The translations under genes and the position numbers were made by a program. From positions 1 to 64,000 of the forward strand of contig NZ_PZZZ01000006.1 in NCBI RefSeq assembly GCF_003046475.1: a stretch of 64,000 bases of DNA, written 5' to 3'. The stretch is from Mycoplana dimorpha. Its GTDB lineage: Bacteria > Pseudomonadota > Alphaproteobacteria > Rhizobiales > Rhizobiaceae. The notes beneath the pieces were generated by a model. That model saw only the letters and a program-made list of their open reading frames with translations, was not told the origin of the DNA and did no database searches. Of this stretch, positions 1-64,000 are shown piece after piece (the stretch's first letter is position 1; each line of letters starts with the position of its first letter).

Positions 1-297
1 CAGGCAGGAATAGCACTCGCGGCATTCCGGCGTGTAGAGCGGGATGACGTGGTCGCCCTTCTTCACCGAGGTGACGCCGGGGCCGACGTCGACGATGATG
101 CCGGCGCCTTCATGGCCGAGGATCGCCGGAAACAGCCCCTCCGGGTCGGCGCCCGACAGCGTGAAGTCGTCGGTGTGGCAGATGCCGGTGGCCTTGACCT
201 CGATCAGCACCTCGCCGGCCCGCGGGCCTTCGAGTTGCACGGTCATCACTTCCAGCGGCTTGCCCGCGGCAACGGCGACGGCGGCGCGTACGTCCAT
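1..297 (-). CDS. frmA: S-(hydroxymethyl)glutathione dehydrogenase (class III ADH), 5' part only
   Basis: Only the first 99 residues are inside the window; the gene runs off the left edge. The family oxidises the glutathione adduct of formaldehyde with NAD in the cytoplasm. Visible are the catalytic-zinc ligand Cys40 (GICHTD), His62-Glu63 in LGHEG, the class III signature [15 protein letters not shown], and the start of the structural-zinc cluster at Cys92, Cys95 and Cys98. The ATG has AAAGGACC upstream. It lies 168 bases downstream of an amino-acid ABC operon on the same strand, so it may be co-transcribed, but the link is weak. A formaldehyde-detoxifying enzyme would suit the demethylation island starting at 5.4 kb. 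Family assignment is firm; the role of this copy is inferred. Confidence 0.88.
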
Positions 298-465
298 GAT
301 TTCTGGTCCTTTCATGTCAATATGGGTGCGGCCGAACCGGCGCACGAAAGAGCATCCGGCTGGCGGATGGAGCGGGAACATGCGTCGCACCGATCGGCGC
401 GGCACAGGATCAGATGGCGGGGCGAGGATCGCCTCGCAGCCGCGGCGCTACAGGCCGCGGCAAAC

Positions 466-1158
466 TCAACGCGATCGCGCCTGATGGCGCATCAAATGGG
501 CTTCCAGCATCCTGACGAGGGTGATCAGCACCAGGTTGATGATAAGATACAGCGCACCTGCAATGGCGAAAACCTCGAAGATCGCGAAGGTCTGGCTCAT
601 CAGCCGCTTGGCGTAGCCGGTGATTTCAAGCACCGTGATCGTCGACGCCAGGCTGGTGCCCTTGACGGTCAGCACGAGCTCGTTGCCATAGGCCGGCAGG
701 GCCTGACGGATCGCCAGCGGAAACTGGATGCGGCGGAAGCGCAGGAACCGCGACATGCCGGCGGCCTGTGCCGCCTCCACCAGCCCGGCCGGAACCGACA
801 TCAGCCCGCCGCGCAGGATTTCCGAGGTGTAGGCAGCGGTGTTCAACGCAAGCGCCATGATGGCGCAACGCGTGCCGTCGCTGATCACCCACCAGGCCAT
901 TTCGCTGTTCTTGATGAAGGACAGCTGGCCGAGGCCGTAGTAGAAAAGGAAGAGCTGGACGAGCAGTGGCGTGCCGCGGAACACCGTGCTGTAATACTTG
1001 GCAAAGCCGGAAAGGAAGCGGTTCTCCGACAGCCGCATCAGCGCCAGCCCGAGCCCCAGGTTGAAGCCGACCAGCACGGAGACGCCAGTCAGCAGGGCCG
1101 TGACACCCAAGCCCTTGAGCAGGACCGGAACCGCACGTTGGATGAGTTCGAGTTCCAT
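466..1158 (-). CDS. amino-acid/opine ABC transporter permease (HisM/OccM type)
   Basis: This 230-residue inner-membrane protein of the HisM/ArtM/OccM family forms half of the translocation pore for polar amino acids or opines. It has about five hydrophobic segments and the family EAA loop near the middle (GLVEAAQAAGMSRFLRFRRI), which docks on the ATPase. Its length is normal. The start ATG has AGGAAGTAACCG upstream and lies only three bases after the stop of the partner permease, so the two are translated together. Substrate cannot be read from the permease; the binding protein at 1983-2780 is of the cationic amino-acid/opine class. Confidence 0.9.
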   Translation of the reverse strand: MELELIQRAVPVLLKGLGVTALLTGVSVLVGFNLGLGLALMRLSENRFLSGFAKYYSTVFRGTPLLVQLFLFYYGLGQLSFIKNSEMAWWVISDGTRCAIMALALNTAAYTSEILRGGLMSVPAGLVEAAQAAGMSRFLRFRRIQFPLAIRQALPAYGNELVLTVKGTSLASTITVLEITGYAKRLMSQTFAIFEVFAIAGALYLIINLVLITLVRMLEAHLMRHQARSR

Positions 1159-1161
1159 CGG

Positions 1162-1869
1162 TTACTTCCTTGAACGGACCTTGAGGAGGCGCTCGGCCCG
1201 ATCGAAGCCAACCTGGCTGACGAGGGTGATCATCAGATAGACGACGGCCGCGATGAGATAGAAGATGAAGGGGTTCCGGGTGGACCCGGCTCCGATGAAG
1301 GCGGCGCGCATCAGCTCCTGCAGCCCGACGACCGAGACGAGCGCGGTATCCTTGATGGTGACCTGCCAGACGTTGTTCATGCCGGGAACGGCAATCCGCA
1401 GCATCTGCGGCAGGATGATCCGGCGGAAGATGCGCCAGCCGGAAAGTCCGAGCGCCCGCGCGGCCTCGATGTGGCCCTTGGGAATGGAGCCCAGGGCGCC
1501 ACGCACGACCTCAGTCGAATAGGCTCCGGAGATCGCGCCGATGGCGATGACCGCGATGGTGAAGGCGTAGCCGCTGTCGGCGAGCCCCGCATAGCCGAAG
1601 GCGGTCGCGACCCTGGTGACGAACTCAACCGAGGAGAAGAACAGCAGGTAGATGATCAGGAGTTCCGGTACGCCGCGCACCACCGACGTGTAGGCGTCGA
1701 CGATATAGTTGAGCGGGAAGACCCGCCCCCACTTGATGAGGCCGCAGGCGATGCCGACCACAAGGCCCGCCAGCATGGCGGCCGTGCCGACGGCGATCGT
1801 GATTGCCGCGCCACGCAGGATGGCGCCGATCCAGCCGCCTTCCCAAACTTGCCAAAGACCGAATTCCAT
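1162..1869 (-). CDS. amino-acid/opine ABC transporter permease (HisQ/OccQ type)
   Basis: This 235-residue protein is the second permease of the pair, HisQ/OccQ-like. It carries an N-terminal amphipathic stretch, about five membrane segments and the EAA loop (GHIEAARALGLSGWRIFRRI). It overlaps no neighbour but ends three bases before the next permease, and it follows the binding-protein gene after 113 bases that hold a stem-loop. The order binding protein, permease, permease, with the ATPase upstream, matches the occ/noc and his transport operons. An arginine, lysine, ornithine or opine substrate is likely from the family, not proven. Confidence 0.9.
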   Translation of the reverse strand: MEFGLWQVWEGGWIGAILRGAAITIAVGTAAMLAGLVVGIACGLIKWGRVFPLNYIVDAYTSVVRGVPELLIIYLLFFSSVEFVTRVATAFGYAGLADSGYAFTIAVIAIGAISGAYSTEVVRGALGSIPKGHIEAARALGLSGWRIFRRIILPQMLRIAVPGMNNVWQVTIKDTALVSVVGLQELMRAAFIGAGSTRNPFIFYLIAAVVYLMITLVSQVGFDRAERLLKVRSRK

Positions 1870-1928
1870 CAGATCGCCTACACCTGCTTATGCCTGAAAG
1901 ATCAAGGTGACGGCCCCGCGGGCCGGCG

Positions 1929-1948
1929 GCACGCCCGTGAGGGCGTGC
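1929..1948. other. intercistronic stem-loop between binding protein and permease genes
   Basis: An 8-base perfect stem (GCACGCCC, loop GTGA, GGGCGTGC) sits between the binding-protein stop and the permease start. It has no T-run, so it is unlikely to be a strong terminator. In many ABC operons such hairpins protect the upstream message and raise the amount of binding protein over permease; that role is inferred here. Confidence 0.45.
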
Positions 1949-1982
1949 ACGCCTTGAACGCGTGCGGGACCAGTCGCTGTCG

Positions 1983-2780
1983 CTACTTGCAGGGACGGGA
2001 GATGTCCGTCTTGAACCAGGTCTCGGAGGCCTTGGCGATCGAGCCGTCGTTGACCAGTTCGCAGAGCGCCTTGTCGATCTTCGCCTTCAGCTCGGTGTTC
2101 TCCTGGGCGATGCCGACGCCGATGCCTTCGCCGAGCGTCGCATCGGAGGAGCTGGCGATCTTGACGTCGACCAGCTGGAAGTCCTTGCCGTCGGGCTTGG
2201 CGAGGAAATCTTCCAGCGCCGAAGCGTCCGAAAACGCGGTATCGATACGGCCGCTGGCCAGGTCGATCTGCATCTGGTCGAGCGTGTCGTAGGTCTTCAG
2301 GTCGGCTTTCGGGGCGTTCTTCTCGAGGTAGTGGGCGTGGGTCGTGCCAGCCTGCACGCCGACCTTCTTGCCGTCGAGCGCCTTGATCAGCGTGTCGAAA
2401 TCATGGATGCCGGCGAGGTCGGAGCTCTTCGGCGCGACGAACATGTTGGCAAGCTCGGCGTAGCCGTTGGAGAAGCTGATCTCCTTCTTGCGATCCTCGG
2501 TGATCGACATGCCCGAGATGATGACGTCGAAGCGCTTGGCCTTCAGTGCCGGGATCAGGCCGTCGAAGGCCTGGACGACGAACTTGCACTTCACTTCCAG
2601 CTTGGCGCAGAGCAGGTTGCCGACATCGGCGTCGAAGCCGGTGACGTTGCCTGCTGCATCGGCCATGCTCCACGGCGGATAGGCGCCTTCGGTGCCGATC
2701 GACAGTTCACCCTCTGCTGCGTACGCGCTGCCCATGCCTGCGGCAAGGAACGCGACCAGCGACAACACTTTCAATTTCAT
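1983..2780 (-). CDS. periplasmic amino-acid/opine-binding protein (HisJ/ArgT/OccT class)
   Basis: This 265-residue exported protein of SBP family 3 captures the substrate for the permease pair downstream. It has a clear Sec signal (about 21 residues, cleavage after AYA) and the family opening GTEGAYPPWS, FDADVGNLLC and FDVIISGMSITEDRKKEISF, which form the ligand-gripping Asp/Arg network of the lysine/arginine/ornithine and opine binders. Two cysteine pairs fit this class. The start has GGGGAGTGAGCAC upstream. It lies 79 bases downstream of the fused hydrolase-ATPase gene and is probably in the same operon. Exact ligand unknown. Confidence 0.9.
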   Translation of the reverse strand: MKLKVLSLVAFLAAGMGSAYAAEGELSIGTEGAYPPWSMADAAGNVTGFDADVGNLLCAKLEVKCKFVVQAFDGLIPALKAKRFDVIISGMSITEDRKKEISFSNGYAELANMFVAPKSSDLAGIHDFDTLIKALDGKKVGVQAGTTHAHYLEKNAPKADLKTYDTLDQMQIDLASGRIDTAFSDASALEDFLAKPDGKDFQLVDVKIASSSDATLGEGIGVGIAQENTELKAKIDKALCELVNDGSIAKASETWFKTDISRPCK

Positions 2781-2859
2781 GTGCTCACTCCCCTATTTAA
2801 CTTCGTTCATTCACTCTGAACCGGGCTCCTAATCCCGGATGCTTCAAAAGCCGCCGAAC

Positions 2860-4824
2860 TCAGAGCGTGCGGGCCAGGAACTGGCGCAGACGTTCCGAAC
2901 GCGGGTTGGCGAACAATTCCGCCGGCGGGCCTTCTTCCTCCACCTTTCCCTGGTGGAGAAACAGAATCTTGTGCGACACCTCGCGCGCGAACTGCATTTC
3001 GTGCGTGACGAGGATCATGGTGTTGCCCTCTTCCGCCAGCTGGCGGATGACGAGCAACACTTCGCCGACCAGTTCCGGGTCGAGCGCCGAGGTCGGCTCG
3101 TCGAGCAGGATCACCTTCGGGCGCATGGCAAGCGTGCGGGCGATGGCGGCGCGCTGCTGCTGGCCGCCGGACAGCTGCCCCGGATATTGGGCATGCTTAT
3201 CGGACAGGCCGACCTTCTTCAGGAGCGCGTGGGCGTGTTCGACCGCCTCGCTGCGGCCTTCCTTCAGGACGTGCAGCGGTGCCTCGATGATGTTTTCGAG
3301 CACGGTCATGTGCGGCCAGAGGTTGAAGTTCTGGAACACCATGCCGACGCGGGCGCGGATGCGTTCGACCTGCCGCATGTCGGCGGGCATCGCGCCGCCG
3401 TCAGCGGTCTTCTTCATCTTGATTTCTTCGCCATCGACAACGATGCGGCCGTCATTCGGCTGCTCGAGAAGGTTGATGCAGCGCAGGAAGGTGCTCTTGC
3501 CGGAGCCGGACGAGCCGATCATCGACACCACTTCGCCCGGCTGCGCCGAAACGCTGACGCCGTTCAGCACCGATAGCGGGCCGAAGCGCTTGTGGATGTC
3601 GTAGACCTCGACAGCCGGCCTCTCGCCGGTCTTCGGCCCTGCCGGAACCGCCTGCGCAACGGCGACCGCCGCCGGGGCAGACGCGACGACCCGCGTGGTG
3701 ACGCCGTCGCCGAGCGCCTTCAACTCGGCAAGGGCGCGATCGAAATAGCCGAGGCTCGCCCCAAGGCAGGTGCGCTGCCAGTTCAAATCTTCCGGGATGA
3801 AGGCGGACTGCAGGGTCGCCTTGATCTTCTGGCCGAGCGGGCTGTCGACCTTGCCGAACAGGTGCAGCCAATTGTCTGCCTGCACCGCATCCGACACGAC
3901 CTTGCCCTCCAGCGTGCCGCACTCGATGACGAGCGGCAGGACGCGGGCCTTTGGCATCGCCTTGCGGACGGCGGCGGAGACGTAACCGGTCGCAGTCGCG
4001 GCAATGCCGGTGTCGGTCGTGGCGGTTTCGCCGGTGACGACGACGGACAGCGCCGGACCGAACACGTCCTTGCCCCATGCCAGGCCGGAATGATCGTTCT
4101 CGGCCACCGACAGCAGCGCCGGATAGCCATAGGGGCCGGCGCCGGTGTGCAGGTCGAAGACCACGACGTCCGACGCCTGCTGGGCGAAGGTGGCAAGAAT
4201 GTCGTTCAGCGTGCGGTTGGACCAGACCGGGCCGCTGCCGCCGTAGAACAGGCCATCGGGGAAGTCGTACTGGCCGGCCTCGATGACCGGCGCGATGCCG
4301 GCATAGCCGCCGTTCGCCTTCATCGCCGCCGCGAGCGCCTCGTCGGCCCTGTTGCGGCCGGGCCCTTCCCACTCGTGACAGACGAGGGCGGGATGGAGTT
4401 CGGCGTAGCGGGCGTTCTTGGGAGGATCAGCCCGCCAGTCGATGAAATTGCGATTGAGGTCGACATTGTCCTCGTTGACGCGGCGCGACCAGGCCATACC
4501 CCAAGGGTTGATCAGATGAACGATCAGGATAGCCGTGTCGTCCGGCAGGCTCCAGGGACAGCTTTCGGCAAGCCAGGCCGACTGGCAGGCCGAGCCGTAT
4601 GGGCCTTCAACGCCATGCGTACCCGAGATCAGCACCATCAGCCTGGACGCGTCGCGACGGCCGAGGAAGGCCACGTCGGTGAAAAGGGGTTCGCCGCGCG
4701 GACCGTTCAGCGGATGGCGAAATTCGTGAAGTTCAGCGCCGGCTTTCTGTGCGGCGGCGATGAAGCGCGCGCGCAAGGTCGTGTAGTCAACCGAGTAAGC
4801 CGTCACGGGTGGCATCTGATGCAT
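2860..4824 (-). CDS. M14-like (DUF2817) zinc hydrolase fused to amino-acid ABC transporter ATPase
   Basis: One 654-residue frame holds two enzymes. Residues about 1-370 are a DUF2817/M14 carboxypeptidase-like domain with zinc ligands His70 and Glu73 (GTHGVEG), the substrate-gripping NRN at 124-126, third zinc ligand His226 (DLHTG) and catalytic Glu301 (VIECG). An Ala/Val/Pro-rich linker covers about 375-403. Residues about 404-654 are a HisP/OccP-type ATPase with Walker A at 437-445 (GSSGSGKST), the LSGGQQQR signature, Walker B LLDEPTSALD and the switch His in ILVTHE. The family of the first domain removes C-terminal amino acids or acyl groups, so it may hydrolyse what the transporter imports. 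The frame stays open to 5301, but the domain starts near the ATG at 4824 (another ATG at 4815) and nothing upstream resembles the family. Each half is normally a separate protein. Confidence 0.85.
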   Translation of the reverse strand: MHQMPPVTAYSVDYTTLRARFIAAAQKAGAELHEFRHPLNGPRGEPLFTDVAFLGRRDASRLMVLISGTHGVEGPYGSACQSAWLAESCPWSLPDDTAILIVHLINPWGMAWSRRVNEDNVDLNRNFIDWRADPPKNARYAELHPALVCHEWEGPGRNRADEALAAAMKANGGYAGIAPVIEAGQYDFPDGLFYGGSGPVWSNRTLNDILATFAQQASDVVVFDLHTGAGPYGYPALLSVAENDHSGLAWGKDVFGPALSVVVTGETATTDTGIAATATGYVSAAVRKAMPKARVLPLVIECGTLEGKVVSDAVQADNWLHLFGKVDSPLGQKIKATLQSAFIPEDLNWQRTCLGASLGYFDRALAELKALGDGVTTRVVASAPAAVAVAQAVPAGPKTGERPAVEVYDIHKRFGPLSVLNGVSVSAQPGEVVSMIGSSGSGKSTFLRCINLLEQPNDGRIVVDGEEIKMKKTADGGAMPADMRQVERIRARVGMVFQNFNLWPHMTVLENIIEAPLHVLKEGRSEAVEHAHALLKKVGLSDKHAQYPGQLSGGQQQRAAIARTLAMRPKVILLDEPTSALDPELVGEVLLVIRQLAEEGNTMILVTHEMQFAREVSHKILFLHQGKVEEEGPPAELFANPRSERLRQFLARTL

Positions 4825-5399
4825 GCGAAGCTGTCCCAAGTTAAGAACTGAACCGGCATTTTTGCCTTGTTTAGGAGTTCCCGTTTTCTTATTGGTTATA
4901 GGAGCGCCCCATATATGTCTATACATTTTATGACGGACGCCGATAAAATCTCGGGATGGCGACTTGGCCGTGTCGTCGACGGCGGATCGCCAGGGAAAAT
5001 CGGATACGCCGCCCGCGGGGCGAGGCAGTACCCTGTCGGACGGCGTCATAGCCCCAACAACATCCATTAATTCCCCGGCGATAGATCGTGCCGGTCTCGG
5101 GCCAGCTTTCTGAAGAGTGGCTGGCGTCTCTCGCTTGCCTGGACGAGCAATGGTCCAGCCGCGCCGAAGGCGGTCAGGAATAAGCCGGCAGCCTCCGCCG
5201 ACTTGCAAGCCTCGTCCCGTCACGCACGCCCGACTAACGCTCGGAAAAGTCGAGCCTTTTTCTGCCCGCAGCGGTTCGACAGCCGGTCCGGAAGGGCGCA
5301 AGCGCCACCCCTGGAAAGTCGCTGGAAATCATAAACTATTGCAATTAAACAATAAATATGATTATATTGAACAGTTATTCAATATTGAGAGGTGGAGCA
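4825..5399. promoter_or_regulatory. divergent control region with a GntR/HutC-type palindrome at 4915-4926
   Basis: No credible gene is present in these 575 bases; the open frames are extensions of neighbours. The stretch near 4880-4930 is AT-rich and precedes the fused hydrolase-ATPase gene. It contains ATGTCTATACAT at 4915-4926, palindromic at 10 of 12 positions and close to the GTNTATAC core bound by HutC-type GntR regulators, many of which control amino-acid or opine uptake. No GntR gene lies in the window. On the plus side, TTGCAA at 5339-5344 and TATATT at 5363-5368 with an 18-base gap form a possible promoter for the Rieske gene. All regulatory calls are inference. Confidence 0.4.
5367..5382. 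promoter_or_regulatory. TetR-type operator copy 1 (TTGAA-N6-TTCAA)
   Basis: The palindrome reads TTGAACAGTTATTCAA, extended to 18 bases by A/T on either side. It overlaps the possible -10 element and sits 17 bases before the Rieske oxygenase ATG, where a repressor would block transcription. The same arms with the same six-base spacing recur at 8705-8720 and 16139-16154, in the other two promoter regions of the island. Confidence 0.6.
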
Positions 5400-6614
5400 A
5401 TGAACCCGCACATTCGCGACATAAGGGTTCCAACCGACTGGGATCGGCGCGGGCTGCCCGGCTGGGCCTACTACAGCCCGGCACTGCTGGAGCTGGAGAA
5501 GGACCACCTTTTCCGCAACCACTGGCAGATCATCGGCCACGTCTCCGACCTGCCCGAGCCCGGCGATTACCTCACCATGGACATCGTGGGCGAGCGCGCG
5601 CTGGTCGTGCGCGGCAAGGACGGCGTGGTGCGCGGCTTTCACAACATCTGCCGTCATCGCGGCAGCCGCGTCGTGGCCGACGAGCGCGGCAACTGCAAGA
5701 ACGCACTGGTGTGCCCTTTCCACGGGTGGGTCTACAATCTCGACGGCACGCTGCGGGGGGCAGCGCGTCCGCAATCCTTCCCCGAGCTCGACAAGAATGA
5801 GTTCGGCCTGCCTGCGCTCGACCTCGAGATCTGGATGGGGCTGATCTTCATCCGCTTCCGCAAAGGGCCGCAGGCGTCTGTCGCCTCGCTGCTGAAACCC
5901 TTCGAGGAGGAGCTGTCGCACTACCGCATCCCCGAGATGGTGCCGGCAAACGGCGTCTGGACCCAGACCAGCCCGGTCAACTGGAAGTCGGTACGCGACG
6001 TCGACAATGAAGGCTACCACGTCGCCATGGCCCACCCGGCGCTGCAGGACCTCTATGGCGCCAGCTACTACGACGAGCCCTTCGTCAACGGCGTGTCGCG
6101 GTCGTTCGCCACCTACAACCCGCATGCCGGCCGGCGCTGGAGCGTCGGGCGCTACATCAATGTCGCTCCCGAGCCCACCCACCTGCCCGAGCGGCTGAGG
6201 AAGGCCTGGATCTATTACGGCATGTTCCCCAATGCGGTGATCGCGGTGACGCCGGAGAGCGCGCAGTTCTACCAGGAGTTCCCGCTGTCGACCGGCGAGA
6301 CGCTGCTGCGCGGCGCGATCTACCGCTACCGCGACGAAAGCCGCGAAGCGGCCGCCGCACGCTACTTGTCGTCCCGCATCGACCGCGACACCCAGGCCGA
6401 GGACGTGCAGCTTTCCGTCTGGTCAAACGAATCCATGCTGTCGAAGGGCTTTGCCGGCTTCTACCTTTCCGATCTCGAATACGGCGTGCGCACCCACCAC
6501 GACCATATGCGCGCGCAGATCCCGGTGCTGAAGCTGGAAACCGCGCCAAACGAGGCGGAGATGGAGGGACTGAACGCAGAGATGCTTGGCGGGGTCACGC
6601 CGCCGGCGCCCTAG
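5400..6614 (+). CDS. Rieske non-heme iron oxygenase alpha subunit, quaternary-ammonium type
   Basis: This 404-residue protein is an oxygenase component that would insert oxygen into a C-H or N-CH3 group using electrons from a separate reductase. The Rieske centre is complete: Cys84/His86 (CRHRG) and Cys105/His108 (CPFHGW). The mononuclear iron site shows His207 and His212 in NEGYHVAMAHP. The residue three before His207, which bridges the two metal centres, is Glu204 rather than the Asp of ring-hydroxylating dioxygenases; Glu is found in carnitine, glycine-betaine and stachydrine oxygenases. The start at 5400 is chosen for AGAGGTGGAGCA just upstream rather than the earlier in-frame ATG at 5358. 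No reductase gene was seen in the window. Substrate is inferred to be an N-methylated compound. Confidence 0.87.
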   Translation: MNPHIRDIRVPTDWDRRGLPGWAYYSPALLELEKDHLFRNHWQIIGHVSDLPEPGDYLTMDIVGERALVVRGKDGVVRGFHNICRHRGSRVVADERGNCKNALVCPFHGWVYNLDGTLRGAARPQSFPELDKNEFGLPALDLEIWMGLIFIRFRKGPQASVASLLKPFEEELSHYRIPEMVPANGVWTQTSPVNWKSVRDVDNEGYHVAMAHPALQDLYGASYYDEPFVNGVSRSFATYNPHAGRRWSVGRYINVAPEPTHLPERLRKAWIYYGMFPNAVIAVTPESAQFYQEFPLSTGETLLRGAIYRYRDESREAAAARYLSSRIDRDTQAEDVQLSVWSNESMLSKGFAGFYLSDLEYGVRTHHDHMRAQIPVLKLETAPNEAEMEGLNAEMLGGVTPPAP

Positions 6615-6721
6615 CATGGCAGGGCTTCGCGACCGACGCGGTGCGCCGGCAGACCGGCCATCGGGTGCCTTTTCCAGGTGGCCTGCTTGTCCGGCGCGCC
6701 GGCTCTGCTACAGAAAGGGCC

Positions 6722-7195
6722 ATGTCCAGGACCACGCCCGCCACGCTCGCTCTGACCAAGGCCGGTATGCCCTTTACCGTGGCCACCTATGACTATGATG
6801 CCGGTGCCGAGCGGGTGGGACTGCAGGCGGCCGAGGCCATGGGCGTTCCGGCTTCCACCGTGCTGAAGACGCTGATGGTGGAAGTCGACGGCAAGCCTGC
6901 CTGCGTGGTGGTTCCCTCCGATCAGGAGGTCAACATGAAGAAGGTCGCCGCCGCCTTCGGCGGCAAGTCGGCCAACATGATGAAGCCGGCCGACGCCGAG
7001 CGCCTGACCGGCTACAAGGTCGGCGGCATCAGCCCCTTCGGCCGGCGCAAGCAGGTGCCGACGGCCGTTGAGGAAATGGCCACGTTGGAGGACGAGATTT
7101 TCCTCAATGGCGGCCAGAGAGGCTTGCAAATCCGCATGCGCCCGGACGATCTCGTCCAGGCGCTGGGCGCCAGGGTGGCAGATCTCGTCCGGTGA
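6722..7195 (+). CDS. ybaK: YbaK/EbsC-type aminoacyl-tRNA deacylase
   Basis: This 157-residue cytoplasmic protein matches the YbaK/EbsC family, which hydrolyses Cys-tRNA(Pro) and related mischarged tRNAs. Family marks include the TPAT opening, the TVLKTLMVEVDG strand, the central lysine in MKKVAAAFGGKSA, and the GYKVGGISPFG motif that surrounds the active pocket. The start at 6722 gives the usual family length; the reading frame could extend back to 6641 but that adds residues unlike the family. It follows the Rieske gene by 107 bases and ends six bases from the convergent aminotransferase gene. A housekeeping gene inside a catabolic island is odd and may be a passenger. Confidence 0.88.
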   Translation: MSRTTPATLALTKAGMPFTVATYDYDAGAERVGLQAAEAMGVPASTVLKTLMVEVDGKPACVVVPSDQEVNMKKVAAAFGGKSANMMKPADAERLTGYKVGGISPFGRRKQVPTAVEEMATLEDEIFLNGGQRGLQIRMRPDDLVQALGARVADLVR

Positions 7196-7201
7196 GCCCC
7201 C

Positions 7202-8623
7202 TCACCCCCGCCAGACACCCTCTTTCCTGAGATCGTCCATCGTGCGCGAGATGCCTTCGCGCAGGATGCCCACCATGTCGTCGATCTGCTCCCTGGTGAT
7301 GATGAGCGGCGGCGACATCACGCACATGTTGATCAGCGGCCGCACCAGAAGGCCGAGCTCCTGGCAGTGCGCGTCGATGCGCTTGCCGACATTCTTGTCC
7401 AGCTCCAGCGGGTTCCTGCTCTCGCGGTCGGCCACGCATTCCACGCAGGCCATGAGGCCGAGACCCCGCACCTCGCCCACCAGCGGCAGTTCCTCCAGCG
7501 TCTTCAGCTGCGCCTGGAAATAGGGCGCCACGGCCTGCGCATGGGCGAGCACGCCGCCTTCGAGCAGGTCGAGGTTCTTCAGGGCCACCGCGCAGCCGAC
7601 CGGATGGCTCGAATAGGTCAGGCCATGGGCATACATCGCCGTCGGGTGATTGGAGCGGCGCAGCTCTTCCAGCAGGCGCTGCGACACCACCATGCCGCCG
7701 AGCGGGAAATAGCCCGAGGTGACGCCCTTGGCGAAGGTGATGATGTCGGGCTCGATTCCGAACACGCTCTCTGAAGCGAAGACGTGACCGAGCCGGCCGA
7801 AGGCGGTGACGACTTCGTCGGAAATGAACAGGATGTCGTTGTCCCGGCAGATTTTCCGGATGCGCCGCAGATAGCCTTCCGGCGGCACGATGACCCCGCC
7901 CGAGGCCTGCACCGGCTCGCCCACGAAGGCGCCAATTTTTTCGGCGCCGATGCGCTTCACCGTCTCCTCGAACTCGGCCACGAGCTGGTCGGTGAAGGCC
8001 GCAAGGCTCATGCCCGCCGGGCGGCGGAACGGGTCGGGCGACGACAGTTTTATCACCAGTTCGTCGGCGCCATCCATCCAGTCGCGGTCACGCGGGCGGC
8101 CATTGAGCGAGGCCGACAGATAGGTCGAGCCGTGATAGGCGCCGCCGCGCGACAGGATCAGCTTCTTCTCCGGCCGCCCGCGCACATTGTTGTAGAACTG
8201 CATGAAGCGCAGCGCACTTTCCACCGCCGAAGATCCGCCGGTGGTGAAGAAGACGTGGTTAAGGTCACCCGGCGCGTGCCCCGCGATGCGCTCGGCAAGC
8301 ACGGCCGAAGCCTCGCTCATCGTGTACCACGGCGTGTTGTAGGAAAGCTGCATGGCCTGGTCGTACATCACCCGCGCCAGCTCTTCACGGCGGTGCCCGA
8401 CATTGACGCACCACATGCCCGCCGGCCCGTCGATCAAACGTCTTCCGTCGCCGTCGGTGATGTAGATGCCCTCGCCCTCGCCGATCAGGCTGCGGGCCTC
8501 CGCGCCGATCTCGCCGGCGGTCGGCCAGGGCTGCATCAAGTGGCGCCTGGCAAGCTCGACCGCCTCCTCATGACCCAACGTGCAGGCCTCGTTCGCCGCC
8601 GTCATGTTCTCTGCCGCCGCCAT
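7202..8623 (-). CDS. class III PLP aminotransferase (omega-amino acid/diamine type)
   Basis: This 473-residue cytoplasmic enzyme belongs to the subgroup-III transaminases that move an amino group from omega-amino acids or polyamines to pyruvate or 2-oxoglutarate. Seen are the GPAGMWCVNVGH start of the fold, FFTTGGSSAVESALR (phosphate-binding turn), the Asp in FISDEVVTAFGR that holds the pyridine nitrogen, and the PLP lysine Lys299 in TFAKGVTSGYFPLG. Length is usual. It is transcribed away from the PotB/C/A-type operon, with the shared palindrome at 8705-8720 between them. In context it would deaminate an amine imported by that transporter. Exact substrate unknown. Confidence 0.88.
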   Translation of the reverse strand: MAAAENMTAANEACTLGHEEAVELARRHLMQPWPTAGEIGAEARSLIGEGEGIYITDGDGRRLIDGPAGMWCVNVGHRREELARVMYDQAMQLSYNTPWYTMSEASAVLAERIAGHAPGDLNHVFFTTGGSSAVESALRFMQFYNNVRGRPEKKLILSRGGAYHGSTYLSASLNGRPRDRDWMDGADELVIKLSSPDPFRRPAGMSLAAFTDQLVAEFEETVKRIGAEKIGAFVGEPVQASGGVIVPPEGYLRRIRKICRDNDILFISDEVVTAFGRLGHVFASESVFGIEPDIITFAKGVTSGYFPLGGMVVSQRLLEELRRSNHPTAMYAHGLTYSSHPVGCAVALKNLDLLEGGVLAHAQAVAPYFQAQLKTLEELPLVGEVRGLGLMACVECVADRESRNPLELDKNVGKRIDAHCQELGLLVRPLINMCVMSPPLIITREQIDDMVGILREGISRTMDDLRKEGVWRG

Positions 8624-8704
8624 ATGCTTGCCCTTTCATGAGCCTCGTTTCGCGTTTCCGGACCGCTCCGCGCCTTGGGACCAGGCGATTCAAATGATTT
8701 CATA

Positions 8705-8720
8705 TTGAATGTCCGTTCAA
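8705..8720. promoter_or_regulatory. TetR-type operator copy 2 (TTGAA-N6-TTCAA)
   Basis: TTGAATGTCCGTTCAA, with A and T flanks extending the palindrome to 18 bases, lies in the 252-base divergent region between the aminotransferase and the ABC transporter operon. It is 82 bases from the aminotransferase ATG and about 155 from the permease ATG, so one bound repressor could control both directions. Confidence 0.6.
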
Positions 8721-8875
8721 TCAATATCTCAGAAATACCGCTTGATTTCAATCCACGAATAGGCTCATCTTGAGAGAAAGAAAGCACGGCGCGCGCCGGG
8801 AACCGCGACGCCGGCAACGAATGGGTGGAACATGCCGGAAGATTGCGCAGCCGCACTTTTGCGAGAGCCGCACCA

Positions 8876-9793
8876 ATGACGGCGGCCGCGGAAGGGTCAC
8901 CGCCGCTCGCTTTGGGCAGGCGCCGAAGAAGCTCCCTTCTGCAAACCGAACCCGCGCAGGGCTTTGCCCTGATCAGCCCGACCTTTCTTTACGCGCTGGT
9001 GCTTCTGGTGGTGCCGATCCTGGTGGTGGTCGCGCACAGCTTCTGGACCCAGAACTATCTCACCATCGACCGCAGCTTCACGCTGGAAAACTACCGCGTC
9101 GCGCTGACCGAGCCGATCTATCGCGACCTGCTCATGCGCTCGCTGTGGATCTCGCTTTTGGTCAGCTTCTTCACGGTCGTGATGGCCTATCCGATCGCCT
9201 ATTTCATTTCGTTCCACGGCGGCCAGCACAAGGGGCTGTGGCTGTTCCTCATCACCATCCCTTTCTGGACCAGCTATCTGCTGCGCGTCATGTCGTGGAG
9301 GGTCATCCTCGGCTACAACGGCGTGCTGAATTCCGGCCTGATGGGCCTCGGCTTCATCAGCGAGCCTTCCACCGCCCTGCTCTACAACACCAGCGCCGTG
9401 GTCATCACGCTCACCCATGCCTGGGCGGCCTTCGCCATCCTGCCCATCTTCGTTTCGCTGGAAAAGGTCGACCGCTCGCTGATCGAGGCCGCGACCGATC
9501 TCGGCGACGGGCCGCTGCGCCGCTTCCTGCGCATCACGCTGCCGCTGTCATCGCCAGGCGTCATCGCAGCACTGCTCATCGTCATGATCCCGACGGTCGG
9601 CGACTTCGTCACGCCGCGCCTCGTTGGCGGCAAGGATGGCGTCATGATCGCCAACGCCATCCAGGCGCAGTTCAGCAAGGCCGCCAACTGGCCGCTGGGC
9701 GCGGCGCTGTCCGTCACCACCATGGTGATCGTCACCGCCATGGCGGCAGCCGCTGTCCTCATTATCCGAAGTGCTGCGAGGCTGGCACGATGA
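8876..9793 (+). CDS. PotB-like ABC transporter permease
   Basis: This 305-residue inner-membrane permease is of the spermidine/putrescine (PotB/PotH) class, with six predicted membrane segments and the EAA loop SLIEAATDLGDGPLRRFLRI that contacts the ATPase. The start is taken as the ATG at 8876; an in-frame GTG at 8825 would add 17 residues without family likeness. Its stop overlaps the ATG of the next permease (ATGA). The transporter class imports polyamines, but close relatives carry quaternary amines, so the ligand here should be an organic cation. The periplasmic binding protein sits apart at 13426-14508. Confidence 0.88.
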   Translation: MTAAAEGSPPLALGRRRRSSLLQTEPAQGFALISPTFLYALVLLVVPILVVVAHSFWTQNYLTIDRSFTLENYRVALTEPIYRDLLMRSLWISLLVSFFTVVMAYPIAYFISFHGGQHKGLWLFLITIPFWTSYLLRVMSWRVILGYNGVLNSGLMGLGFISEPSTALLYNTSAVVITLTHAWAAFAILPIFVSLEKVDRSLIEAATDLGDGPLRRFLRITLPLSSPGVIAALLIVMIPTVGDFVTPRLVGGKDGVMIANAIQAQFSKAANWPLGAALSVTTMVIVTAMAAAAVLIIRSAARLAR

Positions 9794-10611
9794 CGGCCCT
9801 GCGCAAGATTTTCGCCAGGTGGCTGCCGGTCTATGCGGGGCTCTACATCGTCTTTCTCTACCTGCCGGTGGTCTTCCTGCCGATCTTCTCGCTCAACACG
9901 GCGGTCACTCCCAAATTCCCGCTCGAGGGGCTGACGCTCAAATGGTACGAGGAGCTACCCAACACGCCGGCGCTGCTCGACGCGGCCTGGAACAGCCTTG
10001 TCGTCGGCATCGCCGCCGCCATCCTCTCCACCGTGCTCGGCATCTGCGCCGCGCGCGCCATCACCCGCTATCGCTTTCCCGGGCGCCGCACCATCAACGG
10101 GCTGATCATGGCCCCGCTGGTGCTGCCGGAGATCATCGTGGCCGTGTCCATGCTGCTGGTCATCTTGCAGATGGGGCTGGACCTGTCGCTGATGACCGTC
10201 GTGCTCGGCCACGTGCTGGTCTGCATCCCCTATTCGCTGACCGTGCTGACCTCGGGGTTCGAAGGCTTCGACCGCAGCCTGGAGGAGGCTTCCGCCGACC
10301 TCGGCGAGACCGCCTTCGGCACCTTCCGGCGGGTGACGCTGCCGATGGTGACGCCGGCCATCATCTCCAGCCTGCTCGTCTCCTTCACCATCTCGCTCGA
10401 CGAGTTCATCATGGCCTTCTTCCTGACCGGCACCAAGCCGACGCTGCCGATCTACATCTGGGGCCAGCTGCGCTTCGCCGCCAAGCTGCCGGGCGTGCTG
10501 GCGCTGGGCACGCTTTTGCTGGTCGGCTCGTTCCTGCTGCTCACCATCGCCGAACTCTTGCGCCGCCGCGCCGCGCGCCGAAGCCAGAACACCGGAGGCG
10601 CCTTTGCCTGA
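9790..10611 (+). CDS. PotC-like ABC transporter permease
   Basis: This 273-residue partner permease of the PotC/PotI class has six membrane segments and the EAA motif [20 protein letters not shown]. The ATG overlaps the stop of the previous gene in the ATGA arrangement, which signals translational coupling. The 3' end overlaps the earliest possible start of the ATPase by eight bases. It pairs with the preceding permease to form the channel. Confidence 0.88.
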
Positions 10612-10618
10612 GACCCCG

Positions 10619-11725
10619 ATGCCTGAACACACGCCCGCCGATCATCGCACCATGATCGAGATTTCCCGCGTCACGCGCAGCTACGGCGCCTTCAAGGCGC
10701 TGGACGACGCCTCGCTGACCATCCGCGAGGGCGAGTTCTTCTCGCTGCTCGGGCCGTCGGGCTGCGGCAAGACCACGCTTCTCAGGATGATCGCCGGCTT
10801 CGACAATCCGACCAGCGGCACCATCGCCGTCGACGGCCAGCCGATGGACGGCATTCCGGCCAACCGGCGCCCCACCAACATGGTGTTCCAGAGCTACGCC
10901 ATCTTCCCGCATCTCAATGTCGAGCAGAACGTCGCCTACGGGCTGAAGCGCCTAAGGCTCGGCGCGGCGGAAGAAAAGCGCCGCGTCGAGGAGGCACTGG
11001 CGCAGGTCTCGCTCACGGGGCTGGGAAAACGCGGCGCCACCGAGCTTTCCGGCGGCCAGCGTCAGCGCGTCGCGCTTGCCCGCGCGCTGGTCATGCGGCC
11101 AAAGGTGCTGCTGCTCGACGAGCCGCTGTCGGCGCTGGACAAGAAGCTGCGTGAGCAGATGCAGGTGGAGTTGCGCCGGCTGCAGCAGGCGGTGGGCATC
11201 ACCTTCATCCTGGTCACCCACGACCAGTACGAGGCGCTGGCCATGTCTGACCGCATCGCGGTGATGTTCGGCGGCCGCATCGCGCAGGTCGCCTCGCCCA
11301 AGGAGATCTACCAGCGCCCGGTCAACCGGCAGGTGGCCGACTTCCTCGGCGGCATGAATTTCGTCAAGGCCGAGATCGTGGAGGAGAACGGCGCCTCGCT
11401 GGTGGTCGACACGCTGGGCTTCGGCCGCGTCAGGACCGACAAGCCGGCCGCCTTCGTGCGCAACGGCAAGGCGGCCACGCTCGGCATCCGGCCCGAACGG
11501 CTGCGCGTCTTGTGGGACGACGCAAAAGCGAAATTCGAGGTGGCCGGCCGCGTCGTCGAGCGCCACTATTTCGGCGAGATCACCCATCTGATCGTGGAAA
11601 TTCCGGGCCTGGAAAATCCGCTTTCCGTCACCGAGACCAACGACTTCGGCGCCGACGACATTCCGGTCGGCGCACCCATCCGCCTCGCCTACGACCCCGA
11701 CGCTCTGGTGGCGATGGCCGACTGA
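10619..11725 (+). CDS. PotA-like ABC transporter ATP-binding protein
   Basis: This ATPase of 368 residues powers the PotB/PotC-like permeases. Seen are Walker [10 protein letters not shown], the Q-loop [12 protein letters not shown], the LSGGQRQR signature, Walker [15 protein letters not shown], the switch His in LVTHDQYEA, and a C-terminal TOBE domain (about residues 280-365) typical of PotA/UgpC/MalK-class proteins. The start at 10619 is one of three in-frame choices: TTG at 10604, ATG 10619, and a later ATG nearer the conserved MIEISRV. It ends 29 bases before the VOC gene. Confidence 0.88.
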
Positions 11726-11754
11726 ATTCACCTCTCCGCAATGGGAGCCCTCGC

Positions 11755-12120
11755 ATGACGATCACCGCGCTCGACCATGTCCAACTCGCCATGCCGGCCG
11801 GCCGCGAGGAAGAGGCGCGGAGCTTCTATCAGGACCTGCTCGGCATTCCCGAAGTGCCGAAGCCGGCAGCGCTCGCCGCGCGCGGCGGCTGCTGGTTCGA
11901 GATCGGTTCGGTGAAGATACATCTCGGCGTCGAGACGGATTTCGTGCCGGCTCGCAAGGCCCATCCCGCCTTGGTCACTGACGACCTTGCCGGCTTGGCG
12001 AAAAAGCTTGAGGCTGCGGGCGTTGCGGTTACTCCGGACCACGCACTTGCTGACACCGAACGCTGCTTTGTCAGAGATCCCTTCGGCAACCGCATAGAGC
12101 TGGTCCAGGGAAAGCCGTAG
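11755..12120 (+). CDS. VOC-family (glyoxalase/dioxygenase fold) protein
   Basis: This small protein of 121 residues has one vicinal-oxygen-chelate domain: the ALDHVQLAMPAG opening with the first metal-ligand His, FYQDLLGIPEVPKP, an HLGVE segment with another possible ligand, and the closing DPFGNRIELVQ with the terminal Glu. Such proteins bind metal and may be lyases, isomerases or resistance proteins; the family does not tell the reaction. It is last in the transporter operon and ends 16 bases from the convergent amine oxidase gene. A role in processing an aldehyde or adduct from the pathway is possible but unproven. Confidence 0.78.
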   Translation: MTITALDHVQLAMPAGREEEARSFYQDLLGIPEVPKPAALAARGGCWFEIGSVKIHLGVETDFVPARKAHPALVTDDLAGLAKKLEAAGVAVTPDHALADTERCFVRDPFGNRIELVQGKP

Positions 12121-12136
12121 TCATCGGCTGGCCGGG

Positions 12137-13429
12137 CTATCCTCGCGAAGCTTCCAGTTCAGACAGCACCTTCCGAGCCGCAATCCGCCCCGCCACGATC
12201 GCGCCTTCGATATAGCCGGGGAAGGACGGCGACAGTTCCGACGACGCGAAATGCACCGGCGGGGCGCCAGCCAGAAGCACGCCTTCCGCATCCGTGGCAT
12301 TCATATCGAGGATGAGATCGCTATAGGCGCCGCCGCTCCAGGAATCGTCAATCCAGCTGCGATAGCTGAAGTCGAGCACGGCCTCGGCCTCGGGCCCCAG
12401 CGCCGTCACCAGCCGCGACATCACTTCGCCACGCAGGGCGGCTTCGTCCAGCCCGCCCCAGCGCAGCGCCAGCGGGCCGCCGATGAAGACGACCACGGCC
12501 GGATGGCTTTCGTCCTTGCCGGCATCGCAGGCAAACAGCCCCGGCAGGTTGCGCCACATGACCATGCCGCTCAGGCCCCGTTCGCGCCAGAGGGCGCGGG
12601 CATAGCGCACCAGAACCTTGATCACCGCGCCGCTGTGCCAGACGCCGAGCGCCCGCGCCAGGCGGGCGGGAAGCGGCGGCGAGAAGGCGAGCTTCGACGC
12701 CATCATCGGCGGCACCGCGACCAGCACCGAAAGCGCTTCGAACACGCGATCGCCCGCCAGCACCTTCACGCCGTCCGGCGCATGCTCGATCCTGGTTACC
12801 GGCCTGCCGAGCTGCAGCCGGTCGCCGAGGTCGCCCGCCAGGTCGTCGGCCAGCGACTGCATGGTCTCGGCCAGGAAATACTGCAGCTCCGACGCTTCGT
12901 TGGTGATGCGGCGGTCGTTGTCGATCAGGTGCCAGAGGGGGATATTCTCCAGCGCCTGGCACCACAGGCCCTCGATCATCGAGCGAAAACCCGCCTTGGT
13001 GTCCGCCGCATCCTGCTGCCGCTCCAGCCATTCGGCCACGGTCATGCCGGCCATTGCCGGATCGTCCGGCTCGATGCCGTTCATGCGCTCGCGGATTTCC
13101 ATGACACCGACATAGTTCCGCTCGGCGTCGCCGGCCGGCATCGGCGGCTGGGCGATGAATTCGCCGTCGACATGGGTTTCCACCAGCGTCTTGCCGCGCG
13201 CCTTCACCAGCGCGATCAGTTCCGGCATATCCTCGCACAGGAACTGCCCGCCCGTGTCGACCAGTTCGCCGAGGCCGTTGCGCCGCGCCTCGACGCGCCC
13301 GCCCACCCGGTCGCGCGCCTCCAGCACCAAGAAGTCCACCCCGGCGCGGCGCAGTTCCTGCGCCGCCGAAAGGCCGGTGAACCCGGCCCCGACGATGACA
13401 ACCTCCGTCTTTGCCTGCCTGTGGCTCAA
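12137..13429 (-). CDS. flavin-dependent amine oxidase (monoamine oxidase family)
   Basis: This 430-residue FAD enzyme of the monoamine/polyamine oxidase fold oxidises C-N bonds to imines. It opens with the dinucleotide-binding motif VVIVGAGFTGLSAAQELRRAG, then a GGR motif (DRVGGRVEAR), and ends with the family C-terminal FAD motif SFPGYIEGAIVAGRIAA. The start is a TTG at 13429 overlapping the TGA of the binding-protein gene (TTGA); the open frame extends to 13606 but that part lies in another gene and lacks family likeness. Last in a four-gene operon (methyltransferase, TetR, binding protein, oxidase). The substrate is expected to be the imported amine or a demethylated product. Confidence 0.85.
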   Translation of the reverse strand: MSHRQAKTEVVIVGAGFTGLSAAQELRRAGVDFLVLEARDRVGGRVEARRNGLGELVDTGGQFLCEDMPELIALVKARGKTLVETHVDGEFIAQPPMPAGDAERNYVGVMEIRERMNGIEPDDPAMAGMTVAEWLERQQDAADTKAGFRSMIEGLWCQALENIPLWHLIDNDRRITNEASELQYFLAETMQSLADDLAGDLGDRLQLGRPVTRIEHAPDGVKVLAGDRVFEALSVLVAVPPMMASKLAFSPPLPARLARALGVWHSGAVIKVLVRYARALWRERGLSGMVMWRNLPGLFACDAGKDESHPAVVVFIGGPLALRWGGLDEAALRGEVMSRLVTALGPEAEAVLDFSYRSWIDDSWSGGAYSDLILDMNATDAEGVLLAGAPPVHFASSELSPSFPGYIEGAIVAGRIAARKVLSELEASRG

Positions 13430-14508
13430 TAGCCGGCCTTGATCTTCTCGAACTCGGCGATCATCTTCTGCTTCAGCTCGGCCGGAACCGGCGTCTGGAA
13501 CAGCGTCTTGTCGAGGAACTTGTCGACGTCGGCATAGCCCTTCTCCTCGAGCATCGCCGGATCGACCGAGGCCATACCCTTGGCGTTGGCGTGGCCATAG
13601 CCCCATTCGCCCACCATGTAGCCCGCGGTCGCCGGATCGTTCACCGCGTTCAGGTAGTCATAGGCCTTCTCTTCCGAGCCCGGCGCGTCCTTGTAGCGGA
13701 CATAGCCGCACACCCAGGTGGAGATGCCCTCGTCGGTGTCGCGCTTCATCTTCACCGGCGCGCCACCCGCCGCCGACTGCACGGCCGCGTCGTTCCAGGC
13801 CCAGGCGAGGTCGACCTCGCCGCCGCTGATCGCCTGCACGATTTCGGTGGTGTCGGTCCAGTATAGGCGCACGTTCTTGTGCACCTGGCGCAGGAAGTCG
13901 GATGCCTGGCTGAACTGCTCGTCGGTCATCTGCGTCCAGTCGCGCAAGCCGATCGCCAGGCTCGCCAGCGCATAGGCGTCGTCGACATTGTCGCCGATCG
14001 AGACGCGGCCCTCGAACTTCGGATCCGCGAAGGCCTTCAGCGACTGGATGTCCTTCTCGTCCACCTTCTCGGTGTTGTAGGTCACGGCGGTGTTGCCCCA
14101 GTCCCAGGGCATGAACCAGACCGTGCCGTTCTCGTCGGTGGCGAGGTTCTTCATCGCCATGATGCCGGGGTTGATGTCCTTCCAGCCGGTGATCTTGGCG
14201 GGGTCGAGCGGCTGCAGCAGTCCCGCCTCGCGCCACTTCACCACGCTCTGCGAGCAGGGGTGGCCGAGATCGGCCTTGAAGCCGGAGCGAATCTTCTCGA
14301 AAGCCTCGTCCTCGTCGCCGAAGAAGGTGAAGGTCGGCGAATCCCCGTGCTTTTCGGCATAGGCGGGATGGAAGGCCGGATCCTCGTAGCCGGCCCAGTC
14401 GAAGATGACCAGATCCTTGTCTGCAGCCGAGGCAAGGCCGGCAGCGGACACGAAGAGCGCGCCTCCCAGCGCCAGTTTGATCGAAAGCCTTCTGGTCAAT
14501 TCCCTCAT
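13426..14508 (-). CDS. PotD/PotF-like periplasmic binding protein
   Basis: This 360-residue exported protein is the likely receptor of the PotABC-like transporter at 8.9-11.7 kb. It has a Sec signal of about 28 residues (MRELTRRLSIKLALGGALF followed by a cleavable ASA), then DLVIFDWAGYEDPAF, which is the standard PotD opening, and several Trp and Asp residues usual for caging organic cations (WAWNDAAVQ, GEVDLAW). Upstream is GAGGGTGGAACG before the ATG. It is separated from its permeases but shares their presumed regulator, which lies directly upstream in the same operon. Confidence 0.87.
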   Translation of the reverse strand: MRELTRRLSIKLALGGALFVSAAGLASAADKDLVIFDWAGYEDPAFHPAYAEKHGDSPTFTFFGDEDEAFEKIRSGFKADLGHPCSQSVVKWREAGLLQPLDPAKITGWKDINPGIMAMKNLATDENGTVWFMPWDWGNTAVTYNTEKVDEKDIQSLKAFADPKFEGRVSIGDNVDDAYALASLAIGLRDWTQMTDEQFSQASDFLRQVHKNVRLYWTDTTEIVQAISGGEVDLAWAWNDAAVQSAAGGAPVKMKRDTDEGISTWVCGYVRYKDAPGSEEKAYDYLNAVNDPATAGYMVGEWGYGHANAKGMASVDPAMLEEKGYADVDKFLDKTLFQTPVPAELKQKMIAEFEKIKAGY

Positions 14509-14534
14509 CGTTCCACCCTCTGGTTGTTATCGTG

Positions 14535-15227
14535 TCATGAGATCTTTCGCCGGCCTGCGGCTTCCCGCAAAAAATGCTTTGGAAAGACCGAGGCCAGATA
14601 GTCCGCTGCGGCCTGATGGGCCGTTTCGCGCGTTACGCTCTCGGCGTTGATCATCAGGCGCAGCCACAGCCCTTCGAGCATGGCGCTCAGGCCCAGCGCC
14701 GTCGCCTCCGCGTCGTAGTCGTAGCCGGCATCCTGCTTGAGCTGCGTGCACAGCTCGACGATGGTCTGCTGGTAGGCCTCGTCGCGCGCGCCGCTCAGCA
14801 TCTGGTAGGTCGGGCGCGACTTGGCCTCCCCCCAGAAGGCGCACCAGGCCGCCAGCTTGCGCTTGTTGCAGATCGAGCGGTCGAAATCGGCCGCCACCAG
14901 CGCCTGCAGCCGCCGCGCCGGATCATCGCCGGCCTTTTGCAGGGCGCTGCGCCAATGGGCGGAATACTCGTCGTACATGTACTGCAAGGTGGCGACGAGC
15001 AGCTTTTCCTTGCTTTCGAAATGGAAGTTCACGATGCCGCGTGATAGGCCGGCGCCATCGGCCACATCGGCCATGGTGGTGTCGGAATAGCCGCGCTTGG
15101 CCAGCGAATCGATCGTTGCCTCGATGAGCTGCAGCTGCCGCGTCTCCTTGGAGGCCTTGCGGCTGCGCCGTTCCGCGTCGCCCTTGCCGGCGGCCTTCTC
15201 GGCCTCCTTCTGTGTCGTCGATCCCAT
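14535..15227 (-). CDS. TetR-family repressor, BetI-like; likely controller of the island
   Basis: A TetR-type regulator of about 230 residues. The N-terminal helix-turn-helix (GYSDTTMADVADGAGLSRG, followed by IVNFHFESKEKLL) is followed by a BetI-like ligand domain with a Cys/Trp-rich helix (AAWCAFWGEAKSRP), a pattern seen in regulators sensing choline-like cations. The start is uncertain: in-frame ATGs exist at 15278, 15248, 15239 and 15227; the last has GGCGGCAAGG upstream and leaves a short basic tail before the DNA-binding domain. It sits between methyltransferase and binding-protein genes. Three copies of TTGAA-N6-TTCAA in the promoters of this island are its best candidate operators. Confidence 0.83.
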   Translation of the reverse strand: MGSTTQKEAEKAAGKGDAERRSRKASKETRQLQLIEATIDSLAKRGYSDTTMADVADGAGLSRGIVNFHFESKEKLLVATLQYMYDEYSAHWRSALQKAGDDPARRLQALVAADFDRSICNKRKLAAWCAFWGEAKSRPTYQMLSGARDEAYQQTIVELCTQLKQDAGYDYDAEATALGLSAMLEGLWLRLMINAESVTRETAHQAAADYLASVFPKHFLREAAGRRKIS

Positions 15228-15253
15228 CCTTGCCGCCATACTGCACATCGCCG

Positions 15254-16054
15254 CTAACGACCCTCGTCCGGCTTCCATCCGCGCAGATGAGTGGGACGGT
15301 GCTCCCCACTGTCAAGCACCTTTTGCATCGCCTCCCAGGTTGCGATGTTCTTGTCGACATAGGCAGCGCCCACGACCGCTGCGACCGGCGCATAGAGCGG
15401 CCCTTTCAGCCTTTCGAGCTCGCCGCGCGCAACCTCGCGATACCAAGGGTTGCGGTCGGTGACGGTGATGTCGCGGAAGCCCACTGCCTCCATCGCCTTG
15501 CGGTAGTGGGTGGGCGAGCGCATGGCAAAGCTCAGCCCTTCCGCCGCCACATAGGATTTCATCTCGGGCGACGGCTCGCCGTCATGGCCGATCATCCAGT
15601 TCGAGGCGGCAAAAACCCCGCCTGGCTTCAGCACGCGAAAGATCTCGGCAAACAGCGCCTGCTTGTCCGGCACGTGGAGCAACGCATCCTTGGAGAACAC
15701 AACGTCGAAGACAGCATCGCCGAAGGGCAATGGGCCGGGCGGCGCCTGAACGAAGTCGACGCGATCCGAAAGGCCGCGCTTTTCCGCACGCCCGCGCGCG
15801 ACCTCTAGCACCGGGGCCTCGACGTCGAAGCCGGTCACATGCGCCGCATCGTGCTTTTCGACGAGATGCAGCGCGATGCCGCCTGCCCCGCAGCCGATGT
15901 CGAGGATTTGCTTGCCGGCCAGTGACAGGCCATCGACCACCCTATCGACCTCTTCCGGCCCGCCGGGCGACAGATAGCCCTCACCCCACAGCGCCTCCAG
16001 GAAGCGGATGGCGGTGCCGTCATATTCCGGCTCTGCCTCGGCAGTTTCGATCAT
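15254..16054 (-). CDS. SAM-dependent class I methyltransferase (sarcosine/phosphoethanolamine N-methyltransferase-like)
   Basis: A 266-residue cytoplasmic enzyme with SAM motif [16 protein letters not shown], an acidic loop FDVEAPVLE, motif [17 protein letters not shown] and motif [13 protein letters not shown]. The order and spacing resemble small-molecule N-methyltransferases acting on glycine, sarcosine/dimethylglycine or phosphoethanolamine. The ATG at 16054 has GGAGGGGTGGAACA upstream; the frame extends 5' to 16150 but crosses the operator. First gene of the minus-strand operon and divergent from the FAD oxidoreductases. A methyltransferase in an apparently demethylating pathway is notable: it may transfer a methyl group off or recycle one. 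Family sure, substrate not. Confidence 0.82.
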
Positions 16055-16138
16055 TGTTCCACCCCTCCAAGCGGAAAAATCCAACGTCGAAATTCCGGAA
16101 AGCCTACTCCACTTACGACAAAACGCAACTCTAGTTTG

Positions 16139-16154
16139 TTGAACATTCATTCAA
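16139..16154. promoter_or_regulatory. TetR-type operator copy 3 (TTGAA-N6-TTCAA)
   Basis: TTGAACATTCATTCAA lies between the divergent methyltransferase (ATG 85 bases away) and the first FAD oxidoreductase (ATG 63 bases away). Its arms and spacing match copies 1 and 2. It would place the regulator's own operon under autocontrol. Confidence 0.6.
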
Positions 16155-16216
16155 AATGGCTGGACAGGGCCGGCGTTCCCGTGCCAGATTTGCAAAAAAC
16201 AAGAGCGGGAACCGGA

Positions 16217-17836
16217 ATGAAGACTTGGGACGCCATCGTCATCGGCGCCGGGCACAACGGGCTCGTCAACGCCTGTTACCTGCAGCGCGCCGGCCTCGAC
16301 GTGCTTGTGGTGGAGAAGAACGACTGGATCGGCGGCGCGGCCACCAGCCGCTCGCTCACGCCCGGCTTCCTCTACTCCAACTGCTCCTATGTCTGCTCGC
16401 TGTTCCGGCCCGAGATCATGCGCGACCTTGAGCTGCCGCGCTTCGGCCTGCAGGTCATCTCCTATGAGGGCGGCGCGGTGTTCACCCGCGATGGCGACTA
16501 TCTCGCCAACTACCGCGATCACCACGCCCACCGCCGCGAATTCGCGCGCTTCTCAGCCCGCGATGCCGAGGCCTACGGCCGCTACGCCCGCGACGTGACG
16601 CGCCAGTGCCGGTTCATCCAGCCGCTCCTGATGCGCACCGCGCCAGACCCGACCAGCTTTCGCCCACGCGACATCGGCGAGCTCATCTATCTCGGCAAGA
16701 AGTTCGCCGGACTGGGCGCGACTGAGATGGCCGACACGCTGCGCTTCTGGACCATGTCGATCTCCGACTTCCTCGACGAATATTTCGAGACCGACGTCAT
16801 TAAGGCCAATTTCGCGCTTTCGGGCATCATCGGCACCGCGCTCGGCCCCATGTCGCCTGGTACGGCCTATGTGCTGCTGCACCACTATATGGGCGAGGTC
16901 GACGGCTCGGTCGGCGCCTGGGGCTATGCGCGCGGCGGCATGGGGGCCGTCACCAAGGCCCTGGCCGACAGTTTTCGCGCCTCCGGCGGCACCATCCGCA
17001 CCGGCGCGGAAGTGGAGCAGGTGTTGGTGAAGAACGGCAAGGCACGCGGGCTGGTGCTGGCCGGCGGCGAGGAAGTCCACGGCAAGCTGGTGGTCTCCAA
17101 TGCCGACGTCAAGCGCACCTTCCTGAAGCTCGTCGAGGAGAAGGAACTGCCTGACGCCTTCCTGCGCCGGGTGAAGAACTTCAAGATGCGTGGCTCGTCC
17201 GGCAAGGTGAACATCGCGCTGGATTCGCTGCCCGAATTCCCCGCGCTGCCGAAGGATTCGCCCTGCTATCGCGGCGACATGCACTTCACCGATTCCGTCG
17301 AGCGCATGGAGCGCGGCTATGACGACTGGAAGGCCGGGCGCTGGTCGGCGGACCCCTTCCTCGACATGATGATGCCCACCATGCTCGACCCGACCATGGC
17401 CCCGCCCGGCAAGCATTTCATGAGCTGCTTCGTGCAATACTGCCCGCCCAAGGTGGAAGGCAGCGACTGGACCGACGCCGACCGCGACGCCTTCGCCGAA
17501 ACGGTCGTCTCGCAGATCGCCGACTATTCGCCCGGTTTTCGCGACCGCATCGTGCACATGGAGGTGCGCACGCCGCGCGAACTGGAGGCCGAAGTCGGCC
17601 TCACCGAAGGCAACATTTTCCAGGGCGAGTTGACCTTCGACCAGCTGCTGTTCAACCGCCCGGTGCCCGGCTACGCGCAATACCGCTCGCCCATCGACGG
17701 GCTCTATATCTGCGGCTCCTCCACCCACCCCGGCGGCGGCGTCATGGGTGCGCCCGGCCGCAACGCCGCACACGAAATCCTGCGCGACCTCTCGCGCCCC
17801 ACCAAGCATATGAGCCCGGCCCATGACGTCATTTGA
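16217..17836 (+). CDS. PYROXD2/phytoene-desaturase-like FAD oxidoreductase, copy 1
   Basis: This protein of 539 residues carries a strong FAD-binding opening (AIVIGAGHNGLVNACYLQRAG, of which GAGHNGL is the core), then EKNDWIGGAATSRSLTPGF, and a closing flavin motif GLYICGSSTHPGGGVMGAPG. This is the PYROXD2 branch of the phytoene-desaturase superfamily, mostly of unknown substrate. No signal or membrane segment is visible. The ATG at 16217 is preceded by GCGGGAACCGGA; the frame runs back to 16136 through the operator, which excludes that start. It overlaps the next, related gene by 14 bases. Context suggests oxidation of an N-methyl or amine substrate. Confidence 0.85.
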   Translation: MKTWDAIVIGAGHNGLVNACYLQRAGLDVLVVEKNDWIGGAATSRSLTPGFLYSNCSYVCSLFRPEIMRDLELPRFGLQVISYEGGAVFTRDGDYLANYRDHHAHRREFARFSARDAEAYGRYARDVTRQCRFIQPLLMRTAPDPTSFRPRDIGELIYLGKKFAGLGATEMADTLRFWTMSISDFLDEYFETDVIKANFALSGIIGTALGPMSPGTAYVLLHHYMGEVDGSVGAWGYARGGMGAVTKALADSFRASGGTIRTGAEVEQVLVKNGKARGLVLAGGEEVHGKLVVSNADVKRTFLKLVEEKELPDAFLRRVKNFKMRGSSGKVNIALDSLPEFPALPKDSPCYRGDMHFTDSVERMERGYDDWKAGRWSADPFLDMMMPTMLDPTMAPPGKHFMSCFVQYCPPKVEGSDWTDADRDAFAETVVSQIADYSPGFRDRIVHMEVRTPRELEAEVGLTEGNIFQGELTFDQLLFNRPVPGYAQYRSPIDGLYICGSSTHPGGGVMGAPGRNAAHEILRDLSRPTKHMSPAHDVI

Positions 17837-19385
17837 TGCCATCGTCATTGGCGGCGGCCACAACGGCCTCACCGCCGCAGCAACCCTGGCGAAGAGCGGC
17901 CGCAAGGTGCTGCTGCTGGAGGCCGCGGGCGAGCTCGGCGGTGCCGCCCGCACGGAGGAATTCGCGCCGGGTTTTCGTGTGTCCACCGCCCACTTGCTGA
18001 ACCGCCTGCATCCTGAGGTGGTCAGGACGCTCGAGCTTGAGAAGCACGGGCTTGTGCTGCCCAAAGGCCAGCTCGCTCCTAGCATTGCGCTCTCGCGTGA
18101 CGGCAAGCCGCTCACGCTCCATGGCGCCTATGGCGAAAGCCTCTCCGGCGCCTCGGCCCCGGAAGCCGCGGCGTGGCAGGAATTGCGGGCGCAGCTGCTC
18201 CGCTATGCCGGCATCCTGAAGCCGCTGCTGACCCGCCGGCCGCCCGACCTCGGCAACATGTCGCTGATGGAAATCTCGGCCTTTGCCATGACCGGCCTGT
18301 CGCTGCGCCGGCTCGGCAAGGAGGACATGCGCGATTTCCTGCGCATGCTGCTGATGAACGTCTCGGACGTCGCCGACGAACATCAGGAAGACGACCGGCT
18401 GAAAGGCCTGCTCGCCTTCGATGCCACGCTCGGCAGCCATCTCGGGCCGCGCTCGCCCACCTCGCTGCTCGGCCTCTACTATCGCCTTGCCGGCGAGATC
18501 GGCGCCCAGCCCGGCGCGCAGGCGCTGCCCGCCGGCGGCATGGGCGCGGTGGTCGCCGCCATCGAGCGCGCGGCAAAAGCTGCCGGCGTCAGCATCCGCA
18601 CCGAAGCGCCTGTGGCGAAAATACTGGTCGAAAAGGGTCGCAGCGTCGGCGTCGTGCTCGCCAGCGGCGAGGAAATCCGCGCCCGCACGGTGGTTTCGGG
18701 CATCAATCCGCGCAGCACTTTTCTGGATCTCGTCGGCACGCGCGAGATCGACACCGGCTTTGTCCGACGGATAAAGAACATCCGCATGAAAGGCGATGCG
18801 GCAAAGCTGCATCTCGCACTCGACCGGCCGCCGGAATTTTTGGGCGTCGATGCCGCCGGCCATCGCGGCCGCCTCGTCATTGCGCCCTCGGCCGACCATG
18901 TCGAACGCGCCTTCAACCCGGCCAAATATGGCGAGTTTTCGCCGGAGCCGGTGATGGAGATCACCCTGCCGAGCCTGGCGGACCCCACGCTCGCGCCGGA
19001 CGGCGCCTGCGTGGTCTCGGCAGTGGTGCAATATGCGCCCTATGCGCTGAAGGAAGGCTGGGAGGCCGGCAAGCCGAAGTTTTTGGCCGCCATCATGGCC
19101 CGGCTAGAGCTTTTCGCGCCGGGCGTCGGCAAGCTGGTGCGCCATGCCGAACTGCTTACGCCCGCCGACATCGAGGCGCGCTACCGCATGCCCGGCGGCC
19201 ACTGGCACCATGGCGAACTGCAGGCAGACCAGATGCTGATGTCGCGCCCCGCCTTGGGTGCTGCCGGCTACGACACGCCGGTGGATGGGCTGTTCCTGTG
19301 CGGCGCCGGTTCGCATCCGGGCGGCGGCATTTCCGGCGTGCCGGGCCTGAACGCGGCGCGGCGCATCATCGAAATGAGGGGCTGA
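17823..19385 (+). CDS. PYROXD2/phytoene-desaturase-like FAD oxidoreductase, copy 2
   Basis: This 520-residue paralogue has FDAIVIGGGHNGLTAAATLA at the start, LEAAGELGGAARTEEFAPGF, and GLFLCGAGSHPGGGISGVPG at the end, matching copy 1 motif for motif while differing in most other positions. The two are translationally coupled (14-base overlap) and may form a heteromer or act in sequence. Two bases separate its stop from the GcvT-like gene. In sarcosine and dimethylglycine dehydrogenases a FAD domain and a GcvT domain are joined in one chain; here they are separate neighbours. Confidence 0.85.
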   Translation: MTSFDAIVIGGGHNGLTAAATLAKSGRKVLLLEAAGELGGAARTEEFAPGFRVSTAHLLNRLHPEVVRTLELEKHGLVLPKGQLAPSIALSRDGKPLTLHGAYGESLSGASAPEAAAWQELRAQLLRYAGILKPLLTRRPPDLGNMSLMEISAFAMTGLSLRRLGKEDMRDFLRMLLMNVSDVADEHQEDDRLKGLLAFDATLGSHLGPRSPTSLLGLYYRLAGEIGAQPGAQALPAGGMGAVVAAIERAAKAAGVSIRTEAPVAKILVEKGRSVGVVLASGEEIRARTVVSGINPRSTFLDLVGTREIDTGFVRRIKNIRMKGDAAKLHLALDRPPEFLGVDAAGHRGRLVIAPSADHVERAFNPAKYGEFSPEPVMEITLPSLADPTLAPDGACVVSAVVQYAPYALKEGWEAGKPKFLAAIMARLELFAPGVGKLVRHAELLTPADIEARYRMPGGHWHHGELQADQMLMSRPALGAAGYDTPVDGLFLCGAGSHPGGGISGVPGLNAARRIIEMRG

Positions 19386-19387
19386 CC

Positions 19388-20641
19388 ATGTCGAAGACGG
19401 CCGCAAAACCCTTGGCTGAACAGGCGATCGTCCAGGCTGCCCACTCCCCCGCCCAGCTCCACTTCCGCACGCTGCGGGTCGACACGCCATTCCAGCCTCG
19501 CATCGACGCGCTGATGAAGACCAATGACTGGTACGACTGGGGCGGCTATCGCGCGCCCGCCTCGCTGTGGGACGAAGAGCTCGAATATTTTGCCATCCGC
19601 AGCCAGGCAGCGCTGTTCGACATCTCGCCGATGGTCAAATACCGCATCGAGGGGCCGGACGCAGAGAGCTTCCTCAACCGCCTCACCCTGCGCGACGTTG
19701 CGAAGCTGAAGCCCGGCCGCGTGCACTACACCGCCTGGTGCGACGATGCCGGCCATGTGCTCGACGACGGCACGCTGTTTCGCCTCACTGAAACCCGCTT
19801 CCGCCTCTGCTGCCAGGAGCGGCACCTGCCCTGGCTGCTCGACAGCGCCATTGGCTTCAACGTCACCGTGACGGAGGAAACCGAGGCGATCGCCGCACTT
19901 GCCCTGCAGGGCCCGACCTCTTTTGCGATCCTGCGCGAGGCGGGCTTTGCCGGCGTGGAGCGGCTAAAAATCTTCGACCTTGCAGAATTCCCACACGACG
20001 GCGGCAGCGTGGTCATCTCGCGCACCGGCTTCACCGGCGATCTCGGCTACGAGCTTTTTGTGCCCGCCGATCTTGCGCTGAGCCTTTGGGATCGCCTCTG
20101 GCAGGCGGGCGAGCTGCGCGGCATCCGCGCGATCGGCTACACCGCGCTCAACCGCGCACGGCTGGAGGCCGGGCTGATCGTCGCCAATGCCGATTTCGTC
20201 ACCGCCGAGCACGCCATCCGCGCCGACCGCCTGCGCATGCCCGACGAGATCGGGCTCGGCTTCATGGTCGACCTGGAAAAGGGCCATTTCAACGGCCGCC
20301 GCGTCATCGCGCAGGCGCGCTCCAAGGACACGCTGCAGCACGTTCTGGTGGGGCTGGAGATCGAGGGCAACATTCCCGCCGAGCACGCCATTGTCTATCA
20401 TCGGCAGAAGAAGGAGGTCGGGCTGGTCAGCGCCGCCATCTGGTCACCCATGGCCAAGCGAAACATCGCGCTGGCAAGCCTTCAGCGGCCTTATGGCGAC
20501 ACGGCCACGGACGACCTCTGGGTCGAGATCTACGCAATGCGCGAGCTGAAATACGAGCGGCTGATGAAGCGGGCAAAGGTGGTGGCGCGGCCCTTCATAA
20601 AGCTCGACCGCCGCACCGCGAGCCCGCCAGCGGAGTTCTGA
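19388..20641 (+). CDS. stand-alone GcvT-like (folate-dependent aminomethyltransferase/demethylase) protein
   Basis: This protein of 417 residues is built like GcvT/DmdA: an N-terminal folate-binding domain (ALFDISPMVKYRIEGPDAES, ALALQGPTSFAIL, RTGFTGDLGYELFVP) and a C-terminal barrel (LIGLE-like VLVGLEIEGNIP, VGLVSAAIWSP). The acidic Asp in GYELFVPAD-type segments and the conserved RTGFTG loop line the folate site in the family. It would receive a one-carbon unit from an N-methyl or aminomethyl group onto tetrahydrofolate. It follows the second FAD oxidoreductase by two bases and is followed within two bases by the small orphan gene. Not the housekeeping glycine-cleavage T protein, as no gcvH or gcvP lies nearby. 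Confidence 0.84.
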   Translation: MSKTAAKPLAEQAIVQAAHSPAQLHFRTLRVDTPFQPRIDALMKTNDWYDWGGYRAPASLWDEELEYFAIRSQAALFDISPMVKYRIEGPDAESFLNRLTLRDVAKLKPGRVHYTAWCDDAGHVLDDGTLFRLTETRFRLCCQERHLPWLLDSAIGFNVTVTEETEAIAALALQGPTSFAILREAGFAGVERLKIFDLAEFPHDGGSVVISRTGFTGDLGYELFVPADLALSLWDRLWQAGELRGIRAIGYTALNRARLEAGLIVANADFVTAEHAIRADRLRMPDEIGLGFMVDLEKGHFNGRRVIAQARSKDTLQHVLVGLEIEGNIPAEHAIVYHRQKKEVGLVSAAIWSPMAKRNIALASLQRPYGDTATDDLWVEIYAMRELKYERLMKRAKVVARPFIKLDRRTASPPAEF

Positions 20642-20643
20642 GC

Positions 20644-20889
20644 ATGAACGACGCCGAATTCGCCGAGCAGTGGCAGCTCGTCAACACGCCGCTCGGCGAA
20701 GAATGGTCCGGCCGTGCGCGCTATGCGGCGGCGATGTGGTTCCACAAGCGCGGCGACATGGATGCCGAGACGCTGGAGGTCTACCGCATCTGCTCGCGGC
20801 TGGACTCGGCCGACCCGCTGCCGATCATCCGCGACCGCGGCGTCGGCGAGCATTGGCTGAAGCGGATGGAGGAAGGGAAGCGGGGCTGA
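20644..20889 (+). CDS. 81-residue orphan protein, last gene of the FAD/GcvT operon
   Basis: A small, charged, soluble protein with Trp-rich helices (EQWQLVNTPLGEEWSG, YAAAMWFHKRGDM, EHWLKRMEEGKRG) and one Cys. I do not recognise the family. The start ATG is two bases after the GcvT-like stop, the composition fits its neighbours and there is no competing frame, so it is very likely real. Such tail genes in demethylase operons can be small subunits (compare the delta or gamma chains of heterotetrameric sarcosine oxidase) or assembly factors; that is only an analogy. Confidence 0.68.
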   Translation: MNDAEFAEQWQLVNTPLGEEWSGRARYAAAMWFHKRGDMDAETLEVYRICSRLDSADPLPIIRDRGVGEHWLKRMEEGKRG

Positions 20890-20942
20890 CCTGGCTTTCA
20901 GAGGACATTTACCCGCCCCGCGACCCCAAGCGAACGTCTGTG

Positions 20943-21012
20943 ATGTTCGGCCAATACTAAGCTGATGCCGCTAAGTGGCCGAACGGACGCCCCTTTGCCA
21001 AAAAAATCCTGA
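20943..21012. repeat. dispersed non-coding repeat, copy A (in the 20890-21215 gap)
   Basis: This 326-base gap between convergent genes holds no credible gene. Part of it matches a second intergenic stretch at 37138-37205: both share CAATACTAAG, then TGAT, AAGTGGC, ACGCC, a run of A and TCCTGA in the same order, with roughly two thirds of bases equal by eye and a few indels. In both places it lies downstream of a stop codon. It may be a decayed mobile or REP-like element. It has no obvious transposase or clean inverted ends. Confidence 0.45.
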
Positions 21013-21215
21013 AGGCCAAGCGCCTGATACCTCCGGAAGGATCCAAAAAGCACCTTGGCGAACTGCAAGCGGATGCTGGCCGACAACCGCTCGCCTCGGC
21101 TCCCCATCCGGGCGCAACCCGAAGAAAAGTGCCAGACCAAGGTGCGTTGACCAGGTGGCCATCACTCCTTCTTCCCTGGTTCCAGACTGTCTCGCGTGTC
21201 CTCCGCCGCGGACGG

Positions 21216-23441
21216 CTAATCTGGCCGCGGCATTGGTGGTGTGAGCACCGATGCGGTATCCGTCTCCGTGGACAAGGTGAGGAACGCAAGGTGGGCCTCG
21301 TATCGCTCTATCACGTCATCGATCACTTGCTGTCTTGTGAGGCCCATCAGGTCATAGCCGCCCGACCCGGTCTGCGTGAACACCTCGAGCCGGTAGTAGA
21401 CGTCGGTCTCACGCGACATGCGACCACTGAACATCGGCACCGGTGCCTCGACGATGGCGACGTGGTATTGGAAGGCGCGGAACGTATCCAAGGACACCCG
21501 CAGCAGTGGCTCCTCGATGCCGCTCGCGTTGATGATGACGCCCTGCTCGACCTCGTAACCCTGTTTCCTGAACTCGCCCGCCACGTCGTCGAGCGCCGGC
21601 CGCACGGTGCGGTCGAGGAAGTGCACGACCTCGGGCAGCGACGGGTATGCGCGCAGCCGTTCAAGCCGCTGCCTCCACGACCGCTCGGGCACGTGGCCGC
21701 CGATAGGGGCCATAGATGGTCTTCGCAGCACCTGACCCTTGCGCTCGGCGCGCTCCATCCGCAGCACCTTGTAGAAAGATGCCATGACCAGGTAGGCGAT
21801 GATCGTCACCGGAAGCGCGAAGATGAGCGTCGCATACTCCATCGTCGGCACGCCACCTGCGAGCAGCATCGCCACGGTGAGCACGGCGGTGAGCACGGCC
21901 CAGAAGATGCGCAGCCACTTCGGCCCGTCGTGCGACGGATCCGGGATCGAGGCGGAGAAGTTCGACGTCACCATCGCGCCCGAGTTTGCGCTCGTGAGGT
22001 AGAACAGCAGACCCGAGAAGGTTGCCAGACCGATGAGGAACATCGCGCCCGGGAACATCTCGAGCAGTGCGTACCATCCGCGCTCCGGGCTTTCGACCGC
22101 GAGTTGGGCGAACTCCTTGTTGCCCTGCAGCACCTCGTACAACGCCGAATTGCCGAATAGCGAGACGATGATGAAGTCGCACAGCACGGGGGCCGTGATT
22201 GCCGCGATCACGAACTCGCGCAGCGTGCGCCCGCGCGAAATGCGGGCAAGGAAGATGCCGACGAACGGGCCCCATGCAAGCCAGAATGCCCAGAAGAACA
22301 ACGTCCAACTGGCCATCCACTTCGCGCCGTCAGGCTCGTAGGCGAAGGTTTGAAGCGTGCGCTCGGGCAGCGTGAGAAAGAACCGGCCGATGTTCTCGAC
22401 CAGCGCGTTCAGGAGGAACGCGGTGTGACCGGCAAAAAGGATGTAGATCATCATCGCCGCTGCACTCCACAGGTTCAGCTCGGAGATCCAGCGGATGCCC
22501 CGGTCGACGCCCGATGTCGTGGCGGCGATGGTCAGGACGACGGCGACGACGACCAGCGCGATCTGCAGCGCCAGGCCCTGCTGCAGCCCGAAGAGAAGCG
22601 CGAAACCGACGTTCAGCAGAACAACACCGATGCCCATCGACGTCGCCACGCCGAACACGGTGCCAACCAGTGCGATGATGTTGATGACGTCGCCGAAGGA
22701 GCCGCGCACGCGCTTGCCGAGCAGCGGGTAGAGAGCCGCCCGGATCGACAGGGGCATGTCCCACCGATAGGCGAAGTAGCCCATCGCCATGCCGAGGAGC
22801 GCATAGATCGCCCAACCTGCAATCCCGTAGTGGAACATCGTCCAGACGACCGCATCCCGCGTCGCTTCGCGTGTGCCGCCGTCTCCGAACGGCGGATGCA
22901 GAAACTGCACCACCGGGCCGGTGACCGAAAAGAAGAGCAGGTCGATCCCGACGCCGGCGGCAAACAGCATCGCCACCCAGGTGGGGAGCTTGTATTGCGG
23001 CCGCGAGTGATCGGGACCGAGTCGCACGCTGCCTTCCTTGGAGAACGCCACCCAGATGACGAAACCGGTCACGAGGGTGACCGTCAGCACGTAATACCAG
23101 CCAAGGTTCATCGCGATCCAGTCGACCGCCATCTTCATCGTCGTTCGCGCGCCCCTCGGCATGAGAATGGCCCAGATCGAGAAGCAGAGGATCACCGCCG
23201 ACGAGATGACCAGAACGCGCCAGTTGATGTAGGCCGCGCGATGCTCGAGCACCTCCTCGCGCCCCTTGCTGAGGTCGCTGCGCGATACCGGCGCGTCGTC
23301 GTCAACCGGACGCTCGTGCCGGCGCTCCGTGCCGCCGAAACGGCCGCGCTCCAGCGAGGGCTGCGACGTCCCGGCCTGCGCGCTGAGCCAATGCACGCCC
23401 GACTGTGCGGTTTCGGAGCGTTCGTCGTCGGATGGGGGCAT
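21216..23441 (-). CDS. betT: BCCT-family transporter (BetT-type, choline/betaine/carnitine)
   Basis: A secondary transporter of 741 residues with twelve membrane segments. It carries the BetT-like gate GVGIDLLFFSVTGPVVQFLHPP-type segment and the Trp-rich box WTLFFWAFWLAWGPFVGIFL, which forms the quaternary-ammonium site in BetP, then ISRGRTLREF. There is a charged N-terminal tail of about 80 residues and a long cytoplasmic C-tail of about 200, as in proton-coupled BetT, which uses its tail for osmotic control. The ATG at 23441 has GGAAGGAG upstream; the frame continues back to 23516 in low-complexity residues. It is convergent with the demethylation island and may bring in the same class of substrate. 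Confidence 0.88.
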   Translation of the reverse strand: MPPSDDERSETAQSGVHWLSAQAGTSQPSLERGRFGGTERRHERPVDDDAPVSRSDLSKGREEVLEHRAAYINWRVLVISSAVILCFSIWAILMPRGARTTMKMAVDWIAMNLGWYYVLTVTLVTGFVIWVAFSKEGSVRLGPDHSRPQYKLPTWVAMLFAAGVGIDLLFFSVTGPVVQFLHPPFGDGGTREATRDAVVWTMFHYGIAGWAIYALLGMAMGYFAYRWDMPLSIRAALYPLLGKRVRGSFGDVINIIALVGTVFGVATSMGIGVVLLNVGFALLFGLQQGLALQIALVVVAVVLTIAATTSGVDRGIRWISELNLWSAAAMMIYILFAGHTAFLLNALVENIGRFFLTLPERTLQTFAYEPDGAKWMASWTLFFWAFWLAWGPFVGIFLARISRGRTLREFVIAAITAPVLCDFIIVSLFGNSALYEVLQGNKEFAQLAVESPERGWYALLEMFPGAMFLIGLATFSGLLFYLTSANSGAMVTSNFSASIPDPSHDGPKWLRIFWAVLTAVLTVAMLLAGGVPTMEYATLIFALPVTIIAYLVMASFYKVLRMERAERKGQVLRRPSMAPIGGHVPERSWRQRLERLRAYPSLPEVVHFLDRTVRPALDDVAGEFRKQGYEVEQGVIINASGIEEPLLRVSLDTFRAFQYHVAIVEAPVPMFSGRMSRETDVYYRLEVFTQTGSGGYDLMGLTRQQVIDDVIERYEAHLAFLTLSTETDTASVLTPPMPRPD

Positions 23442-23904
23442 CGCCTGCTCCTTCCTGTGGGACCGCCTCGGGTGCCGACAACGCGACGATGAACTCGACG
23501 ACGACCTGCCTGCCATGCATAGCAGGTTTTTGAAATGGCGGCAGTCGATATGACCATGGCGGCCCCCTGAAAGGTTTCAGGGCCGGAGAGAGCGCGAACC
23601 TTGAACTGGCCAGTAGAGAAAATCCAGCGATGCTAAATGTCGGGCACTTTGGGTTATGGCGCGATCGGCCCGATGCAGTCGCCTAAGCTCCGAAATCAAG
23701 AGTCCGCTTTTGGGAACGGCAGAATGGGCGGTTATCCGACACGCGGACGGCGCCACCTATGACCTCCCCGACCGGTTAGCCTGTCAGCCCGCTGATCGCC
23801 GGCGCGGTCCGCTTGCTAAGGTGCGGGGAATGCCAACGACACCAGGAGACGCTTCGAAGCATCGTTTCGCGATCGCTCGCGTCAGGTGATGTCGCAGCTT
23901 CAAC
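23442..23904. other. intergenic, no gene seen; perfect hairpin at 23565-23582
   Basis: The 463 bases upstream of the BCCT gene and downstream of the DMT gene contain only short frames without family likeness. CCCTGAAA-GG-TTTCAGGG at 23565-23582 is an 8-base perfect stem. It lacks a T-run on either strand, so it could be a processing site or an operator for the BCCT promoter. Confidence 0.35.
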
Positions 23905-24801
23905 CTATTGCCGGCGTGCGTAAAGAATGCCGCAAAGGACGATCATGCCACCGATCGCCTGTGTGCCAGTGACGGCTTCGCCGAGCACCGCCACGCCGAG
24001 AAGGGCCGCGACCACGGGCTGCAGGAGCAGCGTGAGCGAGGAGAAGGCCGTCGGCAGATAGGCAAGCGCATAGGTGATCGCCAACTGCCCGCCGGCATGG
24101 GTGATCAGCGCCAGCCCCAGAAGCATGGCCCAGCCAAAGGTCGTTAAGGGGAAAAACTGGCTCTCGGTCAGAAGTGCCACCGGCAACAGGCAGACCGCTG
24201 CCGACAGCGTGCTCCAAAGCATGACGCGGACGGTGTCGAAACGCCCCCGCAGCCGCGCGATGGCAAGCATGTAGCCGGCATAGAACAGGGCCGCAACAAT
24301 TGCCAGGCCGTCGCCCGCCGGATTTCCGGCAGAAAGCCCGCTCAGCCCACCCTTCAGGACGACGATGCCCATGATCGCAATAAGCAGGCCGATCAGGAAG
24401 GCGCGGCTGATGGATGCGCCGAGGAACAGCCAGCCCACCACCGTCACGAAGACAGGCGCCAGATTGGTAAGCAGCGTCGCATTGGCGACCGTCGTCATAT
24501 GGATCGAGACATGCCAGGCGATGAGATCGCCGGCCAGAAAAACGCCCGGCAGCGAGAGTGCCATCATGTCGCCCACCCCCTCGGGGCCGGGCACGTGGCG
24601 CCTCTCCGTTGCGCGGAAGAACACAAACAGCGGCACCAGCGCCAGAGCGACTCGCCAGAATGCGGTCGCCATCGGGCCGATCTCGGAAAGCCGAACGAAG
24701 ATCGGCGAACCGCCAATGGCGATACCGCCCGCCAGCAGCGCGATCAGCGCCAAGCGGTTGTGGGTGGCGGATGCCGTGGCGGCAAGTTGGGTCTGCGACA
24801 C
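23905..24801 (-). CDS. DMT-superfamily (EamA/RhaT) transporter
   Basis: This 298-residue inner-membrane protein has ten hydrophobic segments in two EamA repeats (first repeat opening GGIAIGGSPIFVRLSEIGP; second with ITHAGGQLAITYALAYLPTA and QPVVAALLGVAVLGE). Members export amino acids or other metabolites or act as small-molecule permeases. The first codon is a GTG at 24801; a nearby ATG upstream is out of frame. It stands alone between the BCCT gene and the sugar transporter operon. Substrate cannot be told from sequence. Confidence 0.85.
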   Translation of the reverse strand: MSQTQLAATASATHNRLALIALLAGGIAIGGSPIFVRLSEIGPMATAFWRVALALVPLFVFFRATERRHVPGPEGVGDMMALSLPGVFLAGDLIAWHVSIHMTTVANATLLTNLAPVFVTVVGWLFLGASISRAFLIGLLIAIMGIVVLKGGLSGLSAGNPAGDGLAIVAALFYAGYMLAIARLRGRFDTVRVMLWSTLSAAVCLLPVALLTESQFFPLTTFGWAMLLGLALITHAGGQLAITYALAYLPTAFSSLTLLLQPVVAALLGVAVLGEAVTGTQAIGGMIVLCGILYARRQ

Positions 24802-24946
24802 GGCATTGTCCAGTCTGCATGCGGTTTGATTTGCGGTGATGAGTTAGCCTGAGATCGCCAAGACTGCAACCCGGTCACCGGCCTTGGCCAGACCGGCCCG
24901 CGGGCCGACGGTGCCGTCCATCTTTACATGCCCTTCGGGGTCCCGC

Positions 24947-25939
24947 CTACGGGCTTGCCGGACCGCGGCCATAGAGCAGCAGCATTACGATGATGACGAT
25001 GCCATAGACGATCTGGCGCCCGGCTTCCGGCATCTGCATCACCGACAGGATCGACTGCAGCAGCGTGATCAGGATGACGCCGGCAACGGTACCGAGATAG
25101 GAGCCCCGACCGCCGAGGATCGAGGTTCCACCGAGCACCACCGCTGCGATCGACGGCAACAGGTAGGCATCGCCCATCGCCTGGGCCGCCTTGGAGGCAT
25201 AACCGGCCAGGAGCACCCCGCCGAAGGCGCTCAGCGCGCCGGAAACGGCAAAGGCGATCATGACGATGCGGCGGGTGTCGATCCCCGAGAGGTAGGCGGC
25301 CCGCTCGCTGTTGCCGATGCCGTAGACCGAGCGTCCGAAGGTCGTGCGCGTCAGCAGGAACACCATTGCGGCACTGATCGCCGCCCAGACGAGGATGGCG
25401 TTCGGCACACCCGGAATGATGAAGCCGGTCGCGAGCCAGCGCATCGCTTCGGGCGCCGAGTCCTGCGGTGAGAAGCCGCCGGTGTAGAGAACCATCAGCC
25501 CCTGGGCCACGACGTTGGTCGCGAGCGTGACGATCATCGAGGGGATGCGCATGTAGGCGACGCCGAAGCCGTTCAGCAGGCCGAAGACCATCCCGCAGAA
25601 GATGCCGAAGGGAATGGCGAGGATCATGCCGCCGGTGCCGAACCCGGCGACCGCGCAGGCCATCATCGCCCCCATTGTCATGACCCAGGGGACGGAAAGG
25701 TCGATTTGGCCGAGCAGGATCACCAGCATCATGCCGGCGGCGATCACGCCCAGGAACGAAGCGACTTTCAGTTGCTGCAGCAGATATTCCAACGACAGGA
25801 AATTGCTTGAATACAGGCTGCCGAGGAAGAGCAGGAGCAGGATGCAGCCGAAAGCGATGAGCACTGCCGGGTCGATACGGCGGAACGGTGCGGGCAGCCG
25901 AGCGCGGAGGGACGTTTTGTTTTCCGTTGCCTCTGTCAT
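24947..25939 (-). CDS. sugar ABC transporter permease (YjfF/RbsC family)
   Basis: This 330-residue permease of the ribose/galactofuranose class has eight to ten membrane segments, the AGMMLVILLGQIDLSV loop near residue 70, a central conserved GIGNSERAAYLSGI loop contacting the ATPase, and VLGGTSILGGRGS, a family hallmark. Its ATG overlaps the TGA of the preceding permease (ATGA). The longer open frame to 26668 is a shadow across the neighbour. As last gene of an operon with two different permeases, it resembles yjfF of the ytfQRT-yjfF galactofuranose importer. Confidence 0.88.
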   Translation of the reverse strand: MTEATENKTSLRARLPAPFRRIDPAVLIAFGCILLLLFLGSLYSSNFLSLEYLLQQLKVASFLGVIAAGMMLVILLGQIDLSVPWVMTMGAMMACAVAGFGTGGMILAIPFGIFCGMVFGLLNGFGVAYMRIPSMIVTLATNVVAQGLMVLYTGGFSPQDSAPEAMRWLATGFIIPGVPNAILVWAAISAAMVFLLTRTTFGRSVYGIGNSERAAYLSGIDTRRIVMIAFAVSGALSAFGGVLLAGYASKAAQAMGDAYLLPSIAAVVLGGTSILGGRGSYLGTVAGVILITLLQSILSVMQMPEAGRQIVYGIVIIVMLLLYGRGPASP

Positions 25940-26916
25940 TGAAACCAGTCCAGCCGACTGCGCACGCGCAGAAGCCCGATCGCACCGATGCTGACCGCGA
26001 CGAGCAGCACCATCCCCTGCAGGAGCGGTTGCCAGAGCGGGTCGACGTCGAAGACGAACAGCATGTCGCCGGTGGTGCGTGCGGCAAAGGCGCCGAAGAT
26101 TGCGCCGACCGCGCTGCCGCGCCCGCCGTAGAGGGAGACGCCCCCCAGCACGACGGCGGCGATCGACCACAGCGTGTAGCCGCTGCCGCTCGCAAAGGCC
26201 GCTTCTCCCGTGTAGGTGAAGAAGGTGAGGAACAGCCCGCCGATGCCGGCAAGCAGGCCGGCGAGCGTGTAGGCGGCAAATCTGGCCCGCCGGATGGGAA
26301 CGCCCGACATGAACGCGGCCGTCTCGGAGGAGCCGGCGGCATAGGCGGCACGCCCGATCTCCGACCCCCGGAACGGCAGCCAGACGAGAAGGACGACGAC
26401 GAGGAGCGCAACGAGGCTGGTGGGGATGGTGCCGAACAGCCGCCCGGTCAGGGCATCGGCCAGATCCTCGTTCACCGAGCCGCCGGGAAAAGGCCGCAGC
26501 AGCAAGGCCACGCCGAAATAGATCGCCCCCGTCGCAATCGTCACCACGATCGGCTGCAGCCGGCCATAGATGACGAGCAGGCCATTGATCGCGCCGCAGG
26601 CCGCCCCGGCGAGCAGCACGCCGGCAACGCCGAGCGCCGTCTGCATCGGCGTGCCCACGACGATCCATGAGGCGATGCAGTTCGTCAGCACGAAGATCAT
26701 GCCTACGGACAGGTCGATGCCGGCTGTGATCACCACCAATGCCTGGGCCATGGCTATGAAGGCGAGCAGGACGCCCTTGTTGGCTGCAGTCTCCACGACG
26801 TTGACGGTCAGGCCCGCCGGGTGGTTGGCGATGTAGACGCTGAACATCAGCAGAAAGATGGCGAGGCCCATCAAGGTGCCGCGTTGCTCATTCAGCCAGT
26901 AGCGCCATTCGCTCAT
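25936..26916 (-). CDS. sugar ABC transporter permease (YtfT/RbsC family)
   Basis: This 326-residue permease is the first of the two, with GVLLAFIAMAQALVVITAGI followed by DLSVG, AAYAAGSSETAAFMSGV and VLGGVSLYGGRGS, all characteristic of RbsC-like channels. It overlaps the ATPase stop by ATGA at its start and the second permease by ATGA at its end. Two unlike permeases suggest a heterodimeric channel as in YtfT/YjfF, whereas most ribose-type systems use one. Confidence 0.88.
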   Translation of the reverse strand: MSEWRYWLNEQRGTLMGLAIFLLMFSVYIANHPAGLTVNVVETAANKGVLLAFIAMAQALVVITAGIDLSVGMIFVLTNCIASWIVVGTPMQTALGVAGVLLAGAACGAINGLLVIYGRLQPIVVTIATGAIYFGVALLLRPFPGGSVNEDLADALTGRLFGTIPTSLVALLVVVLLVWLPFRGSEIGRAAYAAGSSETAAFMSGVPIRRARFAAYTLAGLLAGIGGLFLTFFTYTGEAAFASGSGYTLWSIAAVVLGGVSLYGGRGSAVGAIFGAFAARTTGDMLFVFDVDPLWQPLLQGMVLLVAVSIGAIGLLRVRSRLDWFQ

Positions 26917-28457
26917 GCCGCGGCCTCCGCTTGCGCGTCGACGTGGAGCGCACTTGCGACAAGCGCGCGCTCGGTGATGCCCGCCCCTTCGAGCTCGCGG
27001 ACGATGCGTCCGTCGTAGAGAACCAGAACCCGGTCGCAGCAGCCGACCAGTTCGTCATAGTCGGTCGAATAGAAGAGGATCGCCGCGTCCGCGTCCGCAA
27101 GCCGGCGCAGCAACTGGTACATCTCCTGCTTGGTCCCGACGTCGATGCCCCGCGTCGGATCGTTGAGCAGGATGATCCGCGGCCGGCGCATCAGCCACTT
27201 GGCGATGACGACCTTCTGCTGGTTGCCGCCGGAGAGCGAGCCGACGGGAATGTCGAGGCTCGCGGCCTTGATCGCCAGCAGCCGGACCAGCTCGTCGATC
27301 GCGCGCTCTTCCTTGTCGCGGTCGATGACGCCGCGCGCCGACAGCTGGTCGAGCGCGGCGAAGGAGAGGTTCTCGCGCACGGTCATCGGTTGCATCAGCC
27401 CCTCGGTCTTGCGATCCTCCGGGATCAGCGCCATTCCGATCCTGCCGGCGCGCGCGGTCCCGGGACTTGCGATCGATGTCGCCACGCCGTCGATGCTGAC
27501 GTTGCCTGTCGTGCCCCTGAGGACGCCGAAAAGTCCGAGCAGCAATTCGCGCTGGCCCTGCCCATCCAGCCCACCGAGCCCGACGATTTCGCCGGGTCGG
27601 ACCTTGAGCGTGATGTCGTGCAGGCGGTCGGACCAGCCGAACCTGTCGCAGGCGAGCACGGGAGGGCTCTCGCGGTGCCGCTGCGGCTTGGGCGGAAAAA
27701 CGCCGCTGACCTCGCGGCCGATCATCATTTCGACCACCTCGCTGCCGGAGCGGGTTCCGGCAGCATAGCTTGCGACGTTGCGACCGTTGCGGAACACGGT
27801 GCATTCGTCGGCAATCTCGGTGATCTCGTGCATCCGGTGGGAAATGTAGAGCAGCGCCAGGCCCTCGGCACGCAGGCGCCTGAGCACGGCGAACACCTTC
27901 GCCACGTCGCCGGCCGTCAACGCCGAGGTCGCCTCGTCGAGGATCAGGATGCGCGGCTTCCAGGCGAGCGCCTTGGCGATCTCCACCATCTGGCGGCGCG
28001 ACAACGGCAGGTCGCGGACAAGCGTGCGAGGGTGAATATCTTCGGCGCCAGCCCGGGCAAGCGCCTCTTCCGCCAGCCGCCTTTGCGCGGTGCGGTCGAT
28101 CAGTCCGAACCGGCGCGGCGGGTTGGAGATCGAGATGTTGTCGGCGACGCTGAGGTCGGGGATCAGCGACAGTTCCTGGAACACGCAGGCAATTCCGGCG
28201 CGGGCCGCCTGGGCCGGTGATCGAAACGCAACTTGGCGATCCTCAAGGAGCATACGGCCTTCGTCGGGGACGACGGCGCCGGCCATGATCTTGATCAGTG
28301 TGGATTTTCCCGCCCCGTTTTCGCCGAGGATCGCGTGAATCCGGCCGCCCTCGACGGCGAGCGAAGCGTCCTCCAGGGCGCGGACCCCGCCATAGCGCTT
28401 GCAGATGCCCTCCATCCGGAACAGCGGAGTTCCGCCTTGTGACTGCGTTGCCGTCAT
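26913..28457 (-). CDS. sugar ABC transporter ATPase, tandem-domain (YtfR/RbsA/MglA)
   Basis: This 514-residue protein has two nucleotide-binding domains. The first has Walker A GENGAGKST and LVRDLPLSRRQMVEIAKAL; the second has the usual degenerate Walker A (GLGGLDGQGQRELL), a signature LSGGNQQKVVIAKWL and Walker B-like IILLNDPTRGID. This is the pattern of RbsA/YtfR. The ATG at 28457 is preceded by GAGGGGGTG; an ATG at 28487 would add ten residues. It couples to the downstream permease by ATGA. Confidence 0.9.
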   Translation of the reverse strand: MTATQSQGGTPLFRMEGICKRYGGVRALEDASLAVEGGRIHAILGENGAGKSTLIKIMAGAVVPDEGRMLLEDRQVAFRSPAQAARAGIACVFQELSLIPDLSVADNISISNPPRRFGLIDRTAQRRLAEEALARAGAEDIHPRTLVRDLPLSRRQMVEIAKALAWKPRILILDEATSALTAGDVAKVFAVLRRLRAEGLALLYISHRMHEITEIADECTVFRNGRNVASYAAGTRSGSEVVEMMIGREVSGVFPPKPQRHRESPPVLACDRFGWSDRLHDITLKVRPGEIVGLGGLDGQGQRELLLGLFGVLRGTTGNVSIDGVATSIASPGTARAGRIGMALIPEDRKTEGLMQPMTVRENLSFAALDQLSARGVIDRDKEERAIDELVRLLAIKAASLDIPVGSLSGGNQQKVVIAKWLMRRPRIILLNDPTRGIDVGTKQEMYQLLRRLADADAAILFYSTDYDELVGCCDRVLVLYDGRIVRELEGAGITERALVASALHVDAQAEAAA

Positions 28458-28618
28458 CACCCCCTCGATCTGCGCTCCCGCCGCCAACCGGCAGCGTTAC
28501 GCGGGGAATTGTTTTCGAGCAGTTCGCCGGGACCGATCCACGTGTTCCCGGCGCCCTCGTTCTCAAATGCCGCGAGCTTTGGCTGCGACTCTGCCTTGGC
28601 GGTGGGAGAGTGAACCGC

Positions 28619-29743
28619 CTACTGATTTTCCTTCGTCTGCCCCATGATTTCCTGGGCGCTGAAGTTGATCCCGCAGGTGGGGAAGGAATTGCCGACGAAG
28701 AAGTTGTCGGACTGGTCCGGATAGAAGTTGTCGCCCGCCTTGAAGTTCGGATCCTCGACGATGGCGAGCGGCAACTTGATCGACTGCGGCACCACCTGCC
28801 CCTCAAGAGCAGCGATCGCCGTCTTTAGGGCGACTGCAACCTGTGCCGGGCCGGTGCCGGCCGAGGAGCATTTCAGGCCTTCGCCCGCATACTTGGCACA
28901 GAACTTGCGGAAGCCGTTTTCCGTCTCGCCGCCGAAGGGCACGAAGGGATGGCCCGCGTCGATCATCGCCTGCACGACGCCGGTGTCGCCGCCCTGCGCG
29001 GTGATGCCGTCGAACTTCTTGTGCACGGCAATCGCGTCGGCCGTTGCCTTCTGGGCCGTCGGATCGTCCCACTTGCCGACCACTTCGATGACGTCCCACT
29101 TCTTGCCGGTGGCACCGAGCGTCTCATGAATGCCATTGTGGCGGTCGGTGTCGACGGACGTGCCGGCGACGCCGCGCACCTCGAGGACCTTGCCACCGTC
29201 GGGCAGGTGCTTTGCCAGCCAGTTGGCCCAGAGGATGCCGAGACCCTTCTGGTCGACGTTCACGTTGATCGCATCCTGGGTGTCGAGAATGTTGTCGAAT
29301 GCGACGAGCACGACGCCGGCCTGCTTGGCGCGCTTGATGACCGGGCCGAAGGCGGTCGGGTTCTGTGCGTCGACGACGATCGCATCAAAGCCGGAATCGA
29401 TGAAGTTGTTGATGGCGGAAATCTGCGCCGGAACGTCCTCGCCTGTCGAGACGACCTTGAATTCCTTCAGCTTGGCGGCAACGTCCGGCTGCGCCGCATA
29501 GGCCTTGGCCGTCTGCACCATCTGGATGCGCCAGGTGTTGGCGATGAAGCCGTTCGCAAGGGCGATCCGATAGGGACCTTCCTTTTTCGGGAACTTGAAG
29601 AACTTCGTTTCCGCCGTCCAGGGCGCGAAGCATTGTGGATCGGCTGCGGGGCCGCCGACGATCTCGGGAGCAGCGCTGGCAGTCGTGGAGGCGATGATAA
29701 TAGCAGCAGTGGCGAGCAGGCCACTGAGGAAAGACTTCTGCAT
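28619..29743 (-). CDS. periplasmic sugar-binding protein (YtfQ/RbsB family)
   Basis: This 374-residue exported binding protein begins with a Sec signal (about 24 residues to ASA), then a Cys-containing loop and YRIALANGFIANTWRIQMVQ, the first strand and helix of the family fold. FDAIVVDAQNPTAFGPVIKRAK, VAFDNILD and GGDTGVVQAMIDAGHPFVPFGGE line the sugar cleft between two lobes. The ATG at 29743 has TTGGGAGGGAAATCG upstream. It leads the four-gene uptake operon (binding protein, ATPase, permease, permease). Longer than RbsB by about 70 residues; ligand not defined. Confidence 0.88.
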   Translation of the reverse strand: MQKSFLSGLLATAAIIIASTTASAAPEIVGGPAADPQCFAPWTAETKFFKFPKKEGPYRIALANGFIANTWRIQMVQTAKAYAAQPDVAAKLKEFKVVSTGEDVPAQISAINNFIDSGFDAIVVDAQNPTAFGPVIKRAKQAGVVLVAFDNILDTQDAINVNVDQKGLGILWANWLAKHLPDGGKVLEVRGVAGTSVDTDRHNGIHETLGATGKKWDVIEVVGKWDDPTAQKATADAIAVHKKFDGITAQGGDTGVVQAMIDAGHPFVPFGGETENGFRKFCAKYAGEGLKCSSAGTGPAQVAVALKTAIAALEGQVVPQSIKLPLAIVEDPNFKAGDNFYPDQSDNFFVGNSFPTCGINFSAQEIMGQTKENQ

Positions 29744-30199
29744 CGATTTCCCTCCCAAGAGTTGTCGTGTGGGATGCGGAATCGAAAGGGGCAAACCGGA
29801 GGAGGTCGAGCAGGCGCAACAGGCAATGGCCTGCAGAACCATTCCGACAGCGCCGTTCCAGTGACGTTCCCGAGTTTCTCTTATCCCTCGACGTCACGAA
29901 ATCATGGTAGCGCTGCCAATTTGAGTTGTAAAGCGAGCGCTATCGGCGCCCTAACTACAAATTCTCAATGAAATCAATACAATGGCGAACCAGAGCGATG
30001 TGCGGCGGCCGCGCGACGTGGCGGTGACGATCCGCGGGAGGCGACGCCGCCCTTCGCGCGCGGTCGATCCCGACGGGGTCATGCTTGAAAAGATTGTCCA
30101 GGCCCGCCGCAGATCGAAGACAATGCGCTGGAGCTACCTGCCAGCAGCCGTGAATCGTGTCGCGAAAGCTGACAGTGGCAGGCGTTGCTAAAACCCAGA
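29744..30199. promoter_or_regulatory. promoter region of the sugar operon with a LacI-type operator at 29905-29918
   Basis: The 456-base gap has no credible gene. TGGTAGCGCTGCCA at 29905-29918 is a 14-base palindrome with one mismatch and a central C-G step, the usual shape for sugar-responsive LacI-family operators. It lies about 160 bases before the binding-protein ATG. It differs from the palindromes at 36004-36043, so it is probably read by another LacI member, not seen in this window. Confidence 0.5.
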
Positions 30200-31831
30200 T
30201 CAGAAAAGCCGGGCAGTTCGCAAGACTTCCTGAAAGTTGAGAAATGCCTGGTAACGCCGCTCGTGAACTCCAGCCACTTCACGGCTCGGCGCATACTCCG
30301 CGGCAATCTCGGAGAGCGCTCCCATAGCATTGCGAACGTCGGGAAAAGCCCCGGCTGCGACGCTGCCGAGGATCGCCGAACCAAGCAGGACGGGTTCCTC
30401 GGCGACAGGGGCGACGACCGGTTTGCCGCAGGCATCGGCCAGGATCTGCCTGACCAGCGGACTGGCACCGGCACCTCCGCTGATCACCACCCTTTCAACC
30501 GAGGCGCCGGCCGCCGCCTGGGTCTCGATGATCTGGCGCAGGCCATAGCCGATGCCACAAAGACCGGCGATGTAGAGTGCGACGAGATTGTCGATGTCCC
30601 GCTCCATTCCGAGCCCTGCGATGACCGCACGGGCATGCGGATCGGCAAAAGGTGCGCGGTTTCCGAGGAATTCCGGGACGACATGCAGGCCGACGGCCAG
30701 TTTGACTGCCTCCGAAGCATGGGAGACCTTCCCTGTTGCAAGTTCGGACACGTAGGCCGGAAGCGACTTGCCTTCGGCACGCGCCTGCGCCGTTGCCTCG
30801 GCGGCGGCAGGGTGGAAGGACAGCAGTTGGTCGATCGCGGCACCGGCCGCGCTCTGGCCACCCTCATTCAGCCACATGCCGGGTACCATTGCGGAATAGT
30901 ATGGTCCCCAGACGCCGGGTACGAACACAGGCTCGGCCGTCGAGGTCATGGTGCAGGACGACGTACCGAAAACATACGCCAGGTTCTCGGACGGATTGCC
31001 GCCGATGCCGACGGTGCCGATGCCGCCCGCATGGGCGTCGATCATCCCGGCAGCCACTGCCGTGCCGGGCATCAAGCCCATGGCACGCGCGGCTTCCTCC
31101 GTCAGGCCATGGCCCAGACCGGTGCCGGGCTCGACGATCGCGGTGCCGATGCGGGCGAAGCCTTCATCTGCCAGTTCCTGCAGGCCGATGGTACGGAAAT
31201 AGCCTTCATCCCAGCGGGCTTCATGGGCGATGTAGGTCCACTTGCAGGTAACCGTGCAGGTCGAGCGGGAGAGATCGCCGGTTGCTTTCCAGGTCAAAAA
31301 ATCCACGAGATCGAAGAACTGCCAGGCGGCAGCGTAGGTCGCCGGTCGGTTTTCTTTCAGCCAGAGGATCTTCGGCGTCTCCATCTCCGGAGAAATGCGA
31401 CCGCCGACATAGCGCAGGACGTCATGGCCCAGGGCGTTGATGCGTTCGGCCTGGGCAACCGCGCGGTGATCCATCCAGACGATGATGTCACGCTCGGCCT
31501 GTCCGGAAGGGCCGACGGCGAGCGGCCTGCCGTCCTCCCCGAGCACCACCAGCGAGCAGGTTGCATCGAAGCCGAGCCCGACGACCCCTGCCGGGTCCAC
31601 GCCTGCGGAAGCAACCGCCTCGCGAATGATGCCGCAGACCACATCCCAGATTTCGGTGCTCGACTGCTCGACGATCGAACCGGCCTCGCGGAACAGCGAG
31701 ATGTCACGCTTGGCAACGGACAGCATGCGGCCGTTGAGGTCGAAGAGACCCGCACGCGCACTGCCGGTTCCGACATCGACGCCGATGACGTAGCGCGATG
31801 CTGCCTCGGATGAGTTCTCTACTGGGGTCAT
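30200..31831 (-). CDS. rbtK: D-ribulokinase (FGGY carbohydrate kinase)
   Basis: This 543-residue FGGY kinase would phosphorylate D-ribulose made from ribitol by the SDR upstream, giving D-ribulose 5-phosphate for the pentose pathway. It opens with YVIGVDVGTGSARAGLFD (first phosphate loop), then GLGFDATCSLVVL, MDHRA, and has TAVAAGMIDAHAGGIG with the catalytic Asp, VFGTSSCTM and VISGGAGASPLVRQILADA (second phosphate loop). This TSSCTM/GMIDAHAGG set is that of the ribulokinase/FGGY branch. The ATG at 31831 has GAGCAGGACACC upstream; in-frame ATGs at 31849 and 31855 are alternatives. Last gene of the ribitol operon. Confidence 0.85.
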   Translation of the reverse strand: MTPVENSSEAASRYVIGVDVGTGSARAGLFDLNGRMLSVAKRDISLFREAGSIVEQSSTEIWDVVCGIIREAVASAGVDPAGVVGLGFDATCSLVVLGEDGRPLAVGPSGQAERDIIVWMDHRAVAQAERINALGHDVLRYVGGRISPEMETPKILWLKENRPATYAAAWQFFDLVDFLTWKATGDLSRSTCTVTCKWTYIAHEARWDEGYFRTIGLQELADEGFARIGTAIVEPGTGLGHGLTEEAARAMGLMPGTAVAAGMIDAHAGGIGTVGIGGNPSENLAYVFGTSSCTMTSTAEPVFVPGVWGPYYSAMVPGMWLNEGGQSAAGAAIDQLLSFHPAAAEATAQARAEGKSLPAYVSELATGKVSHASEAVKLAVGLHVVPEFLGNRAPFADPHARAVIAGLGMERDIDNLVALYIAGLCGIGYGLRQIIETQAAAGASVERVVISGGAGASPLVRQILADACGKPVVAPVAEEPVLLGSAILGSVAAGAFPDVRNAMGALSEIAAEYAPSREVAGVHERRYQAFLNFQEVLRTARLF

Positions 31832-31874
31832 GGTGTCCTGCTCATTCATGGGCATGCGGAGGATAAGACCGGTG

Positions 31875-32603
31875 TCAGAGGTCGACGCTGTTCGGCAGGA
31901 TCACCAGGTCACGGATCGTTACGTTGCGCGGCCTCGACAGCATGAAGAGAACCGCGTCGGCCACTTCCTTCGGCTGCATCAGGCTGCCGTTGGCGAGCGC
32001 CTCCTCCATCTTGGCTTTCGGCCAGTCGTCGAGCAGAGCCGTGACGACCGGGCCGGGAAGAACCGCGCCGACGCGGACCCCATGCGGAGCGACCTGGCGA
32101 CGGGTAGAGTGAACGAAGGCCTGAACGGCGAATTTCGACGCGGTGTAGATCGGCTCCCAGACAACGGGAACGACGCCGGCGATCGAGCTCGTGAACAGGA
32201 TGTCGCCCGACTTCTGCGCGATCATGTGTGGCAGAACCGCATGCACCGAACGGAAGGCGGCGTTGATGTTGAGGTTCAGCATGCGGTCCCAGGCATCAGG
32301 ATCACCTTCCGCCACCGGGCCGCCGATGTAGGCTCCTGCATTGGCGTGGAAGATGTCGAGGCGACCGGTGCATTCGAGAATGCGCGGCAGCATGCTGGAA
32401 ACATCGGCGCCATCCAGCAGGTCCACGACCAGCGGTACCGCGCGCTCGCCGAGCTCCTTGCAGAGCGCCTCGAGCTTGTCCTTCGCCCGATCGATCAGAA
32501 CGACGGTGGCTCCCTCGGCGATCAGTGTGCGCGCGCATTCCAGGCCGATACCGGATGCCGCACCGGTGATCGCGGCGACCTTGCCCTTCATGAGTTCAGT
32601 CAT
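31875..32603 (-). CDS. rbtD: ribitol 2-dehydrogenase (SDR family)
   Basis: This 242-residue NAD-dependent short-chain dehydrogenase oxidises ribitol to D-ribulose. It shows the cofactor loop [20 protein letters not shown], the catalytic Ser of [14 protein letters not shown], and Tyr153/Lys157 in YTASK. Several long stretches ([60 protein letters not shown]) are as I recall them from the Klebsiella ribitol dehydrogenase, which makes this assignment unusually firm. The start at 32603 follows GGAGACTGAAC. It lies between permease and kinase genes of the ribitol operon. Confidence 0.92.
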
Positions 32604-32624
32604 GTTCAGTCTCCAGTCTTTCAA

Positions 32625-33887
32625 TCAGGCGCGGCCATGGCTGACGCGCGAACGGCGGGCGAGCGAGTCGACGATGACGGCGATGGCAAGCACTGCCCCG
32701 GTGATCATGTAGCGAAGCGACGAGCTCAGGTTGAGGAGCGTCAGTCCGTTCGAGATCGCCTGGATGACGATGATGCCGAGCAGGGCGGAATAGGCGCTGC
32801 CGCGGCCGCCGAACAGACTGGTGCCGCCGATGACCGCCGCTGCGATGGCGTTGAGGTTCACGTCACCCGTGCCGGCCTGCTGGCTTGACGAGGCAAGGCG
32901 GGCTGCCGAAAAGGTGCCGCCAAGGGCTGCGAGCGTCGAGCAAAGCATGAAGGCACTCAGGTAGATCCGGCGGACGTTGATGCCGGAGCGGCGAGCGGCC
33001 TCGCGATTGCCACCGACGGCGAACATCGAACGGCCCCACTTGGTCTTGGTCAGCGCATAGTTGAGGATGACGACGAGTGCGACGAAAAGGCCGAACATCC
33101 ACGGCACGCCGCGGCCGAGATTGAGATAGTAGACGGCGGCTTCCAGGATGACGGTCAGCACCACCGCCTTGACGACCAGACTGCTCAGGGGCTGGGACGA
33201 CAGATTGACGGCCTGACGGCGCTTGCGGATCACCAGACCCGCGATGACGAGAACGGCACCCGGCACCAGAGCGAGCAGATGCGACAGCCAGCCGGGCATC
33301 ACGAGGATCTGGCCGAACCGGACGAGCGGCGACGCATAAGGCAGGTTGATGCTGCCCGTCGGCCCCAGGATGTAGAGCTGCATGCCGAGAAGCGCCAAAA
33401 GTCCGGCAAGCGTCGCGACGAAGCTCGGCATGCCGAGGCGATTGTAAAGCACCGCATAAAGCGCGCCGACGACCGCGCCGGTCACCAGCGCGGCACCGAT
33501 GGCGAGCGGCAGCGACATGCCGGAATTCACCCACAGCACGCCGATGATCGCCGAGGCGAGGCCGCTCATGGAGCCGACGGAAAGATCGATCTCGCCGAGG
33601 ATCAACACGCAGACGATGCCAAGCGAGATGATGCCGACGGTCGCGCAGTCAAACAGCAGGTTCACCAGGTTGTTCGGCGCAAGGAAGATCGGGTTGAGAA
33701 TGCTGAAGACGGTCGAGATGACGATCAGGCCGATCGCGACCGGGAGCATGCCGAGGTCGCCGGAGCGGACACGGCTGACAAAGGCGCGGACCATGCCGCC
33801 TATGCTGTCGGCATGGCTGACCCGTTCGTCGCTGCGGTCGAGGGCAAGGGGAGTGGGTTTATTCTCGTTAGGCATCTGAGTGCTCAT
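32625..33887 (-). CDS. ribitol-locus ABC transporter permease (XylH/RbsC family)
   Basis: This 420-residue permease is longer than RbsC and resembles XylH in carrying an N-terminal cytosolic extension of about 45 residues and extra segments. Family motifs are GIVCVLILGEIDLSVGSMSG, GMPSFVATLAGLLALLGMQL, SMFAVGGNREAARRSGI and AAVIGGTSLFGGRGS. It begins in ATGA overlap with the ATPase stop and is followed by the ribitol dehydrogenase gene after 21 bases. A single permease gene implies a homodimeric channel. Confidence 0.87.
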   Translation of the reverse strand: MSTQMPNENKPTPLALDRSDERVSHADSIGGMVRAFVSRVRSGDLGMLPVAIGLIVISTVFSILNPIFLAPNNLVNLLFDCATVGIISLGIVCVLILGEIDLSVGSMSGLASAIIGVLWVNSGMSLPLAIGAALVTGAVVGALYAVLYNRLGMPSFVATLAGLLALLGMQLYILGPTGSINLPYASPLVRFGQILVMPGWLSHLLALVPGAVLVIAGLVIRKRRQAVNLSSQPLSSLVVKAVVLTVILEAAVYYLNLGRGVPWMFGLFVALVVILNYALTKTKWGRSMFAVGGNREAARRSGINVRRIYLSAFMLCSTLAALGGTFSAARLASSSQQAGTGDVNLNAIAAAVIGGTSLFGGRGSAYSALLGIIVIQAISNGLTLLNLSSSLRYMITGAVLAIAVIVDSLARRSRVSHGRA

Positions 33888-34702
33888 GCGGGGCTCCCGG
33901 TTGCTGCCTGCTCGCCGCTATTGCGGCCGATGCGGCGCGACACGGCGTTTTCGGTAGCGCCGGTGATGGCCGCCACCAGTTCGTGATTGGAGGCGTCGGG
34001 CGTGAAGACGCCATTGTTCTTGCCGAGACGAAGCACGACGATGCGGTCGGCAACGGCCCGCACATCCTCCATGTTGTGACTGATGATGATGACGCCGAGG
34101 CCGCGCTCGCGCACGCGCTCGATCAGGTTCAGCACCTCGGCCGTCTGGGCGACGCCAAGCGCTGCCGTCGGCTCGTCGAGCATGATGATCTTGGGATCCA
34201 GCAGCAACGACCGGGCGATTGCCACCGTCTGGCGCTGGCCGCCGGAGAGCGAGGCGACGGGCTCGCGAACGGAGGGGATTCGGGCTGCGAGCTCCCGCAG
34301 CAGCGTCCAGGCACGCACCTCCATCGCCACCTCGTCGAGGTTCCAGGGCGAGAGCTCATGGCCAAGGAAAAGATTGGCGACGACATCAAGATTCTCGCAG
34401 AGCGCCAGATCCTGGAAGACGGTCGCAATTCCAAGTCCGAGCGCGCTGCTCGGGCTATCCAGCGAAACCTCCTGGCCGCAGAACTCGATGCGGCCCGCAG
34501 TCGGCTGGTGCACACCCGCGAGCACCTTGACCAGTGTCGACTTGCCGGCACCGTTGTCGCCGACCAGCGCGACCACCTCGCCCGCCTTCACTTCCAGCTC
34601 AATGTCGGTCAGCGCGGAGACCGCACCGAAATTCTTCGAGACATTGCTCAACTTCAGAATGGTCGTGCCTTTAGGGGGCAGGCCGATGTCATTTCGTTGC
34701 AT
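33884..34702 (-). CDS. ribitol-locus ABC transporter ATPase, single NBD
   Basis: This 272-residue ATPase has one nucleotide-binding domain: Walker A GDNGAGKST, Q-loop VFQDLALCENL, signature LSGGQRQTVAIARSL, Walker B IIMLDEPTAAL and switch His IIISHNMEDV. Most sugar transporters with RbsC-type permeases use a double-domain ATPase, so this is the shorter form found in some polyol and xylose-like systems. It overlaps the permease by four bases and lies 72 bases after the binding-protein stop. Confidence 0.87.
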   Translation of the reverse strand: MQRNDIGLPPKGTTILKLSNVSKNFGAVSALTDIELEVKAGEVVALVGDNGAGKSTLVKVLAGVHQPTAGRIEFCGQEVSLDSPSSALGLGIATVFQDLALCENLDVVANLFLGHELSPWNLDEVAMEVRAWTLLRELAARIPSVREPVASLSGGQRQTVAIARSLLLDPKIIMLDEPTAALGVAQTAEVLNLIERVRERGLGVIIISHNMEDVRAVADRIVVLRLGKNNGVFTPDASNHELVAAITGATENAVSRRIGRNSGEQAATGSPA

Positions 34703-34774
34703 GACGAGGCGCTCTTCTCTGGAATGGATACGCCCGGCCGGAGCATAGGCCCCGACCGAGCCCCTTGAAAGATA

Positions 34775-35821
34775 TTACTGGATAATGCCGAGCTTCTTGC
34801 AACCCTCGACGTATTCGCCGGTGCAGACTTCCTCGGGCTTCTGGATACCCTTGTCGAAGATCTCCGCCTTGATGTTTTCCGCCGTAACCACGGCCGGCAC
34901 GAAGAGTTCGGACGGCGTATTGTAGAGCGTGGTCTTGGCTTCCGGGGTTTCGCCCTTCAGGAGCGTCACGGCGATGTTCGCCGCGGCGGCCGCCACAATT
35001 TCCGACGGCTTGGAAATCGTGTTGTACTGGTCACCCGAGATGATCAGTTGCAGGGCGGCGATCGTCGCGTCGTTGCCGGTGACCGGAGGAACCGGATTTA
35101 CGCCGGCGGCCTTGAAGGCGGCGATCGCGCCACCCCCGGTGCCGTCGTTGGCTGCAACAACGCCCTTGATATCCGCACCAAAGCGGGTGATCTGGCCGGC
35201 GGCCCATTCCTGCGCCTTCGGCGGCGCCCAATCCGGCGTATCGAACTCGGCAAGCGTCTTATAGCCGGAGTCCTTCAGACCCCGATGGATGCCGTCGCGG
35301 ATGAGACCTGCTGCGGCATCGGTCGGCGAGCCGTTGATCTGGAGAACGCCCGAACCTTCCGGCACGCCGCTCGCCTTCAGGTGCTCGACGAGCGACTGCG
35401 CGATTGCATGACCGATACCCTCGTTATCGAAGGAGACGTAGTAGTCGGCAGCCTTGTCGGGAATGGGCCGGTCATAAGCGACGACCTTAACCTGCTGCGA
35501 CTGGGCGATCTCGACGAGGGCAGCGGCCGCAGCGGAGTCCACCGGGTCAAGGACGATGACCTTGGCGCCCTGGGCGATGACCGAATTGAACTGCTGCTGC
35601 TGGAGCGCGACGTCCGCATTGGCGTTCTGGTAGATGACGGTGCAGGTCGGGCAGAGCTTGGCCATTTCAGCCTTGAAGCCCGGATAGTCATGCTCTTCAT
35701 AGCGGGTCGATGCCTGGTCCGGCATCAGGAAGGCGACGGTCGCCCCTTCCTGCGCGAAAGCAGAACCGGAAGCCAGTGCGGCAAGACCAATGGTCGCCAG
35801 CAGCACGGAACGAATTTTCAT
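34775..35821 (-). CDS. ribitol-locus periplasmic binding protein (XylF/RbsB family)
   Basis: This 348-residue exported protein has a 23-residue Sec signal (SGSAFA cleavage), then VAFLMPDQASTRYEEHDYPG, which matches the XylF/ChvE-like sugar binders, with cleft motifs IVLDPVDSAAAAALVEIA, YDRPI and VAANDGTGGGAIAAFKAAG. The ATG has AAGGAGGAGAATGAG upstream. It heads the operon binding protein, ATPase, permease, dehydrogenase, kinase, and is divergent from the LacI regulator. Ribitol is the likely ligand from the downstream enzymes. Confidence 0.88.
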   Translation of the reverse strand: MKIRSVLLATIGLAALASGSAFAQEGATVAFLMPDQASTRYEEHDYPGFKAEMAKLCPTCTVIYQNANADVALQQQQFNSVIAQGAKVIVLDPVDSAAAAALVEIAQSQQVKVVAYDRPIPDKAADYYVSFDNEGIGHAIAQSLVEHLKASGVPEGSGVLQINGSPTDAAAGLIRDGIHRGLKDSGYKTLAEFDTPDWAPPKAQEWAAGQITRFGADIKGVVAANDGTGGGAIAAFKAAGVNPVPPVTGNDATIAALQLIISGDQYNTISKPSEIVAAAAANIAVTLLKGETPEAKTTLYNTPSELFVPAVVTAENIKAEIFDKGIQKPEEVCTGEYVEGCKKLGIIQ

Positions 35822-36003
35822 GTCTCATTCTCCTCCTTGAGTGGGGAAAGCCCGTGTCGAGAGACCATCCCGGACCGCTCCTCGCACCCACTCCGCGTCG
35901 CCTGTCACAAGGACGCAGATCACCGTTTTTCGCCGAGCACATCGGCGCCGCGGGATGTGGGCACTGGCAGAACGCCTCCCGGTCGACCCTCCACAGCCAA
36001 CCT

Positions 36004-36043
36004 GTATCATCGATGGAGCACCGTTGCTCAATCGATGAAGCAA
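36004..36043. promoter_or_regulatory. paired LacI-type palindromes in the ribitol divergent promoter
   Basis: TTGCTCAATCGATGAAGCAA at 36024-36043 is palindromic at 16 of 20 positions around a central C-G. A weaker copy with the same ATCGAT core is centred 22 bases upstream (near 36011/36012). Two sites two helical turns apart suit cooperative binding by the LacI regulator whose gene starts at 36096. Confidence 0.55.
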
Positions 36044-36095
36044 GAATTGCCACCTTGCCCGTTTGATGTCAAGTTGGCTTTCGGAGGAGGACTTC

Positions 36096-37109
36096 GTGAA
36101 TCAGCAGCGCCCGCAGAAGAAGACGACGATCTATGATCTTGCCGAGCTCGCCGGCACATCGGCGAGTGCCGTCAGCGCCGTGCTGAACGGCAACTGGAAG
36201 AAGCGCCGGATCAGCAGCCAGCTCGCCGAGAAGATCACCCGCATCGCCGAGGAACAGGGCTATGCCGTCAACATGCAGGCGAGCCTGCTGCGGCGGGAGA
36301 AATCCCGCATCATCGGCATGATCGTACCGAAGTACGACAACCGCTATTTCGGTTCGATCGTCGAAACCTTCGAGATCATGGCGCGCGCGCGCGGGCTCTT
36401 CCCGATCATCACCTGCACGTTGCGCGATCCCGACCTCGAAATCGAAGCGGCGCGCACCATGCTGTCCTACCAGGTCGAATGGCTGATCTCGACCGGCGCC
36501 ACCGATCCGGACCGCATCACCGATATTTGTCTCGCGGCGGGTACGCGCAGCCTCAATCTCGACCTGCCCGGCACCAAGGCGACCTCGATCATTTCAGACA
36601 ACTTCGCCGGCGCGCGCGAGCTGACGAAGCGGACACTGATCAATGTCGAACAGAAGAGCGGCGCCATGGCGCCGCTACTCTTCATCGGCGGACGCGGCAG
36701 CGATCACAACACGGCCGAACGTATTCGCGGCTTCCGCATGGCCCACCAGGATCTCGGCGTCCCGATTGAGGAACACCATATTCTCGCCTGCGGTTACGCG
36801 CCGGAAAAGGCCGCGCAGGCGCTGAGCGCGATGGCGGCCAGCGAAGGCAGCGTGCCGCGCGGGATGTTCGTCAACTCCACCATCTCGCTCGAAGGCGTGA
36901 TGCGCTGGATCAAGTCGTCACCGCTTTTCGATGCCGCACCGCCCATCATCGGCTGTTTCGACTGGGATCCCTTCGTTGCACTGCTCGGCCACGACATCGA
37001 AATGGCCCGGCAGGACGTACCCGGCATGCTGACGGCGGCCTTCGACATCGTCGAGAAGGGAAGCGGCGACACCGGAAAACTGATCGAAATCCCGCCTCTC
37101 TTCGCTTGA
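36096..37109 (+). CDS. LacI-family regulator of the ribitol locus
   Basis: This 337-residue repressor has an N-terminal LacI helix-turn-helix (TTIYDLAELAGTSASAVSAV followed by LNGNWKKRRIS), the hinge NMQASLLRREKSRIIGMIVP and a periplasmic-binding-like effector domain with FGSIVETFEIMARARGLFPI and IISDNFAGARELTKRTL. The GTG at 36096 is preferred because GGAGGAGG precedes it by five bases; earlier in-frame TTG/ATG codons at 36063 and 36066 lack such a site. It is divergent from the ribitol operon and downstream of the paired palindromes, so it probably represses the operon and itself, with ribitol or ribulose as inducer. Confidence 0.85.
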   Translation: MNQQRPQKKTTIYDLAELAGTSASAVSAVLNGNWKKRRISSQLAEKITRIAEEQGYAVNMQASLLRREKSRIIGMIVPKYDNRYFGSIVETFEIMARARGLFPIITCTLRDPDLEIEAARTMLSYQVEWLISTGATDPDRITDICLAAGTRSLNLDLPGTKATSIISDNFAGARELTKRTLINVEQKSGAMAPLLFIGGRGSDHNTAERIRGFRMAHQDLGVPIEEHHILACGYAPEKAAQALSAMAASEGSVPRGMFVNSTISLEGVMRWIKSSPLFDAAPPIIGCFDWDPFVALLGHDIEMARQDVPGMLTAAFDIVEKGSGDTGKLIEIPPLFA

Positions 37110-37137
37110 CGCTGAGCTACCAGATCGACCGGTCAGC

Positions 37138-37205
37138 TGTTGGTCAATACTAAGGTGATTCAGCAAAGTGGCTGGAATCACGCCTTCCACCAAAAAGTCC
37201 TGAGG
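37138..37205. repeat. dispersed non-coding repeat, copy B (in the 37110-37366 gap)
   Basis: This stretch matches the one at 20943-21012, with CAATACTAAG, TGAT, AAGTGGC, ACGCC, an A-run and TCCTGA in order. It lies about 30 bases after the LacI stop. The rest of the gap shows no gene. Confidence 0.45.
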
Positions 37206-37366
37206 TGCTTTTCCAAAAAAGGTGAAGGTCGCTTGCCGACGCACTTCGCTGCTCGGTCGACCTGCCAATGCTTGAAGGTTCGCGGGGAGTCGAGGCTGAA
37301 CTCGTGGGACCAAGGGAGGGAGCCTTGTGGCCAAAGGGGCACCTGATCTCAACACAGCCGAGGTAG

Positions 37367-38221
37367 TTAGCGAGCGCGCCGATCCACGAAGACTTGCCTC
37401 AAAGCGTCGGAGACGGCACGAATTGACGGGACGTTCTTGATCTCAGAGTGCACGATGAGCCAAACCTCTCGCGTCAGGACCGCATCGGGGTCGATTTTTT
37501 GAAGACTATCGGTTTCCGAGACGACGAAGTCGGGAAGCATGACCACGCCACCGTCAAGTCTCGCGGCAGCAGCCTGAACTTCCAAAACCGAGGAGCGAAC
37601 CGTGATGGGTCGGCTGGCAGCATACTCGACCAAGCGCGTTTGCTGCGGAGATGCACTCATGCTCTCGTCATAACCGATAAAAGTCCATTCGCCGGGCGGC
37701 GTGATGTCCAGATAGGATGCTGTCGCGTAAAGCCGGAACTCCACCTCTCCGAGCTTGACGATTGAGAAATCGCCGCGCTCCGGTCGTGACAGCCGGATGG
37801 CGAGGTCTGCCTCACGCTGGTTCAGCGAGGCAAGGCGCGTTTCGCCGACTAACGTAATCGCGATCCCAGGATGATCGCGCCTGACCGAAACGATGGGTTT
37901 CGCCAGAAGCGCGGATGAAAGAGCCGGTGGCGCACTGATCCTGACATGGCCGCGCATCGCCGTTGGACTGTTGCGCCCGACCTGCTCGACAGCGGCGGCT
38001 TGCTCGGCCACAAGGGCAGCCTGCCGGGCAACCTGTTCGCCGTCAGCGGTGAGAACGACGCGCCGACCCCGCCTGTCCACAAGCTTGCGCCCCAAGCTGC
38101 TTTCCAGCGCCGTGACGCGTCGACTGACGGTCGCGTGCTCGACGCCGAGCTGTCTTGCCGCGCCGAGGAACGTTCCCGACTGCGCCAGCGCAAGGAAATG
38201 TCTCAGGTCTTCCCAGTTCAT
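37367..38221 (-). CDS. LysR-family transcriptional regulator
   Basis: This 284-residue regulator has the N-terminal winged helix (MNWEDLRHFLALAQSGTFLG, AARQLGVEHATVSRRVTALE) and an effector domain starting LRISAPPALSS-like near residue 90. It is the single-gene-divergent type: the quinone oxidoreductase starts 94 bases away on the other strand and is its likely target. The start at 38221 gives the standard N-terminus; the longer frame to 38269 adds 16 unrelated residues. Confidence 0.88.
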   Translation of the reverse strand: MNWEDLRHFLALAQSGTFLGAARQLGVEHATVSRRVTALESSLGRKLVDRRGRRVVLTADGEQVARQAALVAEQAAAVEQVGRNSPTAMRGHVRISAPPALSSALLAKPIVSVRRDHPGIAITLVGETRLASLNQREADLAIRLSRPERGDFSIVKLGEVEFRLYATASYLDITPPGEWTFIGYDESMSASPQQTRLVEYAASRPITVRSSVLEVQAAAARLDGGVVMLPDFVVSETDSLQKIDPDAVLTREVWLIVHSEIKNVPSIRAVSDALRQVFVDRRAR

Positions 38222-38314
38222 CTGTGTGAATTTTCTCCCAACCGATGTGAAGCAATAGGGAATTTTCACACATGCTGCCAGCGCTTATTTTTGCGCGCAG
38301 AAGTGGAGATCAGG

Positions 38315-39286
38315 ATGACCGATCATATCATACTGCTGCAAGCGCCCGGCGGCACCACACAGTTCCGCATTGAAAATCAACCCGCCAGAGCGCCAGGCCC
38401 GGGCGAGGTTAGAATCCGCCAACAAGCCATTGGCACGAACTTCCTCGATATCTACCATCGCGAGGGTGTTTATCCGCTTCCATCCTACCCTGCGGTCATC
38501 GGCGCTGAGGCGGCAGGGGTTGTCGAAGCAGTCGGTGCTGGCGTCGTCGAGTTTGAGCTCGGCGACCATGTCGCCTATGCAGGCCCGCCTGTCGGTGCCT
38601 ATTGCTCTACCAGGAACATCGTCGCTGAAAAGGTCGTCAAGCTGCCCGAAGCGATTTCGTCGAAGACGGCGGCCAGCTCACTGCTCAAGGGCATGACGGC
38701 CTATATGCTGCTCGAGAAGGTCTATGATGTCAGGGAAGGAAGTATAGTCCTGATCCATGCGGCCGCGGGCGGCCTTGGGAGTATCCTTGTTCGCTGGGCG
38801 AAATCGCTCAATGCCACGGTAATCGGTGCGGTCAGTACGCCCGAAAAAGCGTCACGCGCCGCTTCCTATGGAGCGGACCACCTTATCGTCGGGCGGGAAG
38901 CGGATATTGTTGCCGAGGTGAAAGAGATTACAGGCGGTGTGGGTGCCGACGTCGCCTACGACGGGATCGGCGGCGACATGCTTGTCAAAACCATCCGCTC
39001 CGTCCGCCCTTTCGGTACCGCCGTCACAATCGGCCAGGCGGCGGGACCTGTACCTCCCATCTCCATCGAAGAGCTGCGGCCCGGCAAGTCACTCTGCCAC
39101 CCGAGCATCATGGCGTGGTGTTCTGACACCAACAGGTACCGTAATGCCGCAAATGCAGCGATCCGGGCAATGGAGATGGAAATCGTTTCCGAAATCGCCG
39201 CAGAATTCCATCTAAAGGACGTGACCAAAGCCCACGAGGAGATGGAGTCAGGACGGATAGCGGGCAGCGTCTTGCTGATCCCATAA
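38315..39286 (+). CDS. quinone oxidoreductase (zeta-crystallin/QOR-like, MDR superfamily)
   Basis: This 323-residue NADPH-dependent reductase of the zinc-free MDR branch begins MTDHIILLQAPGGTTQFRIE, has the QOR-type NFLDIYHREGVYP, IGAEAAGVVEAVG and the Rossmann motif IHAAAGGLGSILVRWAK. No zinc-ligand cysteines are present, as expected. It probably reduces quinones or enals during redox stress. The ATG follows GGAGATCAGG. It forms a divergent pair with the LysR gene. Only the ORF start is open to doubt, since the frame extends far upstream in the LysR gene. Confidence 0.87.
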   Translation: MTDHIILLQAPGGTTQFRIENQPARAPGPGEVRIRQQAIGTNFLDIYHREGVYPLPSYPAVIGAEAAGVVEAVGAGVVEFELGDHVAYAGPPVGAYCSTRNIVAEKVVKLPEAISSKTAASSLLKGMTAYMLLEKVYDVREGSIVLIHAAAGGLGSILVRWAKSLNATVIGAVSTPEKASRAASYGADHLIVGREADIVAEVKEITGGVGADVAYDGIGGDMLVKTIRSVRPFGTAVTIGQAAGPVPPISIEELRPGKSLCHPSIMAWCSDTNRYRNAANAAIRAMEMEIVSEIAAEFHLKDVTKAHEEMESGRIAGSVLLIP

Positions 39287-39434
39287 ATGGCAACCGATCG
39301 ATGGCGGCTCGCCGCCTTAGCTGGCCGAACCCCGGGACTGGCAGCCTCGTCCGGCCTCGGTAACATGCCAGGAAAATCAAAGGACGTCGAAGGACTCGCG
39401 AACGCCCACTCCGATTGATGTTGCCCCTTTCAGG

Positions 39435-39917
39435 TCAGCTGCTATCTCGGCCTTGCGACTCGAGGAGAACCCTACCGCAGGCCAGCCCTATTACTGCGCC
39501 AATCACGACATCGACCATGCGAACATAGCCTGCTGTCTCAGGGCCTAGTGTAAGCACCAGGAGAAGAGAAACACCGGCTTGAATTGGCATGACCGGGCCC
39601 AGGTCGAAAGAACAGGCGATCATCATCGAAACGAACACTCCAATACCCGCTGCCGCAGTGAAATTGGGAATAAAGAGAACGATTTCTCCGACTAGGATGC
39701 CGATCGCTACCCCAAGGACAAGTCCCCAAGCCTGCTTCCGATGGCTGGCGATGCCAGGTCCCAACGCGACGATCGCAATAACCGCAGCGAATACCGGATG
39801 AGGGTGGCCAAACAGCTTCTGTGCAACCGCCCATGCCAAGGGCGCCGCGATCGTTGCTGCCGCAACCTCACGCCAGGCGCCTGACCATCTTGCCCACAGG
39901 GTACGGACCAAGGGCAT
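39435..39917 (-). CDS. short FUSC/aromatic-acid-exporter-like membrane protein
   Basis: About 160 residues with four to five hydrophobic segments and AAPLAWAVAQKLFGHPHPVF, IASHRKQAWGLVLGVAIGIL and DVVIGAVIGLACGRVLL, the repeat pattern of the FUSC/ArAE membrane domain. Full-length exporters of this fold add soluble domains and are about twice as long or more, so this is either a minimal form or a truncated one. Start may be the ATG at 39917 or a TTG at 39929. It precedes a decayed gene, which makes truncation plausible. Confidence 0.65.
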   Translation of the reverse strand: MPLVRTLWARWSGAWREVAAATIAAPLAWAVAQKLFGHPHPVFAAVIAIVALGPGIASHRKQAWGLVLGVAIGILVGEIVLFIPNFTAAAGIGVFVSMMIACSFDLGPVMPIQAGVSLLLVLTLGPETAGYVRMVDVVIGAVIGLACGRVLLESQGRDSS

Positions 39918-39932
39918 TTCAATGCTCAATCA

Positions 39933-40272
39933 TTACCCAAGCATCTCAAGGCGAATGACTCCCACGCCCGCCAGCCCGGGGAAGTCCGGCGAGCCCTGAA
40001 GCATTTTCCTGGCGCCACTTCGAGGCTTCCCACCCCCGACCACAAGCGGGCGCGGCCGACTTCGGCCGATTTGACGGCTGCGATCAGCGCGGCGGGATCC
40101 GACGTGTCGAAGCGCGTTGTCGAGATCACAGCGTCTAAGGCCAAGCCACTTGCGTTGCTCTGCCCAGGCGAGATGGGAGCGCAATTCCAGAGACCGCATG
40201 CCCCCGCCGCAGCAGTTCCGCTGTGATCGTCGACCCGATGCGGCCGCCAGGCCAATCAATGAGACCTTCAAG
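39933..40272 (-). pseudogene. frameshifted NAD(P)-binding (atypical SDR, YwnB-like) pseudogene
   Basis: Pieces of one protein are spread over different reading frames. One frame gives KVSLIG, a second gives GRIGSTITAELLRRGHAVSG (a classical N-terminal Rossmann segment of NAD(P)H-binding epimerase-like proteins), the next gives LDAVISTTRFDTSDPAALIA, and a further shift gives LVVGGG versus GSLEVAPG. At least three frame changes in about 340 bases and no full-length frame show that the gene is dead. The intact family has about 210 residues, so the 3' half is also gone. Confidence 0.75.
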
Positions 40273-40291
40273 TCAGCCTCCCGCCCCTTCG

Positions 40292-43117
40292 CTATCGCTT
40301 CCGGATACGGATGTTCGACACAACGGCTTCGCCCAGGCTCGGCGTGAAATCGAGCTTGAGATATCCGTCGGCGACCTTTGTCGAAAAAGACTCGTCGATA
40401 GCCGTGCGGTACTTGCCTTTGGCGGCCTTCAGCACGTCGAAGTTTTCGAGCTCGATCTCGCCGTTCGCGACGACGTCGAAGACACGCTCGCCGATCTTCT
40501 TGGCCTTGTCCGGTTCAAGGAAACCAAGCGTGACCGTATAGTCACCGTCATCGAGCGGAACGAAATAGCTGAAAGTACCGCGACGGAAATTCTTGAACAG
40601 TTGCGGATCGTCCGTTCCCTGGACAGCGGTCGTGTCCAGCGGCGCATCGAGCCCCTTCGATACCAGCCAATCGCCCTCGCCGCCGATGAAGAAGTTGTCG
40701 GAGCCGAAGAGTTCGCCCGACGAAGATGCCGATGTGGACCCCGTCACATCCGGAGCGGTGGCGTCATCGAGGGCCAGCTTGTCGGGATGTTCCCCGGACA
40801 TGAAGCCGGTCTCCAACTGGCCGGCCGCGATGTTGATGTTCTTTGTGTTCAGCGACCAGTCGACCGAATCCTTTATCGAGTCGTCCCCACGCTGCCCGAC
40901 AGCCACCACCTTGTTGGCGCCCTGAGCCAGTCTGACGTTCTTGAACACGCACGTCTTCAGAAGGCATTGTTCCTGCTTCATCGCGCCGACCGGCCTGTCA
41001 TTGACCGAGAGCTCGACCCGGTCGGCGTTGCTGTAGACCCTGACGTCGGCGATCGGGTAGGCGCGGTTCGTGTAGCGGCGGCTGGTGATGTAGGTCACCA
41101 GATCGGAACTCCAGTTCGCCTTGTAGAAGTAGAACGGATCCTTCCTGGTCTTGCGGTCGAAGCTGACGAGGCCCTTGGTGTTGACGTCCTGGACGTCACC
41201 CTCGTTGCGGAGACCGGTGGCGAAATCGAACATGTTCCAGACATAGGTGGCAAAGAGATAGTCGGTGGACAGGATCTTCGCATAGACCTGCTCGTGCACG
41301 AAGCTTGCGTATTCCTCCGGCTGATAGACGACGGGCAGGCCCGGGTTCCGGACCTCGGGCGGGCCGCCCAGTACATTGTCGGTGTGATGGGTCAGCGCTG
41401 CGCCGGCGCCGTACTCGGATATGCCGACGGGCTGGTCGGGATACCGCCCGCGCACGGCATCGAGTATGGTGGTCAGCCGCGCGACCGGGCCCGAATACCA
41501 GAGAGGATACTGGTTGCGGGCCCAGACATCGGTGATGCCGCCCAGATCGATGTAGTTGCCGTTCACTGGAGGCAGCGCCTGGGTGACGTTATCCGCGTAG
41601 GCCGTGACCCTATAGGGATCCTCGGCCTTGGCCGCCGCCTGCAACTCGCGAAAGACCGGGGTTAGATTGTCGGGCCAGGGCCCCGCACAGTCCTTGTGCA
41701 TGTAGGTGGTTTCGTTGCCGAGGGCCCAGATGGCCACGGCAGCATGATTGAACTGCTGTCTGATCATCTCCTGCAACTGCTGGCGCGCACTGGCGCGGAA
41801 GGAGCGGGAGGCTTCGCTATGGGGGCACACCGACCGGCCTGCCTGTCCGATGATGACGGGGACATCCGTCGTGACGCCGATGCCGACAGGGAGTTCCGCC
41901 CAGGCTATGAGCCCCATGCGATCGAGCTTTTCAAGCATGTACTGGTCATAGGGATAGTGTGCGAGGCGAATGGTGTTGGCCCCGATCTCCTTGACCAGGG
42001 CCAACTTCTCGTCGACGTCGCTGGTCGTTTCGGCCCAGCCCTTGCGGTAGGTTTCCTGGTGTGTGGCGACCCCGTGCAGGGCGGCATGCTTGCCGTTCAG
42101 GAAGAATCCCTTCTCAGGATCGAAGCGCATTTCACGGATGCCGAAATCCTGCACAACCTTGTCGATGGCCTTGCCATCTTGCGTCAGCAGTTCGGCAAAC
42201 AGCTTGTACTGGTAGGGATCTTCGATGCCATGCCACAGGTGCGGTCGGCTCACCTGAAGGTCGTGGGAGACCGCCACCCTGCCGCCCGCATCCAGCGATA
42301 CGCTCTCCTCCGCGCTCTGCGCGACATGGCTGTCCGCGTCCAGCAAGGAGAGGCGAACCAGGTAGTCGGCGCCGGCCTGGGCATCGCTCTTCAGCTTGGC
42401 GCGCACGTTGACGGTGGCGCTATCGCGGGAGATGGCGGTGGTGGCAGCATAGACGCCTGGACCGCCCATGTCGCCGAGTTCGAAGTGCACCGCGTCGGCG
42501 GTTGATACCAGGGAAACATGACGGTAAAGGCCGCCGTACAAGATGAAATCGCCTCCCAACGGCGGAATGTCGGTCGGGTCGTCAGCTGCGGTGGGCGCGG
42601 TGTTATCTACCTTGACGAGCAGCACGTTCTTGCCGTTCGGAACCAACGTGTCCGTGACGTCGAACCGAAAGAGCGTGAACCCGCCCTTGTGTTGTCCGAG
42701 CTTGTGTCCGTTCAGCCAGACGTCGGCGACAAGGCTTGCCGCACCGAATTCCAGCCACTTGCGCGCTCCCTTCGCCGGTGTGTCGAACTCCAGCCGATAC
42801 CAGCCGAGACCGCGCTTGTAGGGTGAGGTGTTGCCGGTCGTGGCAGCGTCGGCATTCCAGGTATGGGGCAGGTTTACCGTTTCCCAATTGGTTGCCCTGG
42901 AAGCCAGCGCGTCATCGTCGCTGAGATTGTTGTCGAAGGTGAATTTCCAGCCCTGCATCAGGGGTGTCGTCGTCCGCAGCTGCGCCGCGATGGCACCTGG
43001 CTGGCCGACTGTTCCCGTGGTGCTCGGGTCGGTTGCGGCGGGCGGTGCGCCCTGGGCCAGGGCCATGCCGTTGAGCGTCGAAAGAAGCAGAAACCCGGCA
43101 ATCCAAACGCGTTTCAT
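40292..43117 (-). CDS. secreted glycoside hydrolase family 2 enzyme with C-terminal malectin-like domain
   Basis: This 941-residue protein has a Sec signal (MKRVWIAGFLLLSTLNGMALA), a GH2 sugar-binding jelly-roll domain (KWLEFGAASLVADVWLNG), immunoglobulin-like domain and TIM barrel with acid/base Glu469 (WALGNE) and nucleophile Glu568 (GISEYG). The tail from about residue 790 on (DNFFIGGEGDWLVSKG, SYFVPLDDGDYTVTLGFLEP) is malectin-like. GH2 includes beta-galactosidase, mannosidase and glucuronidase; the exact specificity is open. The ATG has AGGGAGAAGGAAC upstream. Its stop abuts the pseudogene at 39933. Confidence 0.86.
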   Translation of the reverse strand: MKRVWIAGFLLLSTLNGMALAQGAPPAATDPSTTGTVGQPGAIAAQLRTTTPLMQGWKFTFDNNLSDDDALASRATNWETVNLPHTWNADAATTGNTSPYKRGLGWYRLEFDTPAKGARKWLEFGAASLVADVWLNGHKLGQHKGGFTLFRFDVTDTLVPNGKNVLLVKVDNTAPTAADDPTDIPPLGGDFILYGGLYRHVSLVSTADAVHFELGDMGGPGVYAATTAISRDSATVNVRAKLKSDAQAGADYLVRLSLLDADSHVAQSAEESVSLDAGGRVAVSHDLQVSRPHLWHGIEDPYQYKLFAELLTQDGKAIDKVVQDFGIREMRFDPEKGFFLNGKHAALHGVATHQETYRKGWAETTSDVDEKLALVKEIGANTIRLAHYPYDQYMLEKLDRMGLIAWAELPVGIGVTTDVPVIIGQAGRSVCPHSEASRSFRASARQQLQEMIRQQFNHAAVAIWALGNETTYMHKDCAGPWPDNLTPVFRELQAAAKAEDPYRVTAYADNVTQALPPVNGNYIDLGGITDVWARNQYPLWYSGPVARLTTILDAVRGRYPDQPVGISEYGAGAALTHHTDNVLGGPPEVRNPGLPVVYQPEEYASFVHEQVYAKILSTDYLFATYVWNMFDFATGLRNEGDVQDVNTKGLVSFDRKTRKDPFYFYKANWSSDLVTYITSRRYTNRAYPIADVRVYSNADRVELSVNDRPVGAMKQEQCLLKTCVFKNVRLAQGANKVVAVGQRGDDSIKDSVDWSLNTKNINIAAGQLETGFMSGEHPDKLALDDATAPDVTGSTSASSSGELFGSDNFFIGGEGDWLVSKGLDAPLDTTAVQGTDDPQLFKNFRRGTFSYFVPLDDGDYTVTLGFLEPDKAKKIGERVFDVVANGEIELENFDVLKAAKGKYRTAIDESFSTKVADGYLKLDFTPSLGEAVVSNIRIRKR

Positions 43118-43450
43118 GTTCCTTCTCCCTTCGGCCCGAAGGACCGCTTGTGAAAAGAACGCGCCAATGCCCGTCGTCAGCTCGCTGCACCTAAAACCTT
43201 CGAGATTGCCGCTGCAACATCAGGCTTTCTTAAAACCAAGGTCATTGCATGGTCCAAATGCGGCATGGCTATGCTGCGATGCCATGCCCATCCGGGCCGG
43301 GCCCGCCAGCAGGCCTTGGACCGGATGCAGGAAACTGGGACGACACGCCGACATGCAGAACCGCACGGGATCGGTTTCGTTCCGGACACACGACAGGAAA
43401 ACACAGGCCAAAACGGGAGCGCCGCGGTGGCGCATTGGCGGAATGGCCCC
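43118..43450. other. gap between the two GH2 genes with a possible hydrolase remnant
   Basis: Nothing intact is present. On the minus strand, 43177-43266 can be read as HLDHAMTLVLRKPDVAAAIS plus a short end and stop, which looks like the last helix of an alpha/beta hydrolase (His near the catalytic position, then a terminal helix). No matching upstream part was found in any frame. Treat as a weak hint only. Confidence 0.3.
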
Positions 43451-45460
43451 TCACGCCCCGACCCAGCGGCTGCGCAGGAAAAGCGCCGCCATCTTGGGCC
43501 GGCGGTCGCGGGTGAACACACCCTTGTAGTTCATGCTCCCCGCACGCCCGACGCCCTGGACGGTCCTGAAATCGGCAAATGCCCAGACATGCATCCCGGC
43601 CATGAACGGACGCTGCGCTGCGACATCGAGGTAGCGGCGCAAGAATTCCACCTGATATTCCTCGCTCCACATCTCGGGCGGCAGGCTATGCGTGCCCGGC
43701 AGCGCGTCGGTACCAAACTCGGTGATGATGATCGGCCTGGCGAATGATTGGTGCAATTCGTCCAGGTCGCGTGCCAGCGCCGCGGCTGCCTGATCGAGCC
43801 GGCCGCCCAGGCCACCATACCACCCATAGTAACGATTTATGCAAATCACATCGAATGGTTTGTGCCATTCGCGCGGCCCGCCGCCGACCCCGACGAGCGT
43901 GACCGGCCGCGTTCCGTCGAGCCGGTGTGCCTCGTCATAGACCCGGCGAAAGAACTGCGTGCCGGCGTCAATCGCCGTCTGCTTCAGCGCTGGCGACAGA
44001 GGAACCTCATCGTTTGGCGCGCGAGCCACCGGCTCGTTTGCCACGCACCACATGATCGTGCTCGGATGGTTCTTGTCGCGCGCGATCAACTCGCGCAGTT
44101 GCGACTGCGATTGCATGAGGCGCTGCTCAGTGAGTTGCTGCGAATCCGCCATATTCAAGCCGACGGCGGGGATTTCGTTGATCACCAGCACGCCACGCTG
44201 ATCGGCCAGCTGCATCACCTCTTCCGGATAGGGGTAATGCGACGTGCGGTAGGAGTTGGCGCCGATCCAGCGCAGCAGCTCATAGTCGCGGATCCACACC
44301 GGCAGGTTCAGGCCACGGCCGCTGAGCGCAAAATCCTCGTGCTTGCCAAAACCGGTGAGCTTGATCGGCTGGCCGTTGAGCAGGATCTGGTCGCCCCGGA
44401 CCGCGACCGTGCGGATGCCGATGTCGAGGGCGTAAATGTCGACGACCCGCGCCTGGTCGGTCAGTGTGACGGTCAATCGGTAGAGGTACGGATCCTGTGG
44501 GCTCCAGAGCCGTGCCCCCGGCACGCGCAGAGTGGCCTCGGCCATGCCGGCGCGGAACACGAGGTCGGCCTCGATGCCGTCCAGGCGCGCCTTTCCGGTG
44601 CCTGCTTCGGCGCCGACGGTCGCGACCTTCAGGTTGACGATGCCGTCACCGCCTTCGATCGTTGTCACGACCGTGATGTCATCGATGTGCACGGCTGGGA
44701 CTGCACAGAGCCACACCTGGCGGTGCAGCCCCGAATAGGGGAAGAAGTCGTAGGTCGTCCCGGGGAAACCGGCCGCGACGCCAAGCACCCCGCCACCCCC
44801 GGGAGGCGGGCCGGGCGGCACCCGCTCCGGCTTCGGCTCGTTCTCGACCGCGATGGCGATGACGTTTGCCCGCTCCCAGGCCAGCTGTTGGGTGATCTCG
44901 ACCGCAAAGGGCAGGTTGCCGCCGAGGTGCTCCGTCACGAGCGAGCCGTTGACCCATACCCTGGCGGCATAGGTCGCCGATCCGACGCGCAGGATCACGC
45001 GCCGGCCACGCCAGCCCGAGGGCACCCACACCTCGATTCGGTACCAGGCGAGCCCGACATAGGTGTGAGCGTCGTCGAACAGGTCGTTCCAGCTGCACGG
45101 CACCGGGATCGTCCGCGGGCTAGGAAGGGCCTGGAACCAGCCCTGCGCTTCGCCCTGTCCATGCGGGTCCATCTGGAACTGCCACAATCCTGAGAGATCG
45201 ATCAGATCGCGAGTTTCGTTTCGCTGCGGATAGAGCAGCCCCTGCCCTGGAGAGGTTGAATTCGGCGACGGAAGGGGCTCGGAGGGGCTTTGAGCGGCCG
45301 CGGGAGCGCCTGCCACGGAGATGGCCCCCGCCATCGCCGAGGCCCATAGGAGGTCGCGTCGACTAACCGAAAGGGGGCTCGGAGCCGGATCGCCAATGGT
45401 GGATGATTGCTGCAACGACAAGCTCCTCGGCCCGTCTGCACAAGCATGCGAAGGTACCAT
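43451..45460 (-). CDS. Tat-exported beta-glucuronidase-like GH2 enzyme
   Basis: This 669-residue GH2 enzyme has a twin-arginine signal (SVSRRDLLWASAMAGAIS, cleavage near AAA), so it is exported folded. It shows the jelly-roll start (LSGLWQFQMDP), WYRIEVWVP, barrel motifs TGFGKHEDFALSGRG and RTSHYPYPEE, acid/base Glu476 (CVANEP), nucleophile Glu581 (IITEFG) and the C-terminal HVWAFADFRTVQG with FTRDRRPKMAALFLR, which closely follows bacterial GusA/UidA. A Pro/Gly-rich insert (PPGPPPGGGG) near residue 230 is unusual. Start ATG at 45460 is provisional; the frame goes back to 45565. Confidence 0.84.
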   Translation of the reverse strand: MVPSHACADGPRSLSLQQSSTIGDPAPSPLSVSRRDLLWASAMAGAISVAGAPAAAQSPSEPLPSPNSTSPGQGLLYPQRNETRDLIDLSGLWQFQMDPHGQGEAQGWFQALPSPRTIPVPCSWNDLFDDAHTYVGLAWYRIEVWVPSGWRGRRVILRVGSATYAARVWVNGSLVTEHLGGNLPFAVEITQQLAWERANVIAIAVENEPKPERVPPGPPPGGGGVLGVAAGFPGTTYDFFPYSGLHRQVWLCAVPAVHIDDITVVTTIEGGDGIVNLKVATVGAEAGTGKARLDGIEADLVFRAGMAEATLRVPGARLWSPQDPYLYRLTVTLTDQARVVDIYALDIGIRTVAVRGDQILLNGQPIKLTGFGKHEDFALSGRGLNLPVWIRDYELLRWIGANSYRTSHYPYPEEVMQLADQRGVLVINEIPAVGLNMADSQQLTEQRLMQSQSQLRELIARDKNHPSTIMWCVANEPVARAPNDEVPLSPALKQTAIDAGTQFFRRVYDEAHRLDGTRPVTLVGVGGGPREWHKPFDVICINRYYGWYGGLGGRLDQAAAALARDLDELHQSFARPIIITEFGTDALPGTHSLPPEMWSEEYQVEFLRRYLDVAAQRPFMAGMHVWAFADFRTVQGVGRAGSMNYKGVFTRDRRPKMAALFLRSRWVGA

Positions 45461-45948
45461 CTGCCCGTTCGAATTCCTAGCGTCCCCGCCAGTCAAATCA
45501 CAACCGCCAGGCTCGAAGATGACACGCGCCCTGCTCGCAGCGATTCCGCACTGGCGGTCGAACATCGATCTGCCTCGCCCATCCCGATGCGGCTCCAGAT
45601 CTGGCCTCGAGATCCGGCTCTGTCAGTCGTGGAGAAACGGAAGCGGGCGATTTTGAATGCAAGCCGGCATTGCAAGTGGCATTATCACCAGAGTGCCCCA
45701 ATGACGTGATAGCGGTTGATGACCATGCGCTGACCGGGGGGCGAAAAGAGCCCGGTTTTCAGAACGGTTGAACGGCAAATGGCACCGGAGCAACGTGTAT
45801 CCGTGCGGATTTGCGGTGCGGTTCCTCAAAACGGGCAAAGGCGGTCGATTGCTCTGGGAGCGTTTATAGGCCGACCGCCGCTCAGTGCCAAAGCCGGATC
45901 AGACCAAGGGCGCCGTCCTGTCCCTGCCGGCCTGGCGAAGGAGCAAAG
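45461..45948. other. intergenic, no gene recognised
   Basis: The 488 bases between the GH2 gene and the stress island carry no family-like frame. A half-palindrome TTGAT-GACC-ATGCG near 45713 recalls an FNR box but the second half mismatches. The divergent promoters for both sides must lie here. Confidence 0.3.
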
Positions 45949-46389
45949 ATGGCAACGACACGCGGAACCGGGACTCGGAGTACGAGCAACTTCGCGTCGA
46001 TATTCATTTTCATCGCCCTGATTATTGGCGCGGTCGCTGGCGCAGCCGTCGGCTGGACCCTTGGTGGCAGGGTCGGTGACAGACTCCTTTCAATCTTTGC
46101 GGCGCTGTTCGCGCTGGTGATGATCTGGTTGCTTCGCCACTTCCTCGGAGACTCCTACCCCGACCTCTTCGCGAGGCCGCGCGACAAATCCATTCCGCCC
46201 GCTTTCTGGCTCGGCGTCGTCTTTTCATCGGTGATCGGCGGGCTGGCTGGACATGATATCGGCCTGCTCTTCGGCGTTACCACGGGCGCTCTTTTCGGCC
46301 TGACGTCGGGAACGGTCGCCGGGGCAAGCATGGCGATGCTGGTGATTGTGTATCTGCATGAGCATCCCGAGGAACACTCCGAATTCTAG
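45949..46389 (+). CDS. small integral membrane protein of unknown function
   Basis: This 146-residue protein has four hydrophobic segments (SIFIFIALIIGAVAGAAVGW, LLSIFAALFALVMIWLL, FWLGVVFSSVIGGLAG, GVTTGALFGLTSGTVAG) rich in Gly/Ala, and a short acidic C-tail EHPEEHSEF. I do not recognise a family. It starts after GAAGGAGCAAAG and lies 56 bases ahead of the Hsp20-Lon pair, so it is likely in their operon. The many small residues would allow close helix packing. Function unknown; a stress membrane protein is inferred from context. Confidence 0.72.
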   Translation: MATTRGTGTRSTSNFASIFIFIALIIGAVAGAAVGWTLGGRVGDRLLSIFAALFALVMIWLLRHFLGDSYPDLFARPRDKSIPPAFWLGVVFSSVIGGLAGHDIGLLFGVTTGALFGLTSGTVAGASMAMLVIVYLHEHPEEHSEF

Positions 46390-46445
46390 TCGTCCGCCGG
46401 CGGACGAGAAGACCATGGAACGCCAGATTGGGAAGGTAATTGCAG

Positions 46446-46850
46446 ATGGGGCGTGACGATTCTACCAACTGGATGTGGTCGGAAGCCATCGCCATGCTGA
46501 TGCGAGCCGAGCAACTGCACCGCAACTTCTTCCAGCCGCGGGGGCCGTCGCAGCAGCCGGCATGGGAGCCGCCCGTGGACGTGCTGGAACTCGCCGACGA
46601 AGTGGTGATCATGGTCGCCCTTCCTGGCATAGAGCCGAATTCGGTCGACGCCGCCATCCAAGGCGACGTGCTCATTGTGGCGGGCCGCCGCCCACCTCCG
46701 CCGCAACTGCGCACAGCCGTCATTCACCGGTTGGAGCTGCCACAAGGCCGCTTCGAGCGCAGCATTCCCTTGCCGCCGGGCCGCTACACCTCGGTGCAGC
46801 GAAGTGCGGCCTACGGCTGCCTGGTGTTCACCCTGCGCAAAGGCGACTGA
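46446..46850 (+). CDS. Hsp20-family small heat-shock protein
   Basis: This 134-residue chaperone has the alpha-crystallin domain (PPVDVLELADEVVIMVALPG, IQGDVLIVAGRR, FERSIPLPPGRYT), but the C-terminal I-X-I motif of many Hsp20 proteins is not evident, and the tail stops at FTLRKGD. A short Met/Trp-rich N-terminus precedes it. Its TGA shares one base with the ATG of Lon (TGATG), giving tight coupling of a holder chaperone to a protease. Confidence 0.84.
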   Translation: MGRDDSTNWMWSEAIAMLMRAEQLHRNFFQPRGPSQQPAWEPPVDVLELADEVVIMVALPGIEPNSVDAAIQGDVLIVAGRRPPPPQLRTAVIHRLELPQGRFERSIPLPPGRYTSVQRSAAYGCLVFTLRKGD

Positions 46851-49300
46851 TGGCGAAACCCATGACTCATCGGAACGAATTGATGCGGGGAGCAGAAACC
46901 GGTTCTGGCGCCGAACCCGCCCCGCCACCACCCGCGACAGCGCTGCCGGGCGACGCCATGATCATCCTGGTGGTGCGCAACGCCGTCATCTTTCCGGGCA
47001 CGGTCTTTCCGGTCACCATCGGCCGCGAGCCTTCGATCCTGGCCGCTCAGCAAGCGCTGCGCGATGAGCAGCCGGTCGGCGTTCTGATGCAGCGCGATGC
47101 AGAGCTTGCCGAACCTTCAGCGCTCGATCTGCACCGGATCGGCACGGTCGCGAACATCCTGCGGTACGTCAACACGCCGGACGGCAACCATCACCTTGTC
47201 CTGCAAGGGGACCAACGGTTCAGCGTGGTCGACTTCGTTCGTGAGCGGCCCTACTTTACCGCCCGGGTGCAGCGCATCGAACAACGCCAGGAACTGACGC
47301 CGCAGATCGAGGCACAGGCCATCCATCTGCGCCAGCAGGCCGTCGAAGGGCTGCAACTCCTGCCGCAGGTGCCGCAAGAGATGATCGGCGCGCTGCAGGC
47401 GGCCACCGCACCGGATGCGCTGGCCGATCTGGTCGCCGCCTATCTCGACATCAAACCCGAAGAGAAACAGGAGCTGCTTGAAACCGTCGACGTTTCGGCG
47501 CGCCTGGACAAGGTGTCCCGATATCTGGCGCAGCGGCTGGAGGTGCTGCGGCTGACCCAGGAAATCGGCCGACAAACCAAGGCATCGCTCGATGAGCGGC
47601 AGCGCGAGGCGATCCTGCGCGAACAGATGGCGGCGATCCAGAGGCAGCTCGGCGACACCGAAGGCCGTGGCCCGGAAATCGCCGATCTCAGCGAGGCGAT
47701 CGCCAAAGCCGATATGCCGCCGGAGGTCGAGGAAATCGCACGCAAGGAGTTGCGCCGTTACGAGCGCATGCCGGAGGCTGCCGCCGAATCCGGCATGGTG
47801 CGCACCTATCTCGACTGGCTTATCGAACTGCCCTGGGCCCTGCCGCAGGAAAAGCCGATCGACGTCGCAGAGGCCAGGCGCATTTTGGACGAAGACCATT
47901 TCGGGCTCGACAAGATAAAGCGCCGCATCGTCGAGTATCTCGCCGTACGCAAGTTGGCGCCCACGGGCAAGGCGCCCATTCTGTGCTTCGTCGGTCCGCC
48001 CGGCGTCGGCAAGACCTCGCTTGGCAGATCCATCGCCAGGGCGATGGATCGCCCCTTCGCCCGCATCAGCCTTGGCGGCGTTCATGACGAGGCGGAGATC
48101 AGGGGGCATCGGCGCACCTATATCGGTGCGTTGCCGGGAAACATCATTCAGGCGATCCGCAAGGTCAAGGCGCGCAACTGCGTCATGATGCTGGACGAGA
48201 TCGACAAGATGGGGCGCGGCATCCAGGGCGATCCGTCGGCGGCCATGCTCGAAGTGCTTGACCCCGAACAGAACAGCACGTTCCGCGACAATTATCTCGG
48301 GGTTCCGTTTGATCTGTCGCATGTGGTCTTCATTGCAACCGCAAACATGCTGGATACCGTGCCAGGTCCCCTCTTCGACCGCATGGAGATCATCAGCCTT
48401 GCCGGCTACACAGAGGGCGAGAAGTTCCAGATCGCGAGGCGGTATCTGGTGCCCCGACAGGCGGAAGCAAATGGGCTGAAGCCGGAGCAGATCGCGATCG
48501 ATGACGAAGCGATCCGGCGCATCATCGGCGACTACACCCGCGAGGCGGGTGTGCGCGGCCTCGAGCGGGAGATCGGCCGCGCCCTGCGCAATGCGGCGGT
48601 AAAAATCGCCGAAGGCAGCGCGGCGACCGTGCGGATCGGGGCGGCCGACCTCGACGCGATTCTCGGACCACCGCGCTTCGAAAACGAGGTCGCAATGCGC
48701 ACAAGCGTTCCGGGCGTGGCGACCGGCCTCGCCTGGACGCCCGTCGGCGGTGACATCCTGTTCATCGAGGCGACGCGCATTCCGGGAAGGGGCAATCTCA
48801 TTCTCACCGGACAGCTTGGCGAGGTCATGCGCGAGAGCGCCCAGGCCGCCTTCAGCCTTGTCAAGAACCGCGCCGCATCGCTCGGCATCGATGAGACGCT
48901 GCTGGAGAAAATCGACGTCCACGTGCACGTGCCCGCCGGCGCGACGCCGAAGGACGGTCCGAGTGCTGGGGTTGCCATGTTCACCGCGCTCGTGTCGCTA
49001 TTGACCGGCCGCGCCGTGCGCAGCGACACGGCCATGACCGGGGAGATCAGCCTGCGCGGGCTGGTGCTGCCTGTTGGCGGCATAAAGGAAAAGGTCGTCG
49101 CGGCGGCTGCGGCCGGGATCACGCGCGTGATGTTGCCTGGCCGCAACCGCCGCGACTTCCCCGATATTCCCGAAGAGGTCCGCGACAAGCTGGAATTCAT
49201 CTGGCTGGAGAAAGTCGACGATGCGATCGCGGCCGGCCTGACCGACGCCCCGGACGGAGAAGATGGCGAACCAGACGGTGCGGAAGAAGGGGGCGAATAA
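46850..49300 (+). CDS. lon: ATP-dependent Lon protease (paralogue in stress island)
   Basis: This 816-residue Lon has a Pro-rich start (EPAPPPPATALPG), the LON substrate-binding domain from about residue 38 (IILVVRNAVIFPGTVFPVTI), the long coiled region, an AAA module with Walker A GPPGVGKTS near 381-389 and Walker B MMLDEIDKMG, and the protease domain with catalytic Ser705 (DGPSAG) and Lys746 (GGIKEK). It degrades misfolded proteins. The acidic tail (PDGEDGEPDGAEEGGE) is unusual. Start 46850 overlaps the Hsp20 stop. It differs from the housekeeping Lon context (clpX upstream), so it is likely a second copy. Confidence 0.9.
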   Translation: MAKPMTHRNELMRGAETGSGAEPAPPPPATALPGDAMIILVVRNAVIFPGTVFPVTIGREPSILAAQQALRDEQPVGVLMQRDAELAEPSALDLHRIGTVANILRYVNTPDGNHHLVLQGDQRFSVVDFVRERPYFTARVQRIEQRQELTPQIEAQAIHLRQQAVEGLQLLPQVPQEMIGALQAATAPDALADLVAAYLDIKPEEKQELLETVDVSARLDKVSRYLAQRLEVLRLTQEIGRQTKASLDERQREAILREQMAAIQRQLGDTEGRGPEIADLSEAIAKADMPPEVEEIARKELRRYERMPEAAAESGMVRTYLDWLIELPWALPQEKPIDVAEARRILDEDHFGLDKIKRRIVEYLAVRKLAPTGKAPILCFVGPPGVGKTSLGRSIARAMDRPFARISLGGVHDEAEIRGHRRTYIGALPGNIIQAIRKVKARNCVMMLDEIDKMGRGIQGDPSAAMLEVLDPEQNSTFRDNYLGVPFDLSHVVFIATANMLDTVPGPLFDRMEIISLAGYTEGEKFQIARRYLVPRQAEANGLKPEQIAIDDEAIRRIIGDYTREAGVRGLEREIGRALRNAAVKIAEGSAATVRIGAADLDAILGPPRFENEVAMRTSVPGVATGLAWTPVGGDILFIEATRIPGRGNLILTGQLGEVMRESAQAAFSLVKNRAASLGIDETLLEKIDVHVHVPAGATPKDGPSAGVAMFTALVSLLTGRAVRSDTAMTGEISLRGLVLPVGGIKEKVVAAAAAGITRVMLPGRNRRDFPDIPEEVRDKLEFIWLEKVDDAIAAGLTDAPDGEDGEPDGAEEGGE

Positions 49301-49301
49301 C

Positions 49302-49397
49302 CACGTTCAGGCGGTCCTTGCCAAACTCAACGCCGCAAACAGGATCGAAGTCAGCTGCGCCTGCGCAGCGAACTCTGGCTTCTACTTGCCAATGATA
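49302..49397 (+). pseudogene. possible remnant of a LuxR-type C-terminal DNA-binding domain
   Basis: Directly after the Lon stop, in another frame, the sequence reads NHVQAVLAKLNAANRIEVSC, the end of the helix-turn-helix in LuxR/NarL regulators (compare V-K-x-H-V-x-x-I-L-x-K-L-x-x-x-N-R-x-x-A). No start or upstream helices were found in 49302, so only a fragment would remain. It is short and could be chance. Confidence 0.35.
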
Positions 49398-49574
49398 CCG
49401 CCATTGCGAACGAAATTGCGTGCGGCTCCGCGCAATGTCATCTCACCCGAAGCCGCCGTCGCTTCTCGGACCCGATTCAAACCCTCCCTATCTGCGAATC
49501 TCAGTCGGAACGGAAACCGCCCGACCTGATCTCTTCGGTGCGCGCAGCATGGAGGGCACTGCCGATGAGCCGGA

Positions 49575-50951
49575 TCACTGATTGCCTGCCGTAACGCGGA
49601 AGATCGTGCCATTGGCATCGTCGCTGACCAGCAGGGCACCGTCCCGGGTGACCGCGATGCCGGCCGGGCGGCCCCAGACCGTGTCCTTGTCCAGCACGAA
49701 CCCGGTCATGAAGTCTTCATAGACGCCGGTTGGCTTGCCATCCTTCATGCGGGCACAGATCACCTTGTAGCCGGTCCGTTCCTGCCGGTTCCAAGACCCG
49801 TGCATGGTCGCAAATGCGTCGCCCCGGTACTCCGCTGGAAACGCATCCTTGTCGTAGAAGACAAGTTGCAACGTGGAGGAATGCGCCTGGAGTAGGACAT
49901 CCGGCACGGTCACCTTGCTCTGGAGGTCGGGGCGCTCGCCGGCATGGGCCGGATCCTCGTTGCCGCCGGTGTAGTACCATGGCCAGCCGTAGAACCCGCG
50001 GTCCTTCACGCTGGTCAGGAAGTCGGGCACCAGGTTGGCGCCGAGATGGTCCCGTTCGTTGCCGGTGCACCACAAGGTGCCCGTACCCGGCTGAATGGTC
50101 ATGCCCGAGCAATTGCGGATGCCGGTCGCAAAGTTGCGGACCTTCTCGCCTTCCGAATCGAACACACGCACCACGGCCCGATTCTCTTCGTCGCCCCAGG
50201 CTGCACCGAGCCCGTGCGTTTTCTCGAAGGCCTTGATCTCCTCCGGGTTCTTCTCCGACATCCCCGTCGCGACGTTTGTAGAAGAGCCGATCGAGACAAA
50301 GATGCGTTGACCATCCGGGGACACCGCCAGGTCGCGCGTCCAATGCCGCTTGGTAGGTATATCGGGAATAATGATGTCGGCGGGCCCGGTCGCCTTGCGG
50401 TCGCCGGCCTTGTACGGGTAGCGAACGACCTGGTTGGTTGCGCCCACATAGACGTATCGCGGTTCGGCCGGCGGATAGAAGGCGATGCCGAAGGGCTTCT
50501 CCAGCCCCTCGGCAAAGACCTCGGGCTTGGCCGGCGCATCATTGGCCGCGTCGGCGGCAAAAACCAGGATGCGTCCGCTGGCGCTTTCCGCCACGAAGAT
50601 ATCGCCGTCAGGGGCGATCCGGATGACGCGGGGCTGGTTCAGGCCGCTGGCGAACACCTGCACGGTGAAACCTGCCGGGACATCCGGCATCTTGCCTTCG
50701 GGCGCCGGCACAACCTTCGCCATGTTCTCGAAATCCGGCGCTTCAGGATCGTTTTCGGTGAGGCTCGGCGGCGGCAGGTCGGCCGCCGTGATGTGCCGGG
50801 CGACGCCCGGGGCATCGTCCTGCCAGGTGCCGAAGGCCTTGTCGCCGGTCCGCACCTCCTGCGCCTGCGCAGGCGCGAGCAAAGCGAGCACCAGTGAGGC
50901 GGCGGTGGCCGCGCCTGCGAGGCTGGCAAGTTCCTTGCGTGAAGACGGCAT
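49575..50951 (-). CDS. PQQ-dependent soluble sugar/sorbosone dehydrogenase-like protein
   Basis: This 458-residue exported protein has a signal with a Sec-like core (ELASLAGAATAASLVLALLA, ending AQA) and a six-bladed beta-propeller of the GDH-B/sorbosone dehydrogenase family: FASGLNQPRVIRIAPDGDIF, LEKPFGIAFYP, HWTRDLAVSPDGQRIFVSIG, GIRNCSGMTIQPG, RQERTGYKVI and WGRPAGIAVTRDGALLVSDD. It would oxidise aldoses or related compounds in the periplasm with PQQ. The ATG at 50951 follows GGAGAACTGTC. No PQQ synthesis genes are in view. It is convergent with Lon and transcribed from the gap upstream. Confidence 0.84.
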   Translation of the reverse strand: MPSSRKELASLAGAATAASLVLALLAPAQAQEVRTGDKAFGTWQDDAPGVARHITAADLPPPSLTENDPEAPDFENMAKVVPAPEGKMPDVPAGFTVQVFASGLNQPRVIRIAPDGDIFVAESASGRILVFAADAANDAPAKPEVFAEGLEKPFGIAFYPPAEPRYVYVGATNQVVRYPYKAGDRKATGPADIIIPDIPTKRHWTRDLAVSPDGQRIFVSIGSSTNVATGMSEKNPEEIKAFEKTHGLGAAWGDEENRAVVRVFDSEGEKVRNFATGIRNCSGMTIQPGTGTLWCTGNERDHLGANLVPDFLTSVKDRGFYGWPWYYTGGNEDPAHAGERPDLQSKVTVPDVLLQAHSSTLQLVFYDKDAFPAEYRGDAFATMHGSWNRQERTGYKVICARMKDGKPTGVYEDFMTGFVLDKDTVWGRPAGIAVTRDGALLVSDDANGTIFRVTAGNQ

Positions 50952-51518
50952 GACAGTTCTCCGTTCCGTTACAGAAACCCGGCCCCACGCCACTGAAGGA
51001 AGGTATGGCGCCGCCGAGACCTGTCAATGATCGCTGTCCGTTATATTGCAGCGGCATTCGCCCACTGCGCCGCCAAGACGAAGGGCTTGGTTGAATGGCA
51101 GGGGATCGTAATCGGCGCCATCGGGATTTCGGCTGTTCCAACCTCCGAGCAGCGAAACCCGCTGGCGTGCTGGTGTACAGTCTTAAGCACACGTTTGCCG
51201 GGCTGCACCACGGTCATCCTGGTCACCACAGTATCCGGGCGAGTTGGTCGTGCCCCCCGACGCGGGCGGCTTTGCTGTTCAAGGCTGCAGCGGCGCGCAA
51301 GTTTCTTGACTCGCTTCAAAACGAGAACACACTTGAAGACCTGTCGTGTAGCCCCGGCGGCGTGTTCCCGTGAGGCACAGGCTCGACGATACAGGCCCGG
51401 GCACTGCACCCGCTGTTCCGGGACATGGCCGACTACGGCGCATCAGGTGGCTCACGGCGCCGACTACCATCGCCTCATGTAATCGCCCGAGCGCTTCAGA
51501 AGTTCAGGCAAGGCACTT
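50952..51518. other. intergenic, no gene recognised
   Basis: The 567 bases between the PQQ-type dehydrogenase and the MFS gene hold several short open frames on both strands (for example 51041-51409 minus and 51027-51482 plus), none with recognisable motifs or codon pattern. It must carry the divergent promoters for both genes. I see no palindrome worth naming. Confidence 0.3.
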
Positions 51519-53168
51519 ATGGCCTCTCGGAGATCAGAAGAAAAAACGCCGTCCCGAACGACTGAGACCGCCCAGCCTCGCGCGGCCGCGGCGGCGCTGG
51601 CGCCCTTCCGAAACCGTGTGTTCCGACTGCTCTGGCTGGCGACGGTCGTGGCCAATATCGGATCCTGGATGTACAACGCTTCGGCAGGCTGGCTGATGAC
51701 AAGCCTCAATGCTGATCCGCTGATGGTGTCATTGGTCCAGGCCGCGGCCAGCCTGCCGCTGTTTCTTTTCGCGCTGCCGGCCGGCGCGCTCGCCGACATC
51801 GTCGACCAGCGCCGCTTCATCCTCATCCTCGAGATCCTCGTTGCCCTCGTCGCGGTGACATTTGCCGCCCTGCTGTCCGCCGGTTACGTGACGCCCGCAA
51901 TGCTGCTGTTGTTCATGCTGGCGATTAGCACATTGGCGGCGCTGGAGGCCCCGGCCTGGCAGTCCATCGTTCCGCAGCTCGTTGCCAAGGAAGATCTCCC
52001 GGCGGCCGTGGCGGCCAACAGCGTCGGCATCAATATCAGCCGTGCCATTGGGCCGGCACTGGCCGGCATCGTCATCACCGCGTTCGGGATCACCGCACCG
52101 TTCTGGCTCGATGCGTTCAGCAACATGGGCGTGATCGGCGTCTTTCTGTGGTGGCGACGATCGAAGGCCCCTCCGACGCACCGACTTCCGGCGGAGCGGT
52201 TCGCCAGCGCCATTCGTACCGGGCTGCGATACACTCGCAACAACCGGCATCTGCGGGCAACCCTGGTGCGCGCCACGGGATTCTTCCTGTTTGCCAGTGG
52301 CTATTGGGCGTTGCTGCCGCTTGTCGCGCGCACCCAGATTGGCGGCGGCGCCGACATCTACGGCATGCTTCTGGGGGCGATCGGACTGGGGGCGGTTGGC
52401 TTTGCGTTTTTCCTGCCGCGGCTGAGAGAGAAGTTCAGTCCGAACGGCATCGTGGTCCTCGGTGAAATCGGCACGGCCGTGACGCTGGTGCTGTTCGGCT
52501 TGGCGAGGGAACCGATTATCGCATTGGCGGCCAGCCTGATAGCCGGCATGTCCTGGATCGCCACGCTCTCCAGTCTGAATGTATCGGCACAAGTGGTCCT
52601 GCCCGACTGGGTGCGCGGCCGAGGCCTTGCGATGTATGTATGCGTGTTCTTTGGCAGCATGACGCTGGGCAGCATCATCTGGGGGAGCCTTGCCGAATTT
52701 GTCGGGCTGCCGCTGACCCATTTCGTCGCCGCGGGCGGGGCGCTGCTGGCGATTCCGCTGACATGGCGCTGGAAACTCCAGACCGGGGATAGCATCGACC
52801 TCTCGCCTTCCATGCACTGGCCTGAGCCCATCATCACCGAGCCGGTCGAAGCCGATGCGGGCCCGGTGATGGTGACCGTCGAGTACCGGATAGACCCCAA
52901 GGATCGTGAAGCGTTTCTTGCGGCTGTGGAACAGTTGTCGCATGAGCGAAGGCGTGACGGAGCATATGCCTGGTGCATCTTCGAAGATCCAGCCGTCAAG
53001 GGGCGATACATGGAGACGTTTCTGCTTGAATCATGGCTGGAGCATTTGCGCCAGCACAGGCGCGTGACGACCGCCGACCGCCTTATCGAAGACAAGCTCG
53101 GTTCCAAGCTGCTCGGCAAGCCGACGGTGACCCATCTCATCGCTGCCGAGCGCAATCAGCATCGGTGA
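51519..53168 (+). CDS. MFS (EntS/MFS_3-type) transporter with C-terminal ABM-like domain
   Basis: This 549-residue protein has twelve membrane segments to about residue 425 (opening ALAPFRNRVFRLLWLATVVA; loop GALADIVDQRRFILI; LEAPAWQSIVPQLVAKEDLP, the MFS_3 hallmark; DWVRGRGLAMYV). After it, residues about 440-540 (GPVMVTVEYRIDPKDREAFL, AVEQLSHERRRDGAYAW, YMETFLLESWLEHLRQH) look like an antibiotic-biosynthesis-monooxygenase (ABM) fold, a small dimeric ferredoxin-like barrel. The family is annotated as enterobactin-type exporter; substrate here is unknown. Start ATG follows AAGG. Confidence 0.84.
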   Translation: MASRRSEEKTPSRTTETAQPRAAAAALAPFRNRVFRLLWLATVVANIGSWMYNASAGWLMTSLNADPLMVSLVQAAASLPLFLFALPAGALADIVDQRRFILILEILVALVAVTFAALLSAGYVTPAMLLLFMLAISTLAALEAPAWQSIVPQLVAKEDLPAAVAANSVGINISRAIGPALAGIVITAFGITAPFWLDAFSNMGVIGVFLWWRRSKAPPTHRLPAERFASAIRTGLRYTRNNRHLRATLVRATGFFLFASGYWALLPLVARTQIGGGADIYGMLLGAIGLGAVGFAFFLPRLREKFSPNGIVVLGEIGTAVTLVLFGLAREPIIALAASLIAGMSWIATLSSLNVSAQVVLPDWVRGRGLAMYVCVFFGSMTLGSIIWGSLAEFVGLPLTHFVAAGGALLAIPLTWRWKLQTGDSIDLSPSMHWPEPIITEPVEADAGPVMVTVEYRIDPKDREAFLAAVEQLSHERRRDGAYAWCIFEDPAVKGRYMETFLLESWLEHLRQHRRVTTADRLIEDKLGSKLLGKPTVTHLIAAERNQHR

Positions 53169-53507
53169 GCACGAGCGGCCGGTCACGGGCGGTGGCGCGG
53201 TTTCGATGTCGAAGCCATTTGCGGGATCAGCGCCGAGCCGTCCGCCTCCCATCCGCCGGCACGGCGTGCGCCTTGATCTCGACGGAAAAGCGGCGGCGGC
53301 TGTAGCGGTGAGATGCGGATCAGTCTAGCTGCAGTGCTTCGTCATGCCAGCACCTATCGCCGCGGCTGACATCAATCAGGCCCCGGTTCAAGGCATTCGT
53401 CAGCTTCTGCATGGAGTATTATCGCAGCCGTGAGCGCGATCAGATCCCGCGCTACTTCGTCGAGAAGATCTCCCCGCGATAGGGGGCTTGTCCGCGCCTT
53501 CGCCGTT
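53169..53507. other. intergenic with a possible gene 3' remnant
   Basis: No complete gene is present. On the plus strand 53363-53482 is open and reads RPRFKAFVSFCMEYYRSRER then QIPRYFVEKISPR and a stop, with normal codon use for a gene tail. The pattern recalls the last helix of LysR-type regulators, but that is uncertain. No start or upstream part was found. Confidence 0.3.
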
Positions 53508-54041
53508 TCAACGTGTCACGGTCAACTGCTGCTCCAACGCGGCGGAGAGTTCCGATGCGCTGAAGCCGCCATCGTGTCGAACGCCATTGATGAAGAAGGT
53601 CGGCGTGCCATTGACCCCGCTACGCACGCCGCCGAGAAAATCGGATCGCACCCGTTCGGCGTGGAGGAAACTGGCAAGCGAATCGCGTAGCCCGATTTGC
53701 GAGAGCTTCAGCGTTCCCGCGATGGCGAAGAGAAGGGGTACCCCCAGCCGAGGCTGGTTTGCGTAGATCGCATCGTGCATTTCCCAGAACACGCCGTTGT
53801 CACCGGCATATTCGGCGGCCTCGGCCGCCGTCAGGGCGAGAGGATGGACTTCCTCCATCGGGAAGTGTCTGAAGACGACGCGCAGCGCGCGGCCGTACTG
53901 GCGTTCCATCAGCCCCACGATCGGGTTGGCCATGGCGCAGTACGGGCATTGGTAATCGCCGTATTCGACCAGCGTCACGTCGGCATCGTTGCCGCCGCGA
54001 ATATGGTCACGCGCGCTAACGGGCACTCTAAGTTGCGACAT
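53508..54041 (-). CDS. cytoplasmic DsbA-family thiol oxidoreductase
   Basis: This 177-residue thioredoxin-fold protein has the redox pair Cys32-Pro-Tyr-Cys35 (YGDYQCPYCAMAN), FRHFPMEEVHP, and the cis-proline loop NGTPTFFING. It has no signal peptide, so it acts in the cytoplasm, unlike the periplasmic DsbA. Its start overlaps the peroxiredoxin stop by 14 bases; GGAGACAACC precedes the ATG. It probably reduces or isomerises disulphides in concert with that peroxiredoxin. The nearest characterised family is the DsbA-like proteins linked to NhaA. Confidence 0.87.
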   Translation of the reverse strand: MSQLRVPVSARDHIRGGNDADVTLVEYGDYQCPYCAMANPIVGLMERQYGRALRVVFRHFPMEEVHPLALTAAEAAEYAGDNGVFWEMHDAIYANQPRLGVPLLFAIAGTLKLSQIGLRDSLASFLHAERVRSDFLGGVRSGVNGTPTFFINGVRHDGGFSASELSAALEQQLTVTR

Positions 54042-54519
54042 TGGTTGTCTCCGGGGCTGGCATCATGTCCAGGGCATCCAGGATTCCGTCCGCTCCCGGA
54101 TTGATCCCCACCGGGGAGAGGAAGCTCCAGGCAATCTTTCCCTGCTCATCGACGATGAAGAGGGCGCGGGCACTCTCGCCGACGTTGTCTTGATAGGCGC
54201 CGTAGGCACGCGATACCGCCCCCTTTGGCTCGAAGTCGGACAGCAGCGGGAAATGCAGGTTGCGGTCGTGAGCGAATGCCTGGTGACACCACGCCCCATC
54301 GACCGAAATTCCGACGAGCTCGGCGCCTTTCTTTCGAAACTCCGCCAGCACGTGATTGTAGAGCGACATCTGGTCTCCGCAAACCGGGCTCCAGTCGGCC
54401 GGGTAAAAGGCAAGGATGACGCGACGGCCGCGGAATTCCGACAGCGACAGTTTCTGATCCGGCGTGGCGTTCAAAGTGAAGTCGGGCGCGGTGGTGCCAG
54501 GTGAAAGGATGGTTGGCAT
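54028..54519 (-). CDS. peroxiredoxin (AhpC/TSA, BCP/AhpE-like)
   Basis: This 163-residue peroxidase reduces hydrogen peroxide and organic peroxides. It opens SPGTTAPDFTLNATPDQKLS and has the peroxidatic Cys47 in FYPADWSPVCGDQM, where the usual Thr three before Cys is Ser44. A second cysteine, Cys78 (GAWCHQAF), might resolve. FIVDEQGKIAWSFLSPVGIN closes the fold. The ATG follows AGGAAGCACAT. It forms a two-gene operon with the overlapping DsbA-like gene, which may regenerate it. Confidence 0.88.
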   Translation of the reverse strand: MPTILSPGTTAPDFTLNATPDQKLSLSEFRGRRVILAFYPADWSPVCGDQMSLYNHVLAEFRKKGAELVGISVDGAWCHQAFAHDRNLHFPLLSDFEPKGAVSRAYGAYQDNVGESARALFIVDEQGKIAWSFLSPVGINPGADGILDALDMMPAPETTNVAT

Positions 54520-54707
54520 ATGTGCTTCCTATCGAAGGACGCGAAGCCCGCGGGCCGGGGAACATATATGGCGATGAGCGCCTTGGCTGCGCGATCGCAG
54601 CGCGTAACGGAAAGGCTATTGCCTTTCATCGACGGGAGCATTGACACCCGTCAGTTTTTGACTGCGTGGCGTTGCGCCCGGTCCAGCGGCTGTCGAAGCG
54701 ATGGGTA

Positions 54708-55646
54708 TCAGCTCTTTCGGATGCGATCCAATGCCTGCCTGATGCTATTTGCGCTGCTTGCGAGTTGCTCACGCTCTTCGTCAGACATTGCCGGCTCCGC
54801 TGTCTTTACGACGCCAATCCGGCCCACGACGCTTGGCAATGACAGAAAAACGCCGACGCTGTCCTGGAAACTACCGATCGGAATGATGGCATGTTCATCG
54901 GCCAGCACGATTTCGCAAATGCGGGCAGATGCGATGCCGATCCCGTACTGACTTGCGTCATGTCCCTCGATAATTGCGATATTCGCATAGCGCACGGCGT
55001 CTTCGAGCGCCGGCCGTACCTTCTCGAGCTTCTCGCCTCGTTGCTCACACAGTGCGGGGACCGGGATCCCTCCGATACGCGCAGAGGACCAAAGAAACAC
55101 CTGCGACGTGCCATGCTCGCCGACCACCTGCGCCTCGACAGAGGCGGGATCGATGTCAAAATGCCGGCCCAAATGGATCCGGAACCGCAGACTGTCCAGA
55201 AAGGTCCCGGCACTGAGCACCCGGCTGTGACCGGCGATCTCGCGCGTGATGTCGGCCAGCGGGTCGGGTGGGTCGGTCACGACAAGGAGAACGGCACCAG
55301 CCGCCGCGCCGGCGATCCTGGGCACGATGTCGCGATAGATCTCAGCGTTTTTACCGAGCAGTCTCAGTCGTCCTTCCGGATCATTGCGGTTGGTTGCGCC
55401 GCCGGCCTTTTCATTCATCCCGGAAGTGATCACCACGACACCTGCACCTTTCAGCGCGTCGTAGTCGCCGGCGACGATGTCAAGCCTGCGTCCGAGCGGG
55501 GTGCCGTACTGGATATCCGCTGCCACGGCGTCAGCGGTCTTGCGTGTCCGGTTGACGAGCACGATCTCCCTGGCGCTTCCACGAACCGCAGCCGCCATAG
55601 CGCATGCAGAGCCCACGTTTCCGGTGCCGACTATTCCTATCTTCAT
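54708..55646 (-). CDS. lactate/malate dehydrogenase family protein with altered active-site loop
   Basis: This 312-residue NAD enzyme is L-LDH-like: it has the opening KIGIVGTGNVGSACAMAA, VVVITSGMNEKAGG, catalytic GEHGTSQVFLWSSARIGG (His), and the Asp/Arg of FLDSLRFRIHLG. Two deviations are seen: the conserved TNPVD is TDPPD (Asn to Asp), and the substrate loop is GATNRNDPEGRLRLLGKN, one residue longer than in LDH with no usual Gln/Arg specificity position. It therefore may act on another 2-hydroxy acid or have lost activity. Its expected start ATG has only a weak ribosome site. Confidence 0.82.
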   Translation of the reverse strand: MKIGIVGTGNVGSACAMAAAVRGSAREIVLVNRTRKTADAVAADIQYGTPLGRRLDIVAGDYDALKGAGVVVITSGMNEKAGGATNRNDPEGRLRLLGKNAEIYRDIVPRIAGAAAGAVLLVVTDPPDPLADITREIAGHSRVLSAGTFLDSLRFRIHLGRHFDIDPASVEAQVVGEHGTSQVFLWSSARIGGIPVPALCEQRGEKLEKVRPALEDAVRYANIAIIEGHDASQYGIGIASARICEIVLADEHAIIPIGSFQDSVGVFLSLPSVVGRIGVVKTAEPAMSDEEREQLASSANSIRQALDRIRKS

Positions 55647-55663
55647 GTGACCGCTCTCGGCAT

Positions 55664-55680
55664 CTCAAACGCGATTTGAG
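55664..55680. promoter_or_regulatory. inverted repeat before the lactate/malate dehydrogenase gene
   Basis: CTCAAA-CGCGA-TTTGAG is a perfect 6-base palindrome with a five-base centre, 17 bases before the ATG. It could be an operator or small hairpin in the leader. No regulator can be assigned. Confidence 0.35.
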
Positions 55681-55867
55681 CAGAAATCGGGTCCACCGGC
55701 TTCGACCGAACGCAGTTCAAGGCACCGTTCACCAAGCTGCTCGCGGCATGCCCGACAAGGGATGACCTTGCGAGCAAGCGGCCTGTCGGCGATGCGTGCA
55801 GTGCTCAGGATCTGCCGGCTTCGATGGCAATGTCACCCTCGATCACCCGCCGCAGGTTGTCGAGCGT

Positions 55868-58565
<2,698 letters not shown>

Positions 58566-58853
58566 TTGACAAGCCTTTCTCGCGGATAACTCACCGGTCG
58601 GACTCGGCTAGGTGTTTAGTTCCAGAACTTGGTGGATCGGATCGACGATGCGTCGTTCCCGTTCCTTTGTCCAGCAGTTGCAGATGTGTGTCGTCACCGG
58701 AAAAGCAAGACCAACACCTCCTCACATGGAAGGGCCGAAGACATGGACGAACGTTGGATTGACGAGCAGTTGCCGCCGGCGCCGCTCCTGCCAGATCGAC
58801 CGAAGTGTCAGACGTGGAAGCTCGGACGTAACTCTGCCGCGCTCGACGGCCGA

Positions 58854-59978
58854 TCAGTCCCGAGAGTCCGTGTCTCCGCTCGGCGGAAGCCTGTCGGCAT
58901 TCTCATGCGAACCGGCTTGTATTGCCGGTATGCCAGCGGCGCGGCGCCAGGACGTATTTATGTCCCAGACGGCGATGAACATCGCTGCGATCATCGGGCC
59001 GATGACGAAACCGTTCAGCCCAGCCACCGAAATGCCGCCGAGGGTGGAGATCAGGACGACGTAATCCGGCATCCTGGTGGATTTGCCGACGAGTATCGGC
59101 CGCAGGAGATTGTCGACGAGGCCGATGACCAGCGTGCCGAAGGCGACCAGGATGATCGCCTGCCAGACCGCGCCGGAGATCAGGAGGTAAAGTGCGACGG
59201 GCAGCCACACGATGCTCGCTCCGACAGCGGGCACGAGCGCGAAGAATGCCATGACCACGGCCCACAGTACTGGAGCATGGATCCCCAGCACCCAGAAGAT
59301 CAAGCCGCCGAGGGCGCCCTGCAGGATTGCCACCAGGATGGACCCCTTCACCGTGGCGCGAACGACGACCGCGAATTTCTGCAGCAGCTCGTCCCGCTGC
59401 GACGCCCGCAACGGAATCGCGTCCCTGATCCTGCGTGTCAGGCCTGAGCCATCCCGCAGCAGGAAGAACAGAAGGTAGAGCATCACGCCAAGGGAGACGA
59501 TGAACTCGAGCGTGCTCTGCCCCACGGTGAGGGCGCGCGTGAGGACCAACTGGAGAAACTGGGAGAACAGCTGCGACAGCCGCTCACGGAGGGCGCCGGC
59601 AGTGGACAGATCGAAGCGGTCGAGCAGCCCTTTGACCCAGGCCGGCAGCATGTCGCCGACGCTCCTGAGGTACTGATTGACGTCCAGCCGTCCCGACTGA
59701 ATGCCGTCGTACAGGCTGTTGGCCTCAATCACCAGTGAGGAGGCGATCAGCATCAGCGGCACAATGACCAGCAGAACGACGAGCACGACGGTGATGATTG
59801 CGGTGAGGCCGGCGCGCTGCCCGGTGACCCACAACAGACGGCGGTAAAGCGGCGCGAAGACGATCGCCGCCACCACGCCCCAGAGGACGGCCCCGAAATA
59901 GGGCCAGATGATCAGTCCAAACGCCAGCGACGTCGCGACGAGGAGCCATAGAAACGCAAGATCCTCTATCGTGCGCAT
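58854..59978 (-). CDS. AI-2E (YdiK/TqsA) family transporter
   Basis: This 374-residue membrane protein has seven to eight hydrophobic segments (WLLVATSLAFGLIIWPYFGA, GLTAIITVVLVVLLVIVPLM, FIVSLGVMLYLLFFLLRDG) and the family signature LVIGLVDNLLRPILVGKSTR plus ISTLGGISVAGLNGFVIGP near the end. The family exports or releases small molecules; the AI-2 role is shown only for TqsA. Start has GGAGGCGAT just upstream. The hydrophilic tail of about 30 residues (AIQAGSHENADRLPPSG) runs beyond the family end. The 288 bases between its end and the Crp gene contain no convincing gene. Confidence 0.86.
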   Translation of the reverse strand: MRTIEDLAFLWLLVATSLAFGLIIWPYFGAVLWGVVAAIVFAPLYRRLLWVTGQRAGLTAIITVVLVVLLVIVPLMLIASSLVIEANSLYDGIQSGRLDVNQYLRSVGDMLPAWVKGLLDRFDLSTAGALRERLSQLFSQFLQLVLTRALTVGQSTLEFIVSLGVMLYLLFFLLRDGSGLTRRIRDAIPLRASQRDELLQKFAVVVRATVKGSILVAILQGALGGLIFWVLGIHAPVLWAVVMAFFALVPAVGASIVWLPVALYLLISGAVWQAIILVAFGTLVIGLVDNLLRPILVGKSTRMPDYVVLISTLGGISVAGLNGFVIGPMIAAMFIAVWDINTSWRRAAGIPAIQAGSHENADRLPPSGDTDSRD

Positions 59979-60118
59979 ATCGCCTCCGCAAAGCTCCGGA
60001 AGGGCGGGAGCATGCCACCATCGTATATCATTTCATCCAGGCTTGTAACGAACGCCACGTGCGCGACCGGCTAATGTCCTCATGGGCAATCCGGGGGCCG
60101 AAAGCTGCCAGTCCGCTT

Positions 60119-60177
60119 GCTTGCGCCAATTTGGTCATTCGTCCAAGCCGAGCAAAATGACCACAATTGGCGCAAGC
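60119..60177. repeat. long near-perfect inverted repeat in the AI-2E/DoxX divergent gap
   Basis: The 359-base gap (59979-60337) contains arms of about 21 and 22 bases: GCTTGCGCCAATTTGGTCATT at 60119-60139 (written here split as GCTTGCGCCAATT and TGGTCATT) and AATGACCACAATTGGCGCAA... ending at 60177, complementary save one extra base. A 16-base spacer separates them. Both neighbours are transcribed away from it, so it is not a normal terminator. No transposase is nearby. It could be a double operator, a regulatory cruciform or a small miniature element. Confidence 0.65.
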
Positions 60178-60337
60178 TGACTTGCATCCCTTTTGACTGC
60201 TGGCGAACTCTCGGCAGGCGTCAGCCAGCCGAGCCTCAGGCTTCTTGTCGTGATCATTGACACGGGTAAAAGCAGGCGTACGCTGACGGCAGCGTCCAGC
60301 CGTTGCGCAATGCCACGTCAGGCATGGGAATAGCGCG

Positions 60338-60748
60338 ATGATCGATCAGATTGCCGGCCCCTATGGCGTGCTTTTGTTGCGGCTTTGCCTCGGTGCAATG
60401 TTTGTTGCTCACGCCATGCTCAAGATCCGGGTATACACGATCCCCGGCACTGTGGACTACTTCAAGTCGCTCGGCCTTCCCGGCTGGCTGGCCTATGTGA
60501 CGATTGCAGCGGAACTGGGCGGCGCAGCCTGTCTCATTCTTGGAATCTGGCCGCGTTACGCCGCATTGCTGCTTGTGCCGCTCGTTTTTGGCACGATCGT
60601 GACCGTTCACGGCAAAAACGGATGGCTGTTCAGCAATACCGACGGCGGATGGGAGTACCCGGCCTTTTGGACGGCGTCTCTTTTTGCTGTTTTTCTTCTG
60701 GGAGACGGCGCGGCTGCGTTGGTCGCTTCGCCCTATCTTGGCTTTTGA
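60338..60748 (+). CDS. DoxX-family membrane protein
   Basis: This 136-residue protein has four membrane segments (GVLLLRLCLGAMFVAHAMLK, GWLAYVTIAAELGGAACLIL, YAALLLVPLVFGTIVTVHG, FWTASLFAVFLLGDGAAALV) and the DoxX motifs, including the conserved Glu in AELGG. DoxX members are found in thiosulfate-quinone oxidoreductase and redox stress settings; the function of most is unknown. The ATG follows GGGAATAGCGCG. It lies 59 bases ahead of the sugar-dehydrogenase complex on the same strand and may be co-transcribed. Confidence 0.83.
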   Translation: MIDQIAGPYGVLLLRLCLGAMFVAHAMLKIRVYTIPGTVDYFKSLGLPGWLAYVTIAAELGGAACLILGIWPRYAALLLVPLVFGTIVTVHGKNGWLFSNTDGGWEYPAFWTASLFAVFLLGDGAAALVASPYLGF

Positions 60749-60807
60749 CGCCCTGAAGCACTGCGAAAAGGCAGCGGGATGCGATTGCGTTCAACGAGAA
60801 CAGTTTC

Positions 60808-61317
60808 ATGGAGAAGTTCGTCGATTTAGCCGGCAGTCCGAACCCCACCCGTCGGCTGCTGTTGTTTGGGTTGGCGTCAGCCTACACGGCATCGTTGATC
60901 CCCTGGGCACTGGCACAAGAGGTGACCGAGAGCGACCAGAGCGCGTTCCAAACGCTCTCGTCGATTCTGACCGGCTGGCGGTCGCTCGATGCGGCGCAGG
61001 GCAAACGATTATACGCAGCGCTTGTCGCCGACGACCCGGGCTTTCCGGCTGCCGCCAAAGCACTGCTCGCCATGATCGAACAGCGCAAGACCGATCCCAT
61101 GCAGTTGCAAGAGGTGCTGGACGAGGAAAAGTCGCCGCTGGCTCTGGTTCCGTGGCGGATCGTGACCGCTTGGTACATGGGCATCGTCGGCGACGGCAGC
61201 AAGGCGCGATGCCTAGCCTTCGAGACCGCCCTCAATGCCGAGGTGGTCGCCGATGTGCTGAAGCCGCCGACCTATGCCTACGGCGCTTATGGTAGCTGGA
61301 CCAGCAAACCGCGCTGA
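60808..61317 (+). CDS. FAD sugar/polyol dehydrogenase small subunit
   Basis: This 169-residue exported protein has a Tat-like signal (PNPTRRLLLFGLASAYTASL, cleavage near ALA) and the small-subunit features of gluconate, fructose and sorbitol dehydrogenases: FQTLSSILTGWRSLD, AALVADDPGFPAAAKALLAM, and the C-terminal VPWRIVTAWYMGIVGDG with ETALNAEVVADVLKPPTYAYG. It carries no cofactor and serves to export and stabilise the large subunit encoded nine bases downstream. Confidence 0.85.
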   Translation: MEKFVDLAGSPNPTRRLLLFGLASAYTASLIPWALAQEVTESDQSAFQTLSSILTGWRSLDAAQGKRLYAALVADDPGFPAAAKALLAMIEQRKTDPMQLQEVLDEEKSPLALVPWRIVTAWYMGIVGDGSKARCLAFETALNAEVVADVLKPPTYAYGAYGSWTSKPR

Positions 61318-61326
61318 GGAAAAAAC

Positions 61327-62958
61327 ATGGCCGACAGATTGTCCGCGGATTTCGTCGTCGTTGGCTCGGGGATCATCGGTTCGCTGGCGGCGCGAAAACT
61401 CGCGCTCGCCGGAGCCTCGGTGATCATCCTCGAGGCAGGGCCGCGCGTCACGCTCGCCGAACTGGTGGCGCGGTTCAGGAATTCCCCGCGCCGCAGCGAC
61501 TGGATGTCGCCCTATCCTTCGGTGCCGTGGGCGCCGCATCCGATCTACCAGCCGGAGCCGAACAATCATATCGTGCAGGCCGGTGCATATCCCTACGCTG
61601 CCGAGTATATCCGCCAGGTCGGCGGCACGTCGTGGCACTGGGCAGCCCATGCCTGGCGCAACCTGCCCAACGATTTCAGGATCAAGAGCCTTTATGGCGT
61701 CGGCGTAGACTGGCCATTCGGTTATGACGATCTGGAGCCGTTCTACCAGGAGGCCGAGGAGATCATGGGGGTGTCGGGCGCCGACAACACCGGATCGCCG
61801 CGCCAAAAACCCTTTCCGATGGAGCCGGTGGCCGAACCCTATGCGATGCGTCGCCTGCGCGAGCGGCTCGCCCCCGAATACGAAGTCGTGTCCAACACCA
61901 CCGCACGCAACAGCCGCCCCTATGACGGGCGACCCGCATGCTGCGGCAACAATTCCTGCCAGCCGATCTGCCCGATCAATGCCCAGTATCATGGCGGACT
62001 TTCGGCGGACGCCGCCGAAGCGGCAGGGGCCAGGCTGATCGCCAACGCCAATGTCTACAAGCTCGAACATGACGAGAAGGGTAATATCACCGCGGCGCTC
62101 TACTACGATCCCGACAGGGCTTCGCATCGTGTTACTGGCAAGACCTTCGTCGTCGCCGCCAACGGCATCGAAAGCCCGCGGCTGCTGCTGCTGTCAACCA
62201 GCGACAAGTTTCCCAACGGGCTGGCCAACAGTTCCGATATGGTTGGGCGCAACTTGATGGATCACCCCAGTACCTCGCTGACCTTCGACGCCGACGAGGA
62301 CGTCTGGCTGGGACGCGGACCGCAAAGCCCAAGCTCCATTAACGTCATGCGCGACGGCCCGTTCCGCTCCGAGCATGCGCCCTACCGCCTCGACTTCACC
62401 AACATCTCGCGCGTCGATGGTGCGACGCGAGCCCTGATTGCGGCCGGCGTCTATGGCAGCGAACTGGGGAAACGTCTTCGATACAGCGCCGCTCGCGAGA
62501 TGAACGTGAAGAACGTGCTGGAGGTGCTGCCGGATCCAGAACGCAGGATCACCCTGAGTTCGGAGAAGGATGAGATGGGCATTCCCAAGCCTGAGGCGCG
62601 CTACTCGATCGACGATTACACGCGAAAAGGCCACGAACGCTCCCAGCAGGACTTCCAACGCATCGCCAATCTGATGGGCGGCAGCAACCTGCGCTTCAGC
62701 AAGGAGGGCGAGTTCGCCAACAACCAGCATATCTGCGGCACGCTCAGCATGGGAAATGATCCCAGGACGTCGGTCTGCGATCAATGGGGACGGGCGCACG
62801 ACCACGAGAATCTGTTCCTCGCCGGCACAGCCGTGCTCCCGACTTCCTCGACCTGCAATTCGACGGAGAACGGTCTTGCGGTGGCGCTGCGCTCGGTCGC
62901 CCATGTTCTGGAGCAGCAGGGCGCCTCGACCAGTGCAACTGGGATATCAAAGTCATGA
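61327..62958 (+). CDS. FAD (GMC) sugar/polyol dehydrogenase large subunit
   Basis: This 543-residue flavoprotein of the GMC family oxidises sugars, polyols or sugar acids in the periplasm and feeds electrons to the cytochrome subunit. It has the FAD motif DFVVVGSGIIGSLAARKLAL, QVGGTSWHWAAHAWR, a Cys cluster (CCGNNSCQPICPINA) that in the gluconate/glucose dehydrogenases holds an iron-sulphur centre, and the C-terminal HICGTLSMGNDPRTSVCDQW with LFLAGTAVLPTSSTCNSTEN catalytic His/Asn. No signal is present; it would travel with the small subunit. Its TGA overlaps the ATG of the cytochrome gene (ATGA). Confidence 0.89.
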   Translation: MADRLSADFVVVGSGIIGSLAARKLALAGASVIILEAGPRVTLAELVARFRNSPRRSDWMSPYPSVPWAPHPIYQPEPNNHIVQAGAYPYAAEYIRQVGGTSWHWAAHAWRNLPNDFRIKSLYGVGVDWPFGYDDLEPFYQEAEEIMGVSGADNTGSPRQKPFPMEPVAEPYAMRRLRERLAPEYEVVSNTTARNSRPYDGRPACCGNNSCQPICPINAQYHGGLSADAAEAAGARLIANANVYKLEHDEKGNITAALYYDPDRASHRVTGKTFVVAANGIESPRLLLLSTSDKFPNGLANSSDMVGRNLMDHPSTSLTFDADEDVWLGRGPQSPSSINVMRDGPFRSEHAPYRLDFTNISRVDGATRALIAAGVYGSELGKRLRYSAAREMNVKNVLEVLPDPERRITLSSEKDEMGIPKPEARYSIDDYTRKGHERSQQDFQRIANLMGGSNLRFSKEGEFANNQHICGTLSMGNDPRTSVCDQWGRAHDHENLFLAGTAVLPTSSTCNSTENGLAVALRSVAHVLEQQGASTSATGISKS

Positions 62959-64000
62959 GCCGTGCCGTGTCTGGCCTATTCGGCCGCATCGCGGTAGCGC
63001 TGGCACTGGCGGCGACCGCCTACGGGGTCACCAGCCCGGTCTTGGCCGCGGATGCAGAACTGATCGCCCGCGGCGAATATATCGCCACCGCATCCGATTG
63101 CATCGCCTGCCACACCGCGCCCGGCGGCGCAGCGATGGCCGGCGGCCTGGCGCTGTCGACTCCCATCGGTGCAATCATGGCGACCAACATCACGCCGTCG
63201 AAGCAAAACGGCATCGGCAACTATACGCTGAAGCAGTTCGACGCCGCGGTGCGCAAGGGCGTGCGCGCCGACGGCAAGCTGCTCTATCCAGCGATGCCCT
63301 ACACGGCCTATGCACTGCTTTCTGATGACGACGTCGCGGCACTTTATGCCTACTTCATGAATGGTGTGGCACCGGTCGAAACAAGGCCGCCGGAGACGAA
63401 GCTGCCATTCCCGTTCGACATCCGCCTGTCGATGGCCGGATGGAACCTGCTGTTCCTCGACAAGCGCCCGTTCGACCCGGACCCCGCCCACGACACCGAC
63501 TGGAACCGCGGCGCCTATCTCGTGCGCGGGCCCGCGCATTGCGGCACCTGCCATACACCGCGCAATCTCTTCATGGGCGAACAGGCGTCTTCCCAAATGG
63601 CGGGAGGCGATGTCGGCCCCTGGTATGCGCCCAACATCACATCCGACCCCAACAGCGGCATCGGCGGCTGGAGCGTGGAGGAACTGGTTGCCTACATGCG
63701 CGACGGCCATGTGGCCAAGAGTCAGGCGGCCGGCCCGATGGCTGAAGCAATCGACAACAGCCTCCGGTTCATGACGGAACCGGACTTGAAGGCCATGGCA
63801 GTCTACCTGAAAACCGTCCCCCCGGTTCGCGACCCGGCCGACACGCAGCCGGTCTTTGCCTGGGGCAGGCCGTCCGACGACCTGGCGAGCATCCGCGGCG
63901 CGGCGTGGCCGCAGGACCGCGATCAAATGAACGGGCCGCAGCTTTACGACGCCTATTGCGCGAGCTGCCATCAGGTGCAGGGCCAGGGCAGTTTTGAAGG
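62955..64000 (+). CDS. triheme cytochrome c subunit of the dehydrogenase complex, 3' end missing
   Basis: The window ends before the stop; 348 residues are visible. A Sec signal (VALALAATAYGVTSPVLA) is followed by three heme c sites: Cys49-Ile-Ala-Cys-His (CIACH), CGTCH near residue 196 and CASCH near 335. This matches the membrane-bound cytochrome subunit of gluconate, sorbitol and alcohol dehydrogenases, about 430-480 residues in full, which passes electrons to ubiquinone. A C-terminal anchor would lie outside the window. Start codon overlaps the previous stop. Confidence 0.9.
   Translation, partial: MSRAVSGLFGRIAVALALAATAYGVTSPVLAADAELIARGEYIATASDCIACHTAPGGAAMAGGLALSTPIGAIMATNITPSKQNGIGNYTLKQFDAAVRKGVRADGKLLYPAMPYTAYALLSDDDVAALYAYFMNGVAPVETRPPETKLPFPFDIRLSMAGWNLLFLDKRPFDPDPAHDTDWNRGAYLVRGPAHCGTCHTPRNLFMGEQASSQMAGGDVGPWYAPNITSDPNSGIGGWSVEELVAYMRDGHVAKSQAAGPMAEAIDNSLRFMTEPDLKAMAVYLKTVPPVRDPADTQPVFAWGRPSDDLASIRGAAWPQDRDQMNGPQLYDAYCASCHQVQGQGSFE

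Follow-up and report, generated by a model that had tools for sequence, protein, structure and literature searches.

An island of conserved, very probably jointly controlled genes in a soil-type alphaproteobacterium that looks fitted to N-methylated organic cation import, demethylation and one-carbon metabolism

Organization of the gene island

The window (the whole stretch of 64,000 nucleotides of Mycoplana dimorpha that was analysed) contains, between positions 5400 and 20889, 15 ORFs in five transcription units (Table 1). They encode a Rieske oxygenase, YbaK, a class III aminotransferase, PotB, PotC, PotA, a VOC/glyoxalase protein, an amine oxidase, PotD, a TetR regulator, a SAM methyltransferase, two flavoproteins (PYR_A and PYR_B), a GcvT-like protein and an 81-residue protein (p81). 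The sequence-only reading had described 14 genes in five transcription units; the island is confirmed as a whole, with every named gene present and open at its coordinates, and the five units are borne out, the number of genes being 15. The start given for it, 5367, falls on the opening base of an operator-like palindrome; the Rieske ORF begins at 5400.

Table 1. Features of the island and their coordinates in the window.
Feature	Position	Strand	Description
Operator-like palindrome TTGAACAGTTATTCAA	5367..5382		Before Rieske gene; same kind of site there in relatives
Rieske oxygenase alpha subunit	5400..6614	+	404 aa; motif DVDNEGYH; PF00848, PF00355
YbaK	6722-7195		0/80 relatives
Class III aminotransferase	7202..8623	-	473 aa; PF00202; NF005447 over cut-off, name uninformative
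Operator-like palindrome TTGAATGTCCGTTCAA	8705..8720		Divergent aminotransferase/PotB interval
PotB-like ABC permease	8876..9793	+	PF00528; start checked
PotC-like ABC permease	9790..10611	+	PF00528; start checked
PotA-like ABC ATPase with TOBE domain	10652..11725	+	PF00005, PF08402
VOC/glyoxalase	11755-12120		0/80 relatives
Flavin amine oxidase	12137..13429	-	PF01593, 191.5 bits; start uncertain, probably TTG, adjoining PotD stop
PotD-like solute-binding protein	13426..14508	-	360 aa; nearest solved include PotD, PotF
BetI-family TetR regulator	14535..15278	-	PF13977, PF00440; start may be further in
SAM-dependent methyltransferase, accessory	15254..16054	-	266 aa; PF13847, PF08241; in 31/51 full-length loci
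Operator-like palindrome TTGAACATTCATTCAA	16139..16154		Divergent methyltransferase/PYR_A interval
PYR_A, FAD oxidoreductase of CrtI/CrtO/amine-oxidase superfamily	16217..17836	+	539 aa; PF01593; model pLDDT 84
PYR_B, PYR_A paralogue	17823..19385	+	520 aa; PF01593; after PYR_A in 70/70 testable loci
Stand-alone GcvT-like aminomethyltransferase	19388..20641	+	417 aa; PF01571 (194.4 bits), PF08669
p81	20644..20889	+	81 aa; predicted all-helical; match in 43/51 full-length loci

Distribution in related genomes

Thirteen of the 15 ORFs recur together elsewhere. YbaK, VOC, EamA and the choline BCCT (BetT-type) transporter, each found in 0/80 of the relative loci kept, were ruled out as island members; YbaK, VOC and BCCT are thus neighbours and not parts of the island, and the BCCT transporter loses the role of partner once proposed for it. 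A fused DUF2817-ABC gene (2860-5301), with matches in 6/80 loci at variable positions when both halves were scored together, was also rejected. Gene order could be counted in 70 of the 80 loci (the other ten being too short), from Rhizobiaceae to Gammaproteobacteria, and in every one of them (70/70) PYR_A, PYR_B and the GcvT-like gene directly follow one another; the sequence-only reading had proposed a gene-neighbourhood search for these together with Rieske genes. The 51 full-length loci show, weak matches included, TetR in 47, the aminotransferase in 48, PotA in 45 and PotD in 44, and some other lineages also encode a PuuC-like aldehyde dehydrogenase, an ADP-forming acyl-CoA ligase and an acyl-CoA dehydrogenase in their islands.

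Orthologues of both the Rieske (E <= 1e-90) and GcvT (E <= 1e-60) proteins are found in eight of 199 genomes, against 1.0 expected (p 1.4e-7), and in four against 0.5 expected (p 7e-4) once the family of the window is removed. Six of the 14 genomes with a Rieske orthologue have no GcvT orthologue and the reverse also holds for six of 14, and loci L156 and L158 show Rieske genes, PotDABC and p81 with PYR and GcvT absent; both observations count against the scheme proposed below. A general link between PYR and GcvT was rejected on six loci with 34-38% PYR relatives, which show no GcvT match within 7 kb on each side; L036, with a 40% PYR relative, does have one.

Sequence analysis of the island proteins

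The Rieske protein shows the Rieske and catalytic domains and, aligned with CntA and Stc2, the Glu of E-x-Y-H present in both, which are the sequence features of the quaternary ammonium (CntA/Stc2) kind; in CntA this Glu bridges the metal centres. Its nearest solved relatives are the carnitine monooxygenase CntA and then the Stc2-type stachydrine demethylase (3vca and 4qup, which we take to be Stc2; the structure listing names ring-hydroxylating dioxygenase and demethylase). The motif DVDNEGYH is found in 37 of 38 hits of at least 50% identity, the 38th being cut by the locus end. The island ORFs include no Rieske reductase gene, which counts against the proposed scheme; three distant reductase candidates are found elsewhere in the genome.

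PYR_A and PYR_B, mutually 37% identical, are the only members of their family in the genome at E <= 1e-20. Both exceed the PF01593 gathering score of 19.8 (63.8 and 66.2 bits, respectively), as does the amine oxidase (191.5 bits), and both lie below the cut-offs of CrtO (NF045689, 1000; 311.6 and 219) and CrtI (TIGR02734, 238.1; 137 and 111.3). Of the earlier label PYROXD2-like, the families tested uphold membership of the CrtI/CrtO/amine-oxidase superfamily only; kinship to human PYROXD2 is presumed. The nearest folds to the predicted PYR_A model are carotenoid desaturases, before nicotine, putrescine and monoamine oxidases, which counts against the scheme proposed below. The amine-oxidase lysine is invariant in PYR_A and below 90% in PYR_B, the latter also counting against that scheme; the PYR_B figure refers to 20 of the 94 listed hits plus the window's own sequence. 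The flavin amine oxidase has a match in 28 of 47 nearer loci and in one of 33 more distant loci, and invariance in its alignment refers to 13 of the 31 listed hits plus the window's own sequence.

The GcvT-like protein exceeds the PF01571 cut-off, and the pair D126-D127, which we presume to act in the folate region, is invariant in 21 aligned sequences (20 of the 86 listed hits and the window's own). The folate-binding-type domain supports its earlier naming, and its best solved match is the C-terminal half of TMAO demethylase. It scores below the cut-offs of glycine cleavage GcvT (TIGR00528, 162.4 vs 235.85 bits; NF001567, 207.7 vs 300 bits) and of the sarcosine/dimethylglycine oxidase family (soxA-type whole-protein model TIGR01372, 144.6 vs 1164 bits, matching the GcvT part only). 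The protein p81 had been called an orphan: it has no Pfam or NCBIfam match, but corresponds to the N-terminal part of a PF16867 DMSP_lyase-type cupin in Rhodobacteraceae islands. Its predicted model (pLDDT 94.7) gave no convincing match among solved structures (best PDB E 5.3).

The claim of a PotABCD-like importer is supported for one of polyamine type, with replacements in the binding protein of acidic residues present in PotD. D168, E171 and D257 of 1pot (presumed ligand residues) align with N, D and C, invariant in 14 sequences (12 of the 55 listed hits, one from L029 and the window's own); N173, D176, W264 and C266 are invariant in the same set, by the numbering of the alignment row, where the start Met is absent. 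The nearest solved structure to the aminotransferase is 3i5t, followed by GABA, putrescine and polyamine-type transaminases.

Palindromic sites and the BetI-family regulator

A 16-bp palindrome, TTGAA-N6-TTCAA, precedes all three promoter regions (5367, 8705 and 16139) and is new here. The window shows three exact matches against 0.01 expected, for a pattern picked after viewing these three regions, and the 4.59-Mb genome shows four sites, three of them inside the island; the fourth, between a presumed rpoC-like gene and an unrelated ORF, was taken as chance. Among 96 relative loci, in which some genomes are counted twice, 70 of 73 exact sites sit immediately before one of these three units. 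In a later Rieske set (eight of nine fetched loci, L161 being left out), none of it used for the motif, an exact palindrome is found directly upstream of the Rieske gene in two loci; its absence in the other six counts against the proposed scheme. One of these two Rieske genes lies on another contig than its PYR genes. The Rieske gene of genome G105 was considered as an unlinked regulon member and rejected, since its contig stops 112 bp past the match, probably a contig break. The palindrome is less specific in other genomes than in that of the window: across nine genomes, the window's included, 19 of 48 exact sites are within 25 kb of PYR_A and 29 are away, which also counts against the scheme, and the single site of genome G085 is not near PYR_A at that distance.

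The TetR regulator scores above the NF001978 cut-off (133.9 vs 118 bits) and below that of choline-binding BetI (TIGR03384, 134 vs 201.3 bits), in agreement with its earlier assignment as BetI-like. No described BetI box with TTCAAT was found in the open-access literature searched. The palindrome common to the units supports one co-regulated set, as the sequence-only reading had supposed; very probably they make up a single regulon controlled by the BetI-family repressor, which we infer would bind these sites. That the island, taken alone, is a co-regulated unit is very likely in our judgement.

Proposed pathway and alternative explanations

The gene set suggests, with a probability of roughly 0.6, a BetI-controlled catabolic regulon for an N-methylated cation, with import, Rieske attack, flavoprotein and GcvT demethylation, and transamination. 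The reactions, step order and substrate class that we infer are as follows. An inducer (probably the substrate or one of its products) would lift repression at the three palindromic operators, and the N-methylated organic cation would enter via PotABCD. The first N-methyl of the quaternary nitrogen would leave as formaldehyde through the Rieske oxygenase; the remaining tertiary and secondary N-methyls would be oxidised by PYR_A and PYR_B as FAD amine oxidases, and the GcvT-like protein may hand the methylene groups on to tetrahydrofolate, like the GcvT domain that is fused into dimethylglycine oxidase. The freed primary amine would then be taken off by the aminotransferase, together with the amine oxidase in nearer relatives, and the additional dehydrogenases and ligase of some other lineages may lead the carbon chain to beta-oxidation. 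The SAM methyltransferase has no part in this scheme, which counts against it. Tentatively, and with low probability, the substrate might be N-epsilon-trimethyllysine or a close omega-trimethylamino compound, whose three methyl groups would be matched by one Rieske enzyme and two flavoproteins. The sequence-only reading, which had suggested import of an organic cation, oxidative removal of N-methyl groups with one-carbon transfer to folate, and transamination, is partly supported.

The methyl group could instead sit on sulfur or oxygen, in which case GcvT would be a sulfonium or O-methyl demethylase resembling DmdA and the flavoproteins would desaturate a carbon chain. The likeness of p81 to the DMSP_lyase-type cupin, the carotenoid desaturases as nearest folds to the PYR_A model, and the relatedness of the DMSP and vanillate/3-O-methylgallate demethylases to GcvT all point that way; however, we consider it unlikely, as the GcvT-like protein falls short of the DMSP demethylase cut-off (122.2 vs 410 bits), its best solved match is TMAO demethylase, the Rieske protein is closest to CntA and Stc2, and of the 80 loci 65 have a match to the class III aminotransferase and 58 one to PotA.

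A conventional BetI-controlled locus for the breakdown of glycine betaine, choline or carnitine would agree with the repressor family, with the adjoining BetT-type BCCT gene, and with a carnitine 3-dehydrogenase (over cut-off) beside the L073 island and a same-cluster homologue in L106. It appears improbable, given that the BCCT gene has no counterpart in the 80 relatives and that the island Rieske protein does not reach the cut-off for GbcA (NF058607; 128 vs 670 bits), whereas a better GbcA-like gene (416 bits, likewise under the cut-off) lies elsewhere in the genome with a reductase-like gene directly after it. Degradation of a polyamine or diamine lacking N-methyl groups, with Rieske and GcvT serving another purpose, seems very improbable: of the three presumed ligand acids of PotD, the binding protein has lost two (D168 to N and D257 to C), and it is hard to see what a folate-type GcvT would do absent one-carbon units, despite the PotABCD-like importer, an aminotransferase closest to polyamine/GABA types after 3i5t, a PuuC-like aldehyde dehydrogenase in L104 with same-cluster homologues in three other loci, and the glutamine-synthetase-like and DAO-type genes that lie close to the island in L115.

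Meaning and comparison with known systems

If the N-methylated cation reading is right, a route scattered across Pseudomonadota would handle an N-methylated nitrogen compound with a free GcvT and with flavoproteins from the carotenoid-desaturase branch rather than the sarcosine-oxidase branch, and the repressor, three operators and binding protein give handles on the substrate. A possible function might likewise follow for PYROXD2, whose metabolite genetics in humans are strong. Its variants track methyllysines (PMC8109053, PMC9730628), one of them accounting for about half of plasma N6-methyllysine variance in one cohort (PMC8109053), and the accessible portions of both papers give no enzyme activity for it. 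Epsilon-alkyllysinase is an old name for methyllysine oxidase activity, according to a reference title in PMC4687429. If the trimethyllysine reading were true, PYR_A and PYR_B would be gene-level counterparts of that activity, and human PYROXD2 would acquire a biochemical function, the oxidation of N-methyl amines.

A described pathway with the same gene set was not found in the open-access literature searched, in agreement with the sequence-only reading, which knew of none; homarine catabolism was rejected as a counterpart, the portions of that literature available giving only glycine betaine in Vibrio. The system is a variant of known quaternary-amine catabolic systems, with no described counterpart found. 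Glycine betaine and carnitine are N-demethylated by GbcAB or CntAB, followed by DgcAB and SoxBDAG, that is, Rieske attack and then flavoenzymes with a GcvT-type folate domain. The island would share the Rieske attack on a quaternary N-methyl and flavoenzyme demethylation with a GcvT-type domain; however, its Rieske protein belongs to another subgroup (DVDNEGYH), far under the GbcA cut-off, its flavoproteins are CrtI/CrtO-type and not DAO-type, and it has a stand-alone GcvT, an aminotransferase and a polyamine-type importer. Stachydrine (proline betaine) catabolism offers in Stc2 a relative of the Rieske sequence, and OYE-type flavoproteins lie beside some island relatives, whereas the island ORFs of the window include no OYE-type flavoprotein and have the PYR pair and GcvT in its place. 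With TMAO demethylase (Tdm), its best match among solved structures, the GcvT-like protein has only the C-terminal half of that enzyme in common (254 bits vs a cut-off of 1100). Finally, the CrtI/CrtO carotenoid enzymes belong to the same flavoprotein superfamily by family models, but PYR_A and PYR_B lie below the carotenoid cut-offs and in a context of amine catabolism.

Gene content and conservation of the island

The island lies in a genome of 4.59 Mb and contains 15 ORFs in five transcription units spanning positions 5400-20889; the gene list of the sequence-only reading was correct, except that it counted fourteen genes, one too few. The nearest relatives of the window by PYR_A identity, among the best 80 of at least 583 stretches, belong to Phyllobacterium and Mesorhizobium.

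Features of the island, its surroundings and relative loci (Lnnn, loci from other genomes)
Feature	Position	Strand	Content or context
Unit i		+	Rieske oxygenase, YbaK-type protein
Unit ii		-	Class III aminotransferase
Unit iii		+	PotB, PotC, PotA, VOC protein
Unit iv		leftward	SAM methyltransferase, TetR, PotD, amine oxidase
Unit v		+	PYR_A, PYR_B, GcvT-like, p81
PYR_A	16217-17836	+	FAD flavoprotein
PYR_B	17823-19385	+	FAD flavoprotein, paralog of PYR_A
GcvT-like	19388-20641	+	
p81	20644-20889	+	81-residue protein
p81 region, relatives	L034:24680-24871; L101:20659-21510		
Palindrome TTGAA-N6-TTCAA	5367-5382		Before Rieske
Palindrome TTGAA-N6-TTCAA	8705-8720		Aminotransferase/PotB interval
Palindrome TTGAA-N6-TTCAA	16139-16154		Methyltransferase/PYR_A interval
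DUF2817-ABC ORF	2860-5301		DUF2817 domain fused to amino-acid-type ABC ATPase domain
BCCT gene	21216-23441		
Split methyltransferase match	L016:16062-16460; L020:8452-8730		Two pieces; genomes of the window's family
Rieske block	L156:7719-14206; L158:7927-14413		Two Rieske genes, PotDABC, p81
Second PYR-type stretch	L036:11995-14746		Shinella plasmid

A PYR_A profile, scanned once against named genomes, matched at least 583 encoding stretches. The best 80 were retained with flanks of up to 10 kb, and the window proteins were sought in them by tblastn (E <= 1e-10, weak matches counted). PYR_A, PYR_B and GcvT were consecutive in 70/70 loci with at least 3.2 kb downstream, the other ten of these best 80 being too short. 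The 51 full-length loci showed matches to TetR (47), aminotransferase (48), PotA (45), PotB (44), PotC (45), PotD (44), p81 (43), SAM methyltransferase (31) and amine oxidase (25). Rieske matches were found in at least 29 of the 51, a lower bound because the flank stops just inside the aminotransferase in many Mesorhizobium loci. Matches to the aminotransferase have only 26-35% identity in many more distant loci and 47-58% in others, and the single one tested among the distant loci, from L034, is a class III protein resembling GSA aminomutase; distant matches are also frequent for Rieske and PotD among the 80 loci.

No tblastn match to YbaK, VOC or EamA was found in any of these best 80 of at least 583 loci. 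The same holds for the neighboring BCCT transporter, previously thought to fit the island, which has no match beside it in any of the 80. The BCCT gene scores 756.1, above the cut-off of 695 for the choline BetT subfamily. The DUF2817-ABC ORF, or one half of it, has matches adjoining the island in 6/80 relatives. The SAM methyltransferase may be dispensable: within the window's family, two genomes have its match in two pieces and others lack it.

By profile search, 11 of 398 Pseudomonadota genomes have PYR_A at E <= 1e-200. Among 199 genomes of the order, 14 have the GcvT-like protein at E <= 1e-60; both counts include the window genome. Rieske and GcvT orthologs occur together in eight of the 199 genomes, including that of the window, vs 1.0 expected (p 1.4e-7), and in four vs 0.5 expected without the window's family (p 7e-4); they also occur separately, in six genomes each way. 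The Rieske blocks of L156 and L158 show no PYR or GcvT genes.

A common palindrome upstream of three units

Inverted repeats common to three promoter regions gave the operator-like palindrome TTGAA-N6-TTCAA. The window contains three exact copies vs 0.01 expected (100 shuffles) and five with up to one mismatch vs 0.79 expected, the motif having been picked after inspecting these regions. In the whole genome it is present at four places, three of them in the island, while the reversed control pattern is present at none. Across 96 relative loci (1.82 Mb; not independent, with some genomes included twice), 70 of 73 exact palindromes are directly upstream of the same three units. By region, window included, exact copies were found in 40/49 aminotransferase/PotB, 22/97 PYR_A and 8/39 Rieske regions, and one-mismatch copies in a further 3, 27 and 12, vs 0, 0 and 1 exact and 7, 4 and 5 one-mismatch copies in twenty mononucleotide shuffles of each region.

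Eight later Rieske loci offered a fairer test: two (L155 and L159) show the exact palindrome at most about 80 bp ahead of the Rieske match, and the other six show none. L155 has a 57% TetR match nearby, and its genome has no GcvT ortholog at E <= 1e-60 in the 199-genome search; that of L159, with 8% contamination, has its PYR genes on a separate contig of only 13.6 kb. Against exclusivity, 19/48 exact palindromes in nine genomes, the window's included, are no more than 25 kb from PYR_A, and one genome (G085) has a single palindrome, outside the island. The TetR regulator belongs to the BetI family, above the NF001978 cut-off and below the stricter choline-binding TIGR03384. The island units very probably form one regulon of this BetI-family repressor.

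Analysis of the individual proteins

PYR_A and PYR_B are 37% identical and are the sole two members found in the window genome. According to Pfam both belong to the amine-oxidase superfamily, and they score under the carotenoid cut-offs listed. The PYR_A AlphaFold model (pLDDT 84, some loops below 50) is nearest to a gamma-carotenoid desaturase, followed by CrtI and an unassigned archaeal oxidoreductase, then nicotine oxidoreductase, with putrescine oxidase and monoamine oxidases interspersed with phytoene desaturases further down; desaturases and amine oxidases are both near, therefore the fold is no arbiter between these chemistries. PYR_A shows an invariant lysine in the amine-oxidase lysine region, and the PYR_B lysine, conserved in less than 90%, aligns in a profile alignment with the invariant lysine of the island amine oxidase; amine oxidases use a lysine in this region. 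On the Shinella plasmid a 40% PYR_A relative adjoins its own gcvT-type gene, in a stretch that also has acyl-CoA, BKACE-type and Pot-type transporter genes and may represent another PYR-GcvT pathway.

The GcvT-like protein (PF01571) has the C-terminal half of TMAO demethylase as its best solved match, a D-D pair invariant in 21/21 aligned sequences, and scores under the cut-offs for true GcvT, DMSP demethylase and soxA.

The Rieske protein has carnitine monooxygenase as its nearest solved relative, followed by stachydrine-demethylase-type entries, and its E-x-Y-H glutamate is in register with theirs. The motif DVDNEGYH is found in 37 of 38 matches of at least 50% identity, the 38th being cut by the locus end; among 27 more distant matches, six show ENYxECYHC and the remainder other or no recognized pattern. 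The protein scores far under the GbcA cut-off, and a better match outside the island (416 bits), followed directly by a reductase-like gene, is likewise under it. No reductase gene was found among the island ORFs, and the Kiloniella island (L104) contains a gene with FAD, NAD and 2Fe-2S domains.

The PotD-like protein has N, D and C opposite D168, E171 and D257 of 1pot, presumably the polyamine-binding residues of PotD, and the three are invariant in 14 aligned sequences (row positions 173, 176 and 266, without the start Met). The solved structures nearest to the aminotransferase are the unnamed 3i5t and then GABA, putrescine and polyamine types. The p81 protein is free-standing in Rhizobiaceae; in Rhodobacteraceae it corresponds to the N-terminal portion of a DMSP_lyase-type cupin, and L096 has p81 and cupin as adjoining pieces. 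Alone, p81 is predicted with high confidence to form five helices, and this fold showed no convincing match in PDB.

Proposed pathway and candidate substrates

The most economical reading of the island is a demethylation series, in which the Rieske oxygenase would perform the quaternary N-methyl step, PYR_A and PYR_B the tertiary and secondary ones, with one GcvT common to both flavoproteins taking the methylene groups, and transamination would be the last step. Three oxidative enzymes for the three methyls of a trimethylammonium group is suggestive and no more; PYR_A and PYR_B may equally form one heteromeric enzyme.

Under the demethylation series, trimethyllysine is the boldest candidate substrate. 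PYR_A may belong with human PYROXD2. In one cohort a variant at PYROXD2 is reported to account for about 50% of the variance in N6-methyllysine and about 48% of that in N6,N6-dimethyllysine in blood (PMC8109053), and PYROXD2 is reported as the strongest association in a second (PMC9730628). In L104 the core lies beside an acyl-CoA dehydrogenase, an ADP-forming acyl-CoA ligase and a PuuC-like aldehyde dehydrogenase, none above NCBIfam equivalog cut-offs, and same-cluster homologs of at least one of them are found in L025, L027, L073, L106, L109-L112, L114 and L116, from other Rhizobiales, Gammaproteobacteria and one Burkholderiaceae locus. These accompanying genes suggest that deamination yields an aldehyde, which continues as an acyl-CoA. 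L073 has beside the island a carnitine 3-dehydrogenase (above cut-off) and a beta-keto-acid-cleavage-type enzyme (under cut-off), with same-cluster homologs in L106. The beta-oxidation and carnitine genes of relatives also fit omega-trimethylamino acids; methylated diamines would likewise agree with the aminotransferase and with the PuuC-like genes. Of the Mesorhizobium-type loci, 13 have an M19 dipeptidase cluster, at least one genome being counted twice.

Comparison with known systems

The sequence-only reading knew of no described pathway with this gene set, and none was found in the open-access papers searched, which gave no account of it under homarine with Rieske, trimethyllysine with Rieske or rhizobia, or PYROXD2 demethylase; one may exist in subscription papers or preprints. 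The parts of the island are of known kinds. What appears new is their combination, in which a CrtI/CrtO-branch flavoprotein pair takes the place of sarcosine-oxidase-type flavoproteins and GcvT is free.
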